From assembly GCF_947492455.1 (NCBI RefSeq), contig NZ_CANLNB010000003.1, forward strand, positions 124,001 through 188,000: 64,000 nucleotides of DNA, read 5' to 3'. The stretch comes from an uncultured Aliiroseovarius sp. (GTDB lineage Bacteria; Pseudomonadota; Alphaproteobacteria; Rhodobacterales; Rhodobacteraceae). The first letter of the stretch is position 1, and each line of letters begins with the position of its first letter. The notes under the pieces were generated by a model. The model was not told the origin of the DNA. It did not search any database and saw only the letters and a program-made list of their open reading frames with translations. Below, in pieces: positions 1-64,000 of the stretch. The position numbers were made by a program, and so were the translations under genes.

Positions 1-2
1 AG

Positions 3-779
3 GGCGAGCGTGTGGCCGTGGTGCCGACCATGGGCGCGCTGCATGCTGGCCACCTGTCCTTGGTGGATGAGGCGAAGAAACACGCAGACCGCGTGATTGT
101 CACCATTTTCGTGAATCCCAAGCAGTTCAACAACCCGGAAGATCTGGACAAATATCCGCGCACGGAAGAGGACGACGCTGCAAAGCTGGCGCCCTACGGG
201 ATTGATGCGCTGTATGTGCCGACGCCCGATCAGATCTATCCCGATGGCTTTGCCACCAATGTGCGCGTGTCTGGTCTGACCGAGGATCTTGAGGGCGCGC
301 ATCGCCCCGGCCATTTCGATGGTGTGGCAACGGTAGTGTCCAAATTGTTCCTGCAATCTCGCGCAGATGTGGCTTGCTTCGGTCAGAAGGACTATCAGCA
401 GATGCTGTTGGTACGTCGCCTGTCCGAGGATCTGGACATCGAAACCGAAGTGATCGGCTGCCCCACGGTGCGCGAAGAGGACGGGTTGGCCATGTCCTCG
501 CGCAATGTGCGCCTGACCGCCGAAGAACGCGCAATTGCGCCAGCTTTGAAAGCCGAGATGGATCGCGCCGCCGAGGCCATTCGCCGGGGCGCCGAGCCGC
601 GCGTCGTTTTGGACAGCGCCAAGGCTCAGATTGAACGGGCGGGTTATGAAACTGTCGAGTATCTAGAGCTACGTGATGCTGAGACGCTGAAGCCGGTCAA
701 AGACCTCTCTCGTCCCGCCCGTTTGATGGCGGCGGCGATGCTTGGGGATGTGCGGCTAATCGATAATATCGCCGTCTAA
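3..779 (+). CDS. panC: Pantoate--beta-alanine ligase, 5' end outside the window
   Basis: Condenses pantoate and beta-alanine with ATP to make pantothenate, the coenzyme A precursor, in the cytoplasm. The visible 258 residues start inside the N-terminal nucleotide-binding region: [15 protein letters not shown] carries the HxGH-type signature of this ligase family. Further family landmarks are FVNPKQF, the pantoate-site region [18 protein letters not shown] and the KMSKS-like loop MSSRN. Known homologues are about 280 residues, so roughly 25 N-terminal residues lie upstream of base 1. It ends ahead of a hairpin terminator and converges with the sdh operon. Confidence 0.95.
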
Positions 780-811
780 GACGCGTCGATCTCAATCAGG
801 TTACGGAAAGC

Positions 812-841
812 AAAAAGGGCGACCCGCGGGCCGCCCTTTTG
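812..841. terminator. Bidirectional intrinsic terminator between panC and sdhB
   Basis: AAAAGGGCG and CGCCCTTTT form a 9-bp stem around a 10-base loop. The A-run on one side and T-run on the other let it work in both directions, for panC (+) and for the end of the sdh operon (-). Confidence 0.8.
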
Positions 842-858
842 TAATTTGTCTGCGTCGC

Positions 859-1638
859 TTATAGCTGGCGCTCGACCATCATCTTCTTGATCGACGCGAT
901 TGCCTTGGCCGGGTTCAGGCCTTTCGGGCAGGTCTTCGAGCAGTTCATGATCGTGTGGCAGCGGTACAGCTTGAAGGGGTCTTCCAGCTGATCCAGACGC
1001 TCGCCTGTGGCTTCATCGCGCGAGTCGATGATCCAACGATAGGCGTGCAGCAGTGCGGCCGGCCCAAGATAGCGATCACCGTTCCACCAGTAGCTCGGGC
1101 ACGAGGTCGAGCAGCTGGCGCACATGACGCACTCATACAGACCGTCAAGCTTCTTGCGGTCCTCGATGGACTGCTTCCACTCTTTCGCGGGGCGATTGGT
1201 CTTGGTTTCCAGCCACGGCATGATCGAGGCGTGCTGCGCATAGAAATGCGTCAGGTCCGGGATCAGGTCTTTCACCACCGGCATATGCGGCAGCGGATAG
1301 ATCTTCACGTCGCCCTTGATCTCGTCCATCCCGTAAATACAGGCCAGCGTGTTGATCCCGTCGATGTTCATCGCACAGGATCCGCAGATGCCTTCACGGC
1401 ACGAGCGGCGGAAGGTCAGGGTCGGATCAATCTCGTTCTTGATCTTGATCAGCGCGTCCAGAACCATCGGACCACACTTGTCCATGTCCAGGAAATAGGT
1501 GTCCACACGGGGGTTTTCACCGTCATCCGGGTTCCAGCGATAGATCTGGAACTTGCGGACATTGGTCGCACCCTCGGGCTTGGGCCATGTCTTGCCGACG
1601 CGAACGGTCGAGTTCTTGGGGAGCTTGAATTGTACCAT
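859..1638 (-). CDS. sdhB: Succinate dehydrogenase iron-sulfur subunit
   Basis: Electron-transfer subunit of complex II, passing electrons from SdhA FAD to the membrane quinone site. The 259 residues show the plant-type [2Fe-2S] motif (Cys80, Cys85, Cys88, Cys100) and the ferredoxin-like clusters: [11 protein letters not shown] at Cys170/173/176/180, and Cys227, Cys233, Cys237 near [13 protein letters not shown]. It is the last gene of the minus-strand sdhC-sdhD-sdhA-orf-sdhB series and is separated from sdhA by a sulfotransferase-like gene. An AGGAGG-type ribosome site lies just before the ATG. Confidence 0.97.
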
Positions 1639-1664
1639 CTGGCGTCCTCCTGGGGGTGACTAGT

Positions 1665-2384
1665 TCAGTGATGTTGCGGGCCCTGGGGGGCAGAATTAGG
1701 TTTGGGTACCCGCCCGACCTCGGCTGGGCGTGCGGGTGTCAGAGTTTTGGTTGCGGCGGCAGGGCGCGGGCCGGGGCCTTGGTTTGACAGTTTCCATTTG
1801 GTCACGTCGATGGCGTAGTCTTCTTGAACAAGATCCGCGATCTTCTGAGCATCGTCGTTGACAATGTCGAAGTGCAAGAACCGTGGGTTGTCCTTGAAAT
1901 AGTCTTTCACCTCGGCTTCGTGGGCTAGAGCCATCTCGCGCCACAGCCCCTGGACTTCGTCGTGTGAATGACCCGAGGCCTGCATGCTTTTGCTCAGGAA
2001 TGTTCCGTTGGCGTGATGACTGCGTGAGGCGATCCAAGTATCGACAGGCCGCGTGTTCAGGATGAAATAGGCATCGGGATAGTGTCGATGCAGATCCCGG
2101 AAAAACCGCGCACCCTCAAGCACGAGGTCAGAGCCTATAAAAGACAAATCGGAAAACGCCACGAAACCGTCGAAGCCGTGAAAGGGCTTTAGACCCAGCG
2201 CAATGTTGACCATGAAGGCTTTCATGAGGTTTTGCCCATTCGCGTCGCGCCAATGGAGCGACGGGATAAAGCTCTTCTCAAAAAGCGTGTGCAGCGAAGT
2301 TGTAGCGCAGCGGTTGAGGCCGATCACGAAGATTTTCGGATCGTCCTCCCCGGCCATCGCCTCGATGCGCTGCACGCCCTTCAT
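1665..2384 (-). CDS. Sulfotransferase-family protein between sdhA and sdhB
   Basis: A 239-residue protein. Near its N-terminus, FVIGLNRCATTSLHTLF matches the PAPS 5'-phosphosulfate-binding loop of the sulfotransferase fold (G-x-x-R-x-x-T-T-S-L). A second block, ILNTRPVDTWIASR, resembles the 3'-phosphate-binding segment. The C-terminus is proline/alanine-rich and probably disordered. The gene starts one base after the sdhA stop, so it is almost certainly co-transcribed and perhaps translationally coupled with sdhA. ATG codons at residues 1 and 10 are both possible starts. Acceptor and role are unknown; the family call is inference from motifs. Confidence 0.75.
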   Translation of the reverse strand: MKGVQRIEAMAGEDDPKIFVIGLNRCATTSLHTLFEKSFIPSLHWRDANGQNLMKAFMVNIALGLKPFHGFDGFVAFSDLSFIGSDLVLEGARFFRDLHRHYPDAYFILNTRPVDTWIASRSHHANGTFLSKSMQASGHSHDEVQGLWREMALAHEAEVKDYFKDNPRFLHFDIVNDDAQKIADLVQEDYAIDVTKWKLSNQGPGPRPAAATKTLTPARPAEVGRVPKPNSAPQGPQHH

Positions 2385-2385
2385 A

Positions 2386-4191
2386 TCAGAACGTACGCGC
2401 TTTGGGCGCGATTTTCTTCAGTTCGATGCCGCCTTCGGCCTCGGTGGTCAGCGGATCAACGACGACCGGACGATAGGACAGGTCAACCTTGTTGCCATCC
2501 ACGCGGCTGACAGTGTGGACGCGCCACTTTTTGTCGTCGCGTTCCGGGAAGTCCTCGTGCGCGTGGGCGCCGCGGCTTTCTTCGCGGGCTTCTGCGCCGT
2601 GGATTGTCGCCAAGGCGTTCGGCATCAGGTTCGCCAGTTCCAGCGTTTCCATCAGGTCCGAGTTCCAGATCAGCGAGCGATCGGTCACAGCCAGGTCGTC
2701 CATCTTGGCGGCCACGGCGGTCATCTTCTCGACGCCTTCTTTCATGGTCTTGGCGGTACGGAACACGGCAGCGTCAGCTTGCATCGTCTTCTGCATTTCC
2801 AGACGCAGATCGGCGGTCGGGATCGCGCCGCTTGCATGGCGCAGACCGTCGAAGCGATCAAATGCCGCGTCTACCGAAGCTTGGTTCAGAACCGGGTTCG
2901 GCGCCTCGGCGTCGACAACCTTGCCAGCGCGGATCGCGGCGGCGCGGCCGAAGACCACAAGGTCAATCAGCGAGTTCGAGCCAAGGCGGTTCGCCCCGTG
3001 GACCGACGCACAACCGGCCTCACCCACGGCCATCAGGCCGGGAACAACGCCGGTTGGGTCATCTTTGGTCGGGTTCAGAACTTCACCCCAATAGTTGGTC
3101 GGGATGCCGCCCATGTTGTAGTGCACCGTCGGCAGAACCGGGATCGGCTCTTTGGTCACGTCAACACCGGCAAAGATCTTGGCGCTTTCCGAGATGCCCG
3201 GCAGGCGTTCGGCCAGCGCGTCGGCGGGCAGGTGATCCAGATGCAGGAAGATGTGGTCGCCTTCGGCACCCACACCGCGGCCTTCGCGGATCTCCATCGT
3301 CATCGAGCGCGAGACATAGTCGCGCGGGGCAAGGTCTTTATACTGGGGCGCATACCGCTCCATGAAACGCTCGCCTTCCGAGTTGACCAGATAGCCACCC
3401 TCGCCACGTGCACCTTCGGTGATCAGGCAGCCCGAGCCGTAGATGCCGGTCGGGTGGAACTGAACGAATTCCATGTCCTGCAGGGCCAGACCCGCACGGG
3501 CCACCATGCCGCCACCGTCACCGGTGCAGGTGTGGGCCGAGGTGGCCGAGAAATACGCGCGGCCATAGCCGCCCGTCGCCAGCACAACCATCTTTGCGTT
3601 GAAGACGTGGAACGTGCCGTCATCCAACTTCCAGCAGACAACACCCTGACACTGACCGTCTTCCGACATGATCAGGTCTACGGCGAAGTACTCGATGTAG
3701 AATTCAGCGTTGTTCTTGACCGATTGGCCGTAAAGCGTGTGCAGGATTGCGTGACCGGTCCGGTCAGCGGCGGCGCAGGTACGCTGTACCGCGGGGCCTT
3801 CACCAAATTCGGTGGTGTGGCCGCCGAACGGGCGCTGATAGATCTTGCCTTCTTCGGTGCGCGAGAAGGGAACGCCGTAATGCTCCAGCTCGTACACCGC
3901 TTTGGGCGCCTCGCGGGCCAGATATTCCATCGCGTCCGTGTCGCCCAGCCAGTCCGAGCCCTTCACGGTGTCGTACATGTGCCACTGCCAGTTGTCCGGG
4001 CCCATGTTGGACAGGGACGCGGCGATGCCGCCCTGTGCCGCAACGGTGTGCGAGCGGGTCGGGAAAACTTTGGTCACACAAGCGGTGCGCAAGCCCTGTT
4101 CGGCCATGCCAAGCGTGGCCCGCAGACCAGCGCCACCGGCGCCGACCACGACCACGTCATATTCGTGTGTTTCGTATTCGTAAGCTGCCAT
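2386..4191 (-). CDS. sdhA: Succinate dehydrogenase flavoprotein subunit
   Basis: Oxidises succinate to fumarate with covalently bound FAD. The 601-residue protein begins with the Rossmann motif [13 protein letters not shown], followed by [13 protein letters not shown], whose His48 is the expected covalent FAD ligand. The active-site segments [21 protein letters not shown] (residues as seen) and [21 protein letters not shown] are intact. Length is standard for alphaproteobacterial SdhA. It lies 18 bp downstream of sdhD, with a GGAGAG ribosome site before the ATG. Confidence 0.98.
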
Positions 4192-4209
4192 TTTGGGTGC
4201 TCTCCGGTC

Positions 4210-4581
4210 TTAAAAGGCGATGCGGCCGAGGCCATAAAGGCCAATTGCCAGAACGGTGTAGGCCACTGCGGTGCAAGCAACGACCAAGACTTTCTTGGTC
4301 ACGCCGCGCGAATAATCCTCGATCACAACCTGAATGCCGTGACGGAAGTGAACCATCGACACAACAAGCGTCATTGCGGCGACAATTGCGGGGAAGGGGC
4401 GCTGATAATAAGCGATTGCTTCTTCATAGGGCAGGCCAAGGGCGCAGCCGAAGGTCAGTGCGAACAGCGGCATCAGGATCAGAAGACCAACAGCCGAGAT
4501 GGCCTGTCCCCAGAAATGTTCCGTACCCGAACCCGAAGAACCTTTGCCCACGGCGCGTTTGCGGTCAGTCATATATTGCAT
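4210..4581 (-). CDS. sdhD: Succinate dehydrogenase membrane anchor SdhD
   Basis: Small 123-residue integral membrane subunit with about three hydrophobic segments (AISAVGLLILMPLFALTF, FPAIVAAMTLVVSMVH, VLVVACTAVAYTVLAIGLYGL). The segment HFRHGIQVVIEDY is the characteristic SdhD motif; its His residues are near the heme b and quinone sites in the family. It sits between sdhC and sdhA with a 10-bp gap to sdhC. Confidence 0.93.
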   Translation of the reverse strand: MQYMTDRKRAVGKGSSGSGTEHFWGQAISAVGLLILMPLFALTFGCALGLPYEEAIAYYQRPFPAIVAAMTLVVSMVHFRHGIQVVIEDYSRGVTKKVLVVACTAVAYTVLAIGLYGLGRIAF

Positions 4582-4591
4582 AGCGGGCTCC

Positions 4592-4975
4592 TTACACGAT
4601 CAGGGCGACGATAATCGCCAGAACGACGGACCCGACGATGACGCCAATGCCCATTTTCTCGGCGGTTTCGACCTCAAGGCCGATGCCAATGTCCCAGATC
4701 AGGTGACGCAGGCCGGACAGTGCGTGGTAGCACAGCGCCCAGAGTGCCAAGAACATGATCACGTCCCCGACGAACGAGGTCATCAGACCGTTCACAACAT
4801 CATAATATCCTGCACCCAGCGACGCGGCGAAGAACCACCATGCGACCAAGATCGCAGCACCCAGCAGGGCGACCCCGGTGATCCGGGCGAAGATCGAGGT
4901 GATGGAGGTCAGCTGCGGGCGGTATACTTGCAGATGCGGAGAAAGAGGACGGTTGCCTCTGTTCACGTCGGCCAT
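4592..4975 (-). CDS. sdhC: Succinate dehydrogenase cytochrome b556 subunit SdhC
   Basis: Membrane anchor of 127 residues that helps bind heme b and ubiquinone. The SdhC signature SPHLQVYRPQLTSITSIFARITG is complete and three hydrophobic spans follow, with the candidate heme ligand in CYHALSGLRHLIWD. I place the start at 4975 because AGGAGG lies six bases upstream; the frame stays open further 5' but without such a site. First gene of the sdh operon; two TGTGATCACA palindromes lie about 120-150 bp upstream. Confidence 0.94.
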   Translation of the reverse strand: MADVNRGNRPLSPHLQVYRPQLTSITSIFARITGVALLGAAILVAWWFFAASLGAGYYDVVNGLMTSFVGDVIMFLALWALCYHALSGLRHLIWDIGIGLEVETAEKMGIGVIVGSVVLAIIVALIV

Positions 4976-5096
4976 GGCGGCCTCCTTCTGTCTGTTTCGA
5001 CTTTGCGACAGGAATAGCGCCTTTTGCGGCACTGAGTCACGCAAGAAGCGACCCGAAAGTCGGGAATTTTGCGCTAACGGGGGTGTTTTTGGGGGC

Positions 5097-5129
5097 TTGT
5101 GATCACAGTTTTTGGATATGTGATCACAG
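5097..5129. promoter_or_regulatory. Tandem TGTGATCACA operators upstream of sdhC
   Basis: Two perfect 10-bp palindromes (cores 5098-5107 and 5119-5128) lie with 21-bp spacing, two helical turns, in the mch-sdhC intergenic region. The same core recurs as a pair before sucC and singly before the GntR gene at 22.9 kb. Inferred to be binding sites of that GntR regulator. Confidence 0.7.
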
Positions 5130-5265
5130 ATTTGTATGCCATTGTATCCCGACGTTTATAGTCGGAAAAGGAGCGGCGCGCGCAAGATTCCTGCTGATAT
5201 TTGTCCCTAGGGCATGTGTTTGGGAAGTAGCGGGGCGTCTCAAAGACGTCCCGCCGCCAGACATC

Positions 5266-6300
5266 TTACTTCGGCATAAGCGCCCAATAGTCGAGATCCA
5301 GCATGACCTCGGGCAGGTATTTGCCGTCGTCGCCTTTCAGGGCAAATTCGGGCGCGCCGTGTTTGACGGCGACCAGACGCAGGCGCACAGCACCCACGCC
5401 CGGGGCGTCGGTGTCAGCCTTGTCCAGCACCTCGGACCATGCACGGATCGTATCGCCCGAGAAGCAGGGATTTGCGTGTGCGCCACCGTTCAGACCGACG
5501 ATCATCTGCGCGTTAGCCAAGCCGTTGAACGACAGAGCACGCGCCATCGAGATCACGTGGCCACCGTAGATCAGGCGCTGACCGTCCGGGCGGAAGGTGG
5601 CGTCGAAATGCACCTTCGCGGTGTTCTGCCACAGGCGGGTCGCCATCATGTGCTCGGCTTCTTCGACCGTCACGCCGTCCACGTGATCGATCTTTTCGCC
5701 GACCTCGTAGTCGCCCCAGCGATGCGGCTCGCCCGCCAGCGTGAAATCGTAGTCCTCGAACGACAGACCTTCGGGGATCGACAGGTCGGATGCTTCCAGC
5801 ACGCCTTTCAGCTCGGGGATCACGGTCTCGGGCGCGGGGGCGTCCAGGTCGCCTTTGCGCACCATCACCCAGCGGACATATTCCATCACCGGTTCGCCCA
5901 TCTGGTTGAACCCACGCGTGCGGACCCAAACGACACCCGACTTCCCGTTCGAGTTTTGCTTCAGCCCGATCACCTCGGATTGCGAGCGCAGCGTGTCGCC
6001 GGGATAGACGGGCTTCAGCCAGCGGCCTTCGGCATAGCCAAGGTTCGCAACAGCGTTCAGCGAGATATCCGGCACGGTTTTGCCAAACACCACGTGGAAC
6101 GCGATCAGGTCGTCGATGGGCGAACCTTCCAGCCCGCAGGCACCTGCAAATTCATCCGAGGAATACAGCGCATGACGGGCAGGGTAGAGCGCGTGATAGA
6201 GGGCGCGTTCGCCCTCGGCCACAGTGCGCGGCACGGCGTGGTCGATCACGTCGCCCAGCTTGTAATCTTCAAAGAAGCGTCCGGGATTGGTTTTGGCCAT
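5266..6300 (-). CDS. mch: Mesaconyl-CoA hydratase (beta-methylmalyl-CoA dehydratase)
   Basis: MaoC/hotdog-fold hydratase that interconverts mesaconyl-CoA and beta-methylmalyl-CoA in the ethylmalonyl-CoA pathway for acetyl-CoA assimilation. The 344-residue protein contains two hotdog repeats; MYGGH-like signatures appear as LIYGGHVISMARALSF in the second half and FEDYKLGDVIDHAVPRTV at the N-terminus. Length and order match Rhodobacter Mch (about 343 residues). The ATG at 6300 follows GGAGA by seven bases and is preferred over the in-frame TTG one codon earlier. The neighbour mcl2 supplies another step of the same pathway. Confidence 0.92.
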   Translation of the reverse strand: MAKTNPGRFFEDYKLGDVIDHAVPRTVAEGERALYHALYPARHALYSSDEFAGACGLEGSPIDDLIAFHVVFGKTVPDISLNAVANLGYAEGRWLKPVYPGDTLRSQSEVIGLKQNSNGKSGVVWVRTRGFNQMGEPVMEYVRWVMVRKGDLDAPAPETVIPELKGVLEASDLSIPEGLSFEDYDFTLAGEPHRWGDYEVGEKIDHVDGVTVEEAEHMMATRLWQNTAKVHFDATFRPDGQRLIYGGHVISMARALSFNGLANAQMIVGLNGGAHANPCFSGDTIRAWSEVLDKADTDAPGVGAVRLRLVAVKHGAPEFALKGDDGKYLPEVMLDLDYWALMPK

Positions 6301-6370
6301 CAAAGCTCTCCAAGTGTCGAGGCGGGCGCAGGGGCTGCCCGCCGAATTTGTTTTAAGCGCGTAAGCCGGG

Positions 6371-6919
6371 CTACGTGCCGAATGGGGTCGGGCCGATCAG
6401 CCCGTGAATATATCCGATGATCGCCAGCAGGATGATCGAGGCGACGAAGAACATGGCATCCTTGGCGACGGTGCCTTTCGGGTTCGGTTGCCAGTCGGGT
6501 TCCGCGCGGTTGATCACGATGATTTCCAGCACTGCCCAGACCGTCAGAACCCCGAACAGGATCATCGACGCCAGATCGGGGTTCACCATGATATGCGCCA
6601 CGGACCACAGGATGAAGCCGGTCAGCATCGGGTGGCGCATCTTGTAAAAGAGGGCGCCCTTCGATGGGCCGGGGCTCATGAAGTAGAGGGCGAACAGGAC
6701 CATCAGGTTGTTCACGTGCCGCAACGCGGGCGGGTAGGTGTGCACGTCGAAGCTTTCCGTCGCGCGATACCCGATCACCATGAAGACCACGCTGATCAGG
6801 ATCACAAGCGCGGATACTCCCTTAGCCCGCGGCCCCATGTTTTCGTGGGCAGCGGGCAGGGCGCGTTTCCAGAAATGTCCGACATACCACAGGGCAAGTC
6901 CGGCGATCAGCAACGTCAT
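6371..6919 (-). CDS. NnrU family integral membrane protein
   Basis: A 182-residue hydrophobic protein with five or six predicted spans, starting MTLLIAGLALWYVGHF. The H..RHP motif (KMRHPMLTGFILWSVAHIM) and overall layout match the NnrU family, first noted near nitric oxide reductase genes and related to isoprenylcysteine-methyltransferase-like membrane folds. Here it lies between mch and mcl2, 23 bp downstream of the latter, with no denitrification genes in view, so a nitric-oxide role is not supported by context. Confidence 0.85.
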   Translation of the reverse strand: MTLLIAGLALWYVGHFWKRALPAAHENMGPRAKGVSALVILISVVFMVIGYRATESFDVHTYPPALRHVNNLMVLFALYFMSPGPSKGALFYKMRHPMLTGFILWSVAHIMVNPDLASMILFGVLTVWAVLEIIVINRAEPDWQPNPKGTVAKDAMFFVASIILLAIIGYIHGLIGPTPFGT

Positions 6920-6942
6920 GGCGAGGTTCCTTTAGAGGGGCC

Positions 6943-7791
6943 TTAGCCCTCCATCACGGCGATGGCGTCGGCTTTGGCGAGAATGGATTTTGCTGTCTCA
7001 ACATGCAGGTTTTCGACGATTTTACCATCCACAACCGCAACGCCTTGGCCGGAGGCTTCGGCTTCTTCGAACGCAGCAATCTGGCGTTTGGCCAGATCGA
7101 TTTCAGCCTCGGACGGCGCGAAAGCGGCGTTGGCAATGTCCAACTGTGCCGGGTGGATCAGCGTCTTGCCATCCATGCCCATGTCACGGCCCTGATCACA
7201 TTCGGCTTTCAGCCCGTCTTCATCTTTGAATGCGTTGTACACGCCGTCGACGATCACAACGCCGTGGGCCTTGGCGGCGATCAGACACATATGCAGCCCG
7301 CCCATCATCGGCAGACGGTCGGCGCGGAAACGGGTGTTCAGCTCTTTCGCCAGATCGTTCGTGCCCAAGACAAAGCCCTTCAGGCGGGGGTGGGCGGCGA
7401 TCTCGGCGGCGTTCAGCATGCCGATCGGGGTCTCCATCATCGCCCAGAGGTCGACGTCGGGGATCAGTGCGGCCAGTTCGTCCAGCTGCGCGGCCGAGCC
7501 AACTTTCGGCATCAGGATCGCGTCGATGTCTGCGCCCACAAAGGCAGCTACATCATCTTTGCCCCATTCGGTGTCGAACCCGTTGATACGGACGATCTTG
7601 GCGCGGTTGCCATAACCGCCTTTATCCAACTCGGCTTTCAGAATGGCGCGGGCCTCGACTTTGGCGTCGGGGGCAACGGCATCTTCAAGGTCGAAAATGA
7701 TCGCGTCAGCGGCAAGGCCGCGGGCTTTCTCTAGCGCACGCTCTTTCGAGCCGGGGATGTAGAGGACGGAACGATAGGGGCGTGTGGTCAT
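6943..7791 (-). CDS. mcl2: (3S)-malyl-CoA thioesterase, CitE/Mcl family
   Basis: Hydrolyses (3S)-malyl-CoA to malate and CoA, the last step pulling glyoxylate plus acetyl-CoA into the C4 pool in the ethylmalonyl-CoA pathway. The 282-residue TIM-barrel protein shows YIPGSKERALEKARGL, the metal-binding IIFDLEDAVAPD, and GKTLIHPAQLDIAN. By recollection of the family it resembles Rhodobacter sphaeroides Mcl2 along its whole length rather than the lyase Mcl1, which starts differently and is longer. I start at ATG 7791 behind GGAGA; a longer open frame upstream is not protein-like. Confidence 0.9.
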   Translation of the reverse strand: MTTRPYRSVLYIPGSKERALEKARGLAADAIIFDLEDAVAPDAKVEARAILKAELDKGGYGNRAKIVRINGFDTEWGKDDVAAFVGADIDAILMPKVGSAAQLDELAALIPDVDLWAMMETPIGMLNAAEIAAHPRLKGFVLGTNDLAKELNTRFRADRLPMMGGLHMCLIAAKAHGVVIVDGVYNAFKDEDGLKAECDQGRDMGMDGKTLIHPAQLDIANAAFAPSEAEIDLAKRQIAAFEEAEASGQGVAVVDGKIVENLHVETAKSILAKADAIAVMEG

Positions 7792-8095
7792 GATTCTGTG
7801 TCTCCGCAATATTGTTGCGCAAGGGACCACATTTGCGCACCAATTCGCAAGGCAAACTTTGCCGCAATGCAGAAATTTTACGTAGGGTTCATGGTTGCGC
7901 AGGTCTAGGCGCGGCGCGTTAACCAGTTCTTTGGCCCATGGGCGCAGGCTTTTACCTGAGATGCCGAATGACGGGAGGGCCCACGGTTGGCCACTGATGC
8001 AATGGGATGCAGATCGGCACCAGAGTGAACACGGCCCTGATGCCGCCGGTGCGCCGGTTGGCCCGGCAGAGCGGCCCAACTGAAAGGACAGATCC
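7792..8095. promoter_or_regulatory. Divergent control region upstream of mcl2 with TTGCGCA-type repeats
   Basis: This 304-base gap holds a perfect TTGCGCAA palindrome (7815-7822), a second TTGCGCA (7833-7839), TTCGCAA (7844-7850) and the odd palindrome GGCAAACTTTGCC (7851-7863). Short-chain acyl-CoA responsive regulators of the RamB/PccR kind use TTTGCAAA-like elements, so a related regulator is a possible reader; that link is inference. No gene is evident in the rest of the gap. Confidence 0.4.
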
Positions 8096-8419
8096 ATGAA
8101 ACAGGACATTCTGGCCCTTGGACTTGGTGTCGGCGCAATCCTTCTGTCAGCCGGACAATTGCAGGCGCAGGGCGCCGCCAAATGCGCCGAGCGCGCCCAA
8201 GTGATGCAACGTCTGGCCGAAAGTTATGGCGAAACGCGGCAATCCATCGGACTTGCTGGCGACCGGCAAGTGGTCGAGGTCTTCGCCTCGGATGAAACCG
8301 GCACATGGACGATCACTGTGACGATGCCCAATGGCATGACCTGTCTGGTCGCGGCTGGGCAGGGATACGAGAAGCTGGATGAAGAGCTGACTCCGGCACG
8401 GCTGGGTGATCCGGTTTAG
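8096..8419 (+). CDS. Small secreted hypothetical protein
   Basis: A 107-residue protein with a cleavable signal peptide (MKQDILALGLGVGAILLSAGQLQAQG, likely cut after LQA). The mature part has two cysteines (KCAERA and MTCLVAAG) that could form a disulfide, and a WTITVTMPNGMTCLV strand-like block. It has an AAAGGA ribosome site and overlaps the 3' end of the convergent TauE-like gene by four bases. I do not recognise a function; such short periplasmic proteins are common in Rhodobacteraceae. Confidence 0.75.
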   Translation: MKQDILALGLGVGAILLSAGQLQAQGAAKCAERAQVMQRLAESYGETRQSIGLAGDRQVVEVFASDETGTWTITVTMPNGMTCLVAAGQGYEKLDEELTPARLGDPV

Positions 8420-9174
8420 GTCAGACCTTCCCAGATCAGTTTCGTTCCGGTCAGGATCAGGAACAGATAGGTGAAGCCGAAGAACAGTCGTTCAGACATT
8501 TTGTGGTGCAGATGCACCCCGATCCAGACGCCCAGCACGGCAAAGGGGATCAGCAGAAGATCAGCCTTTGCCGTTTGCCATGTGAAGATCCCCAAGGCGA
8601 AATAGGGGATGAACTTCAGCAGATTGATGGCCCAGAAGACGATGACGGTCGTGGATTGGAAGGTGGTTTTGTCCAGCTTGCGGGACAGAAGATAGACTGC
8701 GGCAGGCGGGCCGCCGGCGTGGCTTATGAAGCTGGTGAAGCCGGCGATGGCCCCCCAAAAGGCGCCCAATTTGCCTGACATCGGGCGCGGAGCAGGCGGG
8801 ATCAACCCGTTCGCACGCGCCAGCTGGAAGGCCACGAACCCAACCGCGATCGAACCGATCAACAGCCGAAACACGTCTGGGTTGGCAACCGTGTAAAGCG
8901 CCGCCCCCAGCGCCACGCCCGGCACCGCCCCCAGTACCAAGGCCCAGGCCGAGGGCGTATCCCATTTGCGCCAATAGGGTTTCAGGGCGGTTACATCCAT
9001 CAGCATCAGAAGCGGCAGCATCAGGCCAATCGCGGCGCCCGGGTCCAGAATCAGCGCAAGCAAAGGGGTCGCCGCAAATGCGGCCCCTGACCCGAAGCCA
9101 CCCTTGGAAATCCCTGCAAAAATCACTGCCGGGATGGCAAAGGTAAAGAAAGTGAGGTCCAGAACCTCGGGCAT
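8416..9174 (-). CDS. TauE/SafE (TSUP) family anion exporter
   Basis: Membrane protein of 252 residues with about eight hydrophobic segments and the two glycine-rich family repeats GISKGGFGSGAAF (N-terminal) and GFTSFISHAGGPPAAVYLL (central). TSUP proteins move organosulfur compounds, sulfite or sulfoacetate across the inner membrane; the substrate here cannot be read from sequence. AAGGATG precedes the ATG at 9174; a longer open frame starting at 9240 lacks a good ribosome site. It is divergent from mdh. Confidence 0.88.
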   Translation of the reverse strand: MPEVLDLTFFTFAIPAVIFAGISKGGFGSGAAFAATPLLALILDPGAAIGLMLPLLMLMDVTALKPYWRKWDTPSAWALVLGAVPGVALGAALYTVANPDVFRLLIGSIAVGFVAFQLARANGLIPPAPRPMSGKLGAFWGAIAGFTSFISHAGGPPAAVYLLSRKLDKTTFQSTTVIVFWAINLLKFIPYFALGIFTWQTAKADLLLIPFAVLGVWIGVHLHHKMSERLFFGFTYLFLILTGTKLIWEGLT

Positions 9175-9317
9175 GTGACATCCTTCAAAAGTCTGGAAAA
9201 TGGGCGCTTTAGCGCTATCGCGTGTCGCATTCGGTTGCAAGTCATCCCTGACGCCGCAGCGCAGCGCCCTTGCGCGAAAGGCACTTTCGGACTAGGCATG
9301 CGCCCGAAAACAACTGA

Positions 9318-10295
<978 letters not shown>

Positions 10296-10322
10296 GCCCA
10301 GTTCTGACTGATGATTAAGACG

Positions 10323-10358
10323 TTGCGCCGCTCACACCGAGCGGCGCAATTTTTTTTT
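10323..10358 (+). terminator. Intrinsic terminator of mdh
   Basis: Perfect 11-bp stem TTGCGCCGCTC/GAGCGGCGCAA with a 5-base loop, followed immediately by nine T residues. Confidence 0.95.
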
Positions 10359-10362
10359 GCGC

Positions 10363-11352
10363 CTACTTGCGGATTTTCTTGAGGATTTCGTCCAGCGCGG
10401 GCGCCAAGGGGGCGTCAAACTGCGTGGATGAGAAGTCGATTGGCAAATCCGGTGCGTAGGTCGCCACCGTTTGTTCAAGGTGAAGCGGGCGGGTCAGCAG
10501 TGCGTCCTGCGCCCGAAGAAGCTTTTGCTGCTCGTCAGACAGGCGAAAGATCTCGGCGTGAAGGGCAAGCCCCGTCGCAAGGGGATCGTCCGCATTCATC
10601 ACCCGCTCGATCCCGATCCGGCGTCGTTTGTGAAGCGAGTGCAGCAGCGCCTTGCCCTGCACAGCATAGCGCAGAGATTTGAGTAACCAATGGCGGGCCG
10701 TTATGCCGTCAAAGTGCAAAATCCGCGCGTTTGCGGTGGTTTTGCCGGGCGACACCTCGCCGTGGAACTGTTCTTTGATGGCATGGATCCCGATGAATTT
10801 TTGCGCTGATAACCGCGCCATCGTCTTGCCCGACGTATGGCCCGACAGGCCGTTTTGTAGATAAGAGTTGCGAAAGCCATACACCTGCTCACGCACCTCG
10901 CGTGGCAGGCCCGGCGCGCGGAATATCCCGTCGAAGATTCCATCTTCGGGTGCGGTCCAGACGCGTTCCAGATTGGGAATATGCAGCCAGGTGTCGGTCT
11001 GTGCCAGGTCGGCCTCGATGCCATCGGGCGCCCACAAAAACTCGTCCGCATCGACATGCAGCAACCAGTCGGTCTGCTGTTTTCGCGCCACCAGATTGGC
11101 GTTCAGCGTTTGGCGCCTCGTCTGCCATGCGGGGCGTTTTCCAAGCTCGGAGGCGGTCCAATGAGCGGCGTCGCACAAGGTGACTTCAACCCCGGGGATC
11201 GCCGCCAAGACGGGGGCGGCCGGGTCGTCGGGGTCGTCGAAGAAAAGGTGTACTGTCTGTGCGCCAAGGCTTAAGTGATGGCACGCAAAAGCGAGAACAA
11301 GCTGTAGCGGCTCGCGCACGGTTGAGACGACGGACCAGCTGTGTTCGGGCAT
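10363..11352 (-). CDS. Glycosyltransferase family 2-like protein
   Basis: A 329-residue soluble protein. VVSTVREPLQLVLAFACHHLSLGA followed by LLHVDADEFLW is the signature of the Glyco_tranf_2_4 group, in which the DxD motif binds the metal and nucleotide sugar. The C-terminal half (residues about 150-329) is Arg/His-rich and family-specific. It converges on mdh and has no sugar-biosynthesis neighbours, so the acceptor is unknown. No strong ribosome site is visible before the ATG. Confidence 0.8.
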   Translation of the reverse strand: MPEHSWSVVSTVREPLQLVLAFACHHLSLGAQTVHLFFDDPDDPAAPVLAAIPGVEVTLCDAAHWTASELGKRPAWQTRRQTLNANLVARKQQTDWLLHVDADEFLWAPDGIEADLAQTDTWLHIPNLERVWTAPEDGIFDGIFRAPGLPREVREQVYGFRNSYLQNGLSGHTSGKTMARLSAQKFIGIHAIKEQFHGEVSPGKTTANARILHFDGITARHWLLKSLRYAVQGKALLHSLHKRRRIGIERVMNADDPLATGLALHAEIFRLSDEQQKLLRAQDALLTRPLHLEQTVATYAPDLPIDFSSTQFDAPLAPALDEILKKIRK

Positions 11353-11677
11353 TCAGGATCACTCGGGCAATGGGCTTTTCATCTGCCACTGAGGCAGAGA
11401 TGCCAGCAATTGTAAAGCGATCAGCGCCCTCTTGCGGTGCTATCCGAAAATCGAAAAACGCGTGTGCCGGGTCAGGTGTCGCTCGCGATGAAATAAGATT
11501 CGCAATCGGACTGATTTGCTGAAACTTAATGATTTGTGATCACACATTTTGAGGTGTGATCACAAAAACGGCGTCTTCACCAAAAAATCGCCCAAATTTG
11601 CAAAAAACGTTTCGGCCTTCTGCTTCACCTGTGCATTTTGTCCAAGACCCAATGGACCAACTGGATAGGATGATTTC
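11353..11677 (+). promoter_or_regulatory. sucC promoter region with tandem TGTGATCACA operators
   Basis: This 325-base region holds two perfect TGTGATCACA palindromes (11535-11544 and 11555-11564, 20-bp spacing), flanked by TT and AA. They lie about 115-145 bp before the sucC start, much like the pair before sdhC. This arrangement predicts shared control of the two TCA operons. Nothing gene-like is visible between the glycosyltransferase start and the operators. Confidence 0.7.
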
Positions 11678-12871
11678 ATGAACATTCATGAATACCAGGC
11701 GAAGGCCCTTCTGAAATCCTACGGCGCACCCGTTTCGGACGGCCGCGTTGTACTGAAAGCAGAAGATGCCAAAACCGCCGCAGGTGAACTCGACGGACCG
11801 CTTTGGGTGGTCAAAGCGCAAATCCACGCAGGTGGCCGCGGCAAAGGTTCCTTCAAGGAAGCTGACGCTGGCGAAAAGGGCGGTGTCCGCCTGACCAAGT
11901 CGGTGGAAGAAGCCGCTGAAGAAGCCAAGAAGATGCTGGGCCGCACCCTTGTGACCCACCAGACCGGCCCGGCCGGCAAGCAGGTTAACCGCATCTACAT
12001 CGAAGCCGGCTCCGGCATCGAGCGTGAGCTGTACCTGGCGCTGCTGGTTGACCGCCAGACCTCGCGTATTTCGTTCGTATGCTCGACCGAAGGCGGCATG
12101 GACATCGAGGAAGTGGCAGCCGCCACCCCCGAAAAGATCCTGAGCTTCTCGGTTGATCCGGCCACCGGCTATCAAGCCTACCACGGCCGCCGCATTGCAT
12201 TCTCGCTGGGCCTGGAAGGCGCTCAGGTCAAGCAGTGTGTGGCACTGATGGGCAAGCTCTACCAAGCTTTCGTTGAGAAAGATATGGAGATGCTGGAAAT
12301 CAACCCGCTGATCATCACCGATGGCGGCGACCTGAAAGTTCTGGACGCCAAGGTTGGCTTCGACGGCAACGCTGTTTACCGCCACCAAGACATCGCCGAG
12401 CTGCGCGACGTCACCGAAGAAGACCCGAAAGAGCTGGAAGCGTCGAAATACGACCTGAACTACATCGCTCTGGACGGTGAAATCGGCTGCATGGTGAACG
12501 GTGCTGGTCTGGCTATGGCCACCATGGACATCATCAAGCTGTACGGCGCTGAACCGGCCAACTTCCTGGACGTTGGTGGCGGCGCCACCAAAGAGAAAGT
12601 GACCGAAGCCTTCAAGATCATCACCTCGGACCCGAACGTAAAGGGCATCCTTGTGAACATCTTCGGCGGCATCATGCGCTGTGACGTCATCGCCGAGGGC
12701 GTGGTTGCAGCCGTGAAAGAAGTGGGCCTGCAGGTTCCGCTGGTCGTGCGTCTGGAAGGTACCAACGTGGAAGCCGGTAAAGACATCATCAACAACTCGG
12801 ACGTTGATGTGATCGCAGCCGACAACCTGTCGGACGGTGCAGAGAAAATCGTGAAAGCGGTGAAAGGCTAA
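11678..12871 (+). CDS. sucC: Succinyl-CoA synthetase (ADP-forming) beta subunit
   Basis: Nucleotide- and succinate-binding subunit of the enzyme that makes ATP from succinyl-CoA. The 397-residue ATP-grasp protein starts [19 protein letters not shown], has [16 protein letters not shown] for nucleotide binding, EINPLIIT for metal coordination and [21 protein letters not shown] near the end. First gene of the sucCDAB cluster; sucD follows after a four-base gap. Two operator palindromes lie upstream. Confidence 0.98.
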
Positions 12872-12875
12872 GACA

Positions 12876-13757
12876 ATGGCAGTTCTTATTGACGAAAACA
12901 CCAAGGTCATCTGTCAGGGTCTGACCGGCTCGCAGGGTACCTTTCACTCGGAACAGGCCATTGCATATGGCACCAAAATGGTCGGCGGTGTAACGCCGGG
13001 CAAAGGTGGCCAGACGCATCTGGACCTGCCGATCTTCAACTCGGTTCACGAAGCCAAGCACGTCACCGAAGCCAACGCTTCTGTAATTTATGTGCCGCCG
13101 CCCTTCGCTGCGGATTCGATCCTGGAAGCGATCGACGCAGAGATGGAACTGATCGTCTGCATCACCGAAGGCATTCCGGTGCTGGACATGATGAAGGTAC
13201 AGCGCGCTCTGGAAGGCTCGGCCTCGCGCCTGATCGGCCCGAACTGCCCCGGTGTCATCACGCCGGACGCCTGTAAGATCGGCATTATGCCTGGCCACAT
13301 CCACAAGCGTGGTTCGGTTGGCGTTGTGTCGCGCTCGGGTACGCTGACCTATGAAGCTGTGAAACAGACTTCGGACATCGGTCTGGGCCAGTCGACTGCG
13401 GTTGGTATCGGTGGTGACCCCATCAAAGGTACCGAGCACATCGACGTACTGGACATGTTCCTGGACGACGACGAGACCCAGTCGATCATCATGATCGGTG
13501 AAATCGGTGGTTCGGCAGAAGAAGAAGCTGCTGAATTCCTGGCCGAACAGAAGAAGAAGGGCCGCTGGAAGCCGGTCGCTGGCTTCATCGCTGGCCGTAC
13601 GGCACCTCCGGGCCGCCGCATGGGCCACGCTGGCGCGATTGTTGCCGGTGGTAAAGGCGGTGCCGAAGACAAGATCGAAGCCATGCGCTCGGCTGGCATC
13701 GTTGTTGCAGACAGCCCCGCCACGCTGGGCGAGGCCGTTCTGAAGGCAATCGGCTAA
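12876..13757 (+). CDS. sucD: Succinyl-CoA synthetase alpha subunit
   Basis: CoA-binding subunit carrying the phosphohistidine. The 293 residues include [20 protein letters not shown] (CoA-binding Rossmann part), [13 protein letters not shown] and the phosphorylation-site region [16 protein letters not shown], in which the His of MGHAGAI is the expected phosphorylated residue. It is followed by a hairpin before sucA. Confidence 0.98.
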
Positions 13758-13766
13758 TACTCTCAT

Positions 13767-13798
13767 CGCGCGCCCCAATCCCTTGGGGCGCGCGTTTT
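13767..13798 (+). terminator. Intercistronic hairpin between sucD and sucA
   Basis: Perfect 12-bp stem CGCGCGCCCCAA/TTGGGGCGCGCG with a TCCC loop, then only four T residues. Likely a partial terminator or mRNA-processing/stabilising element that sets the ratio of sucCD to sucAB transcripts, since no separate sucA promoter is obvious in the 60-bp gap. Confidence 0.7.
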
Positions 13799-13817
13799 CA
13801 AATTCTCAGGTGACCCA

Positions 13818-16796
13818 ATGAACGACCAGAGCCCCAACGACATCTTCCACGCGTCCAGCTTCATGCAAGGCCACAATGCCGAGTATCTAGAGCAGCTTTA
13901 CGCCCAGTATGTGAAGGATCCCAACGCAGTTGACGCCGCATGGCATGCGTTTTTCGCAGAGCTTGGGGATGACGCCCGCGACGTAACCGCCGAGGCCGCA
14001 GGCCCCAGCTGGGCGCGCGGTGACTGGCCTCCGATGCCGGATGGGGATCGGGTGCATGCGCTGGACGGTCAATGGCCCGAAGCCCCTGCCGAAGAAGGTA
14101 AGGCGGCTGCCAAGAAGATCGAAGCGAAAGCCGCTGAAAAGGGCGTATCGCTGTCGGACGGTCAGGTGAAACGCGCGGTGCTGGATTCGATCCGCGCGCT
14201 GATGCTGATCCGCGCGTATCGTATCCGTGGTCACCTTGTTGCGGATCTGGACCCGCTGGGCATGCAGCAGCGCGTTCCCCATCCTGAACTGGACCCTGCG
14301 TCCTACGGCTTCACCGATGCCGACATGGATCGCCCGATCTTCATCGACAATGTTCTGGGGCTTGAGGTCGCGTCGATCCGTCAGATCCTCGACATCGTGA
14401 AGCGCACCTATTGCGGCACCTTTGCGCTGCAATACATGCACATCTCGAACCCGGAAGAAGCTGGCTGGCTGAAAGAACGCATCGAAGGGTTCGACAAGGA
14501 AATCCGCTTTACGCAGGAAGGCCGTAAGGCGATCCTGAACAAGCTGGTTGAGGCCGAGGGCTTCGAGAAATTCCTGCACGTGAAATACATGGGCACCAAG
14601 CGTTTCGGCCTTGATGGTGGTGAAGCGCTGATCCCGGCGATGGAACAGATCATCAAGCGCGGCGGTCAGCTGGGCCTGAAAGAAATCGTCATCGGCATGC
14701 CCCACCGTGGCCGCCTGTCGGTTCTGGCCAACGTGATGCAGAAGCCGTACCGCGCGATCTTCAACGAATTCCAGGGCGGCAGCTTCAAGCCGGAGGAAGT
14801 CGACGGCTCGGGCGACGTGAAATACCACCTTGGCGCCTCGTCGGACCGCGAGTTCGACGACAACAAGGTCCACCTGTCGCTGACCGCGAACCCGTCACAC
14901 CTTGAAGCCGTGAACCCGGTTGTTCTGGGTAAGGTTCGCGCCAAGCAGGAACAGATGAACGACGTGGATCGCGATCAGGTTCTGCCGATCCTGCTGCACG
15001 GTGATGCGGCCTTTGCGGGTCAGGGCGTCGTGGCCGAAGGCTTTGGCCTGTCGGGTCTGGTCGGTCACAAGACCGGCGGCACGATGCATATCGTGGTGAA
15101 CAACCAGATCGGCTTCACCACCGCGCCGCACTTCTCGCGCTCGTCACCTTATCCGACGGACATCGCCCTGATGGTGGAAGCCCCGATCTTCCACGTAAAC
15201 GGCGACGACCCGGAAGCTGTGGTGCACGCTGCTCGCGTCGCGACCGAGTTCCGTCAGAAGTTCCACAAAGACGTGGTTCTGGACATCTTCTGCTATCGCC
15301 GGTTTGGTCACAACGAAGGCGACGAGCCGATGTTCACCAACCCGATGATGTACAAGAACATCAAGAAACATAAGACCACGCTGCAGCTGTATACCGAGCG
15401 TCTGGTCAAGGATGGCCTGATCCCGGAAGGCGAAATCGAGGACATGAAAGCGGCCTTCCAGGCCCACATGAACGAAGAGTTCGAAGCTGGGAAAGACTAT
15501 AAGCCGAACAAGGCCGACTGGCTGGACGGGCGCTGGTCGCACCTTGATCGCAACAGCGACGAGTATCAGCGTGGCAAGACCGATATCTCGACCGAGACCT
15601 TCCAAGAAGTTGGCAAAGCGCTGTCGACCGCACCGGACGGCTTCCCGATGCACAAGACGGTTGGTCGTCTTCTGGACACCAAAGCCAAGATGTTTGAAAG
15701 CGGCACTGGCTTTGACTGGGCAACCGCAGAAGCACTGGCCTTTGGCTCGCTGCTGACCGAAGGCTTCCCGGTCCGTCTGGCCGGTCAGGACTGTACGCGC
15801 GGCACGTTCTCGCAGCGCCACTCGGGTCTGATCAACCAGGAAAACGAAGAGCGTTACTATCCGCTGAACAATATCCGCGAGGGTCAGGCCCATTACGAGG
15901 TTATCGACTCGATGCTGTCGGAATACGCGGTGCTGGGCTTTGAATATGGCTATTCGCTGGCTGAACCCAACGCGCTGGTGATGTGGGAAGCCCAGTTTGG
16001 CGACTTTGCCAACGGTGCGCAGATCATGTTCGATCAGTTCATCTCGTCGGGTGAAAGCAAATGGCTGCGTATGTCCGGTCTGACCGTCCTTCTGCCGCAC
16101 GGTTTCGAAGGGCAGGGTCCGGAACACAGCTCGGCCCGCCTGGAGCGTTTCCTGCAGATGTGTGGTGGTGACAACTGGATCGTGGCGAACTGCTCGACCC
16201 CGGCCAACTATTTCCACATTCTGCGCCGTCAGCTGCATCGCGGCTATCGTAAGCCTTTGATCATGATGACGCCGAAATCGCTTCTGCGCCACAAGCTGTG
16301 CGTGTCGGACGCCAAGGACTTCACCGAAGGTTCCAGCTTCCACCGCGTATTGTGGGATGATGGCGATCGTGACAACGGCACGGGCCGTTCGGACGCCAAG
16401 CTGGTCAAGGACGACAAGATCAAGCGCGTCGTCATGTGTTCGGGCAAGGTTTACTACGACCTGCTGGAAGAGCGCGATAAGCGCGGCATCAACGACGTCT
16501 ATATCCTGCGCCTTGAGCAGTTCTATCCGTTCCCGGCCATGTCCTGCGTCAAGGAACTGGAACGCTTCAAGCAAGCAGAGATCGTCTGGTGTCAGGAAGA
16601 ACCGAAGAACCAGGGCGCCTGGTCCTTTGTCGAACCGAATATCGAATGGGTGCTGACCCGCATCGGCGCGAAACACACGCGTCCGGTCTATGCCGGTCGT
16701 CCGGCGGCAGCCTCGCCCGCAACGGGTCTGGCATCGACCCACAAAGCACAACAAGAAGCGTTGGTGGATGCCGCGCTGACTATTGAAGGGAAATAA
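13818..16796 (+). CDS. sucA: 2-oxoglutarate dehydrogenase E1 component
   Basis: ThDP-dependent decarboxylase of the 2-oxoglutarate dehydrogenase complex. The 992-residue protein begins with the E2-binding helix region SSFMQGHNAEYLEQLYAQY, contains GMPHRGRLSVLANV, the ThDP/Mg region GDAAFAGQGVV...NNQIGFTT, RRFGHNEGDEP, and the C-terminal transketolase-like part with LPHGFEGQGPEHSSARLERFLQ. Length fits the family. It is three bases upstream of sucB. Confidence 0.98.
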   Translation: MNDQSPNDIFHASSFMQGHNAEYLEQLYAQYVKDPNAVDAAWHAFFAELGDDARDVTAEAAGPSWARGDWPPMPDGDRVHALDGQWPEAPAEEGKAAAKKIEAKAAEKGVSLSDGQVKRAVLDSIRALMLIRAYRIRGHLVADLDPLGMQQRVPHPELDPASYGFTDADMDRPIFIDNVLGLEVASIRQILDIVKRTYCGTFALQYMHISNPEEAGWLKERIEGFDKEIRFTQEGRKAILNKLVEAEGFEKFLHVKYMGTKRFGLDGGEALIPAMEQIIKRGGQLGLKEIVIGMPHRGRLSVLANVMQKPYRAIFNEFQGGSFKPEEVDGSGDVKYHLGASSDREFDDNKVHLSLTANPSHLEAVNPVVLGKVRAKQEQMNDVDRDQVLPILLHGDAAFAGQGVVAEGFGLSGLVGHKTGGTMHIVVNNQIGFTTAPHFSRSSPYPTDIALMVEAPIFHVNGDDPEAVVHAARVATEFRQKFHKDVVLDIFCYRRFGHNEGDEPMFTNPMMYKNIKKHKTTLQLYTERLVKDGLIPEGEIEDMKAAFQAHMNEEFEAGKDYKPNKADWLDGRWSHLDRNSDEYQRGKTDISTETFQEVGKALSTAPDGFPMHKTVGRLLDTKAKMFESGTGFDWATAEALAFGSLLTEGFPVRLAGQDCTRGTFSQRHSGLINQENEERYYPLNNIREGQAHYEVIDSMLSEYAVLGFEYGYSLAEPNALVMWEAQFGDFANGAQIMFDQFISSGESKWLRMSGLTVLLPHGFEGQGPEHSSARLERFLQMCGGDNWIVANCSTPANYFHILRRQLHRGYRKPLIMMTPKSLLRHKLCVSDAKDFTEGSSFHRVLWDDGDRDNGTGRSDAKLVKDDKIKRVVMCSGKVYYDLLEERDKRGINDVYILRLEQFYPFPAMSCVKELERFKQAEIVWCQEEPKNQGAWSFVEPNIEWVLTRIGAKHTRPVYAGRPAAASPATGLASTHKAQQEALVDAALTIEGK

Positions 16797-16799
16797 GCC

Positions 16800-18272
16800 A
16801 TGAGCATTGAAGTACGTGTCCCCACGCTGGGCGAAAGCGTGACCGAAGCCACGGTCGCAACATGGTTCAAGAAACCCGGCGACGCCGTTGCCGTAGACGA
16901 GATGCTCTGCGAGCTGGAAACCGATAAAGTGACCGTCGAAGTACCGTCGCCTGCCGCTGGTACGCTGGGCGAGATCGTCGCCGCCGAAGGTGAGACCGTT
17001 GGTGTTGATGCGCTGCTGGCCATGATCGGTGAAGGCGAAGGGGCCGCTCCGGCACCTGCCGCTGCTGAGGCTGCCCCTGCGGGTGACGCTGGCCAAGCTG
17101 TTGACGTCATGGTTCCGGCGCTGGGCGAAAGCGTGTCGGAAGCCACCGTATCGACCTGGTTCAAGCAGGTTGGCGACGCTGTTGCGCAGGACGAAATGCT
17201 GTGCGAGCTGGAAACCGACAAGGTGTCGGTTGAGGTCCCGGCCCCCGCCGCTGGCGTTCTGGCTGAGATCCTGGCCCCTGAAGGCACCACCGTTGACGCG
17301 TCGGCCAAACTGGCCGTCTTGTCTTCCGGCGGTGCGGTAGCCGCCGCTCCGACTGCTGCGCCTGCCGCGGCTGCTGCACCTGCGGCGGCTGGCAAGGACG
17401 TGGAAGACGCGCCCTCGGCCAAGAAAGCCATGGCAGAAGCTGGCCTGAACCCCGCCGACGTGCAGGGCACCGGTCGTGACGGTCGCGTGATGAAGCACGA
17501 CGTTGCTGCCGCCTTGGCCGCGCCGAAAACCGCTGCACCGGCCCCGGCTGCTCCGCGTGCCGCTGGCGATGCATCGCGCGAAGAGCGTGTGAAAATGACG
17601 CGCTTGCGTCAGACCATCGCGCGCCGCCTGAAAGACAGCCAGAACACTGCCGCCATGCTGACCACCTATAACGAGGTGGACATGACGGAAACGATGGCTC
17701 TGCGCAAAGAGTACAAAGACCTGTTCGAGAAGAAGCACGGCGTCCGTCTGGGCTTCATGTCGTTCTTCACCAAGGCTTGCTGCCACGCGCTGAAAGAAGT
17801 GCCGGAAGTGAACGCCGAGATCGACGGCACCGACATCGTTTACAAGAACTATGTGAACATGGGCATCGCCGCTGGTACACCCACTGGTCTTGTGGTTCCG
17901 GTCATCAACGATGCCGACAGCATGTCCTTCGCCGAGATCGAGAAAGCCATCGCCGAAAAAGGCCGCCGCGCCCGTGACGGCAAGCTCAGCATGGAAGAAA
18001 TGCAGGGCGGCACCTTCACCATCTCGAACGGTGGTGTCTATGGCTCGCTGATGTCGTCGCCGATCCTGAACCCGCCGCAGTCGGGTATCCTTGGCATGCA
18101 CAAGATCCAAGACCGCCCGATGGCGATCAACGGTCAGGTTGTCATCCGCCCGATGATGTATCTGGCGCTGAGCTATGACCACCGCATCGTTGACGGCAAA
18201 GGCGCCGTGACCTTCCTGGTGCGCGTGAAAGAAGCTCTGGAAGATCCGCGCCGCCTGCTGATGGATCTGTAA
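16800..18272 (+). CDS. sucB: Dihydrolipoyl succinyltransferase E2 with two lipoyl domains
   Basis: Core of the 2-oxoglutarate dehydrogenase complex, transferring succinyl groups to CoA. Two lipoyl domains are present: residues about 1-76 (ETDK, lipoyl Lys43) and about 102-176 (ETDK, Lys141), each preceded by a near-identical LGESV.EATV.TWFK block and separated by Ala/Pro-rich linkers. A peripheral subunit-binding domain ([18 protein letters not shown]) and the catalytic domain with the active-site SYDHRIVDG follow. The usual bacterial SucB (about 400 residues) has one lipoyl domain; this one has 490 residues. Confidence 0.96.
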
Positions 18273-18279
18273 TGAACCT

Positions 18280-18309
18280 TGGCGCGCTCGGCACTGGTCG
18301 GGCGCGCCA
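18280..18309 (+). other. Hairpin downstream of sucB
   Basis: TGGCGCGC and GCGCGCCA form a perfect 8-bp stem with a 14-base loop just after the sucB stop. There is no T-run, so it is more likely a transcript stabiliser or pause than a terminator. Confidence 0.45.
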
Positions 18310-18398
18310 GCATCCTGTTTCCGGCGCACGACTTAGGTCAAAGACCGGCATGCTATCGCGTGCTAACGTCGCCACACACACAGAGGGAGTTTCTGACC

Positions 18399-18668
18399 AT
18401 GGCAACCCATGTACTCTGGCAAGCTGACGTGGCGGATTTCGACGCGTGGTACACCGTCTTCAAACAGGACCGTTTCAACCGCAAAGCTGTTGGCCTCAAA
18501 ACATTGCACGTCTGGAAAGACCCGGATCAGGACAACCACGCAGTGGCCCTGTTCCAGGTTCTGGACCTCGACCGGGCACGCGCCTTCTTCGACTCCGAGG
18601 AACTGGCCATGCATATGGAGCGTGACGGCGTCATCAATGTGAATGTGAAGCTGCTGACCCCGGTTTAA
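18399..18668 (+). CDS. Small conserved hypothetical protein in the suc cluster
   Basis: An 89-residue protein, MATHVLWQADVADFDAWYTVF at its start, with a ferredoxin-like beta-alpha-beta look reminiscent of antibiotic-monooxygenase/dimeric alpha-beta barrel proteins; that fold suggestion is inference. I start at 18399 because GAGGGAG precedes this ATG. It lies between sucB and the hydrolase-like gene, ahead of lpd. Function unknown. Confidence 0.7.
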   Translation: MATHVLWQADVADFDAWYTVFKQDRFNRKAVGLKTLHVWKDPDQDNHAVALFQVLDLDRARAFFDSEELAMHMERDGVINVNVKLLTPV

Positions 18669-18774
18669 AGGAGCGAACCGTAACGGCATTCGGCCTGTAT
18701 CCTTGGCGCTCTCGTATTGCGAAGCTGGGAAACCTTGCCGCCGCATAGATGCTTATCTCGGAGTTACTCAGCTC

Positions 18775-19548
18775 ATGTCAGACCATGCGCAGCCAAAACT
18801 TGAAATGGCTACACTGAACCGCCGCTTGCGTCGCAGTCATCAGATCGTCGCCGATCTGCATGCCGAGATCGTCCGATTTCATGGTCCCATCTTGCCCCGT
18901 GGTAAGAACGGCGATCAATATGTTCCCGTTGTGTTTGAGAAGGCCCCAAGTGCAAAGGGCACTATTTTTTCCTTTGCAGGGCTGCAAGCTCACGGCGACC
19001 GTACTGATATCGAGTTCGGCGGCTTGTTGGCAGGTATTCCTTATTGCAAGGTCTACGTTAAGGACTATGCGCAATGCTGGTATCAGCACGGGCTTGAGGG
19101 GTTGGGCAGCACTCGGATTGAAGCGTTCAGGGCTCTCGCCAATGCCTTCAAAGATCTCCCGCGGCCCTGGATCGCGATTGGTTGCAGCGCCGGAGGTTAT
19201 GCTGCCTTGCTTGCAGGGGCCGCAATGAAGGCAGATAAAGTCGTGGCATACTGTCCACAAACACACATCACGCGTGATGTCTTTGTAAAGTTCAGCCAGA
19301 TTCTTCCCCGGTCTAGAAACTTTAAACTGCGCGCGCCGGACAATGATTTGGCCCATTCTTTGGCGGAACTACCGCCGGTGCCCAGCGATATTCATTTTGG
19401 CGCGAAAAACGAAACAGATGCCTCGCAAGCCAAGCGGCTGGGTCACTTGCCCCAGGTTGCGTTGTATTCACACCCCATAGGTAGTCACAACATCGCAGGT
19501 TATTTGCGCATGAATGACTGCCTGCTTTCCACTATTCTTGAGCCATAA
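18775..19548 (+). CDS. Alpha/beta-hydrolase-like protein inserted before lpd
   Basis: About 257 residues. [27 protein letters not shown] has the nucleophile-elbow pattern G-x-S-x-G (GCSAGG) of alpha/beta hydrolases, followed by a strand-helix pattern; the His candidate is in [14 protein letters not shown] near the C-terminus. No signal peptide is seen. The start at 18775 has GGAG upstream; a TTG at 18703 is in frame but less likely. Codon use and base composition look less GC-rich than the suc genes around it, suggesting a later insertion between sucB and lpd. Substrate unknown. Confidence 0.65.
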
Positions 19549-19565
19549 CTCCCAAGGAGGATTCC

Positions 19566-20951
19566 ATGTCCCAATATGACGTAATCGTAATCGGTGGTGG
19601 CCCGGGCGGCTATGTATGCGCCATCCGTTGTGCCCAGCTGGGCCTGAAAACCGCATGTGTCGAGGGTCGCGAGACCTTGGGTGGCACTTGCCTGAACGTG
19701 GGCTGTATCCCCTCGAAGGCGCTGCTGCACGCGTCGCACAGCCTGCACGAAGCCGAGCATAACTTCGCCAAGATGGGCCTGAAGGGCAAAAGCCCCTCGG
19801 TCGATTGGAAAGAGATGCTGGCCTATAAGGACGACGTCATCGGTCAGAACACCAAGGGCATCGAGTTCCTGTTCAAGAAGAACAAAGTGGACTGGCTGAA
19901 AGGTTGGGGGTCGATCCCAGCGGCTGGTCAGGTCAAGGTGGGCGACGATGTGCACAACGCCAAGCACATCGTGATCGCCTCGGGGTCCGAGCCGTCGAGC
20001 CTGCCGGGTGTTGAAGTGGACGAGAAAGTCGTCGTGACCTCGACCGGCGCGCTTGAGCTGCCGAAAATCCCGAAGAAGATGGTTGTCATCGGCGCGGGCG
20101 TGATCGGTCTGGAAATGGGCTCGGTCTATGCACGTCTGGGGTCGGAAGTGACTGTTGTTGAATTCCTCGACGACATCACCCCTGGCATGGACAAAGACAT
20201 CCAGAAGACCTTCCAGCGCACGCTGAAAAAGCAGGGCCTGAACTTCATCATGGGCGCTGCCGTTCAGAACGTGGACGCCAAGAAGACCAAGGCGACTGTG
20301 AACTACAAGCTGCGCAAGGATGACAGCGAACATTCGATCGATGCCGATGTGGTGCTTGTTGCCACGGGTCGTCGTCCGTTCGTAGACGGTCTGGGTCTGG
20401 AAGCCGCTGGCGTGAAGATGACCGAACGCGGTCAGATCGCCACCGACCACTGGAAAACCTCGGTTCCCGGCATCTGGGCGATCGGCGACGTGACCGAAGG
20501 TCCGATGCTGGCCCACAAGGCGGAAGACGAAGGTATGGCCGCTGCTGAAAGCATCGCCGGTCAGGCGGGCCACGTGAACTATGACGTGATCCCCGGCGTG
20601 ATCTACACCTCGCCCGAGGTCGCATCGGTTGGTAAGACCGAACAGGAGCTGAAAGAAGCTGGCGTTGACTACAAAGTCGGCAAGTTTAGCTTCATGGGCA
20701 ACGGCCGTGCGAAGGCTGTGTTCATGGGCGATGGCTTCGTGAAGATTCTGGCCGACAAGGCAACCGACCGCGTGCTGGGCGTCCACATCATGGGCCCCGC
20801 CGCTGGCGAGCTGATCCACGAAGCCTGCGTGCTGATGGAATACGGCGGCTCGGCCGAAGATCTGGCCCGCACCTGCCACGCCCACCCGACCTTCTCGGAA
20901 GCAGTGCGTGAAGCAGCTTTGGCCTGCGGCGACGGTGCGATCCACGCGTAA
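19566..20951 (+). CDS. lpd: Dihydrolipoamide dehydrogenase E3
   Basis: Reoxidises the dihydrolipoyl groups of the 2-oxoglutarate dehydrogenase complex with NAD. The 461-residue flavoprotein shows the FAD motif [16 protein letters not shown], the redox pair in [13 protein letters not shown] (Cys42, Cys47), the NAD-binding [23 protein letters not shown] and the catalytic C-terminal [21 protein letters not shown] lies just before the ATG. A terminator follows. Confidence 0.97.
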
Positions 20952-20974
20952 CTAAGCGCCTTAGACGACTTAAG

Positions 20975-21002
20975 AAAGCGCCCTGTATGGGGCGCTTTTT
21001 TT
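20975..21002 (+). terminator. Intrinsic terminator of the suc-lpd cluster
   Basis: AAAGCGCCC and GGGCGCTTT form a 9-bp stem with a 6-base loop, continuing into a run of T residues. Confidence 0.9.
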
Positions 21003-21092
21003 GTTTTCCGAGGAAAATAATCAGAAAAGTGATCTTGAAGCGCGGTGTCTGCGTATCACATGTAGGCAAACGATACTTCGCGGGGAAATCAC

Positions 21093-22268
21093 ATGAAAAA
21101 AGTTGTAGGTCTTGATCCAACTCTGGCGGCTGGCATTGCGCTTGCTTTGGCTGCAGTGGCGGGACTTGTGTTTGAGAATACGCCGGCGTTGCAGCCCTAC
21201 TACGATGCGATGCTGACAACGAAAGCCACCTGGGCGATCGGAGAGCTTGCGGTTTCGAAGCCTTTGATCTTGTGGATCAATGACGGGCTTATGGCGGTGT
21301 TTTTCCTGCTGGTCGCGCTGGAAATCAAACGCGAGATCAAAGAGGGCAGCCTGTCCAGTTGGCGACAGGCTTCTCTGCCCGTGTATGGTGCCATCGGCGG
21401 CATCACGATGCCCGCGCTGATTTTTCTGGGCGTGGTCGGGATTGATAGCCTTGAGGCGCAGGGCTGGGCCATTCCGGCGGCGACGGACATCGCATTTGCG
21501 CTGGGGGTGCTCAGCCTGTTCGGAGATCGCGTGCCCAGTCATCTGAAGACCTTCCTGTTAACCTTGGCGGTGGTCGATGACCTTGCGGCGATCGTGATCA
21601 TCGCGCTGTTCTACACGTCCAACCTGTCGCTCTATGCGCTGTCAATTGCTGCGCTTTGCCTCAGCGCGCTGGCCGTGATGAACCTGCGCGGCGTGTCCAA
21701 CCTGACGGCGTATCTGCTGGTCGGCTTCATCTTGTGGCTGGCGGTTCTGAAATCCGGCGTGCATGCCACGCTTGCGGGTGTGGCGCTGGGCTTTGCGATC
21801 CCGCTGGTGCCAAACGCGAAGGGTACGTCCCTTGCAAAAGGGCTAGAACATGATCTGCACCCAATCGTCAGTTTCGCGATCCTGCCGCTGTTTGCGTTCG
21901 GAAATGCCGGCGTGCCGCTGGCTGGGCTATCGTTGGAGACACTGATGGCGCCGTTGACGTTGGCGGTGGCTCTGGGGCTGTTCTTTGGCAACCAGATTGG
22001 CATTGTGGGCATGGTTTTTGTGGCCGAGCGCACGGGCCTGTCGAAACGCGCGGATGGGGTGACGTGGCCGATGATCTATGGGCTGGCTTGCCTTGCCGGG
22101 ATCGGCTTCACCATGTCGTTGTTTATCGGCGGTCTGGCCTTTGACACGGTTGAGAAGCAGAACATGGTGCGTCTGGGCGTTCTGACTGGATCATTGATGT
22201 CCGCGCTTTACGGCTCGTTGGTGTTGCTCACTGCAACGTCAGCGCGCGCTACCCAACAAGCATCTTAA
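21093..22268 (+). CDS. nhaA: Na+/H+ antiporter NhaA
   Basis: Exports Na+ in exchange for protons across the inner membrane. The 391-residue protein has about twelve spans. Family hallmarks are LWINDGLMAVFFLLVALEIKREI, WAIPAATDIAFALGVLSLFGDRVP with the TDIAF core, and LAVVDDLAAIVIIALFYT containing the paired aspartates that bind Na+/H+. Its 3' end overlaps the end of the convergent GntR gene by about 20 bp. Confidence 0.96.
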   Translation: MKKVVGLDPTLAAGIALALAAVAGLVFENTPALQPYYDAMLTTKATWAIGELAVSKPLILWINDGLMAVFFLLVALEIKREIKEGSLSSWRQASLPVYGAIGGITMPALIFLGVVGIDSLEAQGWAIPAATDIAFALGVLSLFGDRVPSHLKTFLLTLAVVDDLAAIVIIALFYTSNLSLYALSIAALCLSALAVMNLRGVSNLTAYLLVGFILWLAVLKSGVHATLAGVALGFAIPLVPNAKGTSLAKGLEHDLHPIVSFAILPLFAFGNAGVPLAGLSLETLMAPLTLAVALGLFFGNQIGIVGMVFVAERTGLSKRADGVTWPMIYGLACLAGIGFTMSLFIGGLAFDTVEKQNMVRLGVLTGSLMSALYGSLVLLTATSARATQQAS

Positions 22269-22899
22269 GGCCTTGCGTCACGTCGGTGCGGACCGCCAGC
22301 CGAAGCGCTGGTTCGTCCCCGGCGGCGAGGGCGGACAGGATCATGCGGTGGTGGCGCTGCAGGTCCGTGCGCTGGCCGCTTGCATAGAGCGCGCGCATGG
22401 TGGGGCCAAGCTGCAGCCAGACGGTTTCAGCCATCGCCAGGATCGCCGGGGCCTGCGCGCGCAGATAGATGGTGCGGTGGAACTCCAGATTGGTACGCAG
22501 ATAGCCGCTAGCGTCCTGGTTGGCGACGCATTCCGACACGCGGGCGTTGATGGCGCGCAGGCGGTCGATCAGGGTCATATGGGCGCGGGGCAGGGCGCGG
22601 GCGGCCAGCTCGGGCTCTAGCAGGGCGCGCAGGGCCGTCAGCTCTTCAATCCGTTCAGCCGTCAGGTCCGGTGCCGTCACCCGGCCTGAACTGGACAGGG
22701 TCAGCGCGCCTTCTGCTGCCAGCCTGCGTACCGCCTCGCGTGCGGGGGTCATCGAGACGTCGTATTCCGCGCCGATCCCCCGGATGGTCAGGCTCTCGCC
22801 CGGGTCCAGCTCGCCATGCATGATGCGGGTGCGCAGGTGGCGGTAAACCCGCTCGTGCGCGCTGGTATTGTCCGAGGTTGGGCGAATTTGGCTTTGCAT
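22249..22899 (-). CDS. GntR/FCD-family regulator, candidate TCA-cycle regulator
   Basis: A 216-residue transcription factor. The N-terminal winged helix (VYRHLRTRIMHGELDPGESLTIRGIGAEYDVSMTPAREAVRRL, shown here by position about 22-65) is GntR-type. The C-terminal FCD ligand domain includes the metal-ligand pattern D/H in LRTNLEFHRTIY and LQRHHRMILSAL. ATG 22899 is preferred; TGTGATCACA lies ten bases upstream, so it probably represses itself. The same operator precedes sdhC and sucC. In Rhodobacter a regulator named AkgR controls central carbon genes; this gene could be its counterpart, but that identity is not proven here. Confidence 0.85.
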   Translation of the reverse strand: MQSQIRPTSDNTSAHERVYRHLRTRIMHGELDPGESLTIRGIGAEYDVSMTPAREAVRRLAAEGALTLSSSGRVTAPDLTAERIEELTALRALLEPELAARALPRAHMTLIDRLRAINARVSECVANQDASGYLRTNLEFHRTIYLRAQAPAILAMAETVWLQLGPTMRALYASGQRTDLQRHHRMILSALAAGDEPALRLAVRTDVTQGLKMLVG

Positions 22900-22908
22900 G
22901 CGGGTAAT

Positions 22909-22918
22909 TGTGATCACA
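22909..22918. promoter_or_regulatory. TGTGATCACA operator at the GntR start
   Basis: Exact copy of the palindrome found in pairs before sdhC and sucC, placed ten bases before the GntR start codon. Its position would block transcription or translation initiation, consistent with autoregulation. Confidence 0.65.
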
Positions 22919-22931
22919 AATCCCTGAGGCG

Positions 22932-23663
22932 TCAATCGCGAAAGCGATAGCGGTGTAAATCTGCCCCGTGATCCTTCAGCCATTTTCGTGGCGCTTGGTA
23001 GCCGGGAAAGATCGCCTCGACCTGCGCCCAGAAGGCGCGAGAATGGTCCATGTGGACCAGATGTGCGACCTCATGGGCGGCGACATAGTCCAGCACCTCG
23101 GGCGGGGCCATGATCAGGCGCCAAGAATAGCTGAGATTGCCACGCGAGCTGCACGACCCCCAGCGCGAGCGGGTGTCGCGCAAGGTGATGCGCCCATAGT
23201 CACGCCCAACCTTTGCCGCATAGGTGTCGCTGGCAGCCACCAGCGCCGCGCGGGCGGCTTCTTTCAAGAAGGCCTCGGCCCGGATCGCGTCGCGGTCGGG
23301 GGATTGCGGGGGCAGCAGCATGCGATCGCCCGCAACTTTGACCACCCGCGCCTGACCGCGCGCCAGCGTCACGCTCTGTCCGCGAAAGGGCAGGGTCGAG
23401 CCGATACCCGGAACCTCGCTGGGGGCCGTCTGGGCCAGATGCCCCCGGATCCAGTCCAGACGCTCTTTCGCAAATTGGATGGCCTCGTCCTTGTTCGCCC
23501 CATGCGGGGCGGTCAGCGTCACGCGCCCATCCAGCCGGGACACCCGCAACGACAGCCTGCGCGCCCGTTTCGACGCCCGTAATTCGATCACAACCGGATC
23601 CGCCGCCCCCAATGTCAGGGTGGTGTTCTCGGTCAGCCGATTGCGTGAATTTCGAAACAACAT
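22932..23663 (-). CDS. YgjP/SprT-type zinc metallopeptidase-like protein
   Basis: A 243-residue protein of the YgjP (DUF45) group. VAAHEVAHLVHMDHSRAFW carries the HExxH zinc motif with a downstream His, and RDTRSRWGSCSSRGNLSYSWRLIMAP is the conserved block preceding it in the family. No signal peptide, so cytoplasmic. Family members are assumed to be metal-dependent hydrolases; the substrate is unknown. The start at 23663 is chosen over the longer frame because conservation-like sequence begins there and AAGG sits just upstream. Confidence 0.85.
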   Translation of the reverse strand: MLFRNSRNRLTENTTLTLGAADPVVIELRASKRARRLSLRVSRLDGRVTLTAPHGANKDEAIQFAKERLDWIRGHLAQTAPSEVPGIGSTLPFRGQSVTLARGQARVVKVAGDRMLLPPQSPDRDAIRAEAFLKEAARAALVAASDTYAAKVGRDYGRITLRDTRSRWGSCSSRGNLSYSWRLIMAPPEVLDYVAAHEVAHLVHMDHSRAFWAQVEAIFPGYQAPRKWLKDHGADLHRYRFRD

Positions 23664-23789
23664 GCCCTTCAATGCGGCTTGAATCCGTCCAACGTCAACC
23701 CTTCCCTGCAAAAGGCTTTGACACCTATGCTGCATTGTGGCAGTTGCCTGAAATCTCAGACGAGTCAGTACGAACGGAAAGGGTTTCCT

Positions 23790-24110
23790 ATGCCCAAAGC
23801 TGAATGGGGCGTCAAACGTGTATGCCCGACGACCGGAAAACGCTTTTACGACCTGAACGCCGATCCGGTGGTCAGCCCCTATACGGGTGAGGTCGTGAAC
23901 CTGGACACCGGTAAAGGGTCGCGCACGATGGTTGCCGACAAAGAAGACAAAGCAGTCATGAAGGACGATCTGGTCGACGACGCAGATGCAGTTCTGGAAG
24001 ATGACGACGCATCCGATGTTGATCTGGGCGATGATGTTCTGGACGACGACGATGACGAAGAAGTGTCGCTGGACGAAATCGCGGACATGCCCGCGAACGA
24101 CGACGAATAA
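23790..24110 (+). CDS. TIGR02300-like protein with acidic C-terminal tail
   Basis: A 106-residue protein. The N-terminal part (MPKAEWGVKRVCPTTGKRFYDL, then PVVSPYTGEVV) is the short conserved domain I associate with the TIGR02300 family of alphaproteobacteria; its TCP-type cysteine is single here (VCPTTGK). Residues about 55-106 are almost wholly Asp/Glu with Ala/Val, giving an intrinsically disordered, strongly acidic tail. It precedes the tRNA-Ala gene. The ATG at 23790 has AAAGGG upstream. Function unknown. Confidence 0.85.
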   Translation: MPKAEWGVKRVCPTTGKRFYDLNADPVVSPYTGEVVNLDTGKGSRTMVADKEDKAVMKDDLVDDADAVLEDDDASDVDLGDDVLDDDDDEEVSLDEIADMPANDDE

Positions 24111-24208
24111 GCGTCAAAGATTTTTTGCAAAGGCGCATTTTTTGGGTTGAACCCCTCCGCGCCTTTGCATAAATACCGCGCACAGGCAGCGGCATAGCTG
24201 TCAAGGTT

Positions 24209-24403
<195 letters not shown>

Positions 24404-24503
24404 TGCGCAGCTGCTCGAAGTGCCGTTGATATGGCTTTTGCACGAGCGGAAACCGTTTCGTCGGCAATTGAAGCCAGCACAAAGGGATTGATGCAATCGC
24501 CAC

Positions 24504-25157
24504 CTACATGGCTGCCAGTGTATGCTCCAAGCCGTTGCGAATATGCTCTTCTAGCAACTGTTTGGCTTTGCGCGCATCCCTTGCAAGCGCTGCGTCAAAC
24601 ATGGCCTTGTGTTCAGCCGCGGCTTCCTCGCCGCGATAGGTTAGGACCAGCATCTGATAGCGCAGGTACTTGTCGTAAAGTGTCGAGTGGAGCGAGAGCA
24701 GGTTTTTGGAATTGCAGGCTTCGATCATGGCCAGGTGGAATTCCCAGTCATATCGTTTCCACATTTCTTTCTCGGAATGATCGCCGGCTAGCATGCGTTG
24801 TTCCATCAGGTGCAGCTTGTGATGGGCTGCAACCAGATTGCCTTCCCAGTCGGTGTCTCCGTTCTGGATCGACTGTTCAAGCGCATGACATTCCAACAGC
24901 ACGCGCAGCTCGGTGATTTCGATCAGGTCTTCGCGGGACACGGGCGTCACAAAGAAGCCGCGTTGTTCCGGCGCTTCAACGAATCCTTCGCTAGCGAGAC
25001 GGTTAAGCGTTTCGCGCAGCGTTGATGAACTGGCCGAATAGCGCTGCTTTAGCGCCTCAAGCTTCAGCTTCGCGCCTGGATTCAACTCGCCGAAAATGAT
25101 GTCGTGCTTGATGCGCTGGTAGGTGCTCGATCCGACAGTGGCGAATTGTTTGTTCAT
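24504..25157 (-). CDS. GntR/FCD-family regulator of the island catabolic genes
   Basis: A 217-residue regulator with the GntR helix-turn-helix (KLKLEALKQRYSASSSTLRETLNRLASEGF) and an FCD domain with helices carrying DWEFHLAMIEACNS and EHIRNGLEHTL. Earlier in-frame ATGs exist (25184, 25196, 25226); I choose 25157 because GGAT sits eight bases before it. It is divergent from the first oxidoreductase, with AATATCAGATATT in the shared intergenic region and two more copies within the island. It probably represses the cluster until a pathway intermediate binds; this is inference from context. Confidence 0.85.
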   Translation of the reverse strand: MNKQFATVGSSTYQRIKHDIIFGELNPGAKLKLEALKQRYSASSSTLRETLNRLASEGFVEAPEQRGFFVTPVSREDLIEITELRVLLECHALEQSIQNGDTDWEGNLVAAHHKLHLMEQRMLAGDHSEKEMWKRYDWEFHLAMIEACNSKNLLSLHSTLYDKYLRYQMLVLTYRGEEAAAEHKAMFDAALARDARKAKQLLEEHIRNGLEHTLAAM

Positions 25158-25245
25158 TTTTTTATCCGGTTTTTTTTGCTTTTCCATTTTTAATACCATT
25201 TTGAGGATATGGTCACAATAACTCAATAAATCCGTTAAAACAAAA

Positions 25246-25258
25246 AATATCAGATATT
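25246..25258. promoter_or_regulatory. AATATCAGATATT operator between gntR and the oxidoreductase
   Basis: Perfect odd palindrome of 13 bp in the divergent intergenic region (25158-25363). Identical copies occur at 26450 and 36089, each in front of another transcription unit of the island, and the exact word is not noted elsewhere in the window. Confidence 0.7.
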
Positions 25259-25363
25259 ATTGCAAATCGCGCCGGCGCCCCCTAGGGTGATGTGACGACG
25301 CCGGCGACTCTGTCCGGTTAATGAAATTCAGGCGCGCCTGCGCCTCTAGGGGGGACTGTCCCG

Positions 25364-26449
25364 GTGGAGACTGTTCAAATTGCAATCGCTGGGGTGGGTT
25401 TGGTTGGCCGACGTCACGCGGATGCCATCAATCAACTGAAACACGTGACCCTGTCCGGGGTGGTGGATCCTAGCGCGGAAGGGCGCGCCTTCGCGCAGGA
25501 CAGGGGCGTTCCGTGCTTTGACACGCTGGAAGAGCTGTTTGCCGCGCAAACGCCAGACGGGCTTGTTCTGGCAACGCCCACGCCGCTTCATGTGGCGCAG
25601 GGGCTTGAAGCGGTGCGCCACGGTTGCCCGGTATTGATCGAAAAGCCCTTAGCGACCTCGGCCCGTGAAGCGCGGACGCTTGTTGAGCAGGCAGAAGATA
25701 AGGATGTGCCCATTCTTGTCGGCCACCACCGCCGTCACAACCCGCTGATCCGCAAGGCGCACGAAGTTGTCTCGGATGGAGGGATCGGCGAGGTGCGCGC
25801 GGTGCATGTCAATTGCTGGTTCTACAAGCCCGACCATTATTTCGATGAAGCGCCTTGGCGCAAAAAGGCGGGGGCGGGACCGATCTCGGTCAACCTGGCG
25901 CATGATGTGGATCTGATTCGCCACCTGTGCGGCGAGGTTCAAAGCGTCCAAGCGCAGTCTGCGCCGTCGATGCGTGGGTTCGAGAATGAAGACGTCGCCG
26001 CCGCAGTTCTTCGGTTCGAGAATGGCGCGATTGGCACCATCACGGTGTCCGACAGCATCGTGTCACCCTGGAGCTGGGAGTTGACCTCGAACGAGTACCC
26101 GATTTACCCGCCGACGCCCGAGAGCTGCTATATGATTGGTGGCGCGCATGGATCGCTGTCTGTCCCCGATTTGCGTCTCTGGAAACATCAGGATGGGAAG
26201 CGCGATTGGTGGACGCCGATTGCGGCGACGACACTGATCCGCGAGGCGTCGGATCCACTGGTCAACCAGATGCATCATTTCGCGGATGTCATCGCCGGAC
26301 GGGCCGAGCCGCTGGTGTCAGGACGCGAGGGTTTGCGCACCCTGAAAGTGCTGGAAGCCATCCAAGCGGCCTGCAAAACCGGCGAAATCGTCGAAATTCA
26401 CCCCGGTCAAGATATTGAAATCGAACGGGAATACTCTGCTGCAGGATAA
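25364..26449 (+). CDS. Gfo/Idh/MocA family NAD(P)-dependent oxidoreductase A
   Basis: A 361-residue dehydrogenase. The N-terminal Rossmann motif is IAGVGLVGRRHADAI and the family lysine motif is VLIEKPLATSAREA. The C-terminal domain carries NLAHDVDLIRHLCGEV, where Asp/His are the usual active-site positions. The family oxidises or isomerises polyols, inositols and sugar derivatives. GTG start with AGGGGGGA eight bases upstream. It is the first gene of the plus-strand island genes and is separated from dctP by a gap that holds an operator copy. Confidence 0.88.
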   Translation: METVQIAIAGVGLVGRRHADAINQLKHVTLSGVVDPSAEGRAFAQDRGVPCFDTLEELFAAQTPDGLVLATPTPLHVAQGLEAVRHGCPVLIEKPLATSAREARTLVEQAEDKDVPILVGHHRRHNPLIRKAHEVVSDGGIGEVRAVHVNCWFYKPDHYFDEAPWRKKAGAGPISVNLAHDVDLIRHLCGEVQSVQAQSAPSMRGFENEDVAAAVLRFENGAIGTITVSDSIVSPWSWELTSNEYPIYPPTPESCYMIGGAHGSLSVPDLRLWKHQDGKRDWWTPIAATTLIREASDPLVNQMHHFADVIAGRAEPLVSGREGLRTLKVLEAIQAACKTGEIVEIHPGQDIEIEREYSAAG

Positions 26450-26543
26450 AATATCAGATATTTTGCAAAAAATATTGCAAAATATCCAAAATCAGGCAAA
26501 CTTACGATCGAGCTGATCAATGCGATATTCAGGGAGGAAAATC
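26450..26543 (+). promoter_or_regulatory. Operator and promoter region for the TRAP/quiC operon
   Basis: AATATCAGATATT (26450-26462) overlaps the end of the oxidoreductase stop region, followed by an AT-rich stretch with TTGCAAAAAATATTGCAAAATATCC. The AT-rich run in a GC-rich context is promoter-like. GGGAGG directly before the dctP ATG is its ribosome site. Confidence 0.65.
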
Positions 26544-27557
26544 ATGATCACCAAACTTACACGCCGCGCGGCGATTTCTGCCATCGTAGCGGCAGGCGTT
26601 GTTGCTGGCACGTCGGGTGCGAGCTTCGCAGACGACAAAGTCCAACTGCGTTTGGCCACTTCGGGTTCGGAAACGGACCAGCGTTCGGTCGCCATGGCCG
26701 AGGTCTTTGGCCCGATGGTTGCAGATTTTGCGGACTATCAGCCCAGCTATAACGGTACCATTTTCGCCCAAGGCACCGAGCTTGACGCGATCTCGCGCGG
26801 GAACCTTGAGATGTCGATCGCCTCGGCACAGGAACTTGCACAGTTCTTCCCCGAGTTCTCGATCTTCGCGACCGGCTATGTCCATCAGGACGCTGCCCAC
26901 CAGGTTGCAGTGTTCAACGACCCGCTGATGGATCCGTTCAAAGCGAAAGTTGAAGACGAGCTGGGCATCAAACTGCTGTCCGTTATGTATTTGGGCCGTC
27001 GTCAGGTGAACCTGCGCCAGTCGAAAGACGAGCTGACCGTCATGACCCCGGCAGACCTTGCAGGTGTTAACCTGCGTATGCCGGGCACGGATGCGTGGCA
27101 GTTCCTGGGTGCCGCACTGGGCGCCGCGCCCACGCCGATGGCGTTCTCGGAAGTCTATACTGGTCTGTCAACCGGTGCTGTAGATGGCCAAGACAACCCG
27201 CTGCCGACCGTTGTGGACAAGAAGTTCTACGAGGTAACCAAGCAGATCGTTCTGACCTCGCACCTTGTTGACCTAAACTATATCGCGATCTCGAAAGCGG
27301 TATGGGATGGTATGACTGCTGACCAGCAGGCCACCGTACAGAAAGCCGCTGATGCTGCTGCCGAAAGCGGTCGCCAGAAGCAGCTGGAGCTGGAAGGCAG
27401 CCTGGTGGCCTTCCTGGAAGAGCAGGGCATGTCGGTTTACGAACCTGATCTGGAAGCCTTCCGCACTCACGTGCAGGCACAGTATGTTGGGTCCGAGTTC
27501 GCTGCCAGCTGGCCTGAAGGCGTGCTTGAGAAAATCAACGCACTGGGCGCCAAGTAA
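26544..27557 (+). CDS. dctP: TRAP transporter solute-binding protein DctP
   Basis: Periplasmic receptor of 337 residues for a carboxylate-type solute. It begins with a twin-basic signal peptide, MITKLTRRAAISAIVAAGVVAGTSGASFADD (cleavage after SFA). The family features VNLRMPGTDAWQFLGAALGAAPTPMAFSEVYTGLSTGAVDGQDNPLPTV include the conserved arginine that pairs with the substrate carboxylate (NLRMPG). It is followed by the small and large membrane subunits, making a complete tripartite system. Substrate binding is not readable from sequence, but the neighbours suggest an oxygen-rich cyclic or sugar acid. Confidence 0.93.
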   Translation: MITKLTRRAAISAIVAAGVVAGTSGASFADDKVQLRLATSGSETDQRSVAMAEVFGPMVADFADYQPSYNGTIFAQGTELDAISRGNLEMSIASAQELAQFFPEFSIFATGYVHQDAAHQVAVFNDPLMDPFKAKVEDELGIKLLSVMYLGRRQVNLRQSKDELTVMTPADLAGVNLRMPGTDAWQFLGAALGAAPTPMAFSEVYTGLSTGAVDGQDNPLPTVVDKKFYEVTKQIVLTSHLVDLNYIAISKAVWDGMTADQQATVQKAADAAAESGRQKQLELEGSLVAFLEEQGMSVYEPDLEAFRTHVQAQYVGSEFAASWPEGVLEKINALGAK

Positions 27558-27584
27558 GCCAAACTGACAAGAGGGAGAACGACA

Positions 27585-28151
27585 ATGGAGAAAGCCTTCA
27601 AGTGGTTCTCCCGTCTTGCAGAAGCGATTGCCGGCGGCTTGCTGGCGGCAATCTTCCTAACCTTTCTTCTACAGATCGCGCTGAGATACCTGTTCACGCC
27701 CGCTGGCTGGACGTTGGAGCTGATCGGTATCCTGTGGGTCTGGGTGATCTTCTTCAGCTGCGCCTTCGTGGTGCGCGAACAAGATCAGGTAAAATTCGAC
27801 ATCATCTATCTGTCGGTCAGCAGACCGGTGCGTCGGGTCTTTGCGCTTATCTCGGCTGTCGCACTGGTGGTCGGGATGCTCTACACGCTTCTTCCGACAT
27901 TGGACTACATCGACTGGATGAAAATCCGGAAGACCTCGACCGTGCGTAACCCATTTACGGGCAACAAGATCCCCCTTCGCGATGTCTTCTCGATCTACGG
28001 CGTCTTCATCGTTGCGATCGCCGCCCGCTACGCGTGGCAGTTCGTCGACACACTCCGCAACGGACCGCCCAAAACCGAGCTGGAACTGGCCGTCGAGGCG
28101 CTTCACGAGGCTGAAGCCGCAGAGAATTCCCAAGAGGATGCAAACAAATGA
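27585..28151 (+). CDS. dctQ: TRAP transporter small membrane subunit DctQ
   Basis: A 188-residue protein with four hydrophobic spans (from AEAIAGGLLAAIFLTFLLQIALRYLF to FSIYGVFIVAIAARYAWQFV) and the family segment LELIGILWVWVIFFSCAFVVREQDQVKFDI. The C-terminal tail is acidic. GAGGGAG ribosome site; its stop overlaps the dctM start (ATGA-type). Confidence 0.92.
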   Translation: MEKAFKWFSRLAEAIAGGLLAAIFLTFLLQIALRYLFTPAGWTLELIGILWVWVIFFSCAFVVREQDQVKFDIIYLSVSRPVRRVFALISAVALVVGMLYTLLPTLDYIDWMKIRKTSTVRNPFTGNKIPLRDVFSIYGVFIVAIAARYAWQFVDTLRNGPPKTELELAVEALHEAEAAENSQEDANK

Positions 28152-29443
28152 GCTTTGAGCTGATTTCCCTTCTTGTCACCCTCTTCTTCTTGGCAGGGAT
28201 TGGCACACCGATCGGGTATTCGATCTTGCTGGCATCTGTTGTCTATCTGGGTGTCGCAGGGCTGGACGTGGCTTTGGCGGGCGAGAAAATCCTGCAGGGC
28301 TTCTATCGCAGCACCATTCTGTTGGCCGTGCCGCTGTTTATCGTCGCCGCCAATATCATGAATGCCGGGTCGATCACCGACCGCCTTCTGAACTTCTGTG
28401 TCGCGGCTGTTGGACGCTTTAAGGGTGGCCTAGGGCATGTGAACGTCGTGGCGTCCCTTATCTTCTCGGGCATGTCTGGATCTGCCGTCGCGGATGCTGC
28501 TGGTATCGGCAAAATCATCATCGAGATGATGACCAAAGGTGACCGGTATCCGCGTGGTTATGCGGCCGCAATCACCGCCGCCACGGCCACGATTGGCCCG
28601 ATTATTCCACCGTCGATCCCCATGGTGCTCTATGCACTTGTGTCCAAGGCCTCCATCGGGTCGCTGTTCTTGGCTGGCATCCTGCCGGGCCTGATCATGG
28701 GCGCGGTGCTGATGGGGATTAACGGCTACCTGGCACGCAAGCGTGACTTCGCGCTGGAAGAGCCTATTCCGCTGCGCGAACTGCCGCGGAAAACGGCGAA
28801 TGCCTTCCCGGCGCTGCTGATGCCCGCCATTCTGCTCTACGGCATTTACGGAGGCGTCACCACGCCAACGGAAGCCGCCGCTGTTGCTGCATTCTATGCG
28901 CTGATGCTGGCCTTCATGTTCTACCGCGCCATTTCACTGGGCAAACTTTATCAGGTGTTCGTGGATAGTGCCCGGTCGTCGGCCTCGGTCGGGATCGTCA
29001 TCGGCGGCGCGTTCATCCTGAACTTCATTGTGATCCAGGAACAAATCCCTCAGGCGATCTCGTCCATGCTGGAAGGCTCGGACATCAGCCCGATCATGTT
29101 CTTGATCTTGGTAAACGTCCTGATCCTGGCGCTGGGTTGTGTCTTGGATGCGACCACCATCATCTTGGTGATCGTCCCGCTGTTCATCCCAACCTGCGAA
29201 GCCTTGGGCATCGACCTTGTCCACTTCGGAGTGCTGGTCGTGGTGAACTCGATGATCGGATTGATTACGCCGCCCTATGGGATCCTGCTCTTTGTGATCA
29301 ACGCGGTCACTGACATCCCGCTGCGTGAAATCATTTCTGAAATCTGGGCCTTCCTGATTGTGCTGGTTCTGGCGCTGATTGCGATGATGCTGCTGCCCGA
29401 CATGATCCTGTGGCTACCGAGGCTCTTTGGATACCAAGGCTAA
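28148..29443 (+). CDS. dctM: TRAP transporter large membrane subunit DctM
   Basis: Sodium-coupled permease subunit of 431 residues with about twelve spans. The family blocks GMSGSAVADAAGIGKIIIEMM and PIIPPSIPMVLYALVSKASIGSLFLAGILPGL are intact, as is GVTTPTEAAAVAAFYALMLAF. It overlaps dctQ by four bases and its TAA shares one base with the ATG of the quiC-like gene, so transport and catabolism are translated together. Confidence 0.95.
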   Translation: MSFELISLLVTLFFLAGIGTPIGYSILLASVVYLGVAGLDVALAGEKILQGFYRSTILLAVPLFIVAANIMNAGSITDRLLNFCVAAVGRFKGGLGHVNVVASLIFSGMSGSAVADAAGIGKIIIEMMTKGDRYPRGYAAAITAATATIGPIIPPSIPMVLYALVSKASIGSLFLAGILPGLIMGAVLMGINGYLARKRDFALEEPIPLRELPRKTANAFPALLMPAILLYGIYGGVTTPTEAAAVAAFYALMLAFMFYRAISLGKLYQVFVDSARSSASVGIVIGGAFILNFIVIQEQIPQAISSMLEGSDISPIMFLILVNVLILALGCVLDATTIILVIVPLFIPTCEALGIDLVHFGVLVVVNSMIGLITPPYGILLFVINAVTDIPLREIISEIWAFLIVLVLALIAMMLLPDMILWLPRLFGYQG

Positions 29444-31326
29444 TGTCACTTGCAATTTCGACCACGTCCATTCCCGGTGATCTTGAAGAAAAACTTTCGG
29501 TCATCGCGGATGCGGGCTTTCAAGCTGTGGAACTGCACGAGCCGGATTTCACCGGGTTTCACGGATCCGCTGCGGATGTCGCGCAGATGGCGCAGGGGCT
29601 TGGGCTTTCCATTAACCTTCTGAAACCCTTCAATGACCTTGAAGGCTGGGGCGGAGAAGAGCGCATTCGCGCCTTTGACCGGCTCGAGCGGAAGTTCGAT
29701 CTGATGCATGCACTGGGCACCGACATGCTGCTGATTGGCGCTTCCAGTCGCGAGATGCCGATTGAACAAGCCACCACAGACCTTGCAGATGCCGCCGCCC
29801 GGGCGAAAGCGCGTGGGATGCGTTTGGCCTATCTGGCGCTGCCTTGGGCGGGGTCGATCCAGACGGATGCCCAAGCACTGGATCTGATCCAGCAGATCGA
29901 CAGCCCCAATCTGGGCCTTGCGCTGAACAGCTATTTCTCGCTCGCGGATGGTGCCAAACCTGCACAGCTGCGTGACCTGCCGGGCGACCGTGTGTTCCAC
30001 GTTCAGCTGTCCGATGCGCCACGTACGCAGGGGGCTATTCGCAGCCTCAAGCGGCACTTTGGTATGCTGCCCGGTCTGGGATCTCTGAACCTTGCGGGCT
30101 TCGTGAAGGTGCTTTCACGTGCGGGATACAAAGGCGCGTGGTCGGTTGCCCGCGTGAACGAACACAGCCCGCGTCCCGGCGGGCGCACCTTGGCGCAAGA
30201 TGGCTATCGGGCGCTGGTGAACCTGCTGGACGAGGTATCGCGCAGCGATCCTGATCTGCGCTTCGACATCCCCGACCTTCCGCCGCGTGTCTACACATCG
30301 GGCTTCGAGTTTATCGAGTTCGCAGCGGATGCCACCAGCGGCAAAGAGCTGACCGACATGCTGTCGGCCATGTGTTTTCGGATGGAGCGCAAACACGTCT
30401 CGAAATCGGTCGAGCTGTGGCGGCAGGGCGCGATCAACATCGTCGTGAACACGGAAAAAGAGGGCTTCGCCCATTCTGCTTTCATCGGTCATGGCCCGTC
30501 GGTCTGTGACATGGGGCTGCGCGTGAAGGACGCGGGCCAGACCGTCGCGCGCGCCACCGCGTTAGGCACGCCGCAGTTCTCGCAACCCGTTGGGACGGGC
30601 GAGCTGGACATCCCGGCCATTCGCGGTGTCGGCGGCAATGTTGTCCATTTCATTGACGAGAAATCTGACCTGCATCGGGTCTGGGATATCGAGTTCGAAC
30701 CCGTCGCCAAGACCGAAGCCACCCAACCGGCCGGTCTGCGCCGCATCGACCATGTGGCCCAGACCATGCGCTACGAGGAAATGCAAAGTTGGCTGCTTTA
30801 CTACACATCGACTTTCGAGATGGCGAAGTCTCCGATCGTCGACGTGGCGGACCCGGCGGGTGTGGTGCATAGCCAAGCCATCGAAAGCCCTGAAGGCGAA
30901 GTGCGTCTGAACCTGAACGGCGCCGAGGGCCATCGCACCTTTGCAGCGTCGTTTCTGGCGGACAAATTCGGGGCAGGGGTGCAGCATATTGCCTTCCTGA
31001 GCGACGACATTTTTGAGACCTCTGCGCAGCTCGTCGCGCATGATTTCCCACGATTGGAAATCTCGCCCAATTACTACGACGATCTGCAGGCGCAGTTCGG
31101 GCTGGAGGACGATCTGATCGCACGTTTGCGCGACGGGAACATCCTCTACGACCAGCAGGGCGGCACCACCTATTACCAGATCTACAGCCAGCCGATCTTC
31201 CAAGGCTTCTTCTTCGAGATCGTCCAGCGCACCCGTAGCTACGCCGGTTACGGCGCCCGCAACGCGTCCGCCCGTCTGGCTGCGCAAATGAAACACCAAC
31301 GACCAGCAGGGATACCGCGCACATGA
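29443..31326 (+). CDS. quiC: QuiC-type 3-dehydroshikimate dehydratase / HPPD-like fusion
   Basis: A 627-residue two-domain protein. Residues about 1-280 form a sugar-phosphate isomerase/epimerase-like TIM barrel (ADAGFQAVELHEPDF, FHVQLSDAP, GAWSVARVNEH), and residues about 290-610 are a 4-hydroxyphenylpyruvate-dioxygenase-like (VOC) domain. Its three metal ligands appear retained as His in RRIDHVAQ, His in GVQHIAFL and Glu in FFEIVQR. This architecture and length match QuiC1 of Pseudomonas, which converts 3-dehydroshikimate to protocatechuate. A related ring dehydration of another carbocycle is possible. Confidence 0.85.
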   Translation: MSLAISTTSIPGDLEEKLSVIADAGFQAVELHEPDFTGFHGSAADVAQMAQGLGLSINLLKPFNDLEGWGGEERIRAFDRLERKFDLMHALGTDMLLIGASSREMPIEQATTDLADAAARAKARGMRLAYLALPWAGSIQTDAQALDLIQQIDSPNLGLALNSYFSLADGAKPAQLRDLPGDRVFHVQLSDAPRTQGAIRSLKRHFGMLPGLGSLNLAGFVKVLSRAGYKGAWSVARVNEHSPRPGGRTLAQDGYRALVNLLDEVSRSDPDLRFDIPDLPPRVYTSGFEFIEFAADATSGKELTDMLSAMCFRMERKHVSKSVELWRQGAINIVVNTEKEGFAHSAFIGHGPSVCDMGLRVKDAGQTVARATALGTPQFSQPVGTGELDIPAIRGVGGNVVHFIDEKSDLHRVWDIEFEPVAKTEATQPAGLRRIDHVAQTMRYEEMQSWLLYYTSTFEMAKSPIVDVADPAGVVHSQAIESPEGEVRLNLNGAEGHRTFAASFLADKFGAGVQHIAFLSDDIFETSAQLVAHDFPRLEISPNYYDDLQAQFGLEDDLIARLRDGNILYDQQGGTTYYQIYSQPIFQGFFFEIVQRTRSYAGYGARNASARLAAQMKHQRPAGIPRT

Positions 31327-32183
31327 AAGCCGCGCTGATTGGACAGAATATCGGGGGCTCATTGACCCCGGACATGCATATGGCCGAGGCCAAGGCTCAG
31401 GGCTTTGCCTATGACTATCAACGGTTTGACACCACGGTGCCTCCGTTTGACGGGATGAGCTTGAAGGACATCCTACATCGGGCCGAGGCAGACGGCATGG
31501 TCGGCGTAAACGTGACCCATCCTTTCAAAGCGGACGCTGCCAGCTTGATGCACGAGCTGTCCGAGACCGCGCAGGCGCTGGGGGCTGTGAACACAGTCCT
31601 GTTCAAAAATGGGCGCTGGGTTGGCCACAACACGGATTACGTCGGGTTCCGCTCGGCGCTGCGCAACGGATTGCCCATGGCCTCGATCGCGAAGGTGCTG
31701 CTGGTTGGGGCAGGGGGCGCGGGCGGAGCTGTTGCGCTTGCCTTGATTGATCAGGGCTGCGGTACGCTTCGTGTGACAGACAAGTCCATCGACCGCGCCG
31801 AAGCCCTTGCCGCGCGACTGAAAGCGGCACGTCCGCGGGCGCAAATTCAAGTCGCGCGCAGCTTTGAAAGCGCTGACCCCAGTGGCTTAAGCGGCGTGGT
31901 CAATGCAACCCCTGTCGGGATGGATGGCCATCCGGGCATGGCGTTTGATCCCAACCAGCTGGCACCGGCCTGCTGGGTTGCCGACATCATCTATTTCCCA
32001 CGTCAGACCGAGCTGCTGAAACGCGCAGCGTCACGTCGCCTGCGGACGATGGATGGATCCGGCATGGCGATCTTTCAGGCCGCTGCAGCCTTTCACCTGA
32101 TGACCGGTAAGACGGCTTCTCCGAAACGGATGACCGAACACTTCAGACACCTTGTGTCTCAGGAACGGAAGGAAATGGCATGA
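31323..32183 (+). CDS. Shikimate/quinate dehydrogenase family protein
   Basis: A 286-residue AroE-fold enzyme. Substrate-domain motifs VGVNVTHPFK (catalytic Lys) and LGAVNTVL, the conserved GHNTDYVGF with the catalytic Asp, and the cofactor loop LLVGAGGAGGAVALALI are all present. In a catabolic operon next to QuiC it most plausibly oxidises shikimate or quinate to the dehydro compound, as in YdiB/QsuD-like enzymes, rather than acting in aromatic biosynthesis. It overlaps quiC and the following gene by four bases each. Confidence 0.85.
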   Translation: MKAALIGQNIGGSLTPDMHMAEAKAQGFAYDYQRFDTTVPPFDGMSLKDILHRAEADGMVGVNVTHPFKADAASLMHELSETAQALGAVNTVLFKNGRWVGHNTDYVGFRSALRNGLPMASIAKVLLVGAGGAGGAVALALIDQGCGTLRVTDKSIDRAEALAARLKAARPRAQIQVARSFESADPSGLSGVVNATPVGMDGHPGMAFDPNQLAPACWVADIIYFPRQTELLKRAASRRLRTMDGSGMAIFQAAAAFHLMTGKTASPKRMTEHFRHLVSQERKEMA

Positions 32184-33004
32184 CCAGCGACCGTTCAGAC
32201 GCAGACGCCATCCGCCATTGGTGGCGCACGTCGATCATCGACATGGAGCCGGGCAAGATCGCGTTCCGGGGCCATCCCATTCAGGACTTGATTGGCAATG
32301 TCTCGTTTCCGCAGATGATCTGGTTGATGGTGCGTGGCGATATGCCAAGCGCCGATGAAGCTGCCCTGTTCGAGGCCGCTTTGGTGGCCGGGGTGGATCA
32401 CGGCCCGCAAGCCCCCTCGATCGCTGCTGCGCGCATGGCGGCGACCTGTGGCGTCGGGCTGAACAACGCCATGGCAACGGCTGTGAATATGCTGGGTGAT
32501 GTGCATGGCGGGGCGGGAGAACAATGTGCCGAGCTTTACTATGGCATCTCGGACAAGTTGCGCGATGGCGTTGGGCTGAACGAGGCCGTGACCAGTGGGC
32601 TGGACGATTGGCGCGCGCAGTACGGCAAGATTGTTTCGGGCTTCGGCCACAGGTTCCACAAGCCCGTCGATCCACGTGCGCCTCGGCTGATGCAATTGGT
32701 GCGCGACGCAGCCGCCAAGGGCACCGTATCCGGGCGGTTTGCCGATATCGGCGAAGAGGTTCAGGCCGTGCTTGGTCGTCAGCGCGGCGGGCACCCGATC
32801 GCGATGAACATCGACGGCGCGACCGCGGTAATTTTCTGCGAACTTGGCTTCCCTGCACCACTGTCGCGCGGGTTGTTCTGCTTGTCCCGATCCGTCGGCG
32901 TGCTGTCCCATGCCTGGGAGCAAATGAACCAGGGTGGTCGGAACAAAGGTCCGATGCCGCCCAGCTATCTACCACTTTATGAAGCGAAAGAAGATGACCG
33001 GTGA
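32180..33004 (+). CDS. Citrate synthase-like / citryl-CoA lyase family protein
   Basis: A 274-residue protein with the small-type citrate-synthase fold. AALVAGVDHGPQAPSIAAARMAATCG has the conserved active-site His block, VSGFGHRFHKPVDPRAPRLMQL the second His/Arg block, and IAMNIDGATAVIFCELGFP the catalytic Asp region. It is shorter than true citrate synthase (about 430) and resembles the lyase domain that cleaves citryl-CoA-like thioesters. Its presence in a shikimate-like cluster is unexpected and suggests an acyl-CoA condensing or cleaving step in the pathway. Confidence 0.8.
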   Translation: MTSDRSDADAIRHWWRTSIIDMEPGKIAFRGHPIQDLIGNVSFPQMIWLMVRGDMPSADEAALFEAALVAGVDHGPQAPSIAAARMAATCGVGLNNAMATAVNMLGDVHGGAGEQCAELYYGISDKLRDGVGLNEAVTSGLDDWRAQYGKIVSGFGHRFHKPVDPRAPRLMQLVRDAAAKGTVSGRFADIGEEVQAVLGRQRGGHPIAMNIDGATAVIFCELGFPAPLSRGLFCLSRSVGVLSHAWEQMNQGGRNKGPMPPSYLPLYEAKEDDR

Positions 33005-34190
33005 CGCACCGAAAACCTTCCGGGTCGGCCTTGTTGGATGTGGCCGTATAAGTGACATCTATCTGACTACAATTGAAAAATTCTCCGAGGTCGAGGTCGT
33101 GGCCTGCGCCAGTCTTGATCTGGAGGAAAGTCGGGCAAAGGCGGCGCAGCATGGGATCGCGCGTGCCTGCTCGGTGGACGAAGTGATCGCCGATCCCCAG
33201 ATCGACTGTATCCTCAACCTGACCATTCCGGCCGCCCATGCCGATATCACGCGGCGGGCGCTTTTGGCAGGTAAGCATGTGTATTCGGAAAAGCCTTTCG
33301 TTACAGAGATGGACGATGGGCGCGAGCTGTTGGCGTTGGCCGAGGCGCGCGGGCTGAAGCTGGGTAATGCGCCCGATACCTTCCTCGGCGGGCGCTGGCA
33401 AACCGTGCGCCGCTTGATCGATAAGGGCGCAATTGGCCGTCCGACCGGCGTGTTTGCCCATGTAGGCACGCATGGCACGGAGCGACACCACCCGAACCCG
33501 GACTTTTACTATCAGGCAGGGGGCGGGCCGCTTTTGGACCTCGGTCCATATTACCTGACCGCAATGGTGTTCTGCCTTGGCCCCATCGCCCGCGTGGCAG
33601 GCATGGCAAACCGTGCCTTCACCCAGCGCCAGATCGAAAACGGTCCTCGCAATGGTGAGTGGATCAATGTGCAGGTCGACACCCATTCGCTCAGCTTGAT
33701 CGAGTTTGAAACAGGGGCTGTTGGGTCCATGACCATGAGCTTCGACATTTGGGACAGCGAAGCCCCGCGGTTCGAGATTTATGGCGAGGATGGCGTGATC
33801 TCGATCCCCGATCCCGATCCGGTTCATGGGGTGAATGATTTCCACGGCCCGGTCTGGCTGCGCACGCGCGAAACCTCGCGCTGGTCACACCAACCTCGCC
33901 CCACTGGACGCGACGATTGGCAAGTGGTCGAGAACCGTCACGGCTTTAACGAAAACAGTCGGGGACTGGGCCTGCTCGACCTAGCCTTGGCCGTGCGCGA
34001 CGACCGGCCCGTCCGGGCCAGCGGCGAGTTGTCCTTCCATGTGTTCGAGGTGATGGACGCCATCGCCCGTGCCCCGCACGAAGGGCTCTATCAGAGTATC
34101 GCCAGCACGTGCCCGGTACCGGAACCGCTGCCGGTAACCTTCCCCGCCAGTGAAGCCATCCAGACAAAAGAGACCGCAAATGCCCATTGA
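32994..34190 (+). CDS. Gfo/Idh/MocA family oxidoreductase B
   Basis: A 398-residue dehydrogenase with the Rossmann start FRVGLVGCGRISDIYLTTIEKF, the family lysine motif VYSEKPFVTEMDDG and the active-site region GGGPLLDLGPYYLTAMVFCLG. It overlaps the preceding gene by 11 bases and the following gene by 11 bases, so coupling is tight. It differs clearly from oxidoreductases A and C, implying a separate substrate or step. Confidence 0.85.
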   Translation: MTGDAPKTFRVGLVGCGRISDIYLTTIEKFSEVEVVACASLDLEESRAKAAQHGIARACSVDEVIADPQIDCILNLTIPAAHADITRRALLAGKHVYSEKPFVTEMDDGRELLALAEARGLKLGNAPDTFLGGRWQTVRRLIDKGAIGRPTGVFAHVGTHGTERHHPNPDFYYQAGGGPLLDLGPYYLTAMVFCLGPIARVAGMANRAFTQRQIENGPRNGEWINVQVDTHSLSLIEFETGAVGSMTMSFDIWDSEAPRFEIYGEDGVISIPDPDPVHGVNDFHGPVWLRTRETSRWSHQPRPTGRDDWQVVENRHGFNENSRGLGLLDLALAVRDDRPVRASGELSFHVFEVMDAIARAPHEGLYQSIASTCPVPEPLPVTFPASEAIQTKETANAH

Positions 34191-34845
34191 AACCGTCACC
34201 ATCGCCGAGCCGTTTTTCGGCATGCGCCACGTCACGGACGAGGCCCTGTTTGAGGTCACAGGCCGCGCGATTGTGCTGAACGTCGCCGACCGCCCCATTC
34301 GGATCGAGGATCAGACTCTCGCCCCGCTGCAATCGGCGATCTTCGCCCATGTCACCTTGCATGATGTGGATCGCGCTGTGGTGGTGGACCGCTTCGACGC
34401 GCATACCGATGATGCCGCCCTTTGCGCGGAGGTGCGCAAGGTCTGGCCCTCGGCTTATGAGGTTCGCGGCGAAGAGCGGCTGCGCGGCGTCGAGCACTAC
34501 ATGTCACCCAAGGTCTTCGTCGGCAATATCGGCCTGACCATGTACCACTCGGCTTCGGTGCCGCTGAATGTCGGGTTGCACAAGGATCACCCGTTCTGTC
34601 CGGTCCCGGGCTTTCGCGAGGTGCACACCCAGATCGTCGGGTTCGGCAAAATGCAGCAATGTCACGAACGCGACCCGGCCACGCTTTACCTAGAAGAGCC
34701 GATGGCCCCAGGCATGACCCATCGCCCGATGTATGACGACCAAGGCAACTATCCTTGGCACCAATACGAAACGACCACGCCCAGCATCTTTATGGCGCTG
34801 GAAATCCTGCCCGAGGGGGCAGAGATCCCGAAATTGGGAGGATAA
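34180..34845 (+). CDS. Cupin-like hypothetical protein
   Basis: A 221-residue protein rich in predicted beta strands. HKDHPFCPVPGFREVHTQIVGFGKMQQ contains several His/Glu residues arranged as in the metal site of cupins, and a second block (YPWHQYETTTPSIFMALEILPEG) looks like the closing strands. Cupins in sugar-acid operons often act as isomerases or dioxygenases; nothing here decides which. It is two bases upstream of oxidoreductase C. Confidence 0.55.
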   Translation: MPIETVTIAEPFFGMRHVTDEALFEVTGRAIVLNVADRPIRIEDQTLAPLQSAIFAHVTLHDVDRAVVVDRFDAHTDDAALCAEVRKVWPSAYEVRGEERLRGVEHYMSPKVFVGNIGLTMYHSASVPLNVGLHKDHPFCPVPGFREVHTQIVGFGKMQQCHERDPATLYLEEPMAPGMTHRPMYDDQGNYPWHQYETTTPSIFMALEILPEGAEIPKLGG

Positions 34846-34846
34846 A

Positions 34847-36037
34847 ATGACCGAGAAACTTCTGCCTGAAAAGTTGGATTTCAATGGGCCTTTTCCGGCC
34901 CTCTCGCGTCGCTTGCGCCTTGGCGTTGTCGGTGGTGGGCGCATTTCGGCCACGCAGGCCACCGCGGCACGGATGACCGACCGTTGGGAAGTGGTGGCCG
35001 GTGCGCTGTCGTCTGACCCCGAGCGCGCAAAGGCGCGCGGGGCTGAGTGGTTCATGGACCCGGACCGCAGCTATGCGTCGTTCGAAGACATGGCAAAGGC
35101 CGAAGCCGCCCGCCCCGATGGAGTCGACGCGGTAATGATCACCACGCCGAACCATATGCATTTCCCCGCCGCCAAAGCGTTTCTGGATGCGGGTATTGAT
35201 GTCATCTGCGACAAGCCCCTGACCAACGAGGTGGACGAGGCCACGGCGCTGATCGACCTGACCGCGCAATCCGGGCAGGTGTTCGGCGTCGGCTATGCCA
35301 TGTCTTGTTTCCCGATGATCCGTCAGGCCCGCGAAATCGTGGCCGAGGGGCGCATTGGCAACATCAACCAGATCCATGTGGAGTTCCTGCAGGACTGGAT
35401 GACCCCCGACGATGTGGCCGACGCGCCGCATGTGAAATGGCGGCTCGATCCGAAAATCTCGGGGCCAACAAGCTGTGTGGGTGACATCGGCACCCATGCC
35501 GCGCATCTGGCGAGCTTTGTCAGCGGGTTGGAGATGACCAATTTGCGTGCTGAGTTCCATGTCTGCGGCGCGCCGAAACCGCTGGAAGACACGGCTTTCA
35601 TGTTTACGCGCTTTCAGGGGGATGTGCCCGGCACGCTGATGGCGACCCGCCTTGCCCCGGGCAATCGCGGCGGATTGCGGCTTCGGATCTACGGGTCCGA
35701 GGGCGGAGTGGAATGGGATCTGGAGAACTCCGAGCAGTTGAAATTCTATCGCTTTGGTGAAGCGGATCGGGTGATCAGCCGGGGCCACGGCCACGGGGTC
35801 AGTGCGTCCACCGAACGTCTGGTCCGCACCGCGCGCGGGTTCCCCGAAGGGATCATCGAGGCTTGGGCCAACCTCTACACCGAGTTTGCCATGGCGGTGG
35901 CCGCGCGCCGCGATGGCGTGGCGATCCCCGATGGTTGGGTGAACTTCCCCAAGGTGGCTGAAGGTGCCGCCGGGGTACAGTTCATTGCGGCCTCGGTGCG
36001 GTCGAATGAGCAAGGCGGAGCTTGGGTCGCGATCTGA
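34847..36037 (+). CDS. Gfo/Idh/MocA family oxidoreductase C
   Basis: A 396-residue dehydrogenase. LRLGVVGGGRISATQATAARM is the nucleotide-binding loop, VICDKPLTNEVDEA the lysine motif and GDIGTHAAHLASFVSGLEM the catalytic His segment. The last part resembles the myo-inositol/glucoside 3-dehydrogenase branch of the family. GGGAGGAT precedes the ATG. It closes the first long transcription unit of the island; an AT-rich operator region follows. Confidence 0.87.
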   Translation: MTEKLLPEKLDFNGPFPALSRRLRLGVVGGGRISATQATAARMTDRWEVVAGALSSDPERAKARGAEWFMDPDRSYASFEDMAKAEAARPDGVDAVMITTPNHMHFPAAKAFLDAGIDVICDKPLTNEVDEATALIDLTAQSGQVFGVGYAMSCFPMIRQAREIVAEGRIGNINQIHVEFLQDWMTPDDVADAPHVKWRLDPKISGPTSCVGDIGTHAAHLASFVSGLEMTNLRAEFHVCGAPKPLEDTAFMFTRFQGDVPGTLMATRLAPGNRGGLRLRIYGSEGGVEWDLENSEQLKFYRFGEADRVISRGHGHGVSASTERLVRTARGFPEGIIEAWANLYTEFAMAVAARRDGVAIPDGWVNFPKVAEGAAGVQFIAASVRSNEQGGAWVAI

Positions 36038-36076
36038 CCCAAACCGGGCAGGGATCCGGGTTCGAAATCAGTAATT

Positions 36077-36101
36077 GATATTTTAAAAAATATCAGATAT
36101 T
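36077..36101. promoter_or_regulatory. Operator cluster before the isomerase/ALDH/ThDP operon
   Basis: The exact AATATCAGATATT (36089-36101) is preceded by the overlapping near-palindrome GATATTTTAAAAAATATC (36077-36094). The region is strongly AT-rich inside GC-rich DNA and lies 55-80 bp before the next start codon. It indicates a second promoter under the same regulator. Confidence 0.7.
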
Positions 36102-36155
36102 TTAAATCACGTAGGATAAACCTGCGACTCGCTGATTTCGTCCGGAGCCCATTTC

Positions 36156-37070
36156 ATGCCCGACACCGCCCAACAGGCCGATGAGACACCGCTGTATTCA
36201 TTGGCGCATCTGACCCTGATCGGGGCCTCGCCGCCCGAGCTGGTCTATATCGCTGCGCGCGCGGGCTATGACGCTGTCAGCCCGCGCTTCATCCCGATGA
36301 AAGTACCGGGGGAGTTCACGGAAGCCCCCGTGGATAAGGCGCAGGTGCAGGCCACGAAAACAGCGCTGGCCTCGACCGGGTTGAAAGTGCTGGACGTAGA
36401 ACTGGCCCGTATCACCGAAGATGTGGACCCCCGCAGTTTCGAGCGCGCCTTGGAACTGGGCGGCGAATTGGGGGCCAAGCGGATGATTATGTCGGCCTGG
36501 ACGCCGACCCGAGACGACCGCAACTTCCTTGTCGACGTCTATGGCGAGACCTGCGACCTGGCCGCGCCCTATGGCATCTCTGTTGATCTGGAATTCCCGT
36601 CCTTCTCGCGCCTGCGGACATTGGACGAGACGCTGGACATCGTGCGCGCGGCGGACCGCCCGAACGGAGGCATTTTGGTGGATACGCTCTATCTGCACCT
36701 CAGCCGCGTCGATCTGGGCGAGCTTCTGCACGTCCCGTCCGAACTGTTTCACTTCCTGCACATCTCGGACTGCCTGCCGGGCATCGCGGACACACGCGAG
36801 GGGATGATCCAGTTGGCCCGCGATGCACGGCTCTATCCGGGCGAAGGCTGGATTGATTTCGCCGGCATTATCGAGCGGATGCCGCCGGTGGATTACTCGA
36901 TTGAACTGCCCAACCAAAGCCGCGTGGCGGAACTGGGATACGAAGAACATGCGCGGCGTTGCTTGCAACACGCGAAACGAACCTTCGGCGAGGCGCGCTC
37001 TCAGCGCCGGATGCCGGATGCAGCTACTCTCCAACACAATGAGGATCATCATGAGCAAAGAGCTCACTGA
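36156..37070 (+). CDS. Sugar phosphate isomerase/epimerase family TIM-barrel protein
   Basis: A 304-residue AP-endonuclease-2-like TIM barrel. Metal-site residues of the family are visible as the Glu of VDLEFPSF, the Asp of GILVDTLYLH, the His of FLHISDC and the Glu of SIELPNQ. Homologues include IolE-like dehydratases and 3-dehydroshikimate dehydratases, so it could duplicate or complement the QuiC reaction. It overlaps the aldehyde dehydrogenase start by 20 bases. Confidence 0.82.
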   Translation: MPDTAQQADETPLYSLAHLTLIGASPPELVYIAARAGYDAVSPRFIPMKVPGEFTEAPVDKAQVQATKTALASTGLKVLDVELARITEDVDPRSFERALELGGELGAKRMIMSAWTPTRDDRNFLVDVYGETCDLAAPYGISVDLEFPSFSRLRTLDETLDIVRAADRPNGGILVDTLYLHLSRVDLGELLHVPSELFHFLHISDCLPGIADTREGMIQLARDARLYPGEGWIDFAGIIERMPPVDYSIELPNQSRVAELGYEEHARRCLQHAKRTFGEARSQRRMPDAATLQHNEDHHEQRAH

Positions 37071-38460
37071 CGCGGACCGCCAGCTGGCGGCCGACATGCT
37101 GGCGCGTGCGCGTGCCGCCATGGCAGAAATCGAAGACTGGTCGCAGGAGCAACTGGACCGTCTGTCACAGGCAATTGCGTGGTATGCAGGCAACGAGAAA
37201 ACCTTCACCCGTCTGGCCGAGCAGGGCGTGGATGAAAGCGGCATCGGAGATCGCGCAGGTCGCCCCGCCAAACGCTTCAAGATCCAGATGGTGCTGCGTG
37301 ATGTACTGCGCACGCCGTCGACCGGTATCGTTGAGGTGGACGAGGAAAAAGGGTTGGTGAAATACGCCAAACCTGCGGGCGTGATTGCCTCGCTCATCCC
37401 GATGACCAACCCGGCAATGACGCCGCCTGTGACCGGTGTGTCCTCAGCGAACGCGCGGAATGCGGTGATCTTTTCGCCCCACCCACGCACAGCCCAGACC
37501 ACGTGGGAAATGACCGAAGTGATGCGCGCGGCCTGTCGCGCTGTCGGCGCCCCCGAAGATCTGTTCCAAGCGATCCGCAAGCCGTCGATCCCGTTGACCC
37601 AGCACCTGATGGAGATCTGTGATCTGACGCTGGCCACCGGCGGCAAACCGATGGTGAAAGCGGCCTATAGCTCGGGCCGTCCAGCCTATGGTGTTGGCGC
37701 GGGCAACAGCTCGATCGTCATCGACGAGACCGCTGATCTGGACATCGCCGCGATGAACACGCGCATCTCGAAAACCTCGGATTTCGGGTCTGGCTGTTCG
37801 GCGGATGGCAACATCATCATTCAGAAGTCGATCTATGACGACATGGTCAAGGCGCTGGAGGCCGAGGGTGGCTATCTGTGTAGTGCCGAAGAAAAGGCGA
37901 TGCTGGAAGCTGCTATGTGGGACGAGAAGGGCAACCGCACCTTCCCGACCATCGCCTGTCGTCCGCAGCAAACCGCCGAGGTCGCCGGGTTCTCTATCCC
38001 CGAAGATCGCAAGTTCCTGATGGTTGAAAACCAAGGCCAGATCGGGCCAGAGCACAAGTTCTCGAAAGAGAAACTGACCACGCTAATGGCGCTGTATCAC
38101 TTCGAGACCTTCGATGATGCGCTGGACACGGTCAGCCAAATCTACGCCACCGGCGGCAAAGGCCATTCCTGCGGTATCTACTCGCACAATGACGAAAACA
38201 TCGACCGTCTGGCGCGTCTTGCCCCAGTCAGCCGCATGATGGTGCGTCAGCCGCAATCCAAGGCCAATGCAGGTGCGTGGACCAACGGTATGCCGATGAC
38301 CAGTTCGCTGGGCTGCGGCATCTGGGGCGGCAACATCACCAATGAAAACGTCACCATGAAACACATGATGAACTACACATGGGTCTCGCGGCCCATCGCC
38401 GAAGACCGCCCCTCGGAGGAAGAGCTGTTCGGCGAGTTCTACGGACAGGAGGTCGCGTGA
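37051..38460 (+). CDS. CoA-acylating aldehyde dehydrogenase (sulfoacetaldehyde dehydrogenase-like)
   Basis: A 469-residue enzyme of the acylating branch. GVIASLIPMTNPAMTPPV forms the nucleotide-binding entry, GVGAGNSSIVIDETADLDIA the central block, and Cys249 in DFGSGCSADGN is the catalytic nucleophile. The C-terminal GHSCGIYSHNDENIDRLA matches acetaldehyde/sulfoacetaldehyde dehydrogenases that form acyl-CoA. Together with the adjacent ThDP enzyme this suggests decarboxylation or C-C cleavage of an oxo acid to an aldehyde, then CoA capture. GAGG ribosome site at 37041-37044. Confidence 0.85.
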   Translation: MSKELTDADRQLAADMLARARAAMAEIEDWSQEQLDRLSQAIAWYAGNEKTFTRLAEQGVDESGIGDRAGRPAKRFKIQMVLRDVLRTPSTGIVEVDEEKGLVKYAKPAGVIASLIPMTNPAMTPPVTGVSSANARNAVIFSPHPRTAQTTWEMTEVMRAACRAVGAPEDLFQAIRKPSIPLTQHLMEICDLTLATGGKPMVKAAYSSGRPAYGVGAGNSSIVIDETADLDIAAMNTRISKTSDFGSGCSADGNIIIQKSIYDDMVKALEAEGGYLCSAEEKAMLEAAMWDEKGNRTFPTIACRPQQTAEVAGFSIPEDRKFLMVENQGQIGPEHKFSKEKLTTLMALYHFETFDDALDTVSQIYATGGKGHSCGIYSHNDENIDRLARLAPVSRMMVRQPQSKANAGAWTNGMPMTSSLGCGIWGGNITNENVTMKHMMNYTWVSRPIAEDRPSEEELFGEFYGQEVA

Positions 38461-40253
38461 TGGACGGAGCGAACGTAACGGGCAAAACGGTTGCCGAACA
38501 TATCGTCGACTTTCTGGAACGGCGCGAGGTCGAGCATGTGTTTGGCCTGTGTGGTCACACCAACATCGCGGTTCTGGCAGCTCTTGCCGAAAGCCCGATT
38601 GATTTCATCACCGTGCGCCATGAACAGATCGCCAGTCACGCGGCAGACGCTTATGCGCGTGTGACGGGTAAGGCCTCGGTGGTGTTGTCGCACCTCTCTC
38701 CCGGTTTGACAAACTGCGCCACCGGGGTCGCAAATGCGGCGCTCGACTGTATACCGATGGTGGTGATCGCAGGCGACATTCCGACCCACTATTATGGCAA
38801 GCACCCGCACCAAGAGGTGAACCTGCACGCGGACGCAGCCCAGTGGGAAATCTATCGCCCCTTCGTGAAACGCGCCTGGCGCGTGGACCGGGCGGACCTG
38901 ATGGCCGAGATCCTGGAAAAGGCGTTCCACTTGGCCGAAAGCGGTCAGCCCGGTCCGGTTCTGGTCAATGTGCCGATGGATATCTTTTCGGAAGTGATCC
39001 CTTCGGACACGTTTGACCGGATCCTCGACAACACCCGCGCACTGAAGAAGCCGTCGATCGACGACGAAACCGCGCGCGAGATTGTCGAGAAGCTGGCGCA
39101 GGCAGACAGCCCTGTGGCCTATGTGGGCGGTGGTATCCTTCTGGCGCAGGCCAGCGAAGAACTGCGTGAGTTCGTCGAGCATATGGGCCTGCCAGTCGCG
39201 CATTCCCTGATGGGCAAGGGCGCGCTGCGCGATGATCACCCGCTGGTGATGGGTATGACGGGCTTTTGGGGCACCGAGTTGGTGAACCAATCCTGCCTGA
39301 ATGCGGACTACGTCTTTGCCGTAGGGACGCGGTTTAAAGAGGCCGATTGCTCCAGCTGGTATCCGGGCTACACGTTCAACATCGGCGGGAAGGATGACAC
39401 AACGAAGGTCATCCATATCGACATCGAGCCGCAGGAAATCGGACGCAACTATCCGACCGAGATCGGTGTGGTCGCCGACGCCAAAGCCGCGTTGCGCGTG
39501 CTGACTCGTGTCGCGAAGGAAATGTACCCCGATGGCTTCCCGCGTGTGGAAAAGAAGGCCGAGATTGCCGACTTCCGCACCACGTTCAAAGCCTCGAACA
39601 CCGAGATGCAGACCTCGTCCGCGTTCCCGATGATGCCGGAGCGTATTCTGGCGGATGCCCGCAAGGCACTGCCGGACGATGCGATCATCACCACGGATGT
39701 GGGTTGGAACAAGAACGGGGTGGGGCAGCAGTTCGATATCCTGACACCCGGCTCGATCCTGACCCCCGGTGGCTATGCCACGATGGGCTTTGGCCCCCCG
39801 GCGACGATTGGCGCCAAGCTGGCCGCGCCGGATCGGGTGGTGATCAGCCTTGTGGGCGATGGCGGCTTTGGCCAGAACCCGTCGATGCTGGCGACTGCGG
39901 TCGAACTGGATCTGGGCATCATCTGGCTTGTGATGAACAACAATGCCTTCGGCACCATCGCTGGGCTGCAAAAAGCCCATTATGGGCTGACCTATGGCAC
40001 GACTTTCCCCGGCACCGCCGCCGCGCCCACCAATGGGCCGGGCTATGCCGAGATCGCGCAGGCCTATGGGGCCGTCGGGGTGCGGATTACGTCTGCGGAC
40101 GAGCTGCTTCCTGCGCTTGAGGCAGCCATTGCCAGCGGCAAGCCCACGGTTCTGGACGTTCCGATGATCAACAACCCGACACCCACGACGGGGCATTGGA
40201 ACATCCTCGATATCTACTCGCCGGACAAAGACGTGTCTCACGTCGCAACCTAA
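38460..40253 (+). CDS. ThDP-dependent enzyme, acetolactate synthase-like
   Basis: A 597-residue three-domain enzyme. The catalytic glutamate is in ITVRHEQIASHAADAYARVTGK. The central domain has the GKGALRDDHP segment, and the C-terminal ThDP/Mg motif GDGGFGQNPSMLATAVELDLGIIWLVMNNNAFG (positions about 461-493 of the protein) shows GDG and NN at the usual spacing. It is not close to Xsc or to IolD by eye; a decarboxylase, carboligase or ring-cleaving 1,2-dione hydrolase are all possible. Its ATG overlaps the preceding TGA (TGATG). Confidence 0.85.
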   Translation: MDGANVTGKTVAEHIVDFLERREVEHVFGLCGHTNIAVLAALAESPIDFITVRHEQIASHAADAYARVTGKASVVLSHLSPGLTNCATGVANAALDCIPMVVIAGDIPTHYYGKHPHQEVNLHADAAQWEIYRPFVKRAWRVDRADLMAEILEKAFHLAESGQPGPVLVNVPMDIFSEVIPSDTFDRILDNTRALKKPSIDDETAREIVEKLAQADSPVAYVGGGILLAQASEELREFVEHMGLPVAHSLMGKGALRDDHPLVMGMTGFWGTELVNQSCLNADYVFAVGTRFKEADCSSWYPGYTFNIGGKDDTTKVIHIDIEPQEIGRNYPTEIGVVADAKAALRVLTRVAKEMYPDGFPRVEKKAEIADFRTTFKASNTEMQTSSAFPMMPERILADARKALPDDAIITTDVGWNKNGVGQQFDILTPGSILTPGGYATMGFGPPATIGAKLAAPDRVVISLVGDGGFGQNPSMLATAVELDLGIIWLVMNNNAFGTIAGLQKAHYGLTYGTTFPGTAAAPTNGPGYAEIAQAYGAVGVRITSADELLPALEAAIASGKPTVLDVPMINNPTPTTGHWNILDIYSPDKDVSHVAT

Positions 40254-40261
40254 GACCAACC

Positions 40262-40282
40262 GCCGGGGCCACGCGCCCCGGC
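40262..40282 (+). other. Intercistronic hairpin before the UspA gene
   Basis: GCCGGGGC and GCCCCGGC form a perfect 8-bp stem with a CACGC loop. No T-run, so probably a stabilising or partly terminating element between the ThDP gene and usp. Confidence 0.5.
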
Positions 40283-40300
40283 CATTTATTGGGGATCACC

Positions 40301-40711
40301 ATGTTCAAAACCATCCTCGTTCCGGTCGCTCTGGACCACACCGAAACGCTTGCCCGAAAACTCGAAGCTGCGCGGCAATTGAGGGGGGCAGAAGGCCGCA
40401 TCATTGCGGTTTCGGTGCTCGAAGATATTCCCTCTTACGTCGCCGAATACGCGATGGTGAAGCCCGACCGGAAGAAGATGGTTCAAGAGATTAGGAAAGC
40501 CTTTGCAGACACGTTGACCGGCCAGGACGATGTTGAGCGTGTAACCCTAGCGGGCAAGCCCGGCGTGGTGATCGCGAGTTACGCCGAAGAGATCGGCGCG
40601 GACCTGATCGTCACCGGCGCAAGCCGCCCCGGAAGCGAGGGTTATGCACTGGGATCAACCGCATCGCGACTGGCAAGACGAGCGCCATGCTCGGTGCTTG
40701 TGATTAGGTGA
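40301..40711 (+). CDS. Universal stress protein UspA family
   Basis: A 136-residue single Usp domain beginning MFKTILVPVALDHTETLARKL. The ATP-binding pattern appears as VTGASRPGSEGYALGSTASRLARRAPCSVLVIR (G-2x-G-9x-G-S/T). TRAP transporters often carry a cognate Usp subunit gene (as in TeaD); here it is the last gene of the island cargo rather than adjacent to dctPQM. A GGGGAT sequence lies just before the ATG. Confidence 0.88.
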   Translation: MFKTILVPVALDHTETLARKLEAARQLRGAEGRIIAVSVLEDIPSYVAEYAMVKPDRKKMVQEIRKAFADTLTGQDDVERVTLAGKPGVVIASYAEEIGADLIVTGASRPGSEGYALGSTASRLARRAPCSVLVIR

Positions 40712-40935
40712 CTTCTGAATTTTGTGAGAGGTCACTTGCTTTACGCAATGCGTGTTTGAGTATTGTTTTGTGTCACTCTCTGGTCACGCTAACCAAACTT
40801 AACGAGTTTCCCTCAGACGGTATCAAAGTGCACCTTCCGCACTGACTACCACGCCTTCTCGGAGGCTGTAGATAGGTTTGTTTCCGTGAGTTTCGCTCGA
40901 TTCTCCTCAAATGAGCTGACAAACCAATCTCGCCC

Positions 40936-41097
40936 ATGGCGTGCAGGAGGGTAGCGGTTCGACCCCGCAAGGCTCCACCAAATCTCTTTTCCAGATTTGG
41001 AAGTTTTGGAACCGGTTTGGCGGTAGTCGTCACCCGTTCACGCGTTGTGTCACCAATTTGCATGCGTTCTGTGTCACCTCTGTGTCCCTCGGGTTGG
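40936..41097 (+). repeat. Right end repeat (attR-like): decayed tRNA-Ala 3' half plus tail
   Basis: Matches 24240-24403. It carries ATGGC, the complete TTCGACCCCGC T-loop and AGGCTCCACCA, but the T-stem closing pair is broken (A-A) and the 5' half of the tRNA is absent, so it is not a functional tRNA. TGTGTCACC repeats recur at 41046 and 41070. The wider 40712-41131 gap holds no gene; the part before the repeat has one more GTGTCAC near 40770. Confidence 0.7.
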
Positions 41098-41131
41098 GTG
41101 ACCACATGTTGGGCGCATATGCGAAGCTGTT

Positions 41132-42148
41132 TCACTTCTGCAATATGGCGCTTTCCCATTCCGACAGAAACGCGCGTTTCTTGAGTTGGTCCAAGAACAC
41201 AAGAAGCCCGGGCCCGATCCGGATACGGTTCAAGGCGGCTTCATTCTGGCTGAGGACAAGCGCAGGGTTGGTCAGAAGCTGCGCGTCTTGCCCATGCGAT
41301 CTTGTCATGAGGTGGTCCAAAAACAGAGCCGCAAGGTCAGATGACGGGGCATTGCTGGGGATCAGAGCGGTCCGCAGCATCACTGTGGTGAAATCCGACG
41401 GCAGGATGATGGCGAACTCATCCCGGTCTTCGCGGTTGATCGCATAGCTACCAAGGACATTATAGGCGATCAGCAGCTCGCCGGATTTCACTGCGTCGAT
41501 CATGTCGGACGAACAACAATAAAGCTGAGCATCCAGCGCGCCCATGACCTCGGTCAGGCGCCAATAGATTTCCGAGGCGCGGGTGTCTTGTGTGGCGAAC
41601 AGATAGCCAAGGCCGGACTGGCGCACGTCATAGGTGCCAACACGGCCCCGGAATAGATCAGGGTGCTGGCGTAGAAGGTTGATCAGGTCATTTCTGCTGT
41701 CGGGCACGGGCAAGTCGCCAAGGCCGGACTTGGACACGACGATGGCCGCCGGTTCCTGCGTGAAAGCAAACAGCATGTCATTCCACACGGCCCAGTCTGG
41801 TAGGGCGCTGGTGGCCGCGGGCGTGAAGCGTTGGGCCCAGCCGTCATTTGCCAGCTTGGTCTGCAGGTCCATCGCGCTGGACACGGCCACGTCAAACGCC
41901 TCGCCTTCATCGACAATCGCCTTTTGCAGTTCAGACGAACTGACCACCGTGTACTCGATGGATGTGCTGAGGGCCGTGGCCAGAAAGGACGTGATCATCG
42001 GCTCAAAGAACGCGATATCGGCGGTCGAGATGATCCGCAGTTCCCGGTCGCTATCTGCCGGGCCGAACCGAGCGACCTCTTCCGCCTCGAAGGCGCTGGC
42101 CCAACCGGCCGCGAAGATCAGGACGAGGGAAAGAGCAAACTGACGCAT
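41132..42148 (-). CDS. Periplasmic substrate-binding protein linked to a two-component system
   Basis: A 338-residue protein with a signal peptide (MRQFALSLVLIFAAGWASAFEAE) and the type-2 periplasmic binding fold of iron/phosphonate-type receptors. Landmarks are LRIISTADIAFFEPMITSFL, DVAVSSAMDLQTKLANDG and LLIAYNVLGSYA. No ABC permease or ATPase accompanies it. Its start overlaps the end of the histidine kinase gene by 31 bases. This points to a sensing accessory that presents ligand to the kinase rather than a transport receptor. Confidence 0.82.
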   Translation of the reverse strand: MRQFALSLVLIFAAGWASAFEAEEVARFGPADSDRELRIISTADIAFFEPMITSFLATALSTSIEYTVVSSSELQKAIVDEGEAFDVAVSSAMDLQTKLANDGWAQRFTPAATSALPDWAVWNDMLFAFTQEPAAIVVSKSGLGDLPVPDSRNDLINLLRQHPDLFRGRVGTYDVRQSGLGYLFATQDTRASEIYWRLTEVMGALDAQLYCCSSDMIDAVKSGELLIAYNVLGSYAINREDRDEFAIILPSDFTTVMLRTALIPSNAPSSDLAALFLDHLMTRSHGQDAQLLTNPALVLSQNEAALNRIRIGPGLLVFLDQLKKRAFLSEWESAILQK

Positions 42149-43494
42149 GCGCCGCCTCCTGGGTTGTTCGTGATGTGTAGGGTGCCGCCGTGGGCCTCGA
42201 CCACTTCTTTTGCGATGGTAAGCCCAAGGCCAGAGCCAACAATGTCTTGTGTGTTCGCACCGCGCGCAAAGCGTTTTGGAAGCGCGTCCAACTCATCGGT
42301 TTGGAAGCCGGGCCCGGTGTCTTGCACGCTGATCTTTGCGCCGTCGTCGGCGATGGTCAGCGCGACGTGGATTTCAGCGCCAGACGGCGAATATTTCACC
42401 GCATTATCCAACAGATTGTGCAGCGCGTTTTGCACAAGTATGGGGTCGCCCTTGATGACTGCCGTTTCGACCTCGGTCGCTTCAAGTGTGACGTCCTTCA
42501 GTTCCGACGTCGGGCGCATGCGCTCGACCGTGTCCTGCACAAGACGATGCAGACTGACATCTTCCCGCGCCAGATGGTCCAGCCGAAACGTCACCATCGC
42601 ATGATCCAAAAGCTGCCCCGCCGTGCGCGAGCTGTCGTCGATGGCGCGGATCATCTCCCTCAGTGCTTTGCGGGTTTCGGGATCGTCGGATTTGCGCTGA
42701 GCGACCTCGGCCTTGGTGCGGACAACCGCCAGCGGCGTGCGCACCCGGTGCGCGGCTTCGGCGATAAAGTCCTCGGACCTCATCAGGGATTGCTGCAAAC
42801 GGCGCATGAACGAATTGAGAGACGCAACCAGCGGTACCATCTCGGACGGGACGGGGGCAGCGACCGGGCGCAGGTCTTTCGGCCCCCTGCGCGACACGGA
42901 TCCCGTCAGCCGATCCAGCGGGCGGATCGTACTACGCGAGATGAGCGCCGCCAGCAACACCGAGACCAGGAAGAACCCCGCCCCGATCCCCATTGACGTC
43001 CGCGAGATCCGCGCAAGCGCCTGTTTCTGCCCGGATAGTGTCTGCGCGACCGAGACCTTCAGGAAGCTTCGACCAGTATCCGTCGACATCCGCCGCTTCA
43101 CCAGCACGACACGGACGTCCTCGCCCAGAAACGTGGTTGAAAGAAAGCTAGAGGTGCCATTCGGATCACCTGTGGGCTCCGGCAGGTCGGCGTAACCGCT
43201 CAGGAACTCGTCCTCAAGACGGATGGCATAAAACACGCGCTCGTCGGAGATACTGTCCAGCATCGAAAGCGCGGAATAGGGCAGGTCGATGCTGATCTCA
43301 CCGCCGCTTAGACGCGCGCTGTCCAGAATCGACAGGGCAGAGGCGGTCAATACGTTGTCTTGGCTTTCCTGCGCTACCTGCCGCGCTACGGATTGCACCA
43401 CGAAGTACACAACAATCGCCAAGACGGCTGCACTTGCCAGAAGCGATAACAACAACCTGCGGCGGATCGAGCCATGTGCGACCGGCGTGCTCAT
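42118..43494 (-). CDS. tctE: Sensor histidine kinase, TctE-like
   Basis: A 458-residue membrane kinase: one N-terminal span (residues about 12-32), a periplasmic domain to about residue 170, a second span (MGIGAGFFLVSVLLAALI), a HAMP-like linker, the H-box FIAEAAHRVRTPLAVVRTKAEV and an ATPase domain with N-box NALHNLLDNAVKYSPSG, DTGPGF and GSGLGLTIAKEVV. It overlaps the response regulator gene by four bases. It presumably controls the divergent tctCBA operon. Confidence 0.9.
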   Translation of the reverse strand: MSTPVAHGSIRRRLLLSLLASAAVLAIVVYFVVQSVARQVAQESQDNVLTASALSILDSARLSGGEISIDLPYSALSMLDSISDERVFYAIRLEDEFLSGYADLPEPTGDPNGTSSFLSTTFLGEDVRVVLVKRRMSTDTGRSFLKVSVAQTLSGQKQALARISRTSMGIGAGFFLVSVLLAALISRSTIRPLDRLTGSVSRRGPKDLRPVAAPVPSEMVPLVASLNSFMRRLQQSLMRSEDFIAEAAHRVRTPLAVVRTKAEVAQRKSDDPETRKALREMIRAIDDSSRTAGQLLDHAMVTFRLDHLAREDVSLHRLVQDTVERMRPTSELKDVTLEATEVETAVIKGDPILVQNALHNLLDNAVKYSPSGAEIHVALTIADDGAKISVQDTGPGFQTDELDALPKRFARGANTQDIVGSGLGLTIAKEVVEAHGGTLHITNNPGGGACVSLLFPSS

Positions 43495-44156
43495 GCGACC
43501 TCGAGCTTATAGCCGAGCCCGCGAATGGTCGTGATCTTCACGGTTGAGGCATCAAGGTGGCGACGCAGCCGCCCGATATAGACCTCGATCGCGTTTTCGG
43601 TGACGTCTTCGTCATAGGAAAACAGCCGGTCCACTAGCGTGGATTTTGAAAACACCTGCCCGGGCGCGTTGGCCAGAACCTCGAAAAGACGCAGCTCGCG
43701 GGTGCGTAATTGGATGTCCTGATTGGGCAGTTTCAGGGTCCCCGACAGCGAATCGAAGCGGAGATTGCCGAGGGTTAAAAGGTTCTGAGCAGCGCCTCCG
43801 CGACGGCGCATCACCGCGCGACAGCGTGCTTCAAGCTCGGAAAAATCGATGGGCTTCACCATGTAATCATCCGCGCCAAGATCCAAAAGGCCGACACGAT
43901 CCGCGACTTCAGACCGCGCGGTCAGGACGATGACCGGCGTGCTTTCTTCCTGCTTGCGATGCTGTGCAAGAAAGGTACGACCGTCGCCGTCCGGAAGCAT
44001 AATATCAAGCAAAATCAAGTCGTAAGATGTTGTAGCGGTGAAGTCATGCCCCGTCTGAATATCGGGCGCGTGGTCGACGACATGGCCATCCAGCATCAGC
44101 CTGTCCACGACAGCCTCGGCCAGTTGTTCGTTGTCTTCGATCAGCAAGAATCGCAT
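43491..44156 (-). CDS. tctD: OmpR-family response regulator, TctD-like
   Basis: A 221-residue regulator. The receiver domain has the acidic pair in LIEDNEQ, the phosphoacceptor Asp51 in LILLDIMLPDGDG and the Lys of YMVKPIDF. The C-terminal winged helix includes LRTRELRLFEVLANAPGQVFSKSTLVDRLF. It is divergent from tctC; the intergenic direct repeats at 44190-44210 are its likely target. Confidence 0.92.
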   Translation of the reverse strand: MRFLLIEDNEQLAEAVVDRLMLDGHVVDHAPDIQTGHDFTATTSYDLILLDIMLPDGDGRTFLAQHRKQEESTPVIVLTARSEVADRVGLLDLGADDYMVKPIDFSELEARCRAVMRRRGGAAQNLLTLGNLRFDSLSGTLKLPNQDIQLRTRELRLFEVLANAPGQVFSKSTLVDRLFSYDEDVTENAIEVYIGRLRRHLDASTVKITTIRGLGYKLEVA

Positions 44157-44189
44157 GAAAGATTTTCTCTTTTTGCTCGTTTTTTAGTC

Positions 44190-44210
44190 GTGTCAGCTTT
44201 GTGTCAGCTT
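44190..44210. promoter_or_regulatory. Direct repeats GTGTCAGCTT between tctD and tctC
   Basis: Two identical 10-bp repeats spaced 11 bp apart, with a weaker TGTCAC at 44215. Head-to-tail repeats of about 10-11 bp are the usual target layout of OmpR-family regulators, so this is the predicted TctD site controlling tctCBA and possibly tctDE. Confidence 0.65.
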
Positions 44211-44274
44211 AGATTGTCACCTTCTTCCGACATGAGCGGCAAGCGCCGCCAATGTCAAATGGGAGGACATAAAC

Positions 44275-45252
44275 ATGAAATTCACATTGGGCCGTCGCGC
44301 CTTTATCGCTGCTGCTGCATCGCTCAGCCTTGCTGCTCCGGTTTTTGCTGATGACCACAAGGTCGTTGACAGCATTCACTTCCTGATCCCCGGTGGCGCA
44401 GGCGGCGGCTGGGACGGCACCGCACGTGGCACCGGCGAAGCGCTGACTGGCGCAGGTCTGGTTGGCACCGCATCCTACGAAAACATGTCGGGTGGCGGCG
44501 GTGGTAAGGCCATCGGTTATCTGATCGAAAACGCTGACAGCCAGCACGGCACGCTGATGGTCAACTCGACCCCGATCGTGATCCGTTCGCTGACCGGCGT
44601 GTTCCCGCATAACTTCCGCGACCTGACTTTGGTCTCGGGCACCATCGGTGACTACGCGGCCATCGTTGTGGGCAAGGATAGCCCGCTGAACTCGATGGGC
44701 GACCTGCTGGCCGCGTTCGACGCGGATGCATCGGGCACCGCCATCGGTGGCGGTTCGGTTCCGGGCGGCATGGACCATCTGGTCGCAGCGATGGTGATGG
44801 AGGCCGCAGGCAAAGATGCGCTGGCCGTGAAGTACATCCCGTACGACGCAGGCGGTAAAGCCATGGCAGCCCTGCTGTCGGGCGAAATCGCAGCCCTGTC
44901 GACCGGGTTCTCGGAAGCCGTGGCCCTGGCCGAAGCCGGCGAGGTCAAGATCCTTGGCGTGACCGCGGACGAGCGTGTCGCCGCCTATGACGCCCCGACT
45001 ATGAAGGAACAAGGGATCGATACCACCTTCGTCAACTGGCGCGGGTTCTTCGCAGCCCCCGGCCTGCCAGCCGACAAGCTGGCCATGTACCAAGAGGCCA
45101 TCGCCAAGATGTATGACACCCCCGAATGGGAAGCCGTGCGCGCACGCAATGGCTGGGTCAACATCCACAATTCGGGCGATGACTTCAAAACCTTCCTTGA
45201 AGGACAGGAGCAGGTCATCGGCGATCTCATGAAGAAGCTCGGCTTCCTTTAA
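44275..45252 (+). CDS. tctC: Tripartite tricarboxylate transporter receptor TctC
   Basis: Periplasmic binding protein of 325 residues. Signal peptide MKFTLGRRAFIAAAASLSLAAPVFADD with twin-Arg-like GRR. Family features are FLIPGGAGGGWDGTARGTGEAL (the ligand carboxylate loop), GGGSVPGGMDHLVAAM and GKAMAALLSGEIAALSTGFSEA. Citrate or a related carboxylate is the class substrate; not decided here. Ribosome site GGGAGGA precedes the ATG. Confidence 0.93.
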   Translation: MKFTLGRRAFIAAAASLSLAAPVFADDHKVVDSIHFLIPGGAGGGWDGTARGTGEALTGAGLVGTASYENMSGGGGGKAIGYLIENADSQHGTLMVNSTPIVIRSLTGVFPHNFRDLTLVSGTIGDYAAIVVGKDSPLNSMGDLLAAFDADASGTAIGGGSVPGGMDHLVAAMVMEAAGKDALAVKYIPYDAGGKAMAALLSGEIAALSTGFSEAVALAEAGEVKILGVTADERVAAYDAPTMKEQGIDTTFVNWRGFFAAPGLPADKLAMYQEAIAKMYDTPEWEAVRARNGWVNIHNSGDDFKTFLEGQEQVIGDLMKKLGFL

Positions 45253-45515
45253 AACATCGGGTGCGAGGGGCCAGCCCCTCGCGCTCCCCGAGGTATTTCG
45301 GGCAAGAGGAAGGGGAGAGCACACGCCCTCCCCGCGGAAGGAGACACCTTCCCCTTGCACGGTCATCGGCTCCTCAGCCTGTACCGTAGATGGAGCCTAG
45401 CAGGAGATTGGTTAACAACCTCTTTCCTCTTGCCCAAAATACCTTGGGGTGAATTGAGCCGCAGGCTCAAGAGGGGCAACGCCCCTTCCTAACTACCGGA
45501 ACAAGGAGGAACCTG
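45253..45515 (+). repeat. Inverted-repeat element between tctC and tctB
   Basis: The 263-base gap contains several hairpins. GCGAGGGG-CCAG-CCCCTCGC (45263-45282) is perfect. A long imperfect inverted repeat of about 28 bp pairs 45286-45313 (AGGTATTTCGGGCAAGAGG core) with 45422-45449. TTGAGCC-GCA-GGCTCAA and GGGGC-AAC-GCCCC follow. The AGGTATTTxGGGCAAGAGG word resembles dispersed intergenic repeats I know from Rhodobacteraceae genomes. Likely a REP-like element that lets receptor mRNA outlast the permease mRNA. Confidence 0.7.
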
Positions 45516-45998
45516 ATGGCTTTGGATCGCTGGGTATCATTCATCATTCTATGCGCCGCGCTGGCCTACGGATATGCCGCATTTTTCACCATGGACGCGT
45601 CGCTGCCGCCGTTCATGCAGCGCAACCCGATCTGGCCAAGCACCTTCCCCAAGGTTCTGGCCGTGCTAACGATCGCCACGTCGTTGTTCATTCTGCTGGG
45701 GTTCGAAAAAGCGCCGGAAAGCGACCAAGAGCCGGACATCGATTATCGCCGCCTCGGGGACTATCATCTGGGCCAAGCACTGACGCTGCTGGGGTTGATG
45801 GTGGCCTATGCACTGCTTCTACGTCCCGCAGGCTTCCTGTTCGCGACCTTCGCCTTTCTAAGCTGCGGAGCATTCGCGCTGGGCGAACGCAAGTTCCATA
45901 TCCTTCTGCCTATCGCGGCCATTGCCAGCTTCATCGTTTGGTATCTGGTGGACGAGGTGCTGGGCATCTTCCTGCGCCCCTGGCCGTTCTTTATTTAA
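45516..45998 (+). CDS. tctB: Tripartite tricarboxylate transporter small subunit TctB
   Basis: A 160-residue membrane protein with four spans (VSFIILCAALAYGYAAFF; TFPKVLAVLTIATSLFILLGF; LGQALTLLGLMVAYALLLRPAGFLFATFAFLSCGAFALG; ILLPIAAIASFIVWYLV). The WPSTFPK motif is usual in TctB. Separated from tctA by 11 bp; AAGGAGGA is the ribosome site. Confidence 0.88.
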   Translation: MALDRWVSFIILCAALAYGYAAFFTMDASLPPFMQRNPIWPSTFPKVLAVLTIATSLFILLGFEKAPESDQEPDIDYRRLGDYHLGQALTLLGLMVAYALLLRPAGFLFATFAFLSCGAFALGERKFHILLPIAAIASFIVWYLVDEVLGIFLRPWPFFI

Positions 45999-46009
45999 GG
46001 AGCTGAGAC

Positions 46010-47524
46010 ATGATCGAAGGACTTCTGATCGGCCTTAGCGCCGCATTCTCAATCCAAAACCTTCTGATGGTGATTGCGGGCTGTCTGATCGGCACGTTCA
46101 TTGGCATGTTGCCCGGTTTGGGCCCGATGTCGATCATCGCCATTATGATCCCGGTTGCCATCACCATCGGGGATCCGTCGGCTGCCATCATCCTGTTGGC
46201 CGGTGTGTACTACGGCGCCATTTTCGGCGGCTCGACCTCGTCCATCCTGCTGAACGCACCGGGCGTGGCTGGGACCGTAGCCTCAAGTTTCGACGGCTAC
46301 CCCATGGCCCGGAAAGGGCAGGCCGGTAAGGCGCTGACCATCGCGGCCATCGCCTCGTTCGCGGGGGGCAGTATCGGGGCGCTGCTTCTGATGATCTTTG
46401 CCCCCATGCTGTCGACTGTCGCCCTGCTGTTCCACTCGGCCGAGTACTTCGCCCTGATGGTCGTAGGCCTGTCGGCCATCGCGGCCTTCGCGGGGACCGG
46501 CAACGTGGGTAAGGCGATCCTGATGACCTTGCTGGGGCTTGTCATGGCCACAGTGGGCGAGGGTGCCTTGTTCAACATGCCGCGTTTCACCATGGGGCTG
46601 ATGGATCTGCAGTCGGGTTTCAGTTTCATTACGCTGGCGATGGCGATGTTCGCTTTGCCCGAGGCGCTGTTTCTGGTCCTGAACCCGAAACGGTCGGCCC
46701 AAGGTGCTAGCGGCAAGATCGAGAACCTGCGCATCACCAAAGAAGAGGGACGCAAGATTGCGCCGGTCATTGGTCGCCAGTCGATTCAGGGCTTCTTTAT
46801 CGGCGTGTTGCCGGGCGCGGGGGCGACCATCGCCTCGTTCCTTGGCTATGCGGTGGAACGCAACATCGCGACCAAGGAAGAGCAGGAGGAGTTCGGCAAG
46901 GGCGCCATCAAGGGTCTGGCCGCACCGGAAACCGCCAACAACGCGGCCTGCACCGGCTCGTTCGTGCCGCTTCTGACGCTTGGCATTCCCGGTTCGGGCA
47001 CGACGGCGATCCTGCTGGGCGCACTGATCGCGCTGAACGTCACACCGGGTCCGCGCCTGATGATCGACGAGCCGCAGATCTTCTGGGCGGTCATCATCTC
47101 GATGTATATCGGCAACCTTGTGCTGCTGATCCTGAACCTGCCGCTGATCCCCTATATCGCCAAGGTTCTGGCCATCCCGCGCAACTACCTGATTCCGTTC
47201 ATCCTCTTCTTTACATTGATGGGCAGCTATATCGGGCAGAACAACGCGACCGAGCTGTTGATCCTTGTCGGCATGGGCATCTGTGCGACGGTCCTGAAGT
47301 TCGCGGATTACCCGCTGGCGCCGCTGCTGATCGGCTTCATTCTGGGTGGGATGTTGGAGGACAACTTCTCGCGCTCGATGCAGCTTTATGATGGGATCGG
47401 GTTCATCGTTGACCGTCCAATGACCCTTGGTCTGTTGGTGATTGCGGTTCTGCTGGTGGTCATCCCAAGCTATCGCGCGCGTCGTGCGAAGGCCCGTCAG
47501 GAAGGCGTGGCAGAAGGGGATTGA
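46010..47524 (+). CDS. tctA: Tripartite tricarboxylate transporter large subunit TctA
   Basis: A 504-residue permease with about twelve spans. The signature GTFIGMLPGLGPMSIIAIMIPVAI near the N-terminus and its repeat GFFIGVLPGAGATIASFLGYAVE in the second half are complete, and YYGAIFGGSTSSILLNAPGVAG is the ion/substrate loop of the family. Completes the TctCBA system. Confidence 0.95.
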   Translation: MIEGLLIGLSAAFSIQNLLMVIAGCLIGTFIGMLPGLGPMSIIAIMIPVAITIGDPSAAIILLAGVYYGAIFGGSTSSILLNAPGVAGTVASSFDGYPMARKGQAGKALTIAAIASFAGGSIGALLLMIFAPMLSTVALLFHSAEYFALMVVGLSAIAAFAGTGNVGKAILMTLLGLVMATVGEGALFNMPRFTMGLMDLQSGFSFITLAMAMFALPEALFLVLNPKRSAQGASGKIENLRITKEEGRKIAPVIGRQSIQGFFIGVLPGAGATIASFLGYAVERNIATKEEQEEFGKGAIKGLAAPETANNAACTGSFVPLLTLGIPGSGTTAILLGALIALNVTPGPRLMIDEPQIFWAVIISMYIGNLVLLILNLPLIPYIAKVLAIPRNYLIPFILFFTLMGSYIGQNNATELLILVGMGICATVLKFADYPLAPLLIGFILGGMLEDNFSRSMQLYDGIGFIVDRPMTLGLLVIAVLLVVIPSYRARRAKARQEGVAEGD

Positions 47525-47557
47525 TATCTATGTCAATTATGGTGAAAGGCTAACAGC

Positions 47558-48574
47558 ATGTCGCGTGCTATGACCTTTCTTATCGCAGGTGCAGGCAGTC
47601 TGGGGTTCTTCATCCTCGGGCTGCCTTTGCCGTTCCTGCTTGGACCGATGTCTGCCTGCCTGATTGCTGCCCTTGCGGGGATGCAACTGAAGGGCGCGGG
47701 ACAGTTTGGCCTGTTCATGCGGACGTTCCTTGGCGTCGCGGTCGGAAGCTCGATCACGCCCGAGCTGTTGGGCCGGATGCCCGAGATCGCCAGTTCCTTG
47801 GCCTTCGTGCCGCTGTTCATCGCGACCATTGCCGTGGTGGGATACCCGCTGCTGCGTCATGTTTTCGGTCTGGATCCAGTTACTTCATGGTACAGCGCCA
47901 TGCCCGGCGGGCTGCAGGACATGCTTGTCTTTGGCGAGGAAGCAGGCGGCGACCCGCGTGCACTGTCCTTGATCCACGCAACCCGCGTCGTCGTGCTGGT
48001 CAGCTGTGCGCCTGTCCTGATGCAATATGTTTGGGGGCTGGACCTGAGTGTTGCGCCGGGGCAGCCGATGTCGGTCATCTCGCCCGCGCAGATCGCGATC
48101 ATGGTCGCGGCCGGATTGTTTGGCTGGAAGTTTTTCGAACGGATCGGCCTGTTTGGTGCGTCCATTCTGGGGCCGATGATCGTGACCACCGCCTTGTCCT
48201 TGGCGGGCGTAATCGAGACCCGCCCCCCGGCCGAGATCATTCAGGCCGCTCAATTCTTCATCGGCATCGCGGTGGGCGTAAAATATGTCGGGATCACTAG
48301 CCGGGAAATCCGCGTGAATGTCTTTGCCGGCGTCCTCTATTCCGTCCTGCTTGGCGTGATCTCGTTCGGGTTCTTCATCCTGATCACCCGCTTGGAGCTT
48401 GCCCCGTCCCTTGATGCGCTTCTGGCCTTCCTGCCCGGCGGTCAGGCCGAGATGGTGGTGATTGCGATCATCGCGGGGTCGGATCTGGCCTATGTGGTCA
48501 CGCACCACATCCTGAGGATCGTAGTCGTCGTTCTTTGTGCCCCGGTGGTAGGACGCCTCTTCACGAGGCGCTGA
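47558..48574 (+). CDS. AbrB-family membrane protein
   Basis: A 338-residue integral membrane protein with two similar halves of about five spans (first LPFLLGPMSACLIAALAG, second GASILGPMIVTTALSLAG). The internal duplication with G-P-M motifs is diagnostic of the AbrB duplication family, formerly called putative ammonia monooxygenase. It lies 33 bp after tctA and frequently accompanies Tct transporters; a transport role for the same carboxylate class is inferred. Confidence 0.85.
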   Translation: MSRAMTFLIAGAGSLGFFILGLPLPFLLGPMSACLIAALAGMQLKGAGQFGLFMRTFLGVAVGSSITPELLGRMPEIASSLAFVPLFIATIAVVGYPLLRHVFGLDPVTSWYSAMPGGLQDMLVFGEEAGGDPRALSLIHATRVVVLVSCAPVLMQYVWGLDLSVAPGQPMSVISPAQIAIMVAAGLFGWKFFERIGLFGASILGPMIVTTALSLAGVIETRPPAEIIQAAQFFIGIAVGVKYVGITSREIRVNVFAGVLYSVLLGVISFGFFILITRLELAPSLDALLAFLPGGQAEMVVIAIIAGSDLAYVVTHHILRIVVVVLCAPVVGRLFTRR

Positions 48575-48639
48575 TGTGCGTTGGCGTCAGCGATGGAAGT
48601 CGATTCCGGGCGTGCCGCGCATCGTTTTAAACCCGCTGA

Positions 48640-49063
48640 TTGTGTCAATAGACCAAAGCTTGGCCTAGGGCCAAATCTCCGCCCAACATCGCATCCTGTT
48701 AGGCCCCGAATTGAGGCAGTGAATGTTCGATGAAAGGGCTGAGGGCATCATGCGCGCCGTCCCATGTGACTGAGTGCCAGAACGGACGAAGAGTGCCGAA
48801 ATTGTCGGCCAACTTGGCCTCGACCAAATCAAGAACCTCGTTTGGAATGGCGTCCGGACTGATCTGAAACGGCTGAGGCATGAACAGGTCGCGTTTGAGG
48901 GAGCGGTTTTCTGCGTCGTAGGTCCACCGGTCGCCCTCGGGCTGATTACCCCGCATAGTTCATGAGGCCAGACCTGCATGTCGGGTGAAAGCTGATCCCC
49001 CAAGATCAGAACGATACGTGGTCGCGCGCTGGTGGTCCTCGGTTCAGAAGGCGCGGTCACCAT
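48640..49063 (-). pseudogene. Remnant of a cryptochrome/photolyase-related (DPRP) gene
   Basis: The 5' end (from 49063) reads RIVLILGDQLS, the conserved start of deoxyribodipyrimidine photolyase-related proteins. It is then joined to a C-terminal-type segment in another frame: NQPEGDRWTYDAENRSL, DLVEAKLADNFGTLRPFWHSVT and FIEHSLPQFG. The join looks like loss of some 150-200 codons plus one extra G near 48950. At 48699-48701 a TAA interrupts QFGA*QDAMLGGD, where the family has QFG-x-YQDAML. Full-length members are about 500 residues. The start overlaps the SDR stop, so the gene was once coupled to it. Confidence 0.8.
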
Positions 49064-49719
49064 GGAACCCTTTTTCCGGCCCAGTCGAAAAACTGTCCGC
49101 TGTCGTCAGGCGTGAGGCGATCGATGACGTCCAGCAGGTTGCCTGCCGCTTCTTGCGGTGAAACTGTCTTATGTTGCGGATAGTTCCGTGTGAACTCTGT
49201 TGCCACGGTGCCGGGGTGTAAGGCCGCGCAAACAAGATGTTTGTGCGTCCGCTTTAATTCGATTGATGCCGTTTTGATCACTTGGTTTAGGGCCGCTTTT
49301 GAGGCGCGGTAGGAATACCAGCCGCCAAGGCCATTGTCCCCGATAGATCCCACACGCGCCGAGAGAGCTGCAAACACAGCTCTTTGGTTTTTCGGCAGAA
49401 GGCGTTTGGCATACTTCAAGACCAACGCGGGGCCAATCGTGTTCACAGCGAATAAATTTGCCATCTCGTCTTTGGACAAGGGCAGCAGTGATTTTTCTGG
49501 TCCTTTTGCGCCCGACAAGATGCCGGTTGCCACGATGATCCTGTTGAACTGGGGTTCGAGACGTCCAAGGGCCGTAGACACAGCATCTTCGTTGGTGATG
49601 TCCAGGCCATCGCGCGCGCGAGAAAGGCATGTCACCTGCGTTCCCCTTGTCTTCAGTTCAGCCGCCAAGGCCTGACCGATGCCACCTGAGGCGCCAATGA
49701 CGAGCGCATGTCCTTTCAA
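49057..49719 (-). CDS. Short-chain dehydrogenase/reductase
   Basis: A 220-residue SDR. GHALVIGASGGIGQALAAEL is the NAD(P) loop, NTIGPALVLK the N-motif, SARVGSIGDNGLGGWYSYRASKAALNQVIK contains the catalytic Ser and the YxxxK pair. I place the start at TTG 49719 since AGGAG lies seven bases upstream and the frame further 5' is not protein-like. SDRs of this type often lie beside photolyase genes in marine Rhodobacterales; substrate unknown. Confidence 0.88.
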   Translation of the reverse strand: MKGHALVIGASGGIGQALAAELKTRGTQVTCLSRARDGLDITNEDAVSTALGRLEPQFNRIIVATGILSGAKGPEKSLLPLSKDEMANLFAVNTIGPALVLKYAKRLLPKNQRAVFAALSARVGSIGDNGLGGWYSYRASKAALNQVIKTASIELKRTHKHLVCAALHPGTVATEFTRNYPQHKTVSPQEAAGNLLDVIDRLTPDDSGQFFDWAGKRVPW

Positions 49720-49733
49720 AGCAGATCTCCTGT

Positions 49734-50186
49734 TTAGTTGAGAAGAACGATCGCTGCATTCAGGGCAGACGCGAAGCCCACCCAAGCGATGTATGGCGTG
49801 AAAAGCAAAGCGGAGGGGCGATCCAGACGCCACGCGGCCCGCATGAAGATTGCGATGGTGAGGAATAGAAAGAGGATGATGCCAAGCGCCAGCGCGGGCT
49901 GTTGAGCGGCAAAAAATATCGGCGACCAAGAGAAGTTCAAGGCGATCTGAATGATCCAGAGGCGTCGCAAAGCCGCGTGATGTTCATGCTGCCATACGCG
50001 CCAACCAACATAGGCAATTGCCAGATACAACACTGTCCACACCGGGCCAAAAACCCAGTTCGGTGGATTGAAGAAGGGCTTTTGCAGGTTTTGATACCAT
50101 TCGCCCGGCGCGGTGAGCGTGCCAATAGCGATCCCACCTCCCATGACCAAAATCAAGAAAAGAAGAAGCGAAGAAATGTTTTTCAT
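49734..50186 (-). CDS. tspO: TspO/MBR family membrane protein
   Basis: A 150-residue five-helix protein. W/P-rich motifs typical of TspO are intact: GEWYQNLQKPFFNPPNWVFGPVWTVLYLAIAYVGWRVW (residues about 30-68) and LNFSWSPIFFAAQQPALAL. The family binds porphyrins and modulates tetrapyrrole-linked, light and stress responses. The ATG at 50186 overlaps the stop of the DCC-family gene (ATGA). Confidence 0.92.
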   Translation of the reverse strand: MKNISSLLLFLILVMGGGIAIGTLTAPGEWYQNLQKPFFNPPNWVFGPVWTVLYLAIAYVGWRVWQHEHHAALRRLWIIQIALNFSWSPIFFAAQQPALALGIILFLFLTIAIFMRAAWRLDRPSALLFTPYIAWVGFASALNAAIVLLN

Positions 50187-50590
50187 GAGGCCCTGCCGGT
50201 TATTTTCTGTAATTTTCTGAAGCCCCACACGATTCCGGGACGAGCTTTTAGGAATAGACGGTAAAGCACTTCCAGGATAGGCACGGCGCCCGGAAGCCTT
50301 GCCAACCTTGCCAGCCAGCGCCAGCTTGGAACATGGTGCCACACCTCAACGAACGCCCGCGCGCCGGAAACTTGCCGACCGTCTGCCAATCGGACATGGA
50401 AGCGTGCCATTGCGTCTGTTCGATTGATCCTGTCATCCCCGGAAAATCGCTCTGACGAAATGTCGATAAATTCCAAGGCCTGATCACGATCGGCCCGTTT
50501 ATAGTACCCGATTTCCGACGCACACAAAGGACATGAACCGTCGTAGTAAAGAGTCAGCTTCGAGCACGTAACCTTGCGCGTAGATTTCAA
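50183..50590 (-). CDS. DCC-family (DUF393) thiol-disulfide oxidoreductase-like protein
   Basis: A 135-residue protein with the YYDGSCPLCASEIGYYKR motif: the DxxCxxC pattern names the family. FHVRLADGRQVSGARAFVEVWHHVPSWRWLARL follows as in homologues. TTG start at 50590 with GGAGG nine bases upstream. It is the first gene of the DUF393-tspO-SDR-photolyase remnant series. The 296 bases between it and the divergent CIA30 gene presumably hold both promoters, but I see no clear stress-sigma promoter. Confidence 0.87.
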   Translation of the reverse strand: MKSTRKVTCSKLTLYYDGSCPLCASEIGYYKRADRDQALEFIDISSERFSGDDRINRTDAMARFHVRLADGRQVSGARAFVEVWHHVPSWRWLARLARLPGAVPILEVLYRLFLKARPGIVWGFRKLQKITGRAS

Positions 50591-50886
50591 GTCAGAAGAC
50601 CTCCGATAGGCGCGAGGGGCGCGGGTGATAGCAGTTGTTTCTTACTAGAGGCAGCAAAAGCCAGCGCGGACAACAGTGTTGCTCGGTCCACTCTCACGTC
50701 TCCCATTTCTCGTAATACGGTTCAAAGGCGCCTTTGGACCACTTGAGGCTCAAAGAATGGCGCGTTTGCGGAAAGCCTTTTCCTAAGCGGTCTAGAAGCG
50801 GACGAACCCCGTCGCAGAACGATCCTTGAAACATTGACCATCCCAACACAGTTCTATTGTACCGCAATTAAATCGGGACCAGGCCA

Positions 50887-51444
50887 ATGAAGACCCTTGC
50901 AGCGGCTCTGTGCTTTTGCCTTTCCTTCGGTTGTTTCGCGACATCCGCTTTCGGAGAACACGTGATGCTGGAAACTTTCGATAATGACCCCCAAAACCGT
51001 TGGGAGTTCTTTGCCGACACAGTGATGGGCGGTGTATCAACAGGCCAGGTGCGCTTTGAGAAGGAAAACGGGGCTGGATATGCGCGAATGACCGGGAATG
51101 TCAGCACCGAAAACCGCGGTGGCTTCATTCAGTTCCGAACGGAACTTCGTACAAAGCTTTCAAATGATACACAGGGCGTAAGGCTTATCGCACGCGGGAA
51201 CGATCAAACCTATTTCATCCATCTGCGGACCGGCGGAACAGTATTGCCGTGGCAGTATTATCAAGGAAGCTTCGAAGTCACGTCAGAGTGGACAGAAGTG
51301 CGCATTCCCTTTTCCGCCTTCAAGGCGTCAGGCCGGATGCTCAGAACAGAACCGCGCGCAGGTTCTGTAAAATCGGTCGGTGTGGTGGCCTTTGGCCGAG
51401 ACCACCAAGCCAATGTGGATGTTCTGGAAATTGGGTTCTATTGA
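50887..51444 (+). CDS. CIA30 (NDUFAF1-like) family secreted protein
   Basis: A 185-residue beta-rich protein with a signal peptide (MKTLAAALCFCLSFGCFATSAFGE). DTVMGGVSTGQVRFEKENG and YYQGSFEVTSEWTEVRIPFSAFKA match the jelly-roll CIA30 domain, known from mitochondrial complex I assembly factors and from bacterial proteins near photolyase genes. Periplasmic location suggests a carbohydrate- or pigment-binding role rather than complex I assembly. Confidence 0.87.
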   Translation: MKTLAAALCFCLSFGCFATSAFGEHVMLETFDNDPQNRWEFFADTVMGGVSTGQVRFEKENGAGYARMTGNVSTENRGGFIQFRTELRTKLSNDTQGVRLIARGNDQTYFIHLRTGGTVLPWQYYQGSFEVTSEWTEVRIPFSAFKASGRMLRTEPRAGSVKSVGVVAFGRDHQANVDVLEIGFY

Positions 51445-51571
51445 TCCCGAGCCACCTGCGGTTTTTCCACGTCCTTGCGCGCGACATTGATCGCTCTCGC
51501 TCCTGTTGGCGGCTAGAAATCGGGCCGGTCGGCGCTAAAGTCAGATGGAGGGAAAAATCTGGTTCCTTTGG

Positions 51572-52741
51572 CTATTCGTCCAACACTTCATTGGCAAAGG
51601 CCAAATCGATCTCTCTCAGCATAGTCAGGCAATTCGACAGCTGGTCGATATCAAGAAACTCGTCCGCCTTGTGCGCCTGTTCGATGTTTCCCGGCCCGCA
51701 GACGACCACATCCATGCCAAGCTGTTGAAAGATCCCGGCCTCGGTCCCGAAGGGGACGACATCTGCCGAATTGGCCCCGGTCAATTCAGACAGAATGCGC
51801 TTGGCCTCGTTTTTTTCGACCGGGATCAGGCCTGCGACCTCGCCGACGATCTCGGTCTCGATCGAGGCATTTGGATGAACGGCCTGCATGGCGGGCAGAA
51901 GTGTGTGGTTGCAGTAGGTGCTGATAGCATGCTTCACGAACTGTGCGTCCGAATTCTGCACTGGCCGCATTTCCCAATCCACCTGCGCTTTCGGGGCGAT
52001 CACATTGTGCACGCTGCCGCCATGAAGCGCGCCGACGTTCATCGTGGTCCACGGTGGATCAAAGGGGCTGTCTTTTGGGGCCATGCCTTTTAGCTGTTCG
52101 CGCAATTCCAAAAGCCGCGCCACATAGCGCACCGCATATTCCACGGCGTTCACGCCCAGATCGGGGGCCGAGCCGTGTCCTTCGAGCCCTTGAAAACGCG
52201 TCGTGTACTCGAAGCAGCCTTTGTGCCCTTCAATGATGCGCATCATGGTCGGCTCGCCGATGAACGCCATCGAGGGGCGTATCCCGCGTTCGCTAAGCGA
52301 TTGCGCCAGATGCCCCGCGCCGATACAGCCGGTTTCTTCGTCATAGGTGAAGGCAAAGTGGATGGGCGCCGTGCGCGGGGTTTTTGCGAAGTGAGGGGCC
52401 ATCGCCAGTGTCGCGGCGATGAAACCTTTCATGTCACAGGTCCCACGTCCGTAAAGCCGTCCATCACGCTCGACCATCTCGAACGGGTCCGAGGTCCAGT
52501 CTTGATCGGTGACAGGCACCACGTCGCTGTGGCCTGACAAGACCAGCCCACCATCGGTATCCGGTCCCAGCGTGGCAAAAAGATTGGCTTTCTGCCCCGT
52601 GGGATCGTGAAAGACCTCGACCCGCGCACCGCAGGCTTCCAGATGATCCGCCATATAGCCGATCATCTGAAGATTGCTGTCCGCCGAGACCGTCGGAAAG
52701 GCGATCAGGTCTTTTAGGATGCGCTTGGCATCAATCAGCAT
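51572..52741 (-). CDS. argE: M20 peptidase, ArgE/acetylornithine deacetylase-like
   Basis: A 389-residue metalloamidase. LVLSGHSDVVPVTDQDW, GRGTCDMKGFIAATLAMAP, AFTYDEETGCIGAGHLA and FGTEAGIFQQLGMDVVVCGPG supply the two-zinc site and catalytic residues of ArgE-type M20 enzymes. It starts three bases after the stop of the M24 gene. It may serve arginine biosynthesis, but the operon suggests deacylation of an acylated diamino acid. The symbol is by similarity only. Confidence 0.85.
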   Translation of the reverse strand: MLIDAKRILKDLIAFPTVSADSNLQMIGYMADHLEACGARVEVFHDPTGQKANLFATLGPDTDGGLVLSGHSDVVPVTDQDWTSDPFEMVERDGRLYGRGTCDMKGFIAATLAMAPHFAKTPRTAPIHFAFTYDEETGCIGAGHLAQSLSERGIRPSMAFIGEPTMMRIIEGHKGCFEYTTRFQGLEGHGSAPDLGVNAVEYAVRYVARLLELREQLKGMAPKDSPFDPPWTTMNVGALHGGSVHNVIAPKAQVDWEMRPVQNSDAQFVKHAISTYCNHTLLPAMQAVHPNASIETEIVGEVAGLIPVEKNEAKRILSELTGANSADVVPFGTEAGIFQQLGMDVVVCGPGNIEQAHKADEFLDIDQLSNCLTMLREIDLAFANEVLDE

Positions 52742-52744
52742 GAG

Positions 52745-53929
52745 TTAGCCTTTCACAAAGAGTTTGCGGTCGACGCTGCACATCGGCTCGGCTGCAACGT
52801 CGTCGCGGATCAGGATGGTCTCGGTCGTCTCAAGCCCCCAGCTGTCCATCCAGAGCGCGGGCATGAAGTGGAAGACCATGCCGGGCTGAAGAACGGTTTC
52901 ATCCTCGCTTCGGATCGAGGCGGTGCGCTCGCCCCAATCGGGCGGGTAGCTCAGGCCGATGGGATAGCCCATGCGGCCCGAGCGCTTGATCCCGTGTTTG
53001 GCAAGGACATCCATGAAGGCATTGGCGATGTCGCAGGTACGATTGCCCGCGCGCGCGGCGTTCAATCCGGCCTCGATGCCTTCAAGCTGCGCACCCTCCG
53101 CGCGCAGCATCTCGTCCGAGGGGGTGCCAAGGAACACGGTCCGGCAGAGCGGCGCGTGATAGCGGCGGTAGCAGCCCGACAGTTCAAAGAAGGTCGCTTC
53201 GCCCTCGCGCATCGGGGCGCCGTTCCATGTCAGGTGAGCGGCTGTTGCGTCCAGACCAGACGGCGTCAGAGGCACGATCGCGGGATAGTCGCCCCAGTCG
53301 TCGCCGACCCCGGTAATTCCCGCATGCATGATGTCAGCCACCAGATCGTTCTTGCGCACGCCCGGTGCTGCGCGATCAATCGCGGTCTGGACCACCTTGT
53401 CGGAGATGCGTGCGGCTTTGCGGATGAAGGCAATCTCGTCCTCGGATTTGACCAGCCGCTGCCAGTTGACCAAGGCCGTCGCGTCCACCAGCGTGGCCTC
53501 AGACATCTCGTCGGTCAGAACCGCGTGGGCCTTGGCCGAGTAGTAATAGTTCTCCATCTCGACGCCGATCCGTGCGGTGCTAAGACCCCGTGCTTTCAGA
53601 TGCGCGGCGAGGTCTTGCATCGGATGCACCACGGTCGATTGGACGAAGTGATCGCCATAGCCAAGGATGTTTTCGTGATCCATCCAGCAGGTACGGCGCC
53701 CGCCCATCATGTCCATGTAGCGGCCCCACCAGATCGGCTCTCCCTGCATCGTCAGGATCACACCCTGATGGACATAGAAGGACCAGCCGTCATAGCCGGT
53801 CAGCCAGGCTTGGTTGGACGGGTCGGTGACAAAGATCGCGTCCAGCCCGGCCTGCGCCATCGCGCTTCGGGTCAGGGCAATCCGGCGGTCGTATTCTGCT
53901 TGGCTGAAAGGTGCGTTGCTATGTGTCAT
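52745..53929 (-). CDS. M24 (Xaa-Pro peptidase-like) hydrolase resembling ectoine hydrolase DoeA/EutD
   Basis: A 394-residue pita-bread-fold enzyme. TDPSNQAWLTGYDGWSFYVHQ near the N-terminus, HENILGYGDHFVQ, YPAIVPLTPSGLDATAAHLTWN and GYPIGLSYPPDWGERTASIR closely follow the ectoine hydrolase sequences I remember from Halomonas and Ruegeria. DoeA opens the ectoine ring to N-acetyl-diaminobutyrate. No ectoine transporter, EutB/EutC, DoeB or EnuR gene is present here, so the substrate may be a different cyclic amidine or an acylated amino acid. Start at ATG 53929 after AAGGAG. Confidence 0.75.
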   Translation of the reverse strand: MTHSNAPFSQAEYDRRIALTRSAMAQAGLDAIFVTDPSNQAWLTGYDGWSFYVHQGVILTMQGEPIWWGRYMDMMGGRRTCWMDHENILGYGDHFVQSTVVHPMQDLAAHLKARGLSTARIGVEMENYYYSAKAHAVLTDEMSEATLVDATALVNWQRLVKSEDEIAFIRKAARISDKVVQTAIDRAAPGVRKNDLVADIMHAGITGVGDDWGDYPAIVPLTPSGLDATAAHLTWNGAPMREGEATFFELSGCYRRYHAPLCRTVFLGTPSDEMLRAEGAQLEGIEAGLNAARAGNRTCDIANAFMDVLAKHGIKRSGRMGYPIGLSYPPDWGERTASIRSEDETVLQPGMVFHFMPALWMDSWGLETTETILIRDDVAAEPMCSVDRKLFVKG

Positions 53930-53939
53930 TGATGTCTCC

Positions 53940-55313
53940 TTACCCCAGAACCGCGTGAACGGCGCGCGCGGTGGCGGCCACAATCTGGTCTGCTTCGCCC
54001 TTTGTCAGGCAGAAGGGCGGGGCGAAGCCCAGTATGTCCCCCTGCGGCATGGCGCGGGCGATGATGTTGTCTTGTTCCAGCAGTTTGGCCGCGATTTGCG
54101 GGCCGATCTTGTCGCTGGCATCAAAGAAGCTGCGGCTGTCCTTGTCTGCAACGAACTCGACCGCGCAGAGCATCCCTTCGCCGCGCACTTCGCCCACATT
54201 GGCGTGTTGCCCCAATGTGTCCTGCATGGCTTTATTCAGATAGGCACCAACGGAACCCGCATTCGTGACCAAATCCAGATTGTCGATCAGTTTCAGGTTC
54301 GCAACCCCGGCTGCTGCACCGATGGGATGAGCAGAGTAGGTCCAGCCATGACCGATGGGTCCGTTCTCATCCGTGCCTTGCTCCAGCACCTTCCACATTT
54401 TGTCTGACACAATGGTGCCCGACAGCGGCGCATAGGCGGACGTTAGCCCCTTGGCGATGGTGATCAGGTCGGGGCGCAGGCCATAGTGGTCCGACCCGAA
54501 CATGGTCCCCAACCGGCCAAACCCGGTGACGACCTCATCCGCGACCAGAAGGATGTCGTGTTTTTCCAGCACCGCCTGGATCGCGTCCCAATAACCCGCG
54601 GGGGGCGGCACGATCCCACCCGTGCCCAGAACGGGCTCGCCGATGAAGGCGGCGATGGTGTCGGCGCCTTCGCGCGCAATCAGCGCTTCCAGCTCGGCCA
54701 CGCAATGGGCCACGAACTGGGCCTCGGTTTGGGCAACATCCGGACGGCGGAAATAATAGGGCGCTTCGGTGTGGATCACCTGCGCCAACGGCAAGTCGAA
54801 CTTGTTGTGAAACAGCTCGAGCCCAGTCAGCGATCCTGTCATCAGCCCGGAACCGTGATACCCCCGCCAGCGCGAGATGATCTTTTTCTTCTCTGGGCGG
54901 CCAAGGATATTGTTGTAGTACCAGATCAGCTTGATGTTGGTTTCATTCGCGTCCGATCCGGACAGACCGAAATACACTTTCGACATATGGTCCGGCGCCC
55001 GATCAAGGATCATTTTGGACAGGGTGATCGACGCCTCGGTCCCGTGCCCGACATAGGAGTGGTAATAAGCCAGCTCGCGGGCCTGATCGGCGATGGCTTC
55101 AGCGATCTCGGGCCGACCATAGCCCACATTCACGCAATAAAGCCCCGCAAATGCATCCAGCAGGCGGTTTCCGTCGCGGTCTTCGATGTGACAGCCGGTG
55201 CCGCCCGTGATAACGCGATGGGGGACGTTCCCCCGTGCGAACTCGGCCAGATGTGTCGAGGGATGAAAGAAGTTTTCACGATCCCAGTGTTCAAGTTGAT
55301 CGTTGTGAAGCAT
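53940..55313 (-). CDS. Class III (omega) aminotransferase
   Basis: A 457-residue PLP enzyme. FAGLYCVNVGYGRPEIAEAI, GLSGSDANETNIKLIWYYN, SRWRGYHGSGLMTGSLTG, LLVADEVVTGFGRLG (PLP Asp) and ITIAKGLTSAYAPLSG (Schiff-base Lys) are as in the omega-amino acid/putrescine:pyruvate group. It is first in the operon ahead of the M24 and M20 enzymes. The likely job is transamination of the diamino acid or diamine that the two hydrolases release. ATG 55313 follows AAGG; an upstream extension to 55457 is open but atypical. Confidence 0.88.
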   Translation of the reverse strand: MLHNDQLEHWDRENFFHPSTHLAEFARGNVPHRVITGGTGCHIEDRDGNRLLDAFAGLYCVNVGYGRPEIAEAIADQARELAYYHSYVGHGTEASITLSKMILDRAPDHMSKVYFGLSGSDANETNIKLIWYYNNILGRPEKKKIISRWRGYHGSGLMTGSLTGLELFHNKFDLPLAQVIHTEAPYYFRRPDVAQTEAQFVAHCVAELEALIAREGADTIAAFIGEPVLGTGGIVPPPAGYWDAIQAVLEKHDILLVADEVVTGFGRLGTMFGSDHYGLRPDLITIAKGLTSAYAPLSGTIVSDKMWKVLEQGTDENGPIGHGWTYSAHPIGAAAGVANLKLIDNLDLVTNAGSVGAYLNKAMQDTLGQHANVGEVRGEGMLCAVEFVADKDSRSFFDASDKIGPQIAAKLLEQDNIIARAMPQGDILGFAPPFCLTKGEADQIVAATARAVHAVLG

Positions 55314-55756
55314 GGAGTGCCCTTCAGGTTCAGGCGGCGCGCCGCCGGTGTCATGAAAGGAGCCTGTTGCACGCATCAAACCGGAAAGGTTCAACCTGAG
55401 CAGACGGGCTCCGCTCACCCCGACAGCAGCGCGCAATGCCTTTATTGTCTGGGTCATTCAATTGATGCATGAAGGCACTCGCTTCAGCAATGAATAATTT
55501 TAGCCTTGGGACGATTGCCTTGGCGGATCTTAAATCAAGGTGTGTGCCCCATTGATTGTGAAGATTTGCTTAGGGCTGCCCGTAATGCCTGCTCGGTGCT
55601 GGGGTTGTATCTGGCGCCAGTGACAAATTTTTCGCCTGACTTGGCCGCTTGCGTGCGCGAGAGTGTTTCTCCGACACTCCAAAAACACTGCTTACGACCG
55701 GAAGCCCCAATAATTTACAACAGATAAGCTACCTCTAGGTCCTCGATATATGGGTC
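55314..55756. other. Intergenic region upstream of the aminotransferase
   Basis: This 443-base stretch must hold the promoter of the aminotransferase operon and the 3' end region of the cytidylyltransferase-like gene, which is transcribed toward it from the same strand. I see no convincing gene, RNA or strong palindrome in it. Confidence 0.5.
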
Positions 55757-56575
55757 TTAAGCTGGCTCGATCACCACCCTGGACCACTTTTCCCAGTCGC
55801 CATTTTCGGAAGCAAGCGATTGTTGAAGTTGCCGAAAATCCTTCTGCGTGTTGACCGCGTACCAGTGTCCCATGTGTTTGAAAACGCGTACGCGCCTCTG
55901 TGCGGTCAATTCTTCCATGATCTGCTCTTTAAGCATTTCAGCCGGCGACGAAATCTCTTTCAATATCGTTGCATTGATCGCCATGACGCCGCCATTGATC
56001 CAAAGGTCTGTACCAAGTGCCTTTTCCCGGAACTCGGTCACACTGTCTTGATCGTCAACTTGCATCACACCAAAGGGCAGCGGTGGATGAACTGCCATAA
56101 CAGTAACGTCCGCCCCATCGCGGACGGCAGATTGCAGCCCGGCAAAGTCTGAATCAGAAAGCACGTCCGTATAGGACAAAAGCGCGAGGTCACCGATTTC
56201 TTGTTCCGAGACATGCGCAAGTCGTCCAGCGGTTCCTGCGCTGTCACCAGTGAAGCGCAATTCGAAAGGCACCTGCTTGGCTGGTTTTTCTTTCGGCGTC
56301 ACAGACAGAATGCCAAAAACCCGATCACCCGCACCCGTCAGCTGCAGCCCTTCGCGCAGTTTGTTGTGATTGCTGCCCGTCGGGACCACGATTTTTTCGG
56401 CGCCACCACACACCAGACTGGCAGCTGCATGCAGCAACAAAGCTGTCTCATCCACCAAAGCAAGGGCCTTGTGGTTCCCCTGTGCCCCCGAGAATTTGAC
56501 GCTCTTTCCACCGGCACGGATGATGCCGCAAGGACCAGCGTGTCTATCGTTGAAATCGCTCAGGGAAGTATCCAT
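55757..56575 (-). CDS. Divergent glucose-1-phosphate cytidylyltransferase-like nucleotidyltransferase
   Basis: About 272 residues starting MDTSLSDFN. The C-terminal two-thirds match RfbF-type cytidylyltransferases: FTGDSAGTAGRL, LLSYTDVLSDSD, VTVMAVHPPLPFGVMQVDD, EKALGTDLWINGGVMAIN and FKHMGHWYAVNTQKDFRQLQQ. The N-terminal nucleotide loop is degenerate: the family LAGGxGTRL appears as IRAGGKSVKFSGAQGNHKAL, so catalysis is doubtful. At present the reading frame is continuous with the upstream gene because of a 31-bp duplication; 272 residues is the normal length for the family, which supports 56575 as the native start. Confidence 0.7.
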   Translation of the reverse strand: MDTSLSDFNDRHAGPCGIIRAGGKSVKFSGAQGNHKALALVDETALLLHAAASLVCGGAEKIVVPTGSNHNKLREGLQLTGAGDRVFGILSVTPKEKPAKQVPFELRFTGDSAGTAGRLAHVSEQEIGDLALLSYTDVLSDSDFAGLQSAVRDGADVTVMAVHPPLPFGVMQVDDQDSVTEFREKALGTDLWINGGVMAINATILKEISSPAEMLKEQIMEELTAQRRVRVFKHMGHWYAVNTQKDFRQLQQSLASENGDWEKWSRVVIEPA

Positions 56576-57121
56576 GCGACGCCTCCAATTCCGAAAGCCA
56601 GCAGGATCAACATCGCGCGCACCGGAAAGAGCAATCGCCCAGCGGGAAGGTTCATCGCCACATGTTTGGTAAAGTAAGAAGCCATGGCCAGTATGTTTGG
56701 TAAAGTAAGAAGCCATGGCCAGTTGACCGGCGACCCTCGCGGCTTTCATTTCAGGGTCCTTGCGGCAAAGTTTAAGGACATGACGGGCAAAGGTCATTCG
56801 ACCAAGCCAGCCGCGCTCTTGTTTGTGGATCATCCGGCGGTAGTCCTCGGTGGCGGTCTGATGTCGGCGCATCGCGTCAACTTCGATTTTTAGGACCGGC
56901 CCACGGAATGCAATCTTTGCCGCCGTATAATGGTCCCACCCTTCCGGAGCGGTGTCTGGGATAATTCCTTCCAGCCTGTCGCTGCGCAAAAGACCATAAA
57001 GCCGACTGGCATCCCCAACGCGCATCAAGCCGCGCCGCCACCTTTGCTGACGCGTTCCAGTGATCCGGCGGACACCCGAGGATTGCCGTTCATTCCCCTC
57101 GTCATTGAACTTGGTAACCAC
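56560..57121 (-). pseudogene. Frameshifted gene of unknown function, fused by a tandem duplication
   Basis: On the minus strand from GTG 57121 the product runs through DASRLYGLLRSDRLEGIIPD, HYTAAKIAFRGPVLKIEVDAMRRH and GQLAMASYFTKH, then meets a 31-bp duplication that moves it into the frame of the next gene. If one copy is removed, the frame continues with VAMNLPAGRLLFPVRAMLIL and ends LAFGIGGVAWILP at a TGA (56562-56560), overlapping the next gene by 16 bases. That gives a C-terminal membrane helix. I do not recognise the protein; it may also lack its N-terminus. Polysaccharide synthesis is suggested by the neighbour only. Confidence 0.6.
56662..56723. repeat. Perfect 31-bp tandem duplication
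   Basis: Two identical 31-base copies (56662-56692 and 56693-56723), each beginning ATGTTTGGTAAAG and ending CCATGGCCAGT. The unit is 30+1 bases, so the second copy shifts the reading frame by one. Confidence 0.95.
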
Positions 57122-57220
57122 ACACGATGAGCAAACTGCGTTCAGAATGCACCCGACGCCCTCCGCATAGGGCGTCAGATGCTGTCCTCGTCGTGGCGTC
57201 GCTCGCCGACCATCATCCCA

Positions 57221-60200
57221 CTACCGGAATGCATTCAAAGCCTCTAGAACTTCAGGATGCTCAAATCCAAGTGACGCACGGAAGTTGATCGTATCCTTGT
57301 TGATCGGCACGGGCGAGGTGCTGAACGCGTTATAGTCGATGACCCCGTCTAGCTGGCTGGCGATTTCATTGCGCAACATCGGGTAGAACCGTTCGGCCAT
57401 GCTGGGCGTCATCCCCTCGAATGTTTTCGCTGGGGTTTCAAGGACCTGCCGTTGCGCGGCGCGCGCGGCGGCTGCACCACCTTCGACGGGGACGATGCCG
57501 CCCGGATCCAGGAAGGCCACCGTGACACCTCCATCAGCATCGCGGACGAGGCTGAAATTGTGCACATGCCCATCGAGCACGACATAGCCTGCCTCGTTCA
57601 GATCGTCGATCGCTCCGGCCAACGCTTCGGCTTCATCCGGTTCGAACTGGCGTAGGGCTTTCATGTCCTGCTGCAGTTTTTGACGCGCGACATCCTGTTC
57701 ACGGGTCAAGGTCCCGCCTTCGTCAACGATCTTGTCCAACTCATCCAACGCCTGACGTTTGTCATCTGGCAAGGCTTTCCGCGCGCGTTGGTCCAACAGA
57801 TCGGCAGCAACATCGCCGGGGGCAAACTCGACCACTTCAATCCGGCGACCGTCAGGCAGAACATCCGAGTAATAGTGCTTCATATCTTCCAGATACGCAC
57901 TTTCGCCCATCGCTTCCTTCAGTCCCTTGCGCCCCATATCGTCCAGAACCTGAGCTTTCTGGATATCTTCGAGCGTCACGCCAGAGTTGCCATGCGGCGC
58001 GTGATTGATCCGCACCACGGCGTTCGGGTTGTCCCGGTTGCGATAGGCAGCACTCGTCGAGCCATTCCCAAGGTGGTCGCCCACTTGATACGAGCGATAA
58101 TCCCCGTCGGCGGTCTTCACGTTGATCTCTGCCCCGGCAAGGTTGGCGGCATTGGGACCAAGCGGTTGTCCATCTGGGCCGTTGATTTCAACCGGTCGGC
58201 GCTGGGTCGGCGGGGCCATCCAGTCGTCAATCAGGCGCTGACGCTCGGCGGCATCGGTGATCCCGCGTTCCTTGGCCAGATAATCGTCCAGCCCTTTGCG
58301 TAGGCCATCTTCGGTGAAGCGTCCGGTCTCGGTCAGTTTCGAGGGGTGGATGTTCTGGGCATAGGCCATGCTGGAGGCGGCATAATCCGGGCCGAACTTC
58401 CCAACCTTATCCCCGGCAATCTTCGCCGCGGTCTCATGCGCACCGGCGCTACGCAGGCTGTCCGCTGTCCGGGCCGAGGACGCGTCGATCAGTTTATTGA
58501 TCTCGTCCGGCGTGTGGTCGGTGAACTCGTCCAGCACATCTGCCATGGCCTTGCGCAGCGTATCCGGGTCGGTGACCCCATGCTTCAGCACGTCATCAGC
58601 TTTCATGCCGCCATTGATGATCGCTTCGGCTGCCGCGCGTTCGGGGGTGCGGTTGCCACGGGTCATCGCCTCGAACACACCCTTTTGCTGCGGGGTTAGA
58701 TCGCTCGAGGCGTTGATCGCGTCGCGCAGTTGCGCGTGACCTGCTTCCGGCGTCTGGGCCAGCGCGCGGGGCGCTTCCGGTGTTGCACGCGCTGCGGCAT
58801 TGTCTGCACCTGTCAGCGGGCTGTCTGTCCGTATGGTGGGGTTCTCGGCGAAACTGGCGGCGTTTCCGGCAGCGTTATCCGCCGCGCGCCCCGCGTTCAA
58901 AATCTCGTCTTCACTCAAGATGATCGTCGGCGTGTCGTTCGGATCGAGCGGCGCGTTGGGGGCATTCCCGTCGGTCACAAGCGTTGGCGTGTCATCCGCC
59001 ATCGCCGGATTGGGCGAGGCATCGCGCGCGGGCTGCGGGGGCGATCCGGTGTTGGCCGTCTTGGGCGGGGCTTCGGGGACGTTGCTTGTGGGCGACCCGT
59101 TTCCAGCGGTCCGTGCGGGTTGCGCTGGCGTGTTGGGCGCGGGTGTCGTCGCTGGGCGGTTGGTCGACGGCTGCGTCGCAGGCTGTGCCGAAGGTTGCGT
59201 CGCGGGTTGTGACGCAGGTTGCGAGCTGCGGGCCGGTTGGTTCGCGGTTGCCGGTTGCGTGGCCGGAGCGGACTCGGTCGTGCGGGTAGGAGGGGTCGTC
59301 GCGGGCTCTGCCGTCGCCGGTTGCGACGTCGCGGGTTGTGACGCCGGGGCATTGTCTGCCGCGTTGGCGGGTGGAGTGTTGTCCGCCGTGCGCGCCGGCT
59401 GCGATGTTACGGGCGCCTCTGGTCCGTCGGTGATCAGCGTCGGCGTGTCATCCGCCACATCGGGCGTGCGAGACCCGCCGCCTTCGAGCGCATCAATCAT
59501 CCCACCGCGTTCAGGCTCTGCCGCTGGCGCTGCCTCGGGCTGGCGCGGTGCTTCCGCCTCTGGGGTCGCGCCCCGATCAAGATTTGCCACATCATTCGAG
59601 CCGTCCAGCGCAGGTCTGTCTGGCGTATCGAGCGGGGCCGGATCGCTGGCGGGCGCAGCCTCGGGCGTGGCGTTTTCTGCCGTGCGCGCGGCGTCTGCCC
59701 CGGCATCCGTGGTGCGATTGACGTCCGCCGCTGCCGCTGCACTGGTAGAGCCACCCGCCGCATCGGACGCGCGGGACACATCACTCGCCCCATCCGCGAC
59801 CCGTGCCGCATCCGTCGCCGTATCAGCCGCCCGATTTGCATCCGCAGCCGCGTTGGCTGCGCGGGTGGTATCAGTCACCGCATCCGCCGCACGGTTCGCA
59901 TCTAGGGCGGCACCAACCACATCGGTTGCGGCGTTCATTACACGGGCGCCTTTCACGGCCGTCGCAAGTACGGCCTCTTCCGCCGCCAGAACCGTGGCCG
60001 TGGCATAACCGGTGCCCTTCAGGGCTTCGCGAATGCCTTCTTCACCCTGTCCGGCCATACGTTCCAGTTTGCGATCCAAGTGACCCGCCAGGTTTGACGC
60101 CGCATCGCCAATTGCCAGCGCGTCAGCGTTCGAAATCGCATCCCCCGCGCTGACCAGCGCATCAAGGTTTTCGCGGCCAAAGGCGTTGAACTCGTAGCCC

Positions 60201-61957
60201 GTCATATCGCTGAGGCCAGATTCAAACGCCTCGCCCGCGGTATCGCCCGCCTCGACGGCCAGCACGGCAAGGTCTTTCACGGCGTCATAGGTGCCTTCGC
60301 CCACGCCTTCCAAATAGGCGCCATAGCGTTCGGCGAAGATCTCGGGGTTTTCCCAGATCTCGGCATTGGAGTCGCCTAGATCACGCAAGAAGTCTTCGAA
60401 CGTATGTTGTTCGGTCGCCGTGCCACCCAAGGTTGTTGTGTCGGTCGACACACGGCGTTCCATGCTTTCCGCAGCCGCTTCGCGCGCGCCGCTTTCCAGA
60501 ACCTCAATCGGGTTTTCCCCTTCCGCCAACAGCATCGAGGTCACATCGGTGGTCGGACCAATGCCATCTTCGCGGTTCTCTTCAATCAGGCGCTGCTGAT
60601 CGCGCAAACGGCTGCTGTACATCCCGTCATAGGCCTCGCGCCAACTGTCGCGGGTGGCTTCCAGCCGTTCTTTGTCGGCCCGCAGGCTGTCGGCATATTC
60701 GGTGTTGCCATCAGCCTCGGCCTTGGCGATCAGCGCGTCCATTCCGGCAAGGCTTTCGGCATATTGCTTTTCGCCCTCTGCGATCAGCCATTTGAACCGG
60801 TTGGACTCGCGGGCCGCATCAATCAGGGCCTGCCTGCGCCGTGCTTCTTCGGCGGCAAGACGTTCGGGATCGGCTTTGATCGCTGCAATCTCGGCGGCCG
60901 CAACATCTTCGTCGATGCGCTTCTTGCGGTCTTTGATGAAGTCGTTCTTTTCCGCCACCTGACGATCGACGGCGGCCAAACGGGCTTTTTCGTTTTCTAG
61001 GATGCGTTCGATGCGATCGGCCTCGGCGCTGTCCCAGAACATGCCGATAAAGCCGCCCTTGTCGCGTTCCTCTTTCAGGCGCTTCTCAAGCATCGAGATG
61101 CGGTCTTTGATCCCGGTCCGGCGTTCCAGAAGCTCTTGCAGTTCCGACATGTTGCGGAACAGCGACGTACATTCCGACGGAAGCCTGATCCCGCCGGTTT
61201 CACCCGAGCTGGTCGCGCCCGGAGCCGTTAGGGGCGGTGCAACTTGTAAAGGATCCCCAAGGCGTAGGCGTTCCATCTGGTTGCGGTCCAGAAACTGTGA
61301 CCAGCCGACGACCGATGTGCCCTGAACGGCCAACGAGCGTGTTACATGGGCGGTTTCTTCCTCGGTCATCTCGCGGGATTTCGAAATTTGTGTCTCGCCC
61401 GAGGGACGGAATATGACCTTGGGTGGATTGCCGGGCGTGAAGACCGGCGTCAGTTCGGTCGTGACCGTGACCGCGTTGTCGAGCGGTGCCGGGGTTACGA
61501 AGGCTTCGGGGGTTTGATCAACGAGTTCTAGATTTTCATCGCTTCCGTCGCCAGCTGTGGTGCCATCACCGGTGGCCGAGCCGCCGCCGGTGCCACCACC
61601 GCTTCCGGCGTTTTCGATCTGCGTGGTGACGCAGTTCATGGCGCCGACCAGGCCGCCGCCACTACAGGCTGCACCGCCTCCGGTGCCGCCATCGCCGCTG
61701 CTTCCACTTCCCCCCGCAGCGGGCGGGTTGGGGAATAAATCACCGTTGTTCGGTAGGGGCTCTTCGCTACCTTCCCCTTCGGGTTTCATCGGCAGCTGAT
61801 AGGTCATCGTGATCGGCGGGCCGAGGAAGTTATCGCCTTCGCGCACACACAGCCCGCTTCGGATGGAAAGCGCCTGACCTGCCGAGGGAAGTGTCGCTGC
61901 GATCGAGCCAAGCAATGCGATTTTGACGAGGCTGGTTTTGAAGAAATTCTGGGTCAT
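57221..61957 (-). CDS. Giant secreted protein with a kinase-like C-terminal domain
   Basis: A 1578-residue protein with a signal peptide (MTQNFFKTSLVKIALLGSIAATL, cut near GQALS). In order: Gly-rich stretch (about 80-138), coiled coil rich in Glu/Arg/Lys (about 268-480), helical region, Ala/Asp-rich repeats (NRAADAVTD-type, about 672-745), a Pro/Ala/Thr/Gln-rich linker (SQPAT units, about 846-955), three DTPT-L/I motifs (about 839, 990, 1009), a helical region and a kinase-like domain (about 1293-1500). The last shows GNGSTSAAYR (glycine loop), VVRI (Arg at the lysine position), LDGHVHNFSLV (catalytic-loop-like) and FLDPGG (DFG-like). ATG 61957 overlaps the upstream stop. Function unknown. 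Confidence 0.75.
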   Translation of the reverse strand: MTQNFFKTSLVKIALLGSIAATLPSAGQALSIRSGLCVREGDNFLGPPITMTYQLPMKPEGEGSEEPLPNNGDLFPNPPAAGGSGSSGDGGTGGGAACSGGGLVGAMNCVTTQIENAGSGGGTGGGSATGDGTTAGDGSDENLELVDQTPEAFVTPAPLDNAVTVTTELTPVFTPGNPPKVIFRPSGETQISKSREMTEEETAHVTRSLAVQGTSVVGWSQFLDRNQMERLRLGDPLQVAPPLTAPGATSSGETGGIRLPSECTSLFRNMSELQELLERRTGIKDRISMLEKRLKEERDKGGFIGMFWDSAEADRIERILENEKARLAAVDRQVAEKNDFIKDRKKRIDEDVAAAEIAAIKADPERLAAEEARRRQALIDAARESNRFKWLIAEGEKQYAESLAGMDALIAKAEADGNTEYADSLRADKERLEATRDSWREAYDGMYSSRLRDQQRLIEENREDGIGPTTDVTSMLLAEGENPIEVLESGAREAAAESMERRVSTDTTTLGGTATEQHTFEDFLRDLGDSNAEIWENPEIFAERYGAYLEGVGEGTYDAVKDLAVLAVEAGDTAGEAFESGLSDMTGYEFNAFGRENLDALVSAGDAISNADALAIGDAASNLAGHLDRKLERMAGQGEEGIREALKGTGYATATVLAAEEAVLATAVKGARVMNAATDVVGAALDANRAADAVTDTTRAANAAADANRAADTATDAARVADGASDVSRASDAAGGSTSAAAAADVNRTTDAGADAARTAENATPEAAPASDPAPLDTPDRPALDGSNDVANLDRGATPEAEAPRQPEAAPAAEPERGGMIDALEGGGSRTPDVADDTPTLITDGPEAPVTSQPARTADNTPPANAADNAPASQPATSQPATAEPATTPPTRTTESAPATQPATANQPARSSQPASQPATQPSAQPATQPSTNRPATTPAPNTPAQPARTAGNGSPTSNVPEAPPKTANTGSPPQPARDASPNPAMADDTPTLVTDGNAPNAPLDPNDTPTIILSEDEILNAGRAADNAAGNAASFAENPTIRTDSPLTGADNAAARATPEAPRALAQTPEAGHAQLRDAINASSDLTPQQKGVFEAMTRGNRTPERAAAEAIINGGMKADDVLKHGVTDPDTLRKAMADVLDEFTDHTPDEINKLIDASSARTADSLRSAGAHETAAKIAGDKVGKFGPDYAASSMAYAQNIHPSKLTETGRFTEDGLRKGLDDYLAKERGITDAAERQRLIDDWMAPPTQRRPVEINGPDGQPLGPNAANLAGAEINVKTADGDYRSYQVGDHLGNGSTSAAYRNRDNPNAVVRINHAPHGNSGVTLEDIQKAQVLDDMGRKGLKEAMGESAYLEDMKHYYSDVLPDGRRIEVVEFAPGDVAADLLDQRARKALPDDKRQALDELDKIVDEGGTLTREQDVARQKLQQDMKALRQFEPDEAEALAGAIDDLNEAGYVVLDGHVHNFSLVRDADGGVTVAFLDPGGIVPVEGGAAAARAAQRQVLETPAKTFEGMTPSMAERFYPMLRNEIASQLDGVIDYNAFSTSPVPINKDTINFRASLGFEHPEVLEALNAFR

Positions 61958-63999
61958 TGGACATCTCCCCAAACAGCGTGCGCAGTCTGCGCGAGGTTGG
62001 CCGGGTATGAGAGCTGACTGTCAAACAGGGCTATATCGAGGGGCCATTGAACGTCCTGAAACTGCATGCCGACGCGCAGGTAGGTCTCGTTCAAGTTTCC
62101 ATCAAAGGGCAGTTCGAACACGTGAACGCCGCCCTCGATCGTGGCCACGTAGTTTCCTTCGGTCAGCACGCCGTGCCGTTCCAACTGGACATAGCCCAGC
62201 ATATTGCGGTGGTTGTTGCGTTCGAACGGTTCGCGATCCGGGGCCGAGATCATGGCCGCAAGCCCCCCGTAGTCAGGCGTCAGGATTGCGTTCGAGATCG
62301 CGACGGTCAGCTTTCCATCCTCTGGAAGCAGTCGGAAGTCCACGATCCCCGCCATGCTCAGCGTTCCGTTGCCGCCTTCGTTTCGGATGCGGAACAGGCG
62401 GCGTTCTGTGCCGAAGGGATAGAACCCTTGTGGCGACTGGAACGCGTCGGTCAGAAGCGGGATCCAATAGCGGAAGGCCGGGCCCATATCCGGGTGTCCT
62501 GGTCCGGCGGCGGCCATTTGCTCCAGCACCAGTTCAGGCGGGTAGGGGCTGAGGCCGGTGGTGACCGAGTTGGACTCTCCCGCGCCGATCTTGGCGATCT
62601 GTACCGAGGCCCAGCTGGGGCGCACCCACCAGTCCACACTCAGGTCCGCATGCTCAAGCTTACGGGCATATTCGCCCGCTGCGTTTTCGCCCATTGCCAG
62701 ATCGACGACAGTGCCCGTCATGCCGCAATGGGCGCGCGACATCTCGGACGCCATCCTAAGAGAGGTCTCGAGCGACCGGGAGTTTTGCTGCCAGTACTCC
62801 CACCCCAAGTCGCGCATCAATGCATCCCGCAGGGCAAACTCGGTCGTTTGCAGAATGCGGTTGCGGCGATCACCATCTGAAAGGCTTAGGGCAGGGCAGA
62901 CGATGCTGCCATAGCTTTGAGTCCACCGTTTCACGCGCCATTCATTGACCGGAGCGTGCTTGCCGAAATAGACGTCCATCACCTCGCTTGGGCTGGCCAT
63001 GATCGACGTCATGTCAAGGAAGTTGGTCGCCATCGGGATGGGCAGGTCAAACAGCGCCTTGTCGTCTTCGGTGCCGTGAAGCGACAGATAGAGGATCGCC
63101 AGACGCGCATCGCGCCAGATATTCGTGGCGGTCAGATCAAACCATTCGAACTCCACCCCGTCGGCCCAGGCCAGCGCGTTGCGTTTCAGACGCGAAAGGA
63201 ACCCGCGATAGAGCGGCAAAGCCAGCTCGGGCGGCAGGGCATAGAAACTGTCCATCCCATAGGCGGCGAGCGTCAGTTCGCCTGCGCTTTCAAGATCTTG
63301 CAGATGTACTTCGCGAATGAATTCAAGACTGTGGGCGTTGCCCGTACGCCCCAACATGGTCAGCGCGTTGCGCAGGCCGAGGTTGGACGGATCGCTCGCC
63401 AAAGCCTGCTTCAGATGCGTCAGAACCTTGCTGCCCTCTAGCAGGCCCAAGCGCTGCTCAATCTTGATCGCGGCTTGAATGCCGTTGTCGGTGGTTCTGT
63501 TATGCGTGGGTTGGGACAGGATCCAGTCGATGTGATCCGGTCCGCCAAATTCAGCCAAGATGTCAAAATACATGCGCTGGGTGTGCCAAAGCGCGTTGTG
63601 CAGATCCCAGTTTTCGTCGGCATGCGAGCTGCTGTAGCGCAGCATGACATCGGGCAGGCGCGCGACCGCAGCTTCAAGCGCTTCGGCGACCAGTTGGGGA
63701 TCAACCTGCGACCGTGCCATGCGGATGGTCTGATAGCCGAAATACTCGCCAATTTCCAACGGGCGAACGCCCTCGGCCAGTTTGCGCAGGGCATTGTCGG
63801 CCCTTAGCTGCAGCCCCGGACCGCGCGTCTTCTGACCTTCTTCCGTGGTCCAGATCATGTGAGGGCCGGGGATGTTGTCCAGCTGGATCTGGTGGTCCTC
63901 TTCAAGGTTCAGAATGTCTTGGAACGTGCCGTCCGCGCTTAGCTTGTATTGCCCAGAGGGGACCGTCACCGGGAAGTCCTTGGGGTACAGCACGTCAGG
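61954..63999 (-). CDS. Large conserved hypothetical protein, 5' end outside the window
   Basis: At least 681 residues, with no in-frame stop up to the window edge. The N-terminal part is helical (LRKLAEGVRPLEIGEYFGYQ; TTDNGIQAAIKIEQRLGLLEG; NLGLRNALTMLGRTGNAHSLEFIREV) like HEAT/TPR-type repeats, and the last 200 residues are beta-rich (NEGGNGTLSMAGIVDFRLLPEDGKLTVAIS and NYVATIEGGVHVFELPFDG). It overlaps the giant protein gene by four bases (ATGA), so the two are translationally coupled and probably work together. No family recognised. Confidence 0.75.
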   Translation of the reverse strand, partial: PDVLYPKDFPVTVPSGQYKLSADGTFQDILNLEEDHQIQLDNIPGPHMIWTTEEGQKTRGPGLQLRADNALRKLAEGVRPLEIGEYFGYQTIRMARSQVDPQLVAEALEAAVARLPDVMLRYSSSHADENWDLHNALWHTQRMYFDILAEFGGPDHIDWILSQPTHNRTTDNGIQAAIKIEQRLGLLEGSKVLTHLKQALASDPSNLGLRNALTMLGRTGNAHSLEFIREVHLQDLESAGELTLAAYGMDSFYALPPELALPLYRGFLSRLKRNALAWADGVEFEWFDLTATNIWRDARLAILYLSLHGTEDDKALFDLPIPMATNFLDMTSIMASPSEVMDVYFGKHAPVNEWRVKRWTQSYGSIVCPALSLSDGDRRNRILQTTEFALRDALMRDLGWEYWQQNSRSLETSLRMASEMSRAHCGMTGTVVDLAMGENAAGEYARKLEHADLSVDWWVRPSWASVQIAKIGAGESNSVTTGLSPYPPELVLEQMAAAGPGHPDMGPAFRYWIPLLTDAFQSPQGFYPFGTERRLFRIRNEGGNGTLSMAGIVDFRLLPEDGKLTVAISNAILTPDYGGLAAMISAPDREPFERNNHRNMLGYVQLERHGVLTEGNYVATIEGGVHVFELPFDGNLNETYLRVGMQFQDVQWPLDIALFDSQLSYPANLAQTAHAVWGDVQ

Positions 64000-64000
64000 C

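Follow-up and report, generated by a model that had tools for sequence, protein, structure and literature searches.

A compact operon in the 64,000-nucleotide stretch of uncultured Aliiroseovarius DNA analysed here (the window) stands, in our judgement, an even chance of importing and degrading quinate, and shikimate, without aromatizing them. Gene content, conservation, catalytic residues and natural substitutions were read from the DNA, and from these we infer every substrate and reaction. Both are ring acids of plant type, and their degradation is known to proceed via protocatechuate, with ring cleavage costing oxygen. Somewhat more tentatively, we propose an undescribed, O2-independent and carbon-conserving route lacking an aromatic ring, in which dehydroquinate would lose water to give a cyclic 1,2-dione, a new ThDP subfamily would open it, and homocitryl-CoA would yield acetyl-CoA and 2-oxoglutarate; the homocitryl-CoA lyase, from the citryl-CoA-lyase family, would later have been swapped for an HMG-CoA-lyase member in one clade. 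Searches of the open-access literature found no such route. The initial annotation had suggested that the genes form a catabolic pathway, not described before, for a polyhydroxylated carbocycle or sugar acid; for a carbocycle, this suggestion gains support from the evidence below.

A compact and conserved gene cluster

Pfam and NCBIfam annotation located the cluster as initially listed, with corrections to the 'cupin', QuiC and 'IolE-like' labels. The genes from Gfo1 to the universal stress protein all lie on the plus strand and mostly touch or overlap:

24504..25226, minus strand, GntR/FCD-family regulator, divergent from the operon and just outside the interval 25364..40711 (PF00392 + PF07729)
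25364..26449, plus strand, Gfo1, Gfo/Idh/MocA dehydrogenase, proposed ring dehydrogenase (PF01408/PF22725/PF02894)
26520..27557, plus strand, DctP, TRAP solute-binding protein (PF03480)
27585..28151, plus strand, DctQ, TRAP small permease (PF04290)
28148..29443, plus strand, DctM, TRAP large permease (PF06808; TIGR00786)
29443..31326, plus strand, QuiC homologue, TIM barrel (metal site lost) plus HPPD-like domain (His-His-Glu intact) (alignment to 5hmq and 1cjx; 80-row conservation)
31323..32183, plus strand, shikimate/quinate dehydrogenase (SDH) homologue, proposed to oxidize quinate/shikimate (NF009201)
32180..33004, plus strand, citryl-CoA-lyase-like protein, proposed to act as an acyl-CoA lyase and set acetyl-CoA free (NF004864; 6hxp)
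32994..34190, plus strand, Gfo2, Gfo/Idh dehydrogenase of the optional block (Pfam; block distribution)
34180..34845, plus strand, 221-aa protein initially called a 'cupin', optional block (position between Gfo2 and Gfo3)
34847..36037, plus strand, Gfo3, Gfo/Idh dehydrogenase of the optional block (Pfam; block distribution)
36156..37070, plus strand, AP_endonuc_2 TIM barrel initially called 'IolE-like', proposed to be a DSD-type dehydratase with 3-dehydroquinate as substrate (PF01261)
37051..38460, plus strand, CoA-acylating aldehyde dehydrogenase, SauS/EutE/SucD-like, proposed acyl-CoA maker (NF047625; 8cei)
38460..40253, plus strand, ThDP enzyme, AHAS-like but a subfamily of its own, proposed to open the ring by hydrolysis and yield an aldehyde (PF02775/PF00205/PF02776)
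40262..40282, plus strand, GC-rich hairpin, possible operon end (stem of 8 GC pairs)
40301..40711, plus strand, universal stress protein, probably outside the pathway (PF00582)

The hairpin lies 3' of the ThDP stop, so the stress protein downstream may not belong to the operon; the hairpin scan overall gave no more than shuffled sequence did. The cluster holds up as a real unit that is both compact and conserved, and it is not a product of chance, because the identical gene order recurs in other genera. Failure of the genes to co-occur outside this genome, named initially as grounds for refutation, is thus not what we found.

In 79 of 80 loci taken from named records, the genes for the acylating aldehyde dehydrogenase and the ThDP enzyme are neighbours, and in 74 the TIM-barrel gene lies next to that for the dehydrogenase. 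Of the 64 loci that reach DctM or the regulator, just 5 lack a QuiC homologue; a regulator homologue was found in 25 of the 80, many loci ending before that point. Three Gfo/Idh dehydrogenases are present, as first described, but they are not one unit: Gfo2, Gfo3 and the 'cupin' slot form an optional block, and Gfo1 is also found without it. The 'cupin' label could not be confirmed, as the protein gave no Pfam match at E ≤ 0.001 (only DUF5785, E 0.19, with the limit at 10); its gene lies between Gfo2 and Gfo3 in other loci as well. The minimal locus L097 shows the regulator, Gfo1, TRAP, lyase, barrel, aldehyde dehydrogenase and ThDP genes and two DHquinase II genes, with neither QuiC nor SDH, and a search of its whole 5.8-Mb genome gave no HPPD-like match; both L097 and L117 are MAGs, in which gene absence carries little weight. 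ThDP relatives are common, at least 541 stretches encoding one at E ≤ 1e-3 in a scan with two ThDP peptide patterns, not all of which need be this subfamily.

Natural substitutions in the late steps

The citryl-CoA-lyase-like protein scored 432 bits against NF004864 (cut-off 261), bearing out its original label, and its best solved relative is the citryl-CoA lyase 6hxp. Residues H109, H157, D212, R166 and R237 are kept in 71 of 71 aligned rows, and we predict with strong confidence that it belongs to the citryl-CoA-lyase family. The known substrate of this family is citryl-CoA, not homocitryl-CoA, a point against the proposed scheme. The lyase slot varies: 58 of the 80 loci hold the citryl-CoA-lyase-like gene, of citrate-synthase fold, 12 an HMG-CoA-lyase-family gene (above the HMG-CoA-lyase cut-off in all four scanned), none both and 10 neither. 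In a ThDP tree built on 53 chosen rows, the 14 HMG-CoA-lyase-type rows fall together in a single supported group, which also includes one 'none' row. Members of both lyase families split off acetyl-CoA, their substrates being 3-hydroxy-3-substituted glutaryl-type thioesters.

A CoA-transferase III gene stands beside the lyase gene in L126, L127, L128 and L147, four loci additional to the 80. No acylating dehydrogenase was seen in the stretches read of these loci, and three of the four carry, beside the ThDP gene, a PF00171-type ALDH that is probably non-acylating. This combination suggests the order aldehyde, acid, acyl-CoA; since a CoA-transferase and a lyase would both be unnecessary for free citrate, the acid activated there is probably not citrate. 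Together, the swaps of lyase and of acylating dehydrogenase point to an order in which the ThDP enzyme would give an aldehyde, then an acyl-CoA, then acetyl-CoA and a keto acid, backing the initial suggestion of ThDP-type C–C cleavage to an aldehyde followed by CoA capture and a lyase step.

The aldehyde dehydrogenase scored 425 bits against the SauS model NF047625 (cut-off 600); its best solved relative is 8cei, an acetylating succinate-semialdehyde dehydrogenase, and the Cys of its GSGCSADG motif is kept in 93 of 93 rows. The ThDP enzyme stayed below every cut-off among the 25 of its 52 NCBIfam matches listed. It scored 234.6 bits against the IolD model TIGR04377 (cut-off 715), to which the genome's real IolD, encoded elsewhere, scored 799.2, and 410 bits against acetolactate synthase TIGR00118 (cut-off 538). 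At the position of GHGN in the genome's IolD it reads GHTN, and it is AHAS-like yet forms its own subfamily. Identity is 23% to that IolD and 31% to AHAS, a leaning that sits awkwardly with the scheme.

Evidence for a dehydroquinate node

The SDH homologue scored 326.5 bits against NF009201 (cut-off 235) and keeps K69, N90 and D105 in 37 of 37 rows. Gfo1, which scored 143 bits against IolG (cut-off 355), has no specific nearest solved relative (PmdC is 10th of 22 matches) and is the only recognised ring-type dehydrogenase in L097. Among 125 loci scanned, duplicates included, DHquinase II occurs in seven and DHquinase I in L126. The dehydroquinate dehydratases (type I or II) of these eight sister loci, like the SDH homologues, point to the dehydroquinate node. 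Quinate and shikimate had initially been set aside, the classical route needing none of the late enzymes; the SDH homologue and the two unrelated dehydratase types lead back to that node by a non-aromatic route. The window's 64 kb contains no dehydroquinate dehydratase match, a point against the scheme.

Variation among the loci could also reflect two functions in one operon, with known enzymes taking up and oxidizing quinate or shikimate and a separate sugar-acid or cyclitol route using the ThDP enzyme, aldehyde dehydrogenase and lyase. SDH (29 of 80 loci), QuiC (66) and the complete Gfo2-'cupin'-Gfo3 block (34) do vary around a tighter core. We nevertheless regard this arrangement as quite unlikely, given that dehydroquinate dehydratases are present in loci as reduced as L097 and L117, that QuiC and the barrel share a single open frame in L148, and that the genome has no match to the intradiol protocatechuate dioxygenase PF00775 with which to complete the classical quinate route (the control gave matches in 4 of 14). 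Two LigB-type PF02900 matches were found in the genome, one of them, by eye, among homoprotocatechuate-like genes.

The TIM barrel and the QuiC homologue

By profile, the barrel matched IolI at 64.9 bits, Lmo2234 at 64.7, QuiC1 at 46.6 and IolE (3cny) at 18.6, and the IolE model was not among its two NCBIfam matches; its closest relationship is not to IolE. The Glu-Asp-His/Gln-Glu metal site is present, with E146, D176 and E250 in 86 of 86 rows and H202 in 83. R222 and R225, likewise kept in all 86, align with QuiC Arg207 and Arg210, and both are absent from the genome's AP_endonuc_2 protein adjoining its true IolD (taken as IolE by position). Y179 occupies the position of QuiC His168 in 84 of 86 rows; this Tyr and the best match to IolI, an isomerase, fit the scheme poorly, as do L127, L128 and L147, which have no such barrel in the stretches read (nor does L128's plasmid).

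An isomerase would be expected if the 5-OH were kept: Gfo1 and SDH would oxidize quinate to its 3,4-dione, the ring would be opened on the same principle, the lyase would give acetyl-CoA and 4-hydroxy-2-oxoglutarate, and an aldolase would produce pyruvate and glyoxylate. Both dehydrogenases are in the window, and 9 of 80 loci carry an HpaI-type aldolase 3' of the ThDP gene (with one small gene probably intervening in L055; the L066 protein scores 302 bits, under the HpaI cut-off of 369). This alternative is unlikely, as the aldolase is missing from 65 of the 74 loci whose sequence runs on for over 900 bases past the ThDP gene, Pfam annotation recognised none in the window cluster, and in the L097 and L110 loci (several L110 ORFs are unannotated) a single ring-type dehydrogenase was recognised and no aldolase of this kind. 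The preferred scheme, with the 5-OH removed, does not require the aldolase of those nine loci.

The QuiC homologue scored 498.6 bits against the NCBIfam QuiC model (cut-off 1200). The QuiC dehydratase active site, as given in PMC7442255, comprises Glu134, Asp165, His168, Gln191 and Glu239; alignment to 5hmq places Leu, Asn, Phe, Gln and Ala there in the window protein. The initial description of a QuiC-type dehydratase/HPPD-like fusion holds for the two-domain architecture, but the dehydratase domain is degraded, its metal site lost. EDHQ(E/D) is kept in 8 of 80 QuiC rows and all but Asp and Gln in 4 more; these 12 are all from HMG-CoA-lyase-type loci. By eye, the L127 homologue has also retained the dehydratase residues, which again fits the scheme poorly. 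The HPPD-like 2-His-1-Glu iron triad (H436, H514 and E591) is kept in 80 of 80 rows, and dioxygenase activity is putative. Neither this triad nor the frequent QuiC homologue has a role in the scheme.

The triad would be employed in an aromatic route from dehydroshikimate to gallate, with ring cleavage by the HPPD-like domain, hydration of oxalomesaconate to 4-carboxy-4-hydroxy-2-oxoadipate by the barrel, decarboxylation by the ThDP enzyme, and formation of citryl-CoA by the acylating dehydrogenase. Cleavage to acetyl-CoA and oxaloacetate would then act on the lyase family's known substrate, and AHAS-like ThDP enzymes commonly act on 2-oxo acids. We consider this route very unlikely: its free acid in the CoA-transferase loci would be citrate, for which neither CoA-transferase nor lyase would serve a purpose, Asp replaces the second His in the L126 HPPD-like protein (by eye), and three of five searched genomes whose locus lacks QuiC show no HPPD-like match, the other two carrying one elsewhere.

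Proposed route

In the non-aromatic route that we favour, Gfo1 or the SDH homologue would oxidize quinate to 3-dehydroquinate, and the metal-dependent TIM barrel would strip the 5-OH, the hydroxyl taken off by dehydroshikimate dehydratase. As C1 would remain sp3, this step would yield 1-hydroxy-3,4-dioxocyclohexane-1-carboxylate rather than protocatechuate. The ThDP enzyme would hydrolyse the bond joining both keto carbons, giving OHC-CH2-C(OH)(COOH)-CH2-CH2-COOH; IolD hydrolyses a comparable bond in inositol breakdown. The acylating dehydrogenase would convert this aldehyde to homocitryl-CoA, which the citryl-CoA-lyase-like enzyme, or an HMG-CoA-lyase-type enzyme in the sister clade, would cleave to acetyl-CoA and 2-oxoglutarate. 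Shikimate could enter by dehydroquinate dehydratase running in reverse. Arithmetically the balance closes: quinate + CoA + 2 NAD+ → acetyl-CoA + 2-oxoglutarate + 2 NADH, with no O2 or CO2.

Such a hydrolytic route would be a new connection between shikimate-type compounds and central metabolism, workable without oxygen, and would suggest a means by which many marine Rhodobacterales could live on quinate and shikimate. It would also assign roles to a ThDP subfamily that has no name, to a TIM-barrel family and to some 'citryl-CoA lyases' without a citryl-CoA supply, and would show a single pathway being run with either of two unrelated lyases and either of two ways of CoA activation.

Comparison with known systems

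Myo-inositol catabolism (IolG, IolE, IolD) likewise proceeds through ring-hydroxyl oxidation by Gfo/Idh, AP_endonuc_2 dehydration, ThDP ring opening and later CoA-linked aldehyde oxidation. Gfo1 and the ThDP enzyme, however, fall below the corresponding cut-offs, the true IolD lies elsewhere, and citryl-CoA-lyase-type cleavage replaces the later iol steps. Cyclohexane-1,2-dione hydrolase (2pgn), a ThDP enzyme opening a cyclic 1,2-dione, matches the cluster enzyme at 176.6 bits against 252 for the best AHAS.

Classical quinate/shikimate catabolism (qui/qsu, with QuiC/QsuB leading to protocatechuate) shares the SDH-family dehydrogenase, the QuiC homologue and the sister-locus dehydroquinate dehydratase. 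It differs in the dehydratase metal site, which the window protein has lost, in the intradiol dioxygenase, for which this genome has no match, and in the ThDP enzyme, acylating dehydrogenase and lyase that this cluster adds. Protocatechuate/gallate 4,5-cleavage could supply a citrate-like tertiary alcohol and includes a Gfo/Idh protein, PmdC, but its hydratase and aldolase genes were not recognised in the window cluster and Gfo1 is not specifically PmdC-like.

SauS, the acylating sulfoacetaldehyde dehydrogenase, is the NCBIfam model nearest to the cluster aldehyde dehydrogenase, which scores under its cut-off and has no other recognised sulfonate gene beside it in the cluster. Citryl-CoA lyase (6hxp) is of the same family as the cluster lyase and shares the His-His-Asp and Arg positions of the citrate-synthase fold; the cluster lyase differs in being accompanied by an acylating aldehyde dehydrogenase, with no citryl-CoA synthetase recognised in the cluster, and its proposed substrate would be one carbon longer.

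The cluster and its distribution

The cluster described in the initial annotation is present: thirteen closely packed genes on one strand, flanked by a divergent GntR/FCD regulator and a GC hairpin, beyond which lies a stress protein gene; the single item not confirmed is the 'cupin', which has no Pfam family. Promoter and terminator scans gave results at chance level.

24504-25226, divergent from the run: GntR/FCD regulator
25364-40711, forward strand: the cluster, in the order Gfo1, DctP, DctQ, DctM, QuiC homologue (a first barrel plus an HPPD-like domain), shikimate-dehydrogenase homologue (SDH), citryl-CoA-lyase-like protein (CCL), Gfo2, 'cupin', Gfo3, AP_endonuc_2 barrel (second barrel), acylating aldehyde dehydrogenase (AldDH), ThDP enzyme and, past the hairpin, the stress protein
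34180-34845, forward strand: the 'cupin', a conserved protein of about 220 residues
40262: GC hairpin
46010-47524: a 504-aa protein

Homologues of the 504-aa protein (35-37%) occur near the barrel-AldDH-ThDP core in two of the loci compared with the window (L104, 2288-3766; L113, 15962-17266). Neither locus showed TRAP genes, and the homologue in L113 has a TctC protein nearby.

The host genome measures 3.09 Mb, and the nearest named relatives for the locus are Aliiroseovarius species (ThDP identity 98%). ThDP matches at E <= 1e-100 were present in 19 of 198 genomes of the same family, with at least 70% identity at 15 loci, the window counted. In a sample of 398 phylum genomes, 5, the window's own among them, matched at E <= 1e-150, and the one same-genus genome listed there had no ThDP match; the locus is thus accessory.

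The neighbourhoods of these loci, and of 80 loci from named records among the matches listed, were mapped with the proteins of the window as tblastn queries. Of the 80, the ThDP gene was adjoined by AldDH in 79 and AldDH by the barrel in 74. Taking presence as the best assignment at E <= 1e-6, we counted the QuiC homologue in 66 loci, CCL in 58, Gfo1 in 31, SDH in 29 and the complete Gfo2-'cupin'-Gfo3 block in 34; these counts include weak matches (CCL at 30% in L117; Gfo1 at 25-29% in L042, L087 and L105; SDH at 30-31% in L107 and L119), and absences are upper bounds, as many neighbourhoods are cut by contig or locus ends. QuiC was missing from 5 of the 64 loci that reach DctM or the regulator (L081, L084, L087, L097 and L115). 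One of these, L081 of Aliiruegeria lutimaris, has the regulator, Gfo1, AldDH, ThDP and only an end piece of the barrel, with no TRAP, QuiC or lyase match found within about 10 kb; the same strain carries a second locus, L110, with an HMG-CoA-lyase family (HMGL) gene.

Natural substitutions support a proposed order of steps

The lyase slot held CCL or, in 12 of the 80 loci, HMGL, never both; 10 loci had neither, 6 of them short or beginning inside the core. An HMGL-like gene (PF00682 in 3/3 scanned) immediately precedes the barrel in the sister clade and exceeded the HMG-CoA-lyase cut-off in 4/4 scanned. A tree of the ThDP enzyme was built from 53 selected rows and carried a warning of long branches joining L148 to actinobacterial rows; in it the 14 HMGL rows formed one group (99/88) with one row lacking either lyase inside it, and CCL also occurred in deeper Azoarcus and actinobacterial rows, suggesting that CCL is probably the older state.

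CoA capture varies as well. A CoA-transferase III (PF02515) lies beside CCL in Azoarcus L126, Nonomuraea L127, Streptomyces L128 and L147 (Pfam-confirmed in L126, L127 and L147; that of L128 is 72% like that of L127), and no acylating-AldDH match was found in the stretches read of these four loci. In L127, L128 and L147 the ThDP gene is instead adjoined by a PF00171-type aldehyde dehydrogenase (Pfam-confirmed in L147), which we take to be non-acylating. L148, from the same search of L117's phylum, keeps the acylating type. These swaps of lyase and of CoA capture favour a sequence in which the ThDP enzyme yields an aldehyde, the aldehyde becomes an acyl-CoA and the lyase acts last. They also speak against citrate as the free acid, since citrate would need no activation.

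Conserved residues

Alignments mixed loci of two collections, so that some contigs are counted double (L029 and L069 are one such case), and only rows reaching at least 70% of the length of the window's own protein were kept; numbering follows the aligned stretch, which starts one (QuiC) or two (ThDP) residues after Met. CCL has H109, H157, D212, R166 and R237 in 71/71 rows, positions to which we take the residue roles of the citrate-synthase fold to apply. The AldDH Cys is kept in 93/93 rows and Glu53 of the ThDP enzyme in 98/98. The ThDP enzyme reads GHTN, compared with GHGN in the genome's IolD (23% identity) and GGAV in its AHAS (31%).

Published work exists on QuiC/QsuB. In the second barrel, E146, D176, E250, R222 and R225 are present in 86/86 rows and H202 in 83/86; R222 and R225 align with QuiC Arg207 and Arg210, and have no equivalents in the AP_endonuc_2 protein near the genome's true IolD, taken as IolE. 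In the dehydratase domain of the window's QuiC homologue, the Glu, Asp, His and Glu of QuiC1 are replaced by Leu, Asn, Phe and Ala, respectively (active-site list from PMC7442255). EDHQ(E/D) is kept in 8/80 rows, with Glu, His and Glu in 4 more, all from HMGL-type loci; the HPPD-like triad is intact in 80/80. The same paper gives the role of the QuiC C-terminal domain as unknown and its activity on protocatechuate as not established in vitro (PMC7442255). In L148 (6331-8997) a single run of 922 codons free of stops spans the QuiC barrel, the HPPD-like domain and the second barrel, and may encode a naturally fused three-part protein.

A probable link to dehydroquinate and a candidate route

The window's SDH has K69, N90 and D105 in 37/37 aligned rows. 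Among 125 loci scanned (duplicates included; L140 and L149 are L117 again), dehydroquinate dehydratase scored far above the Pfam cut-off as type II in L025, L065, L097 (two), L107, L113, L115 and L117, and as the unrelated type I in L126. Those of L025 and L065 share 96.5% identity and so do not count as independent cases. The dehydratase gene lies on the same strand as the core, in one uninterrupted run with it, in L097, L113, L117 and L126; no match was obtained across the 64 kb of the window. The outgroup locus L129 (Antarctobacter heliothermus plasmid, 2352-17373) also has the type II enzyme. It lies there with SDR/epimerase enzymes, a tripartite tricarboxylate transporter, a cupin and a ThDP paralogue that is only distantly related (36%), a set that may serve a further, undescribed route for a ring acid.

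Dehydroshikimate dehydratase eliminates the 5-OH, IolD hydrolyses the bond between two keto carbons in inositol breakdown, and cyclohexane-1,2-dione hydrolase (CDH) is a ThDP enzyme that opens a cyclic 1,2-dione. In the route that we propose, Gfo1/SDH would oxidize quinate to 3-dehydroquinate, with shikimate entering through SDH and dehydroquinate dehydratase in reverse; the barrel would remove the 5-OH to give 1-hydroxy-3,4-dioxocyclohexane-1-carboxylate; ThDP hydrolysis with IolD regiochemistry would yield OHC-CH2-C(OH)(COOH)-CH2-CH2-COOH; and conversion of this aldehyde to homocitryl-CoA would allow cleavage to acetyl-CoA and 2-oxoglutarate. The formulae balance (C7H12O6 + CoASH -> acetyl-CoA + C5H6O5 + 4 H). 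We consider the general logic from ThDP through aldehyde and acyl-CoA to acetyl-CoA quite probable, and give the full homocitryl-CoA route roughly even chances.

Several observations fit this scheme poorly. It leaves the conserved HPPD-like domain without a function. Among five searched genomes with a QuiC-less locus, a set leaving out the L127 record and the L081 genome, the domain occurs elsewhere in G199 and G201 and had no match in three MAGs (G198, G200 and G202); in the L126 protein Asp replaces one His (by eye). The second barrel has Tyr at the position of QuiC His168 and its best profile likeness is an isomerase, and such a barrel was not found in the stretches read of L127, L128 and L147. 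An HpaI-type aldolase gene follows ThDP in 9/80 loci (L066, 11792-12568, and 8 others), hinting that a 4-hydroxy-2-oxo acid is formed in some.

Comparison with known systems

A sulfoacetate (SauS/Xsc) reading was dropped: AldDH and the ThDP enzyme fell below the SauS and Xsc cut-offs, respectively, and other sulfonate genes were not recognized. An inositol operon was rejected, a separate true IolD (799 bits) lying near an AP_endonuc_2 protein elsewhere in the genome (C4:547715-549547 and C4:550904-551695; L121 and L002), probably a separate inositol locus. Gfo1 was not accepted as PmdC/LigC, PmdC ranking only 10th among 22 PDB matches, and no gene was seen pointing to mycosporine-type substrates (a tertiary alcohol between two CH2). 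The genome has no match to intradiol dioxygenase (PF00775) and two to the LigB family, one among genes reading by eye like homoprotocatechuate degradation.

Among the open-access papers listed, judged by title and opening of the abstract, none described the proposed route, and none joined citryl-CoA lyase with quinate, dealt with homocitryl-CoA, or linked quinate to a TRAP transporter in Rhodobacter, an absence that weighs little. The initial interpretation, an undescribed pathway for a polyhydroxylated carbocycle or sugar acid, holds in part: a pathway not yet described probably exists here, and the suggested ThDP-aldehyde-CoA-lyase order is the one that the substitutions favour. The recognized enzymes of the cluster are all from known families, and the ring-opening logic of the proposed route resembles that of inositol catabolism.
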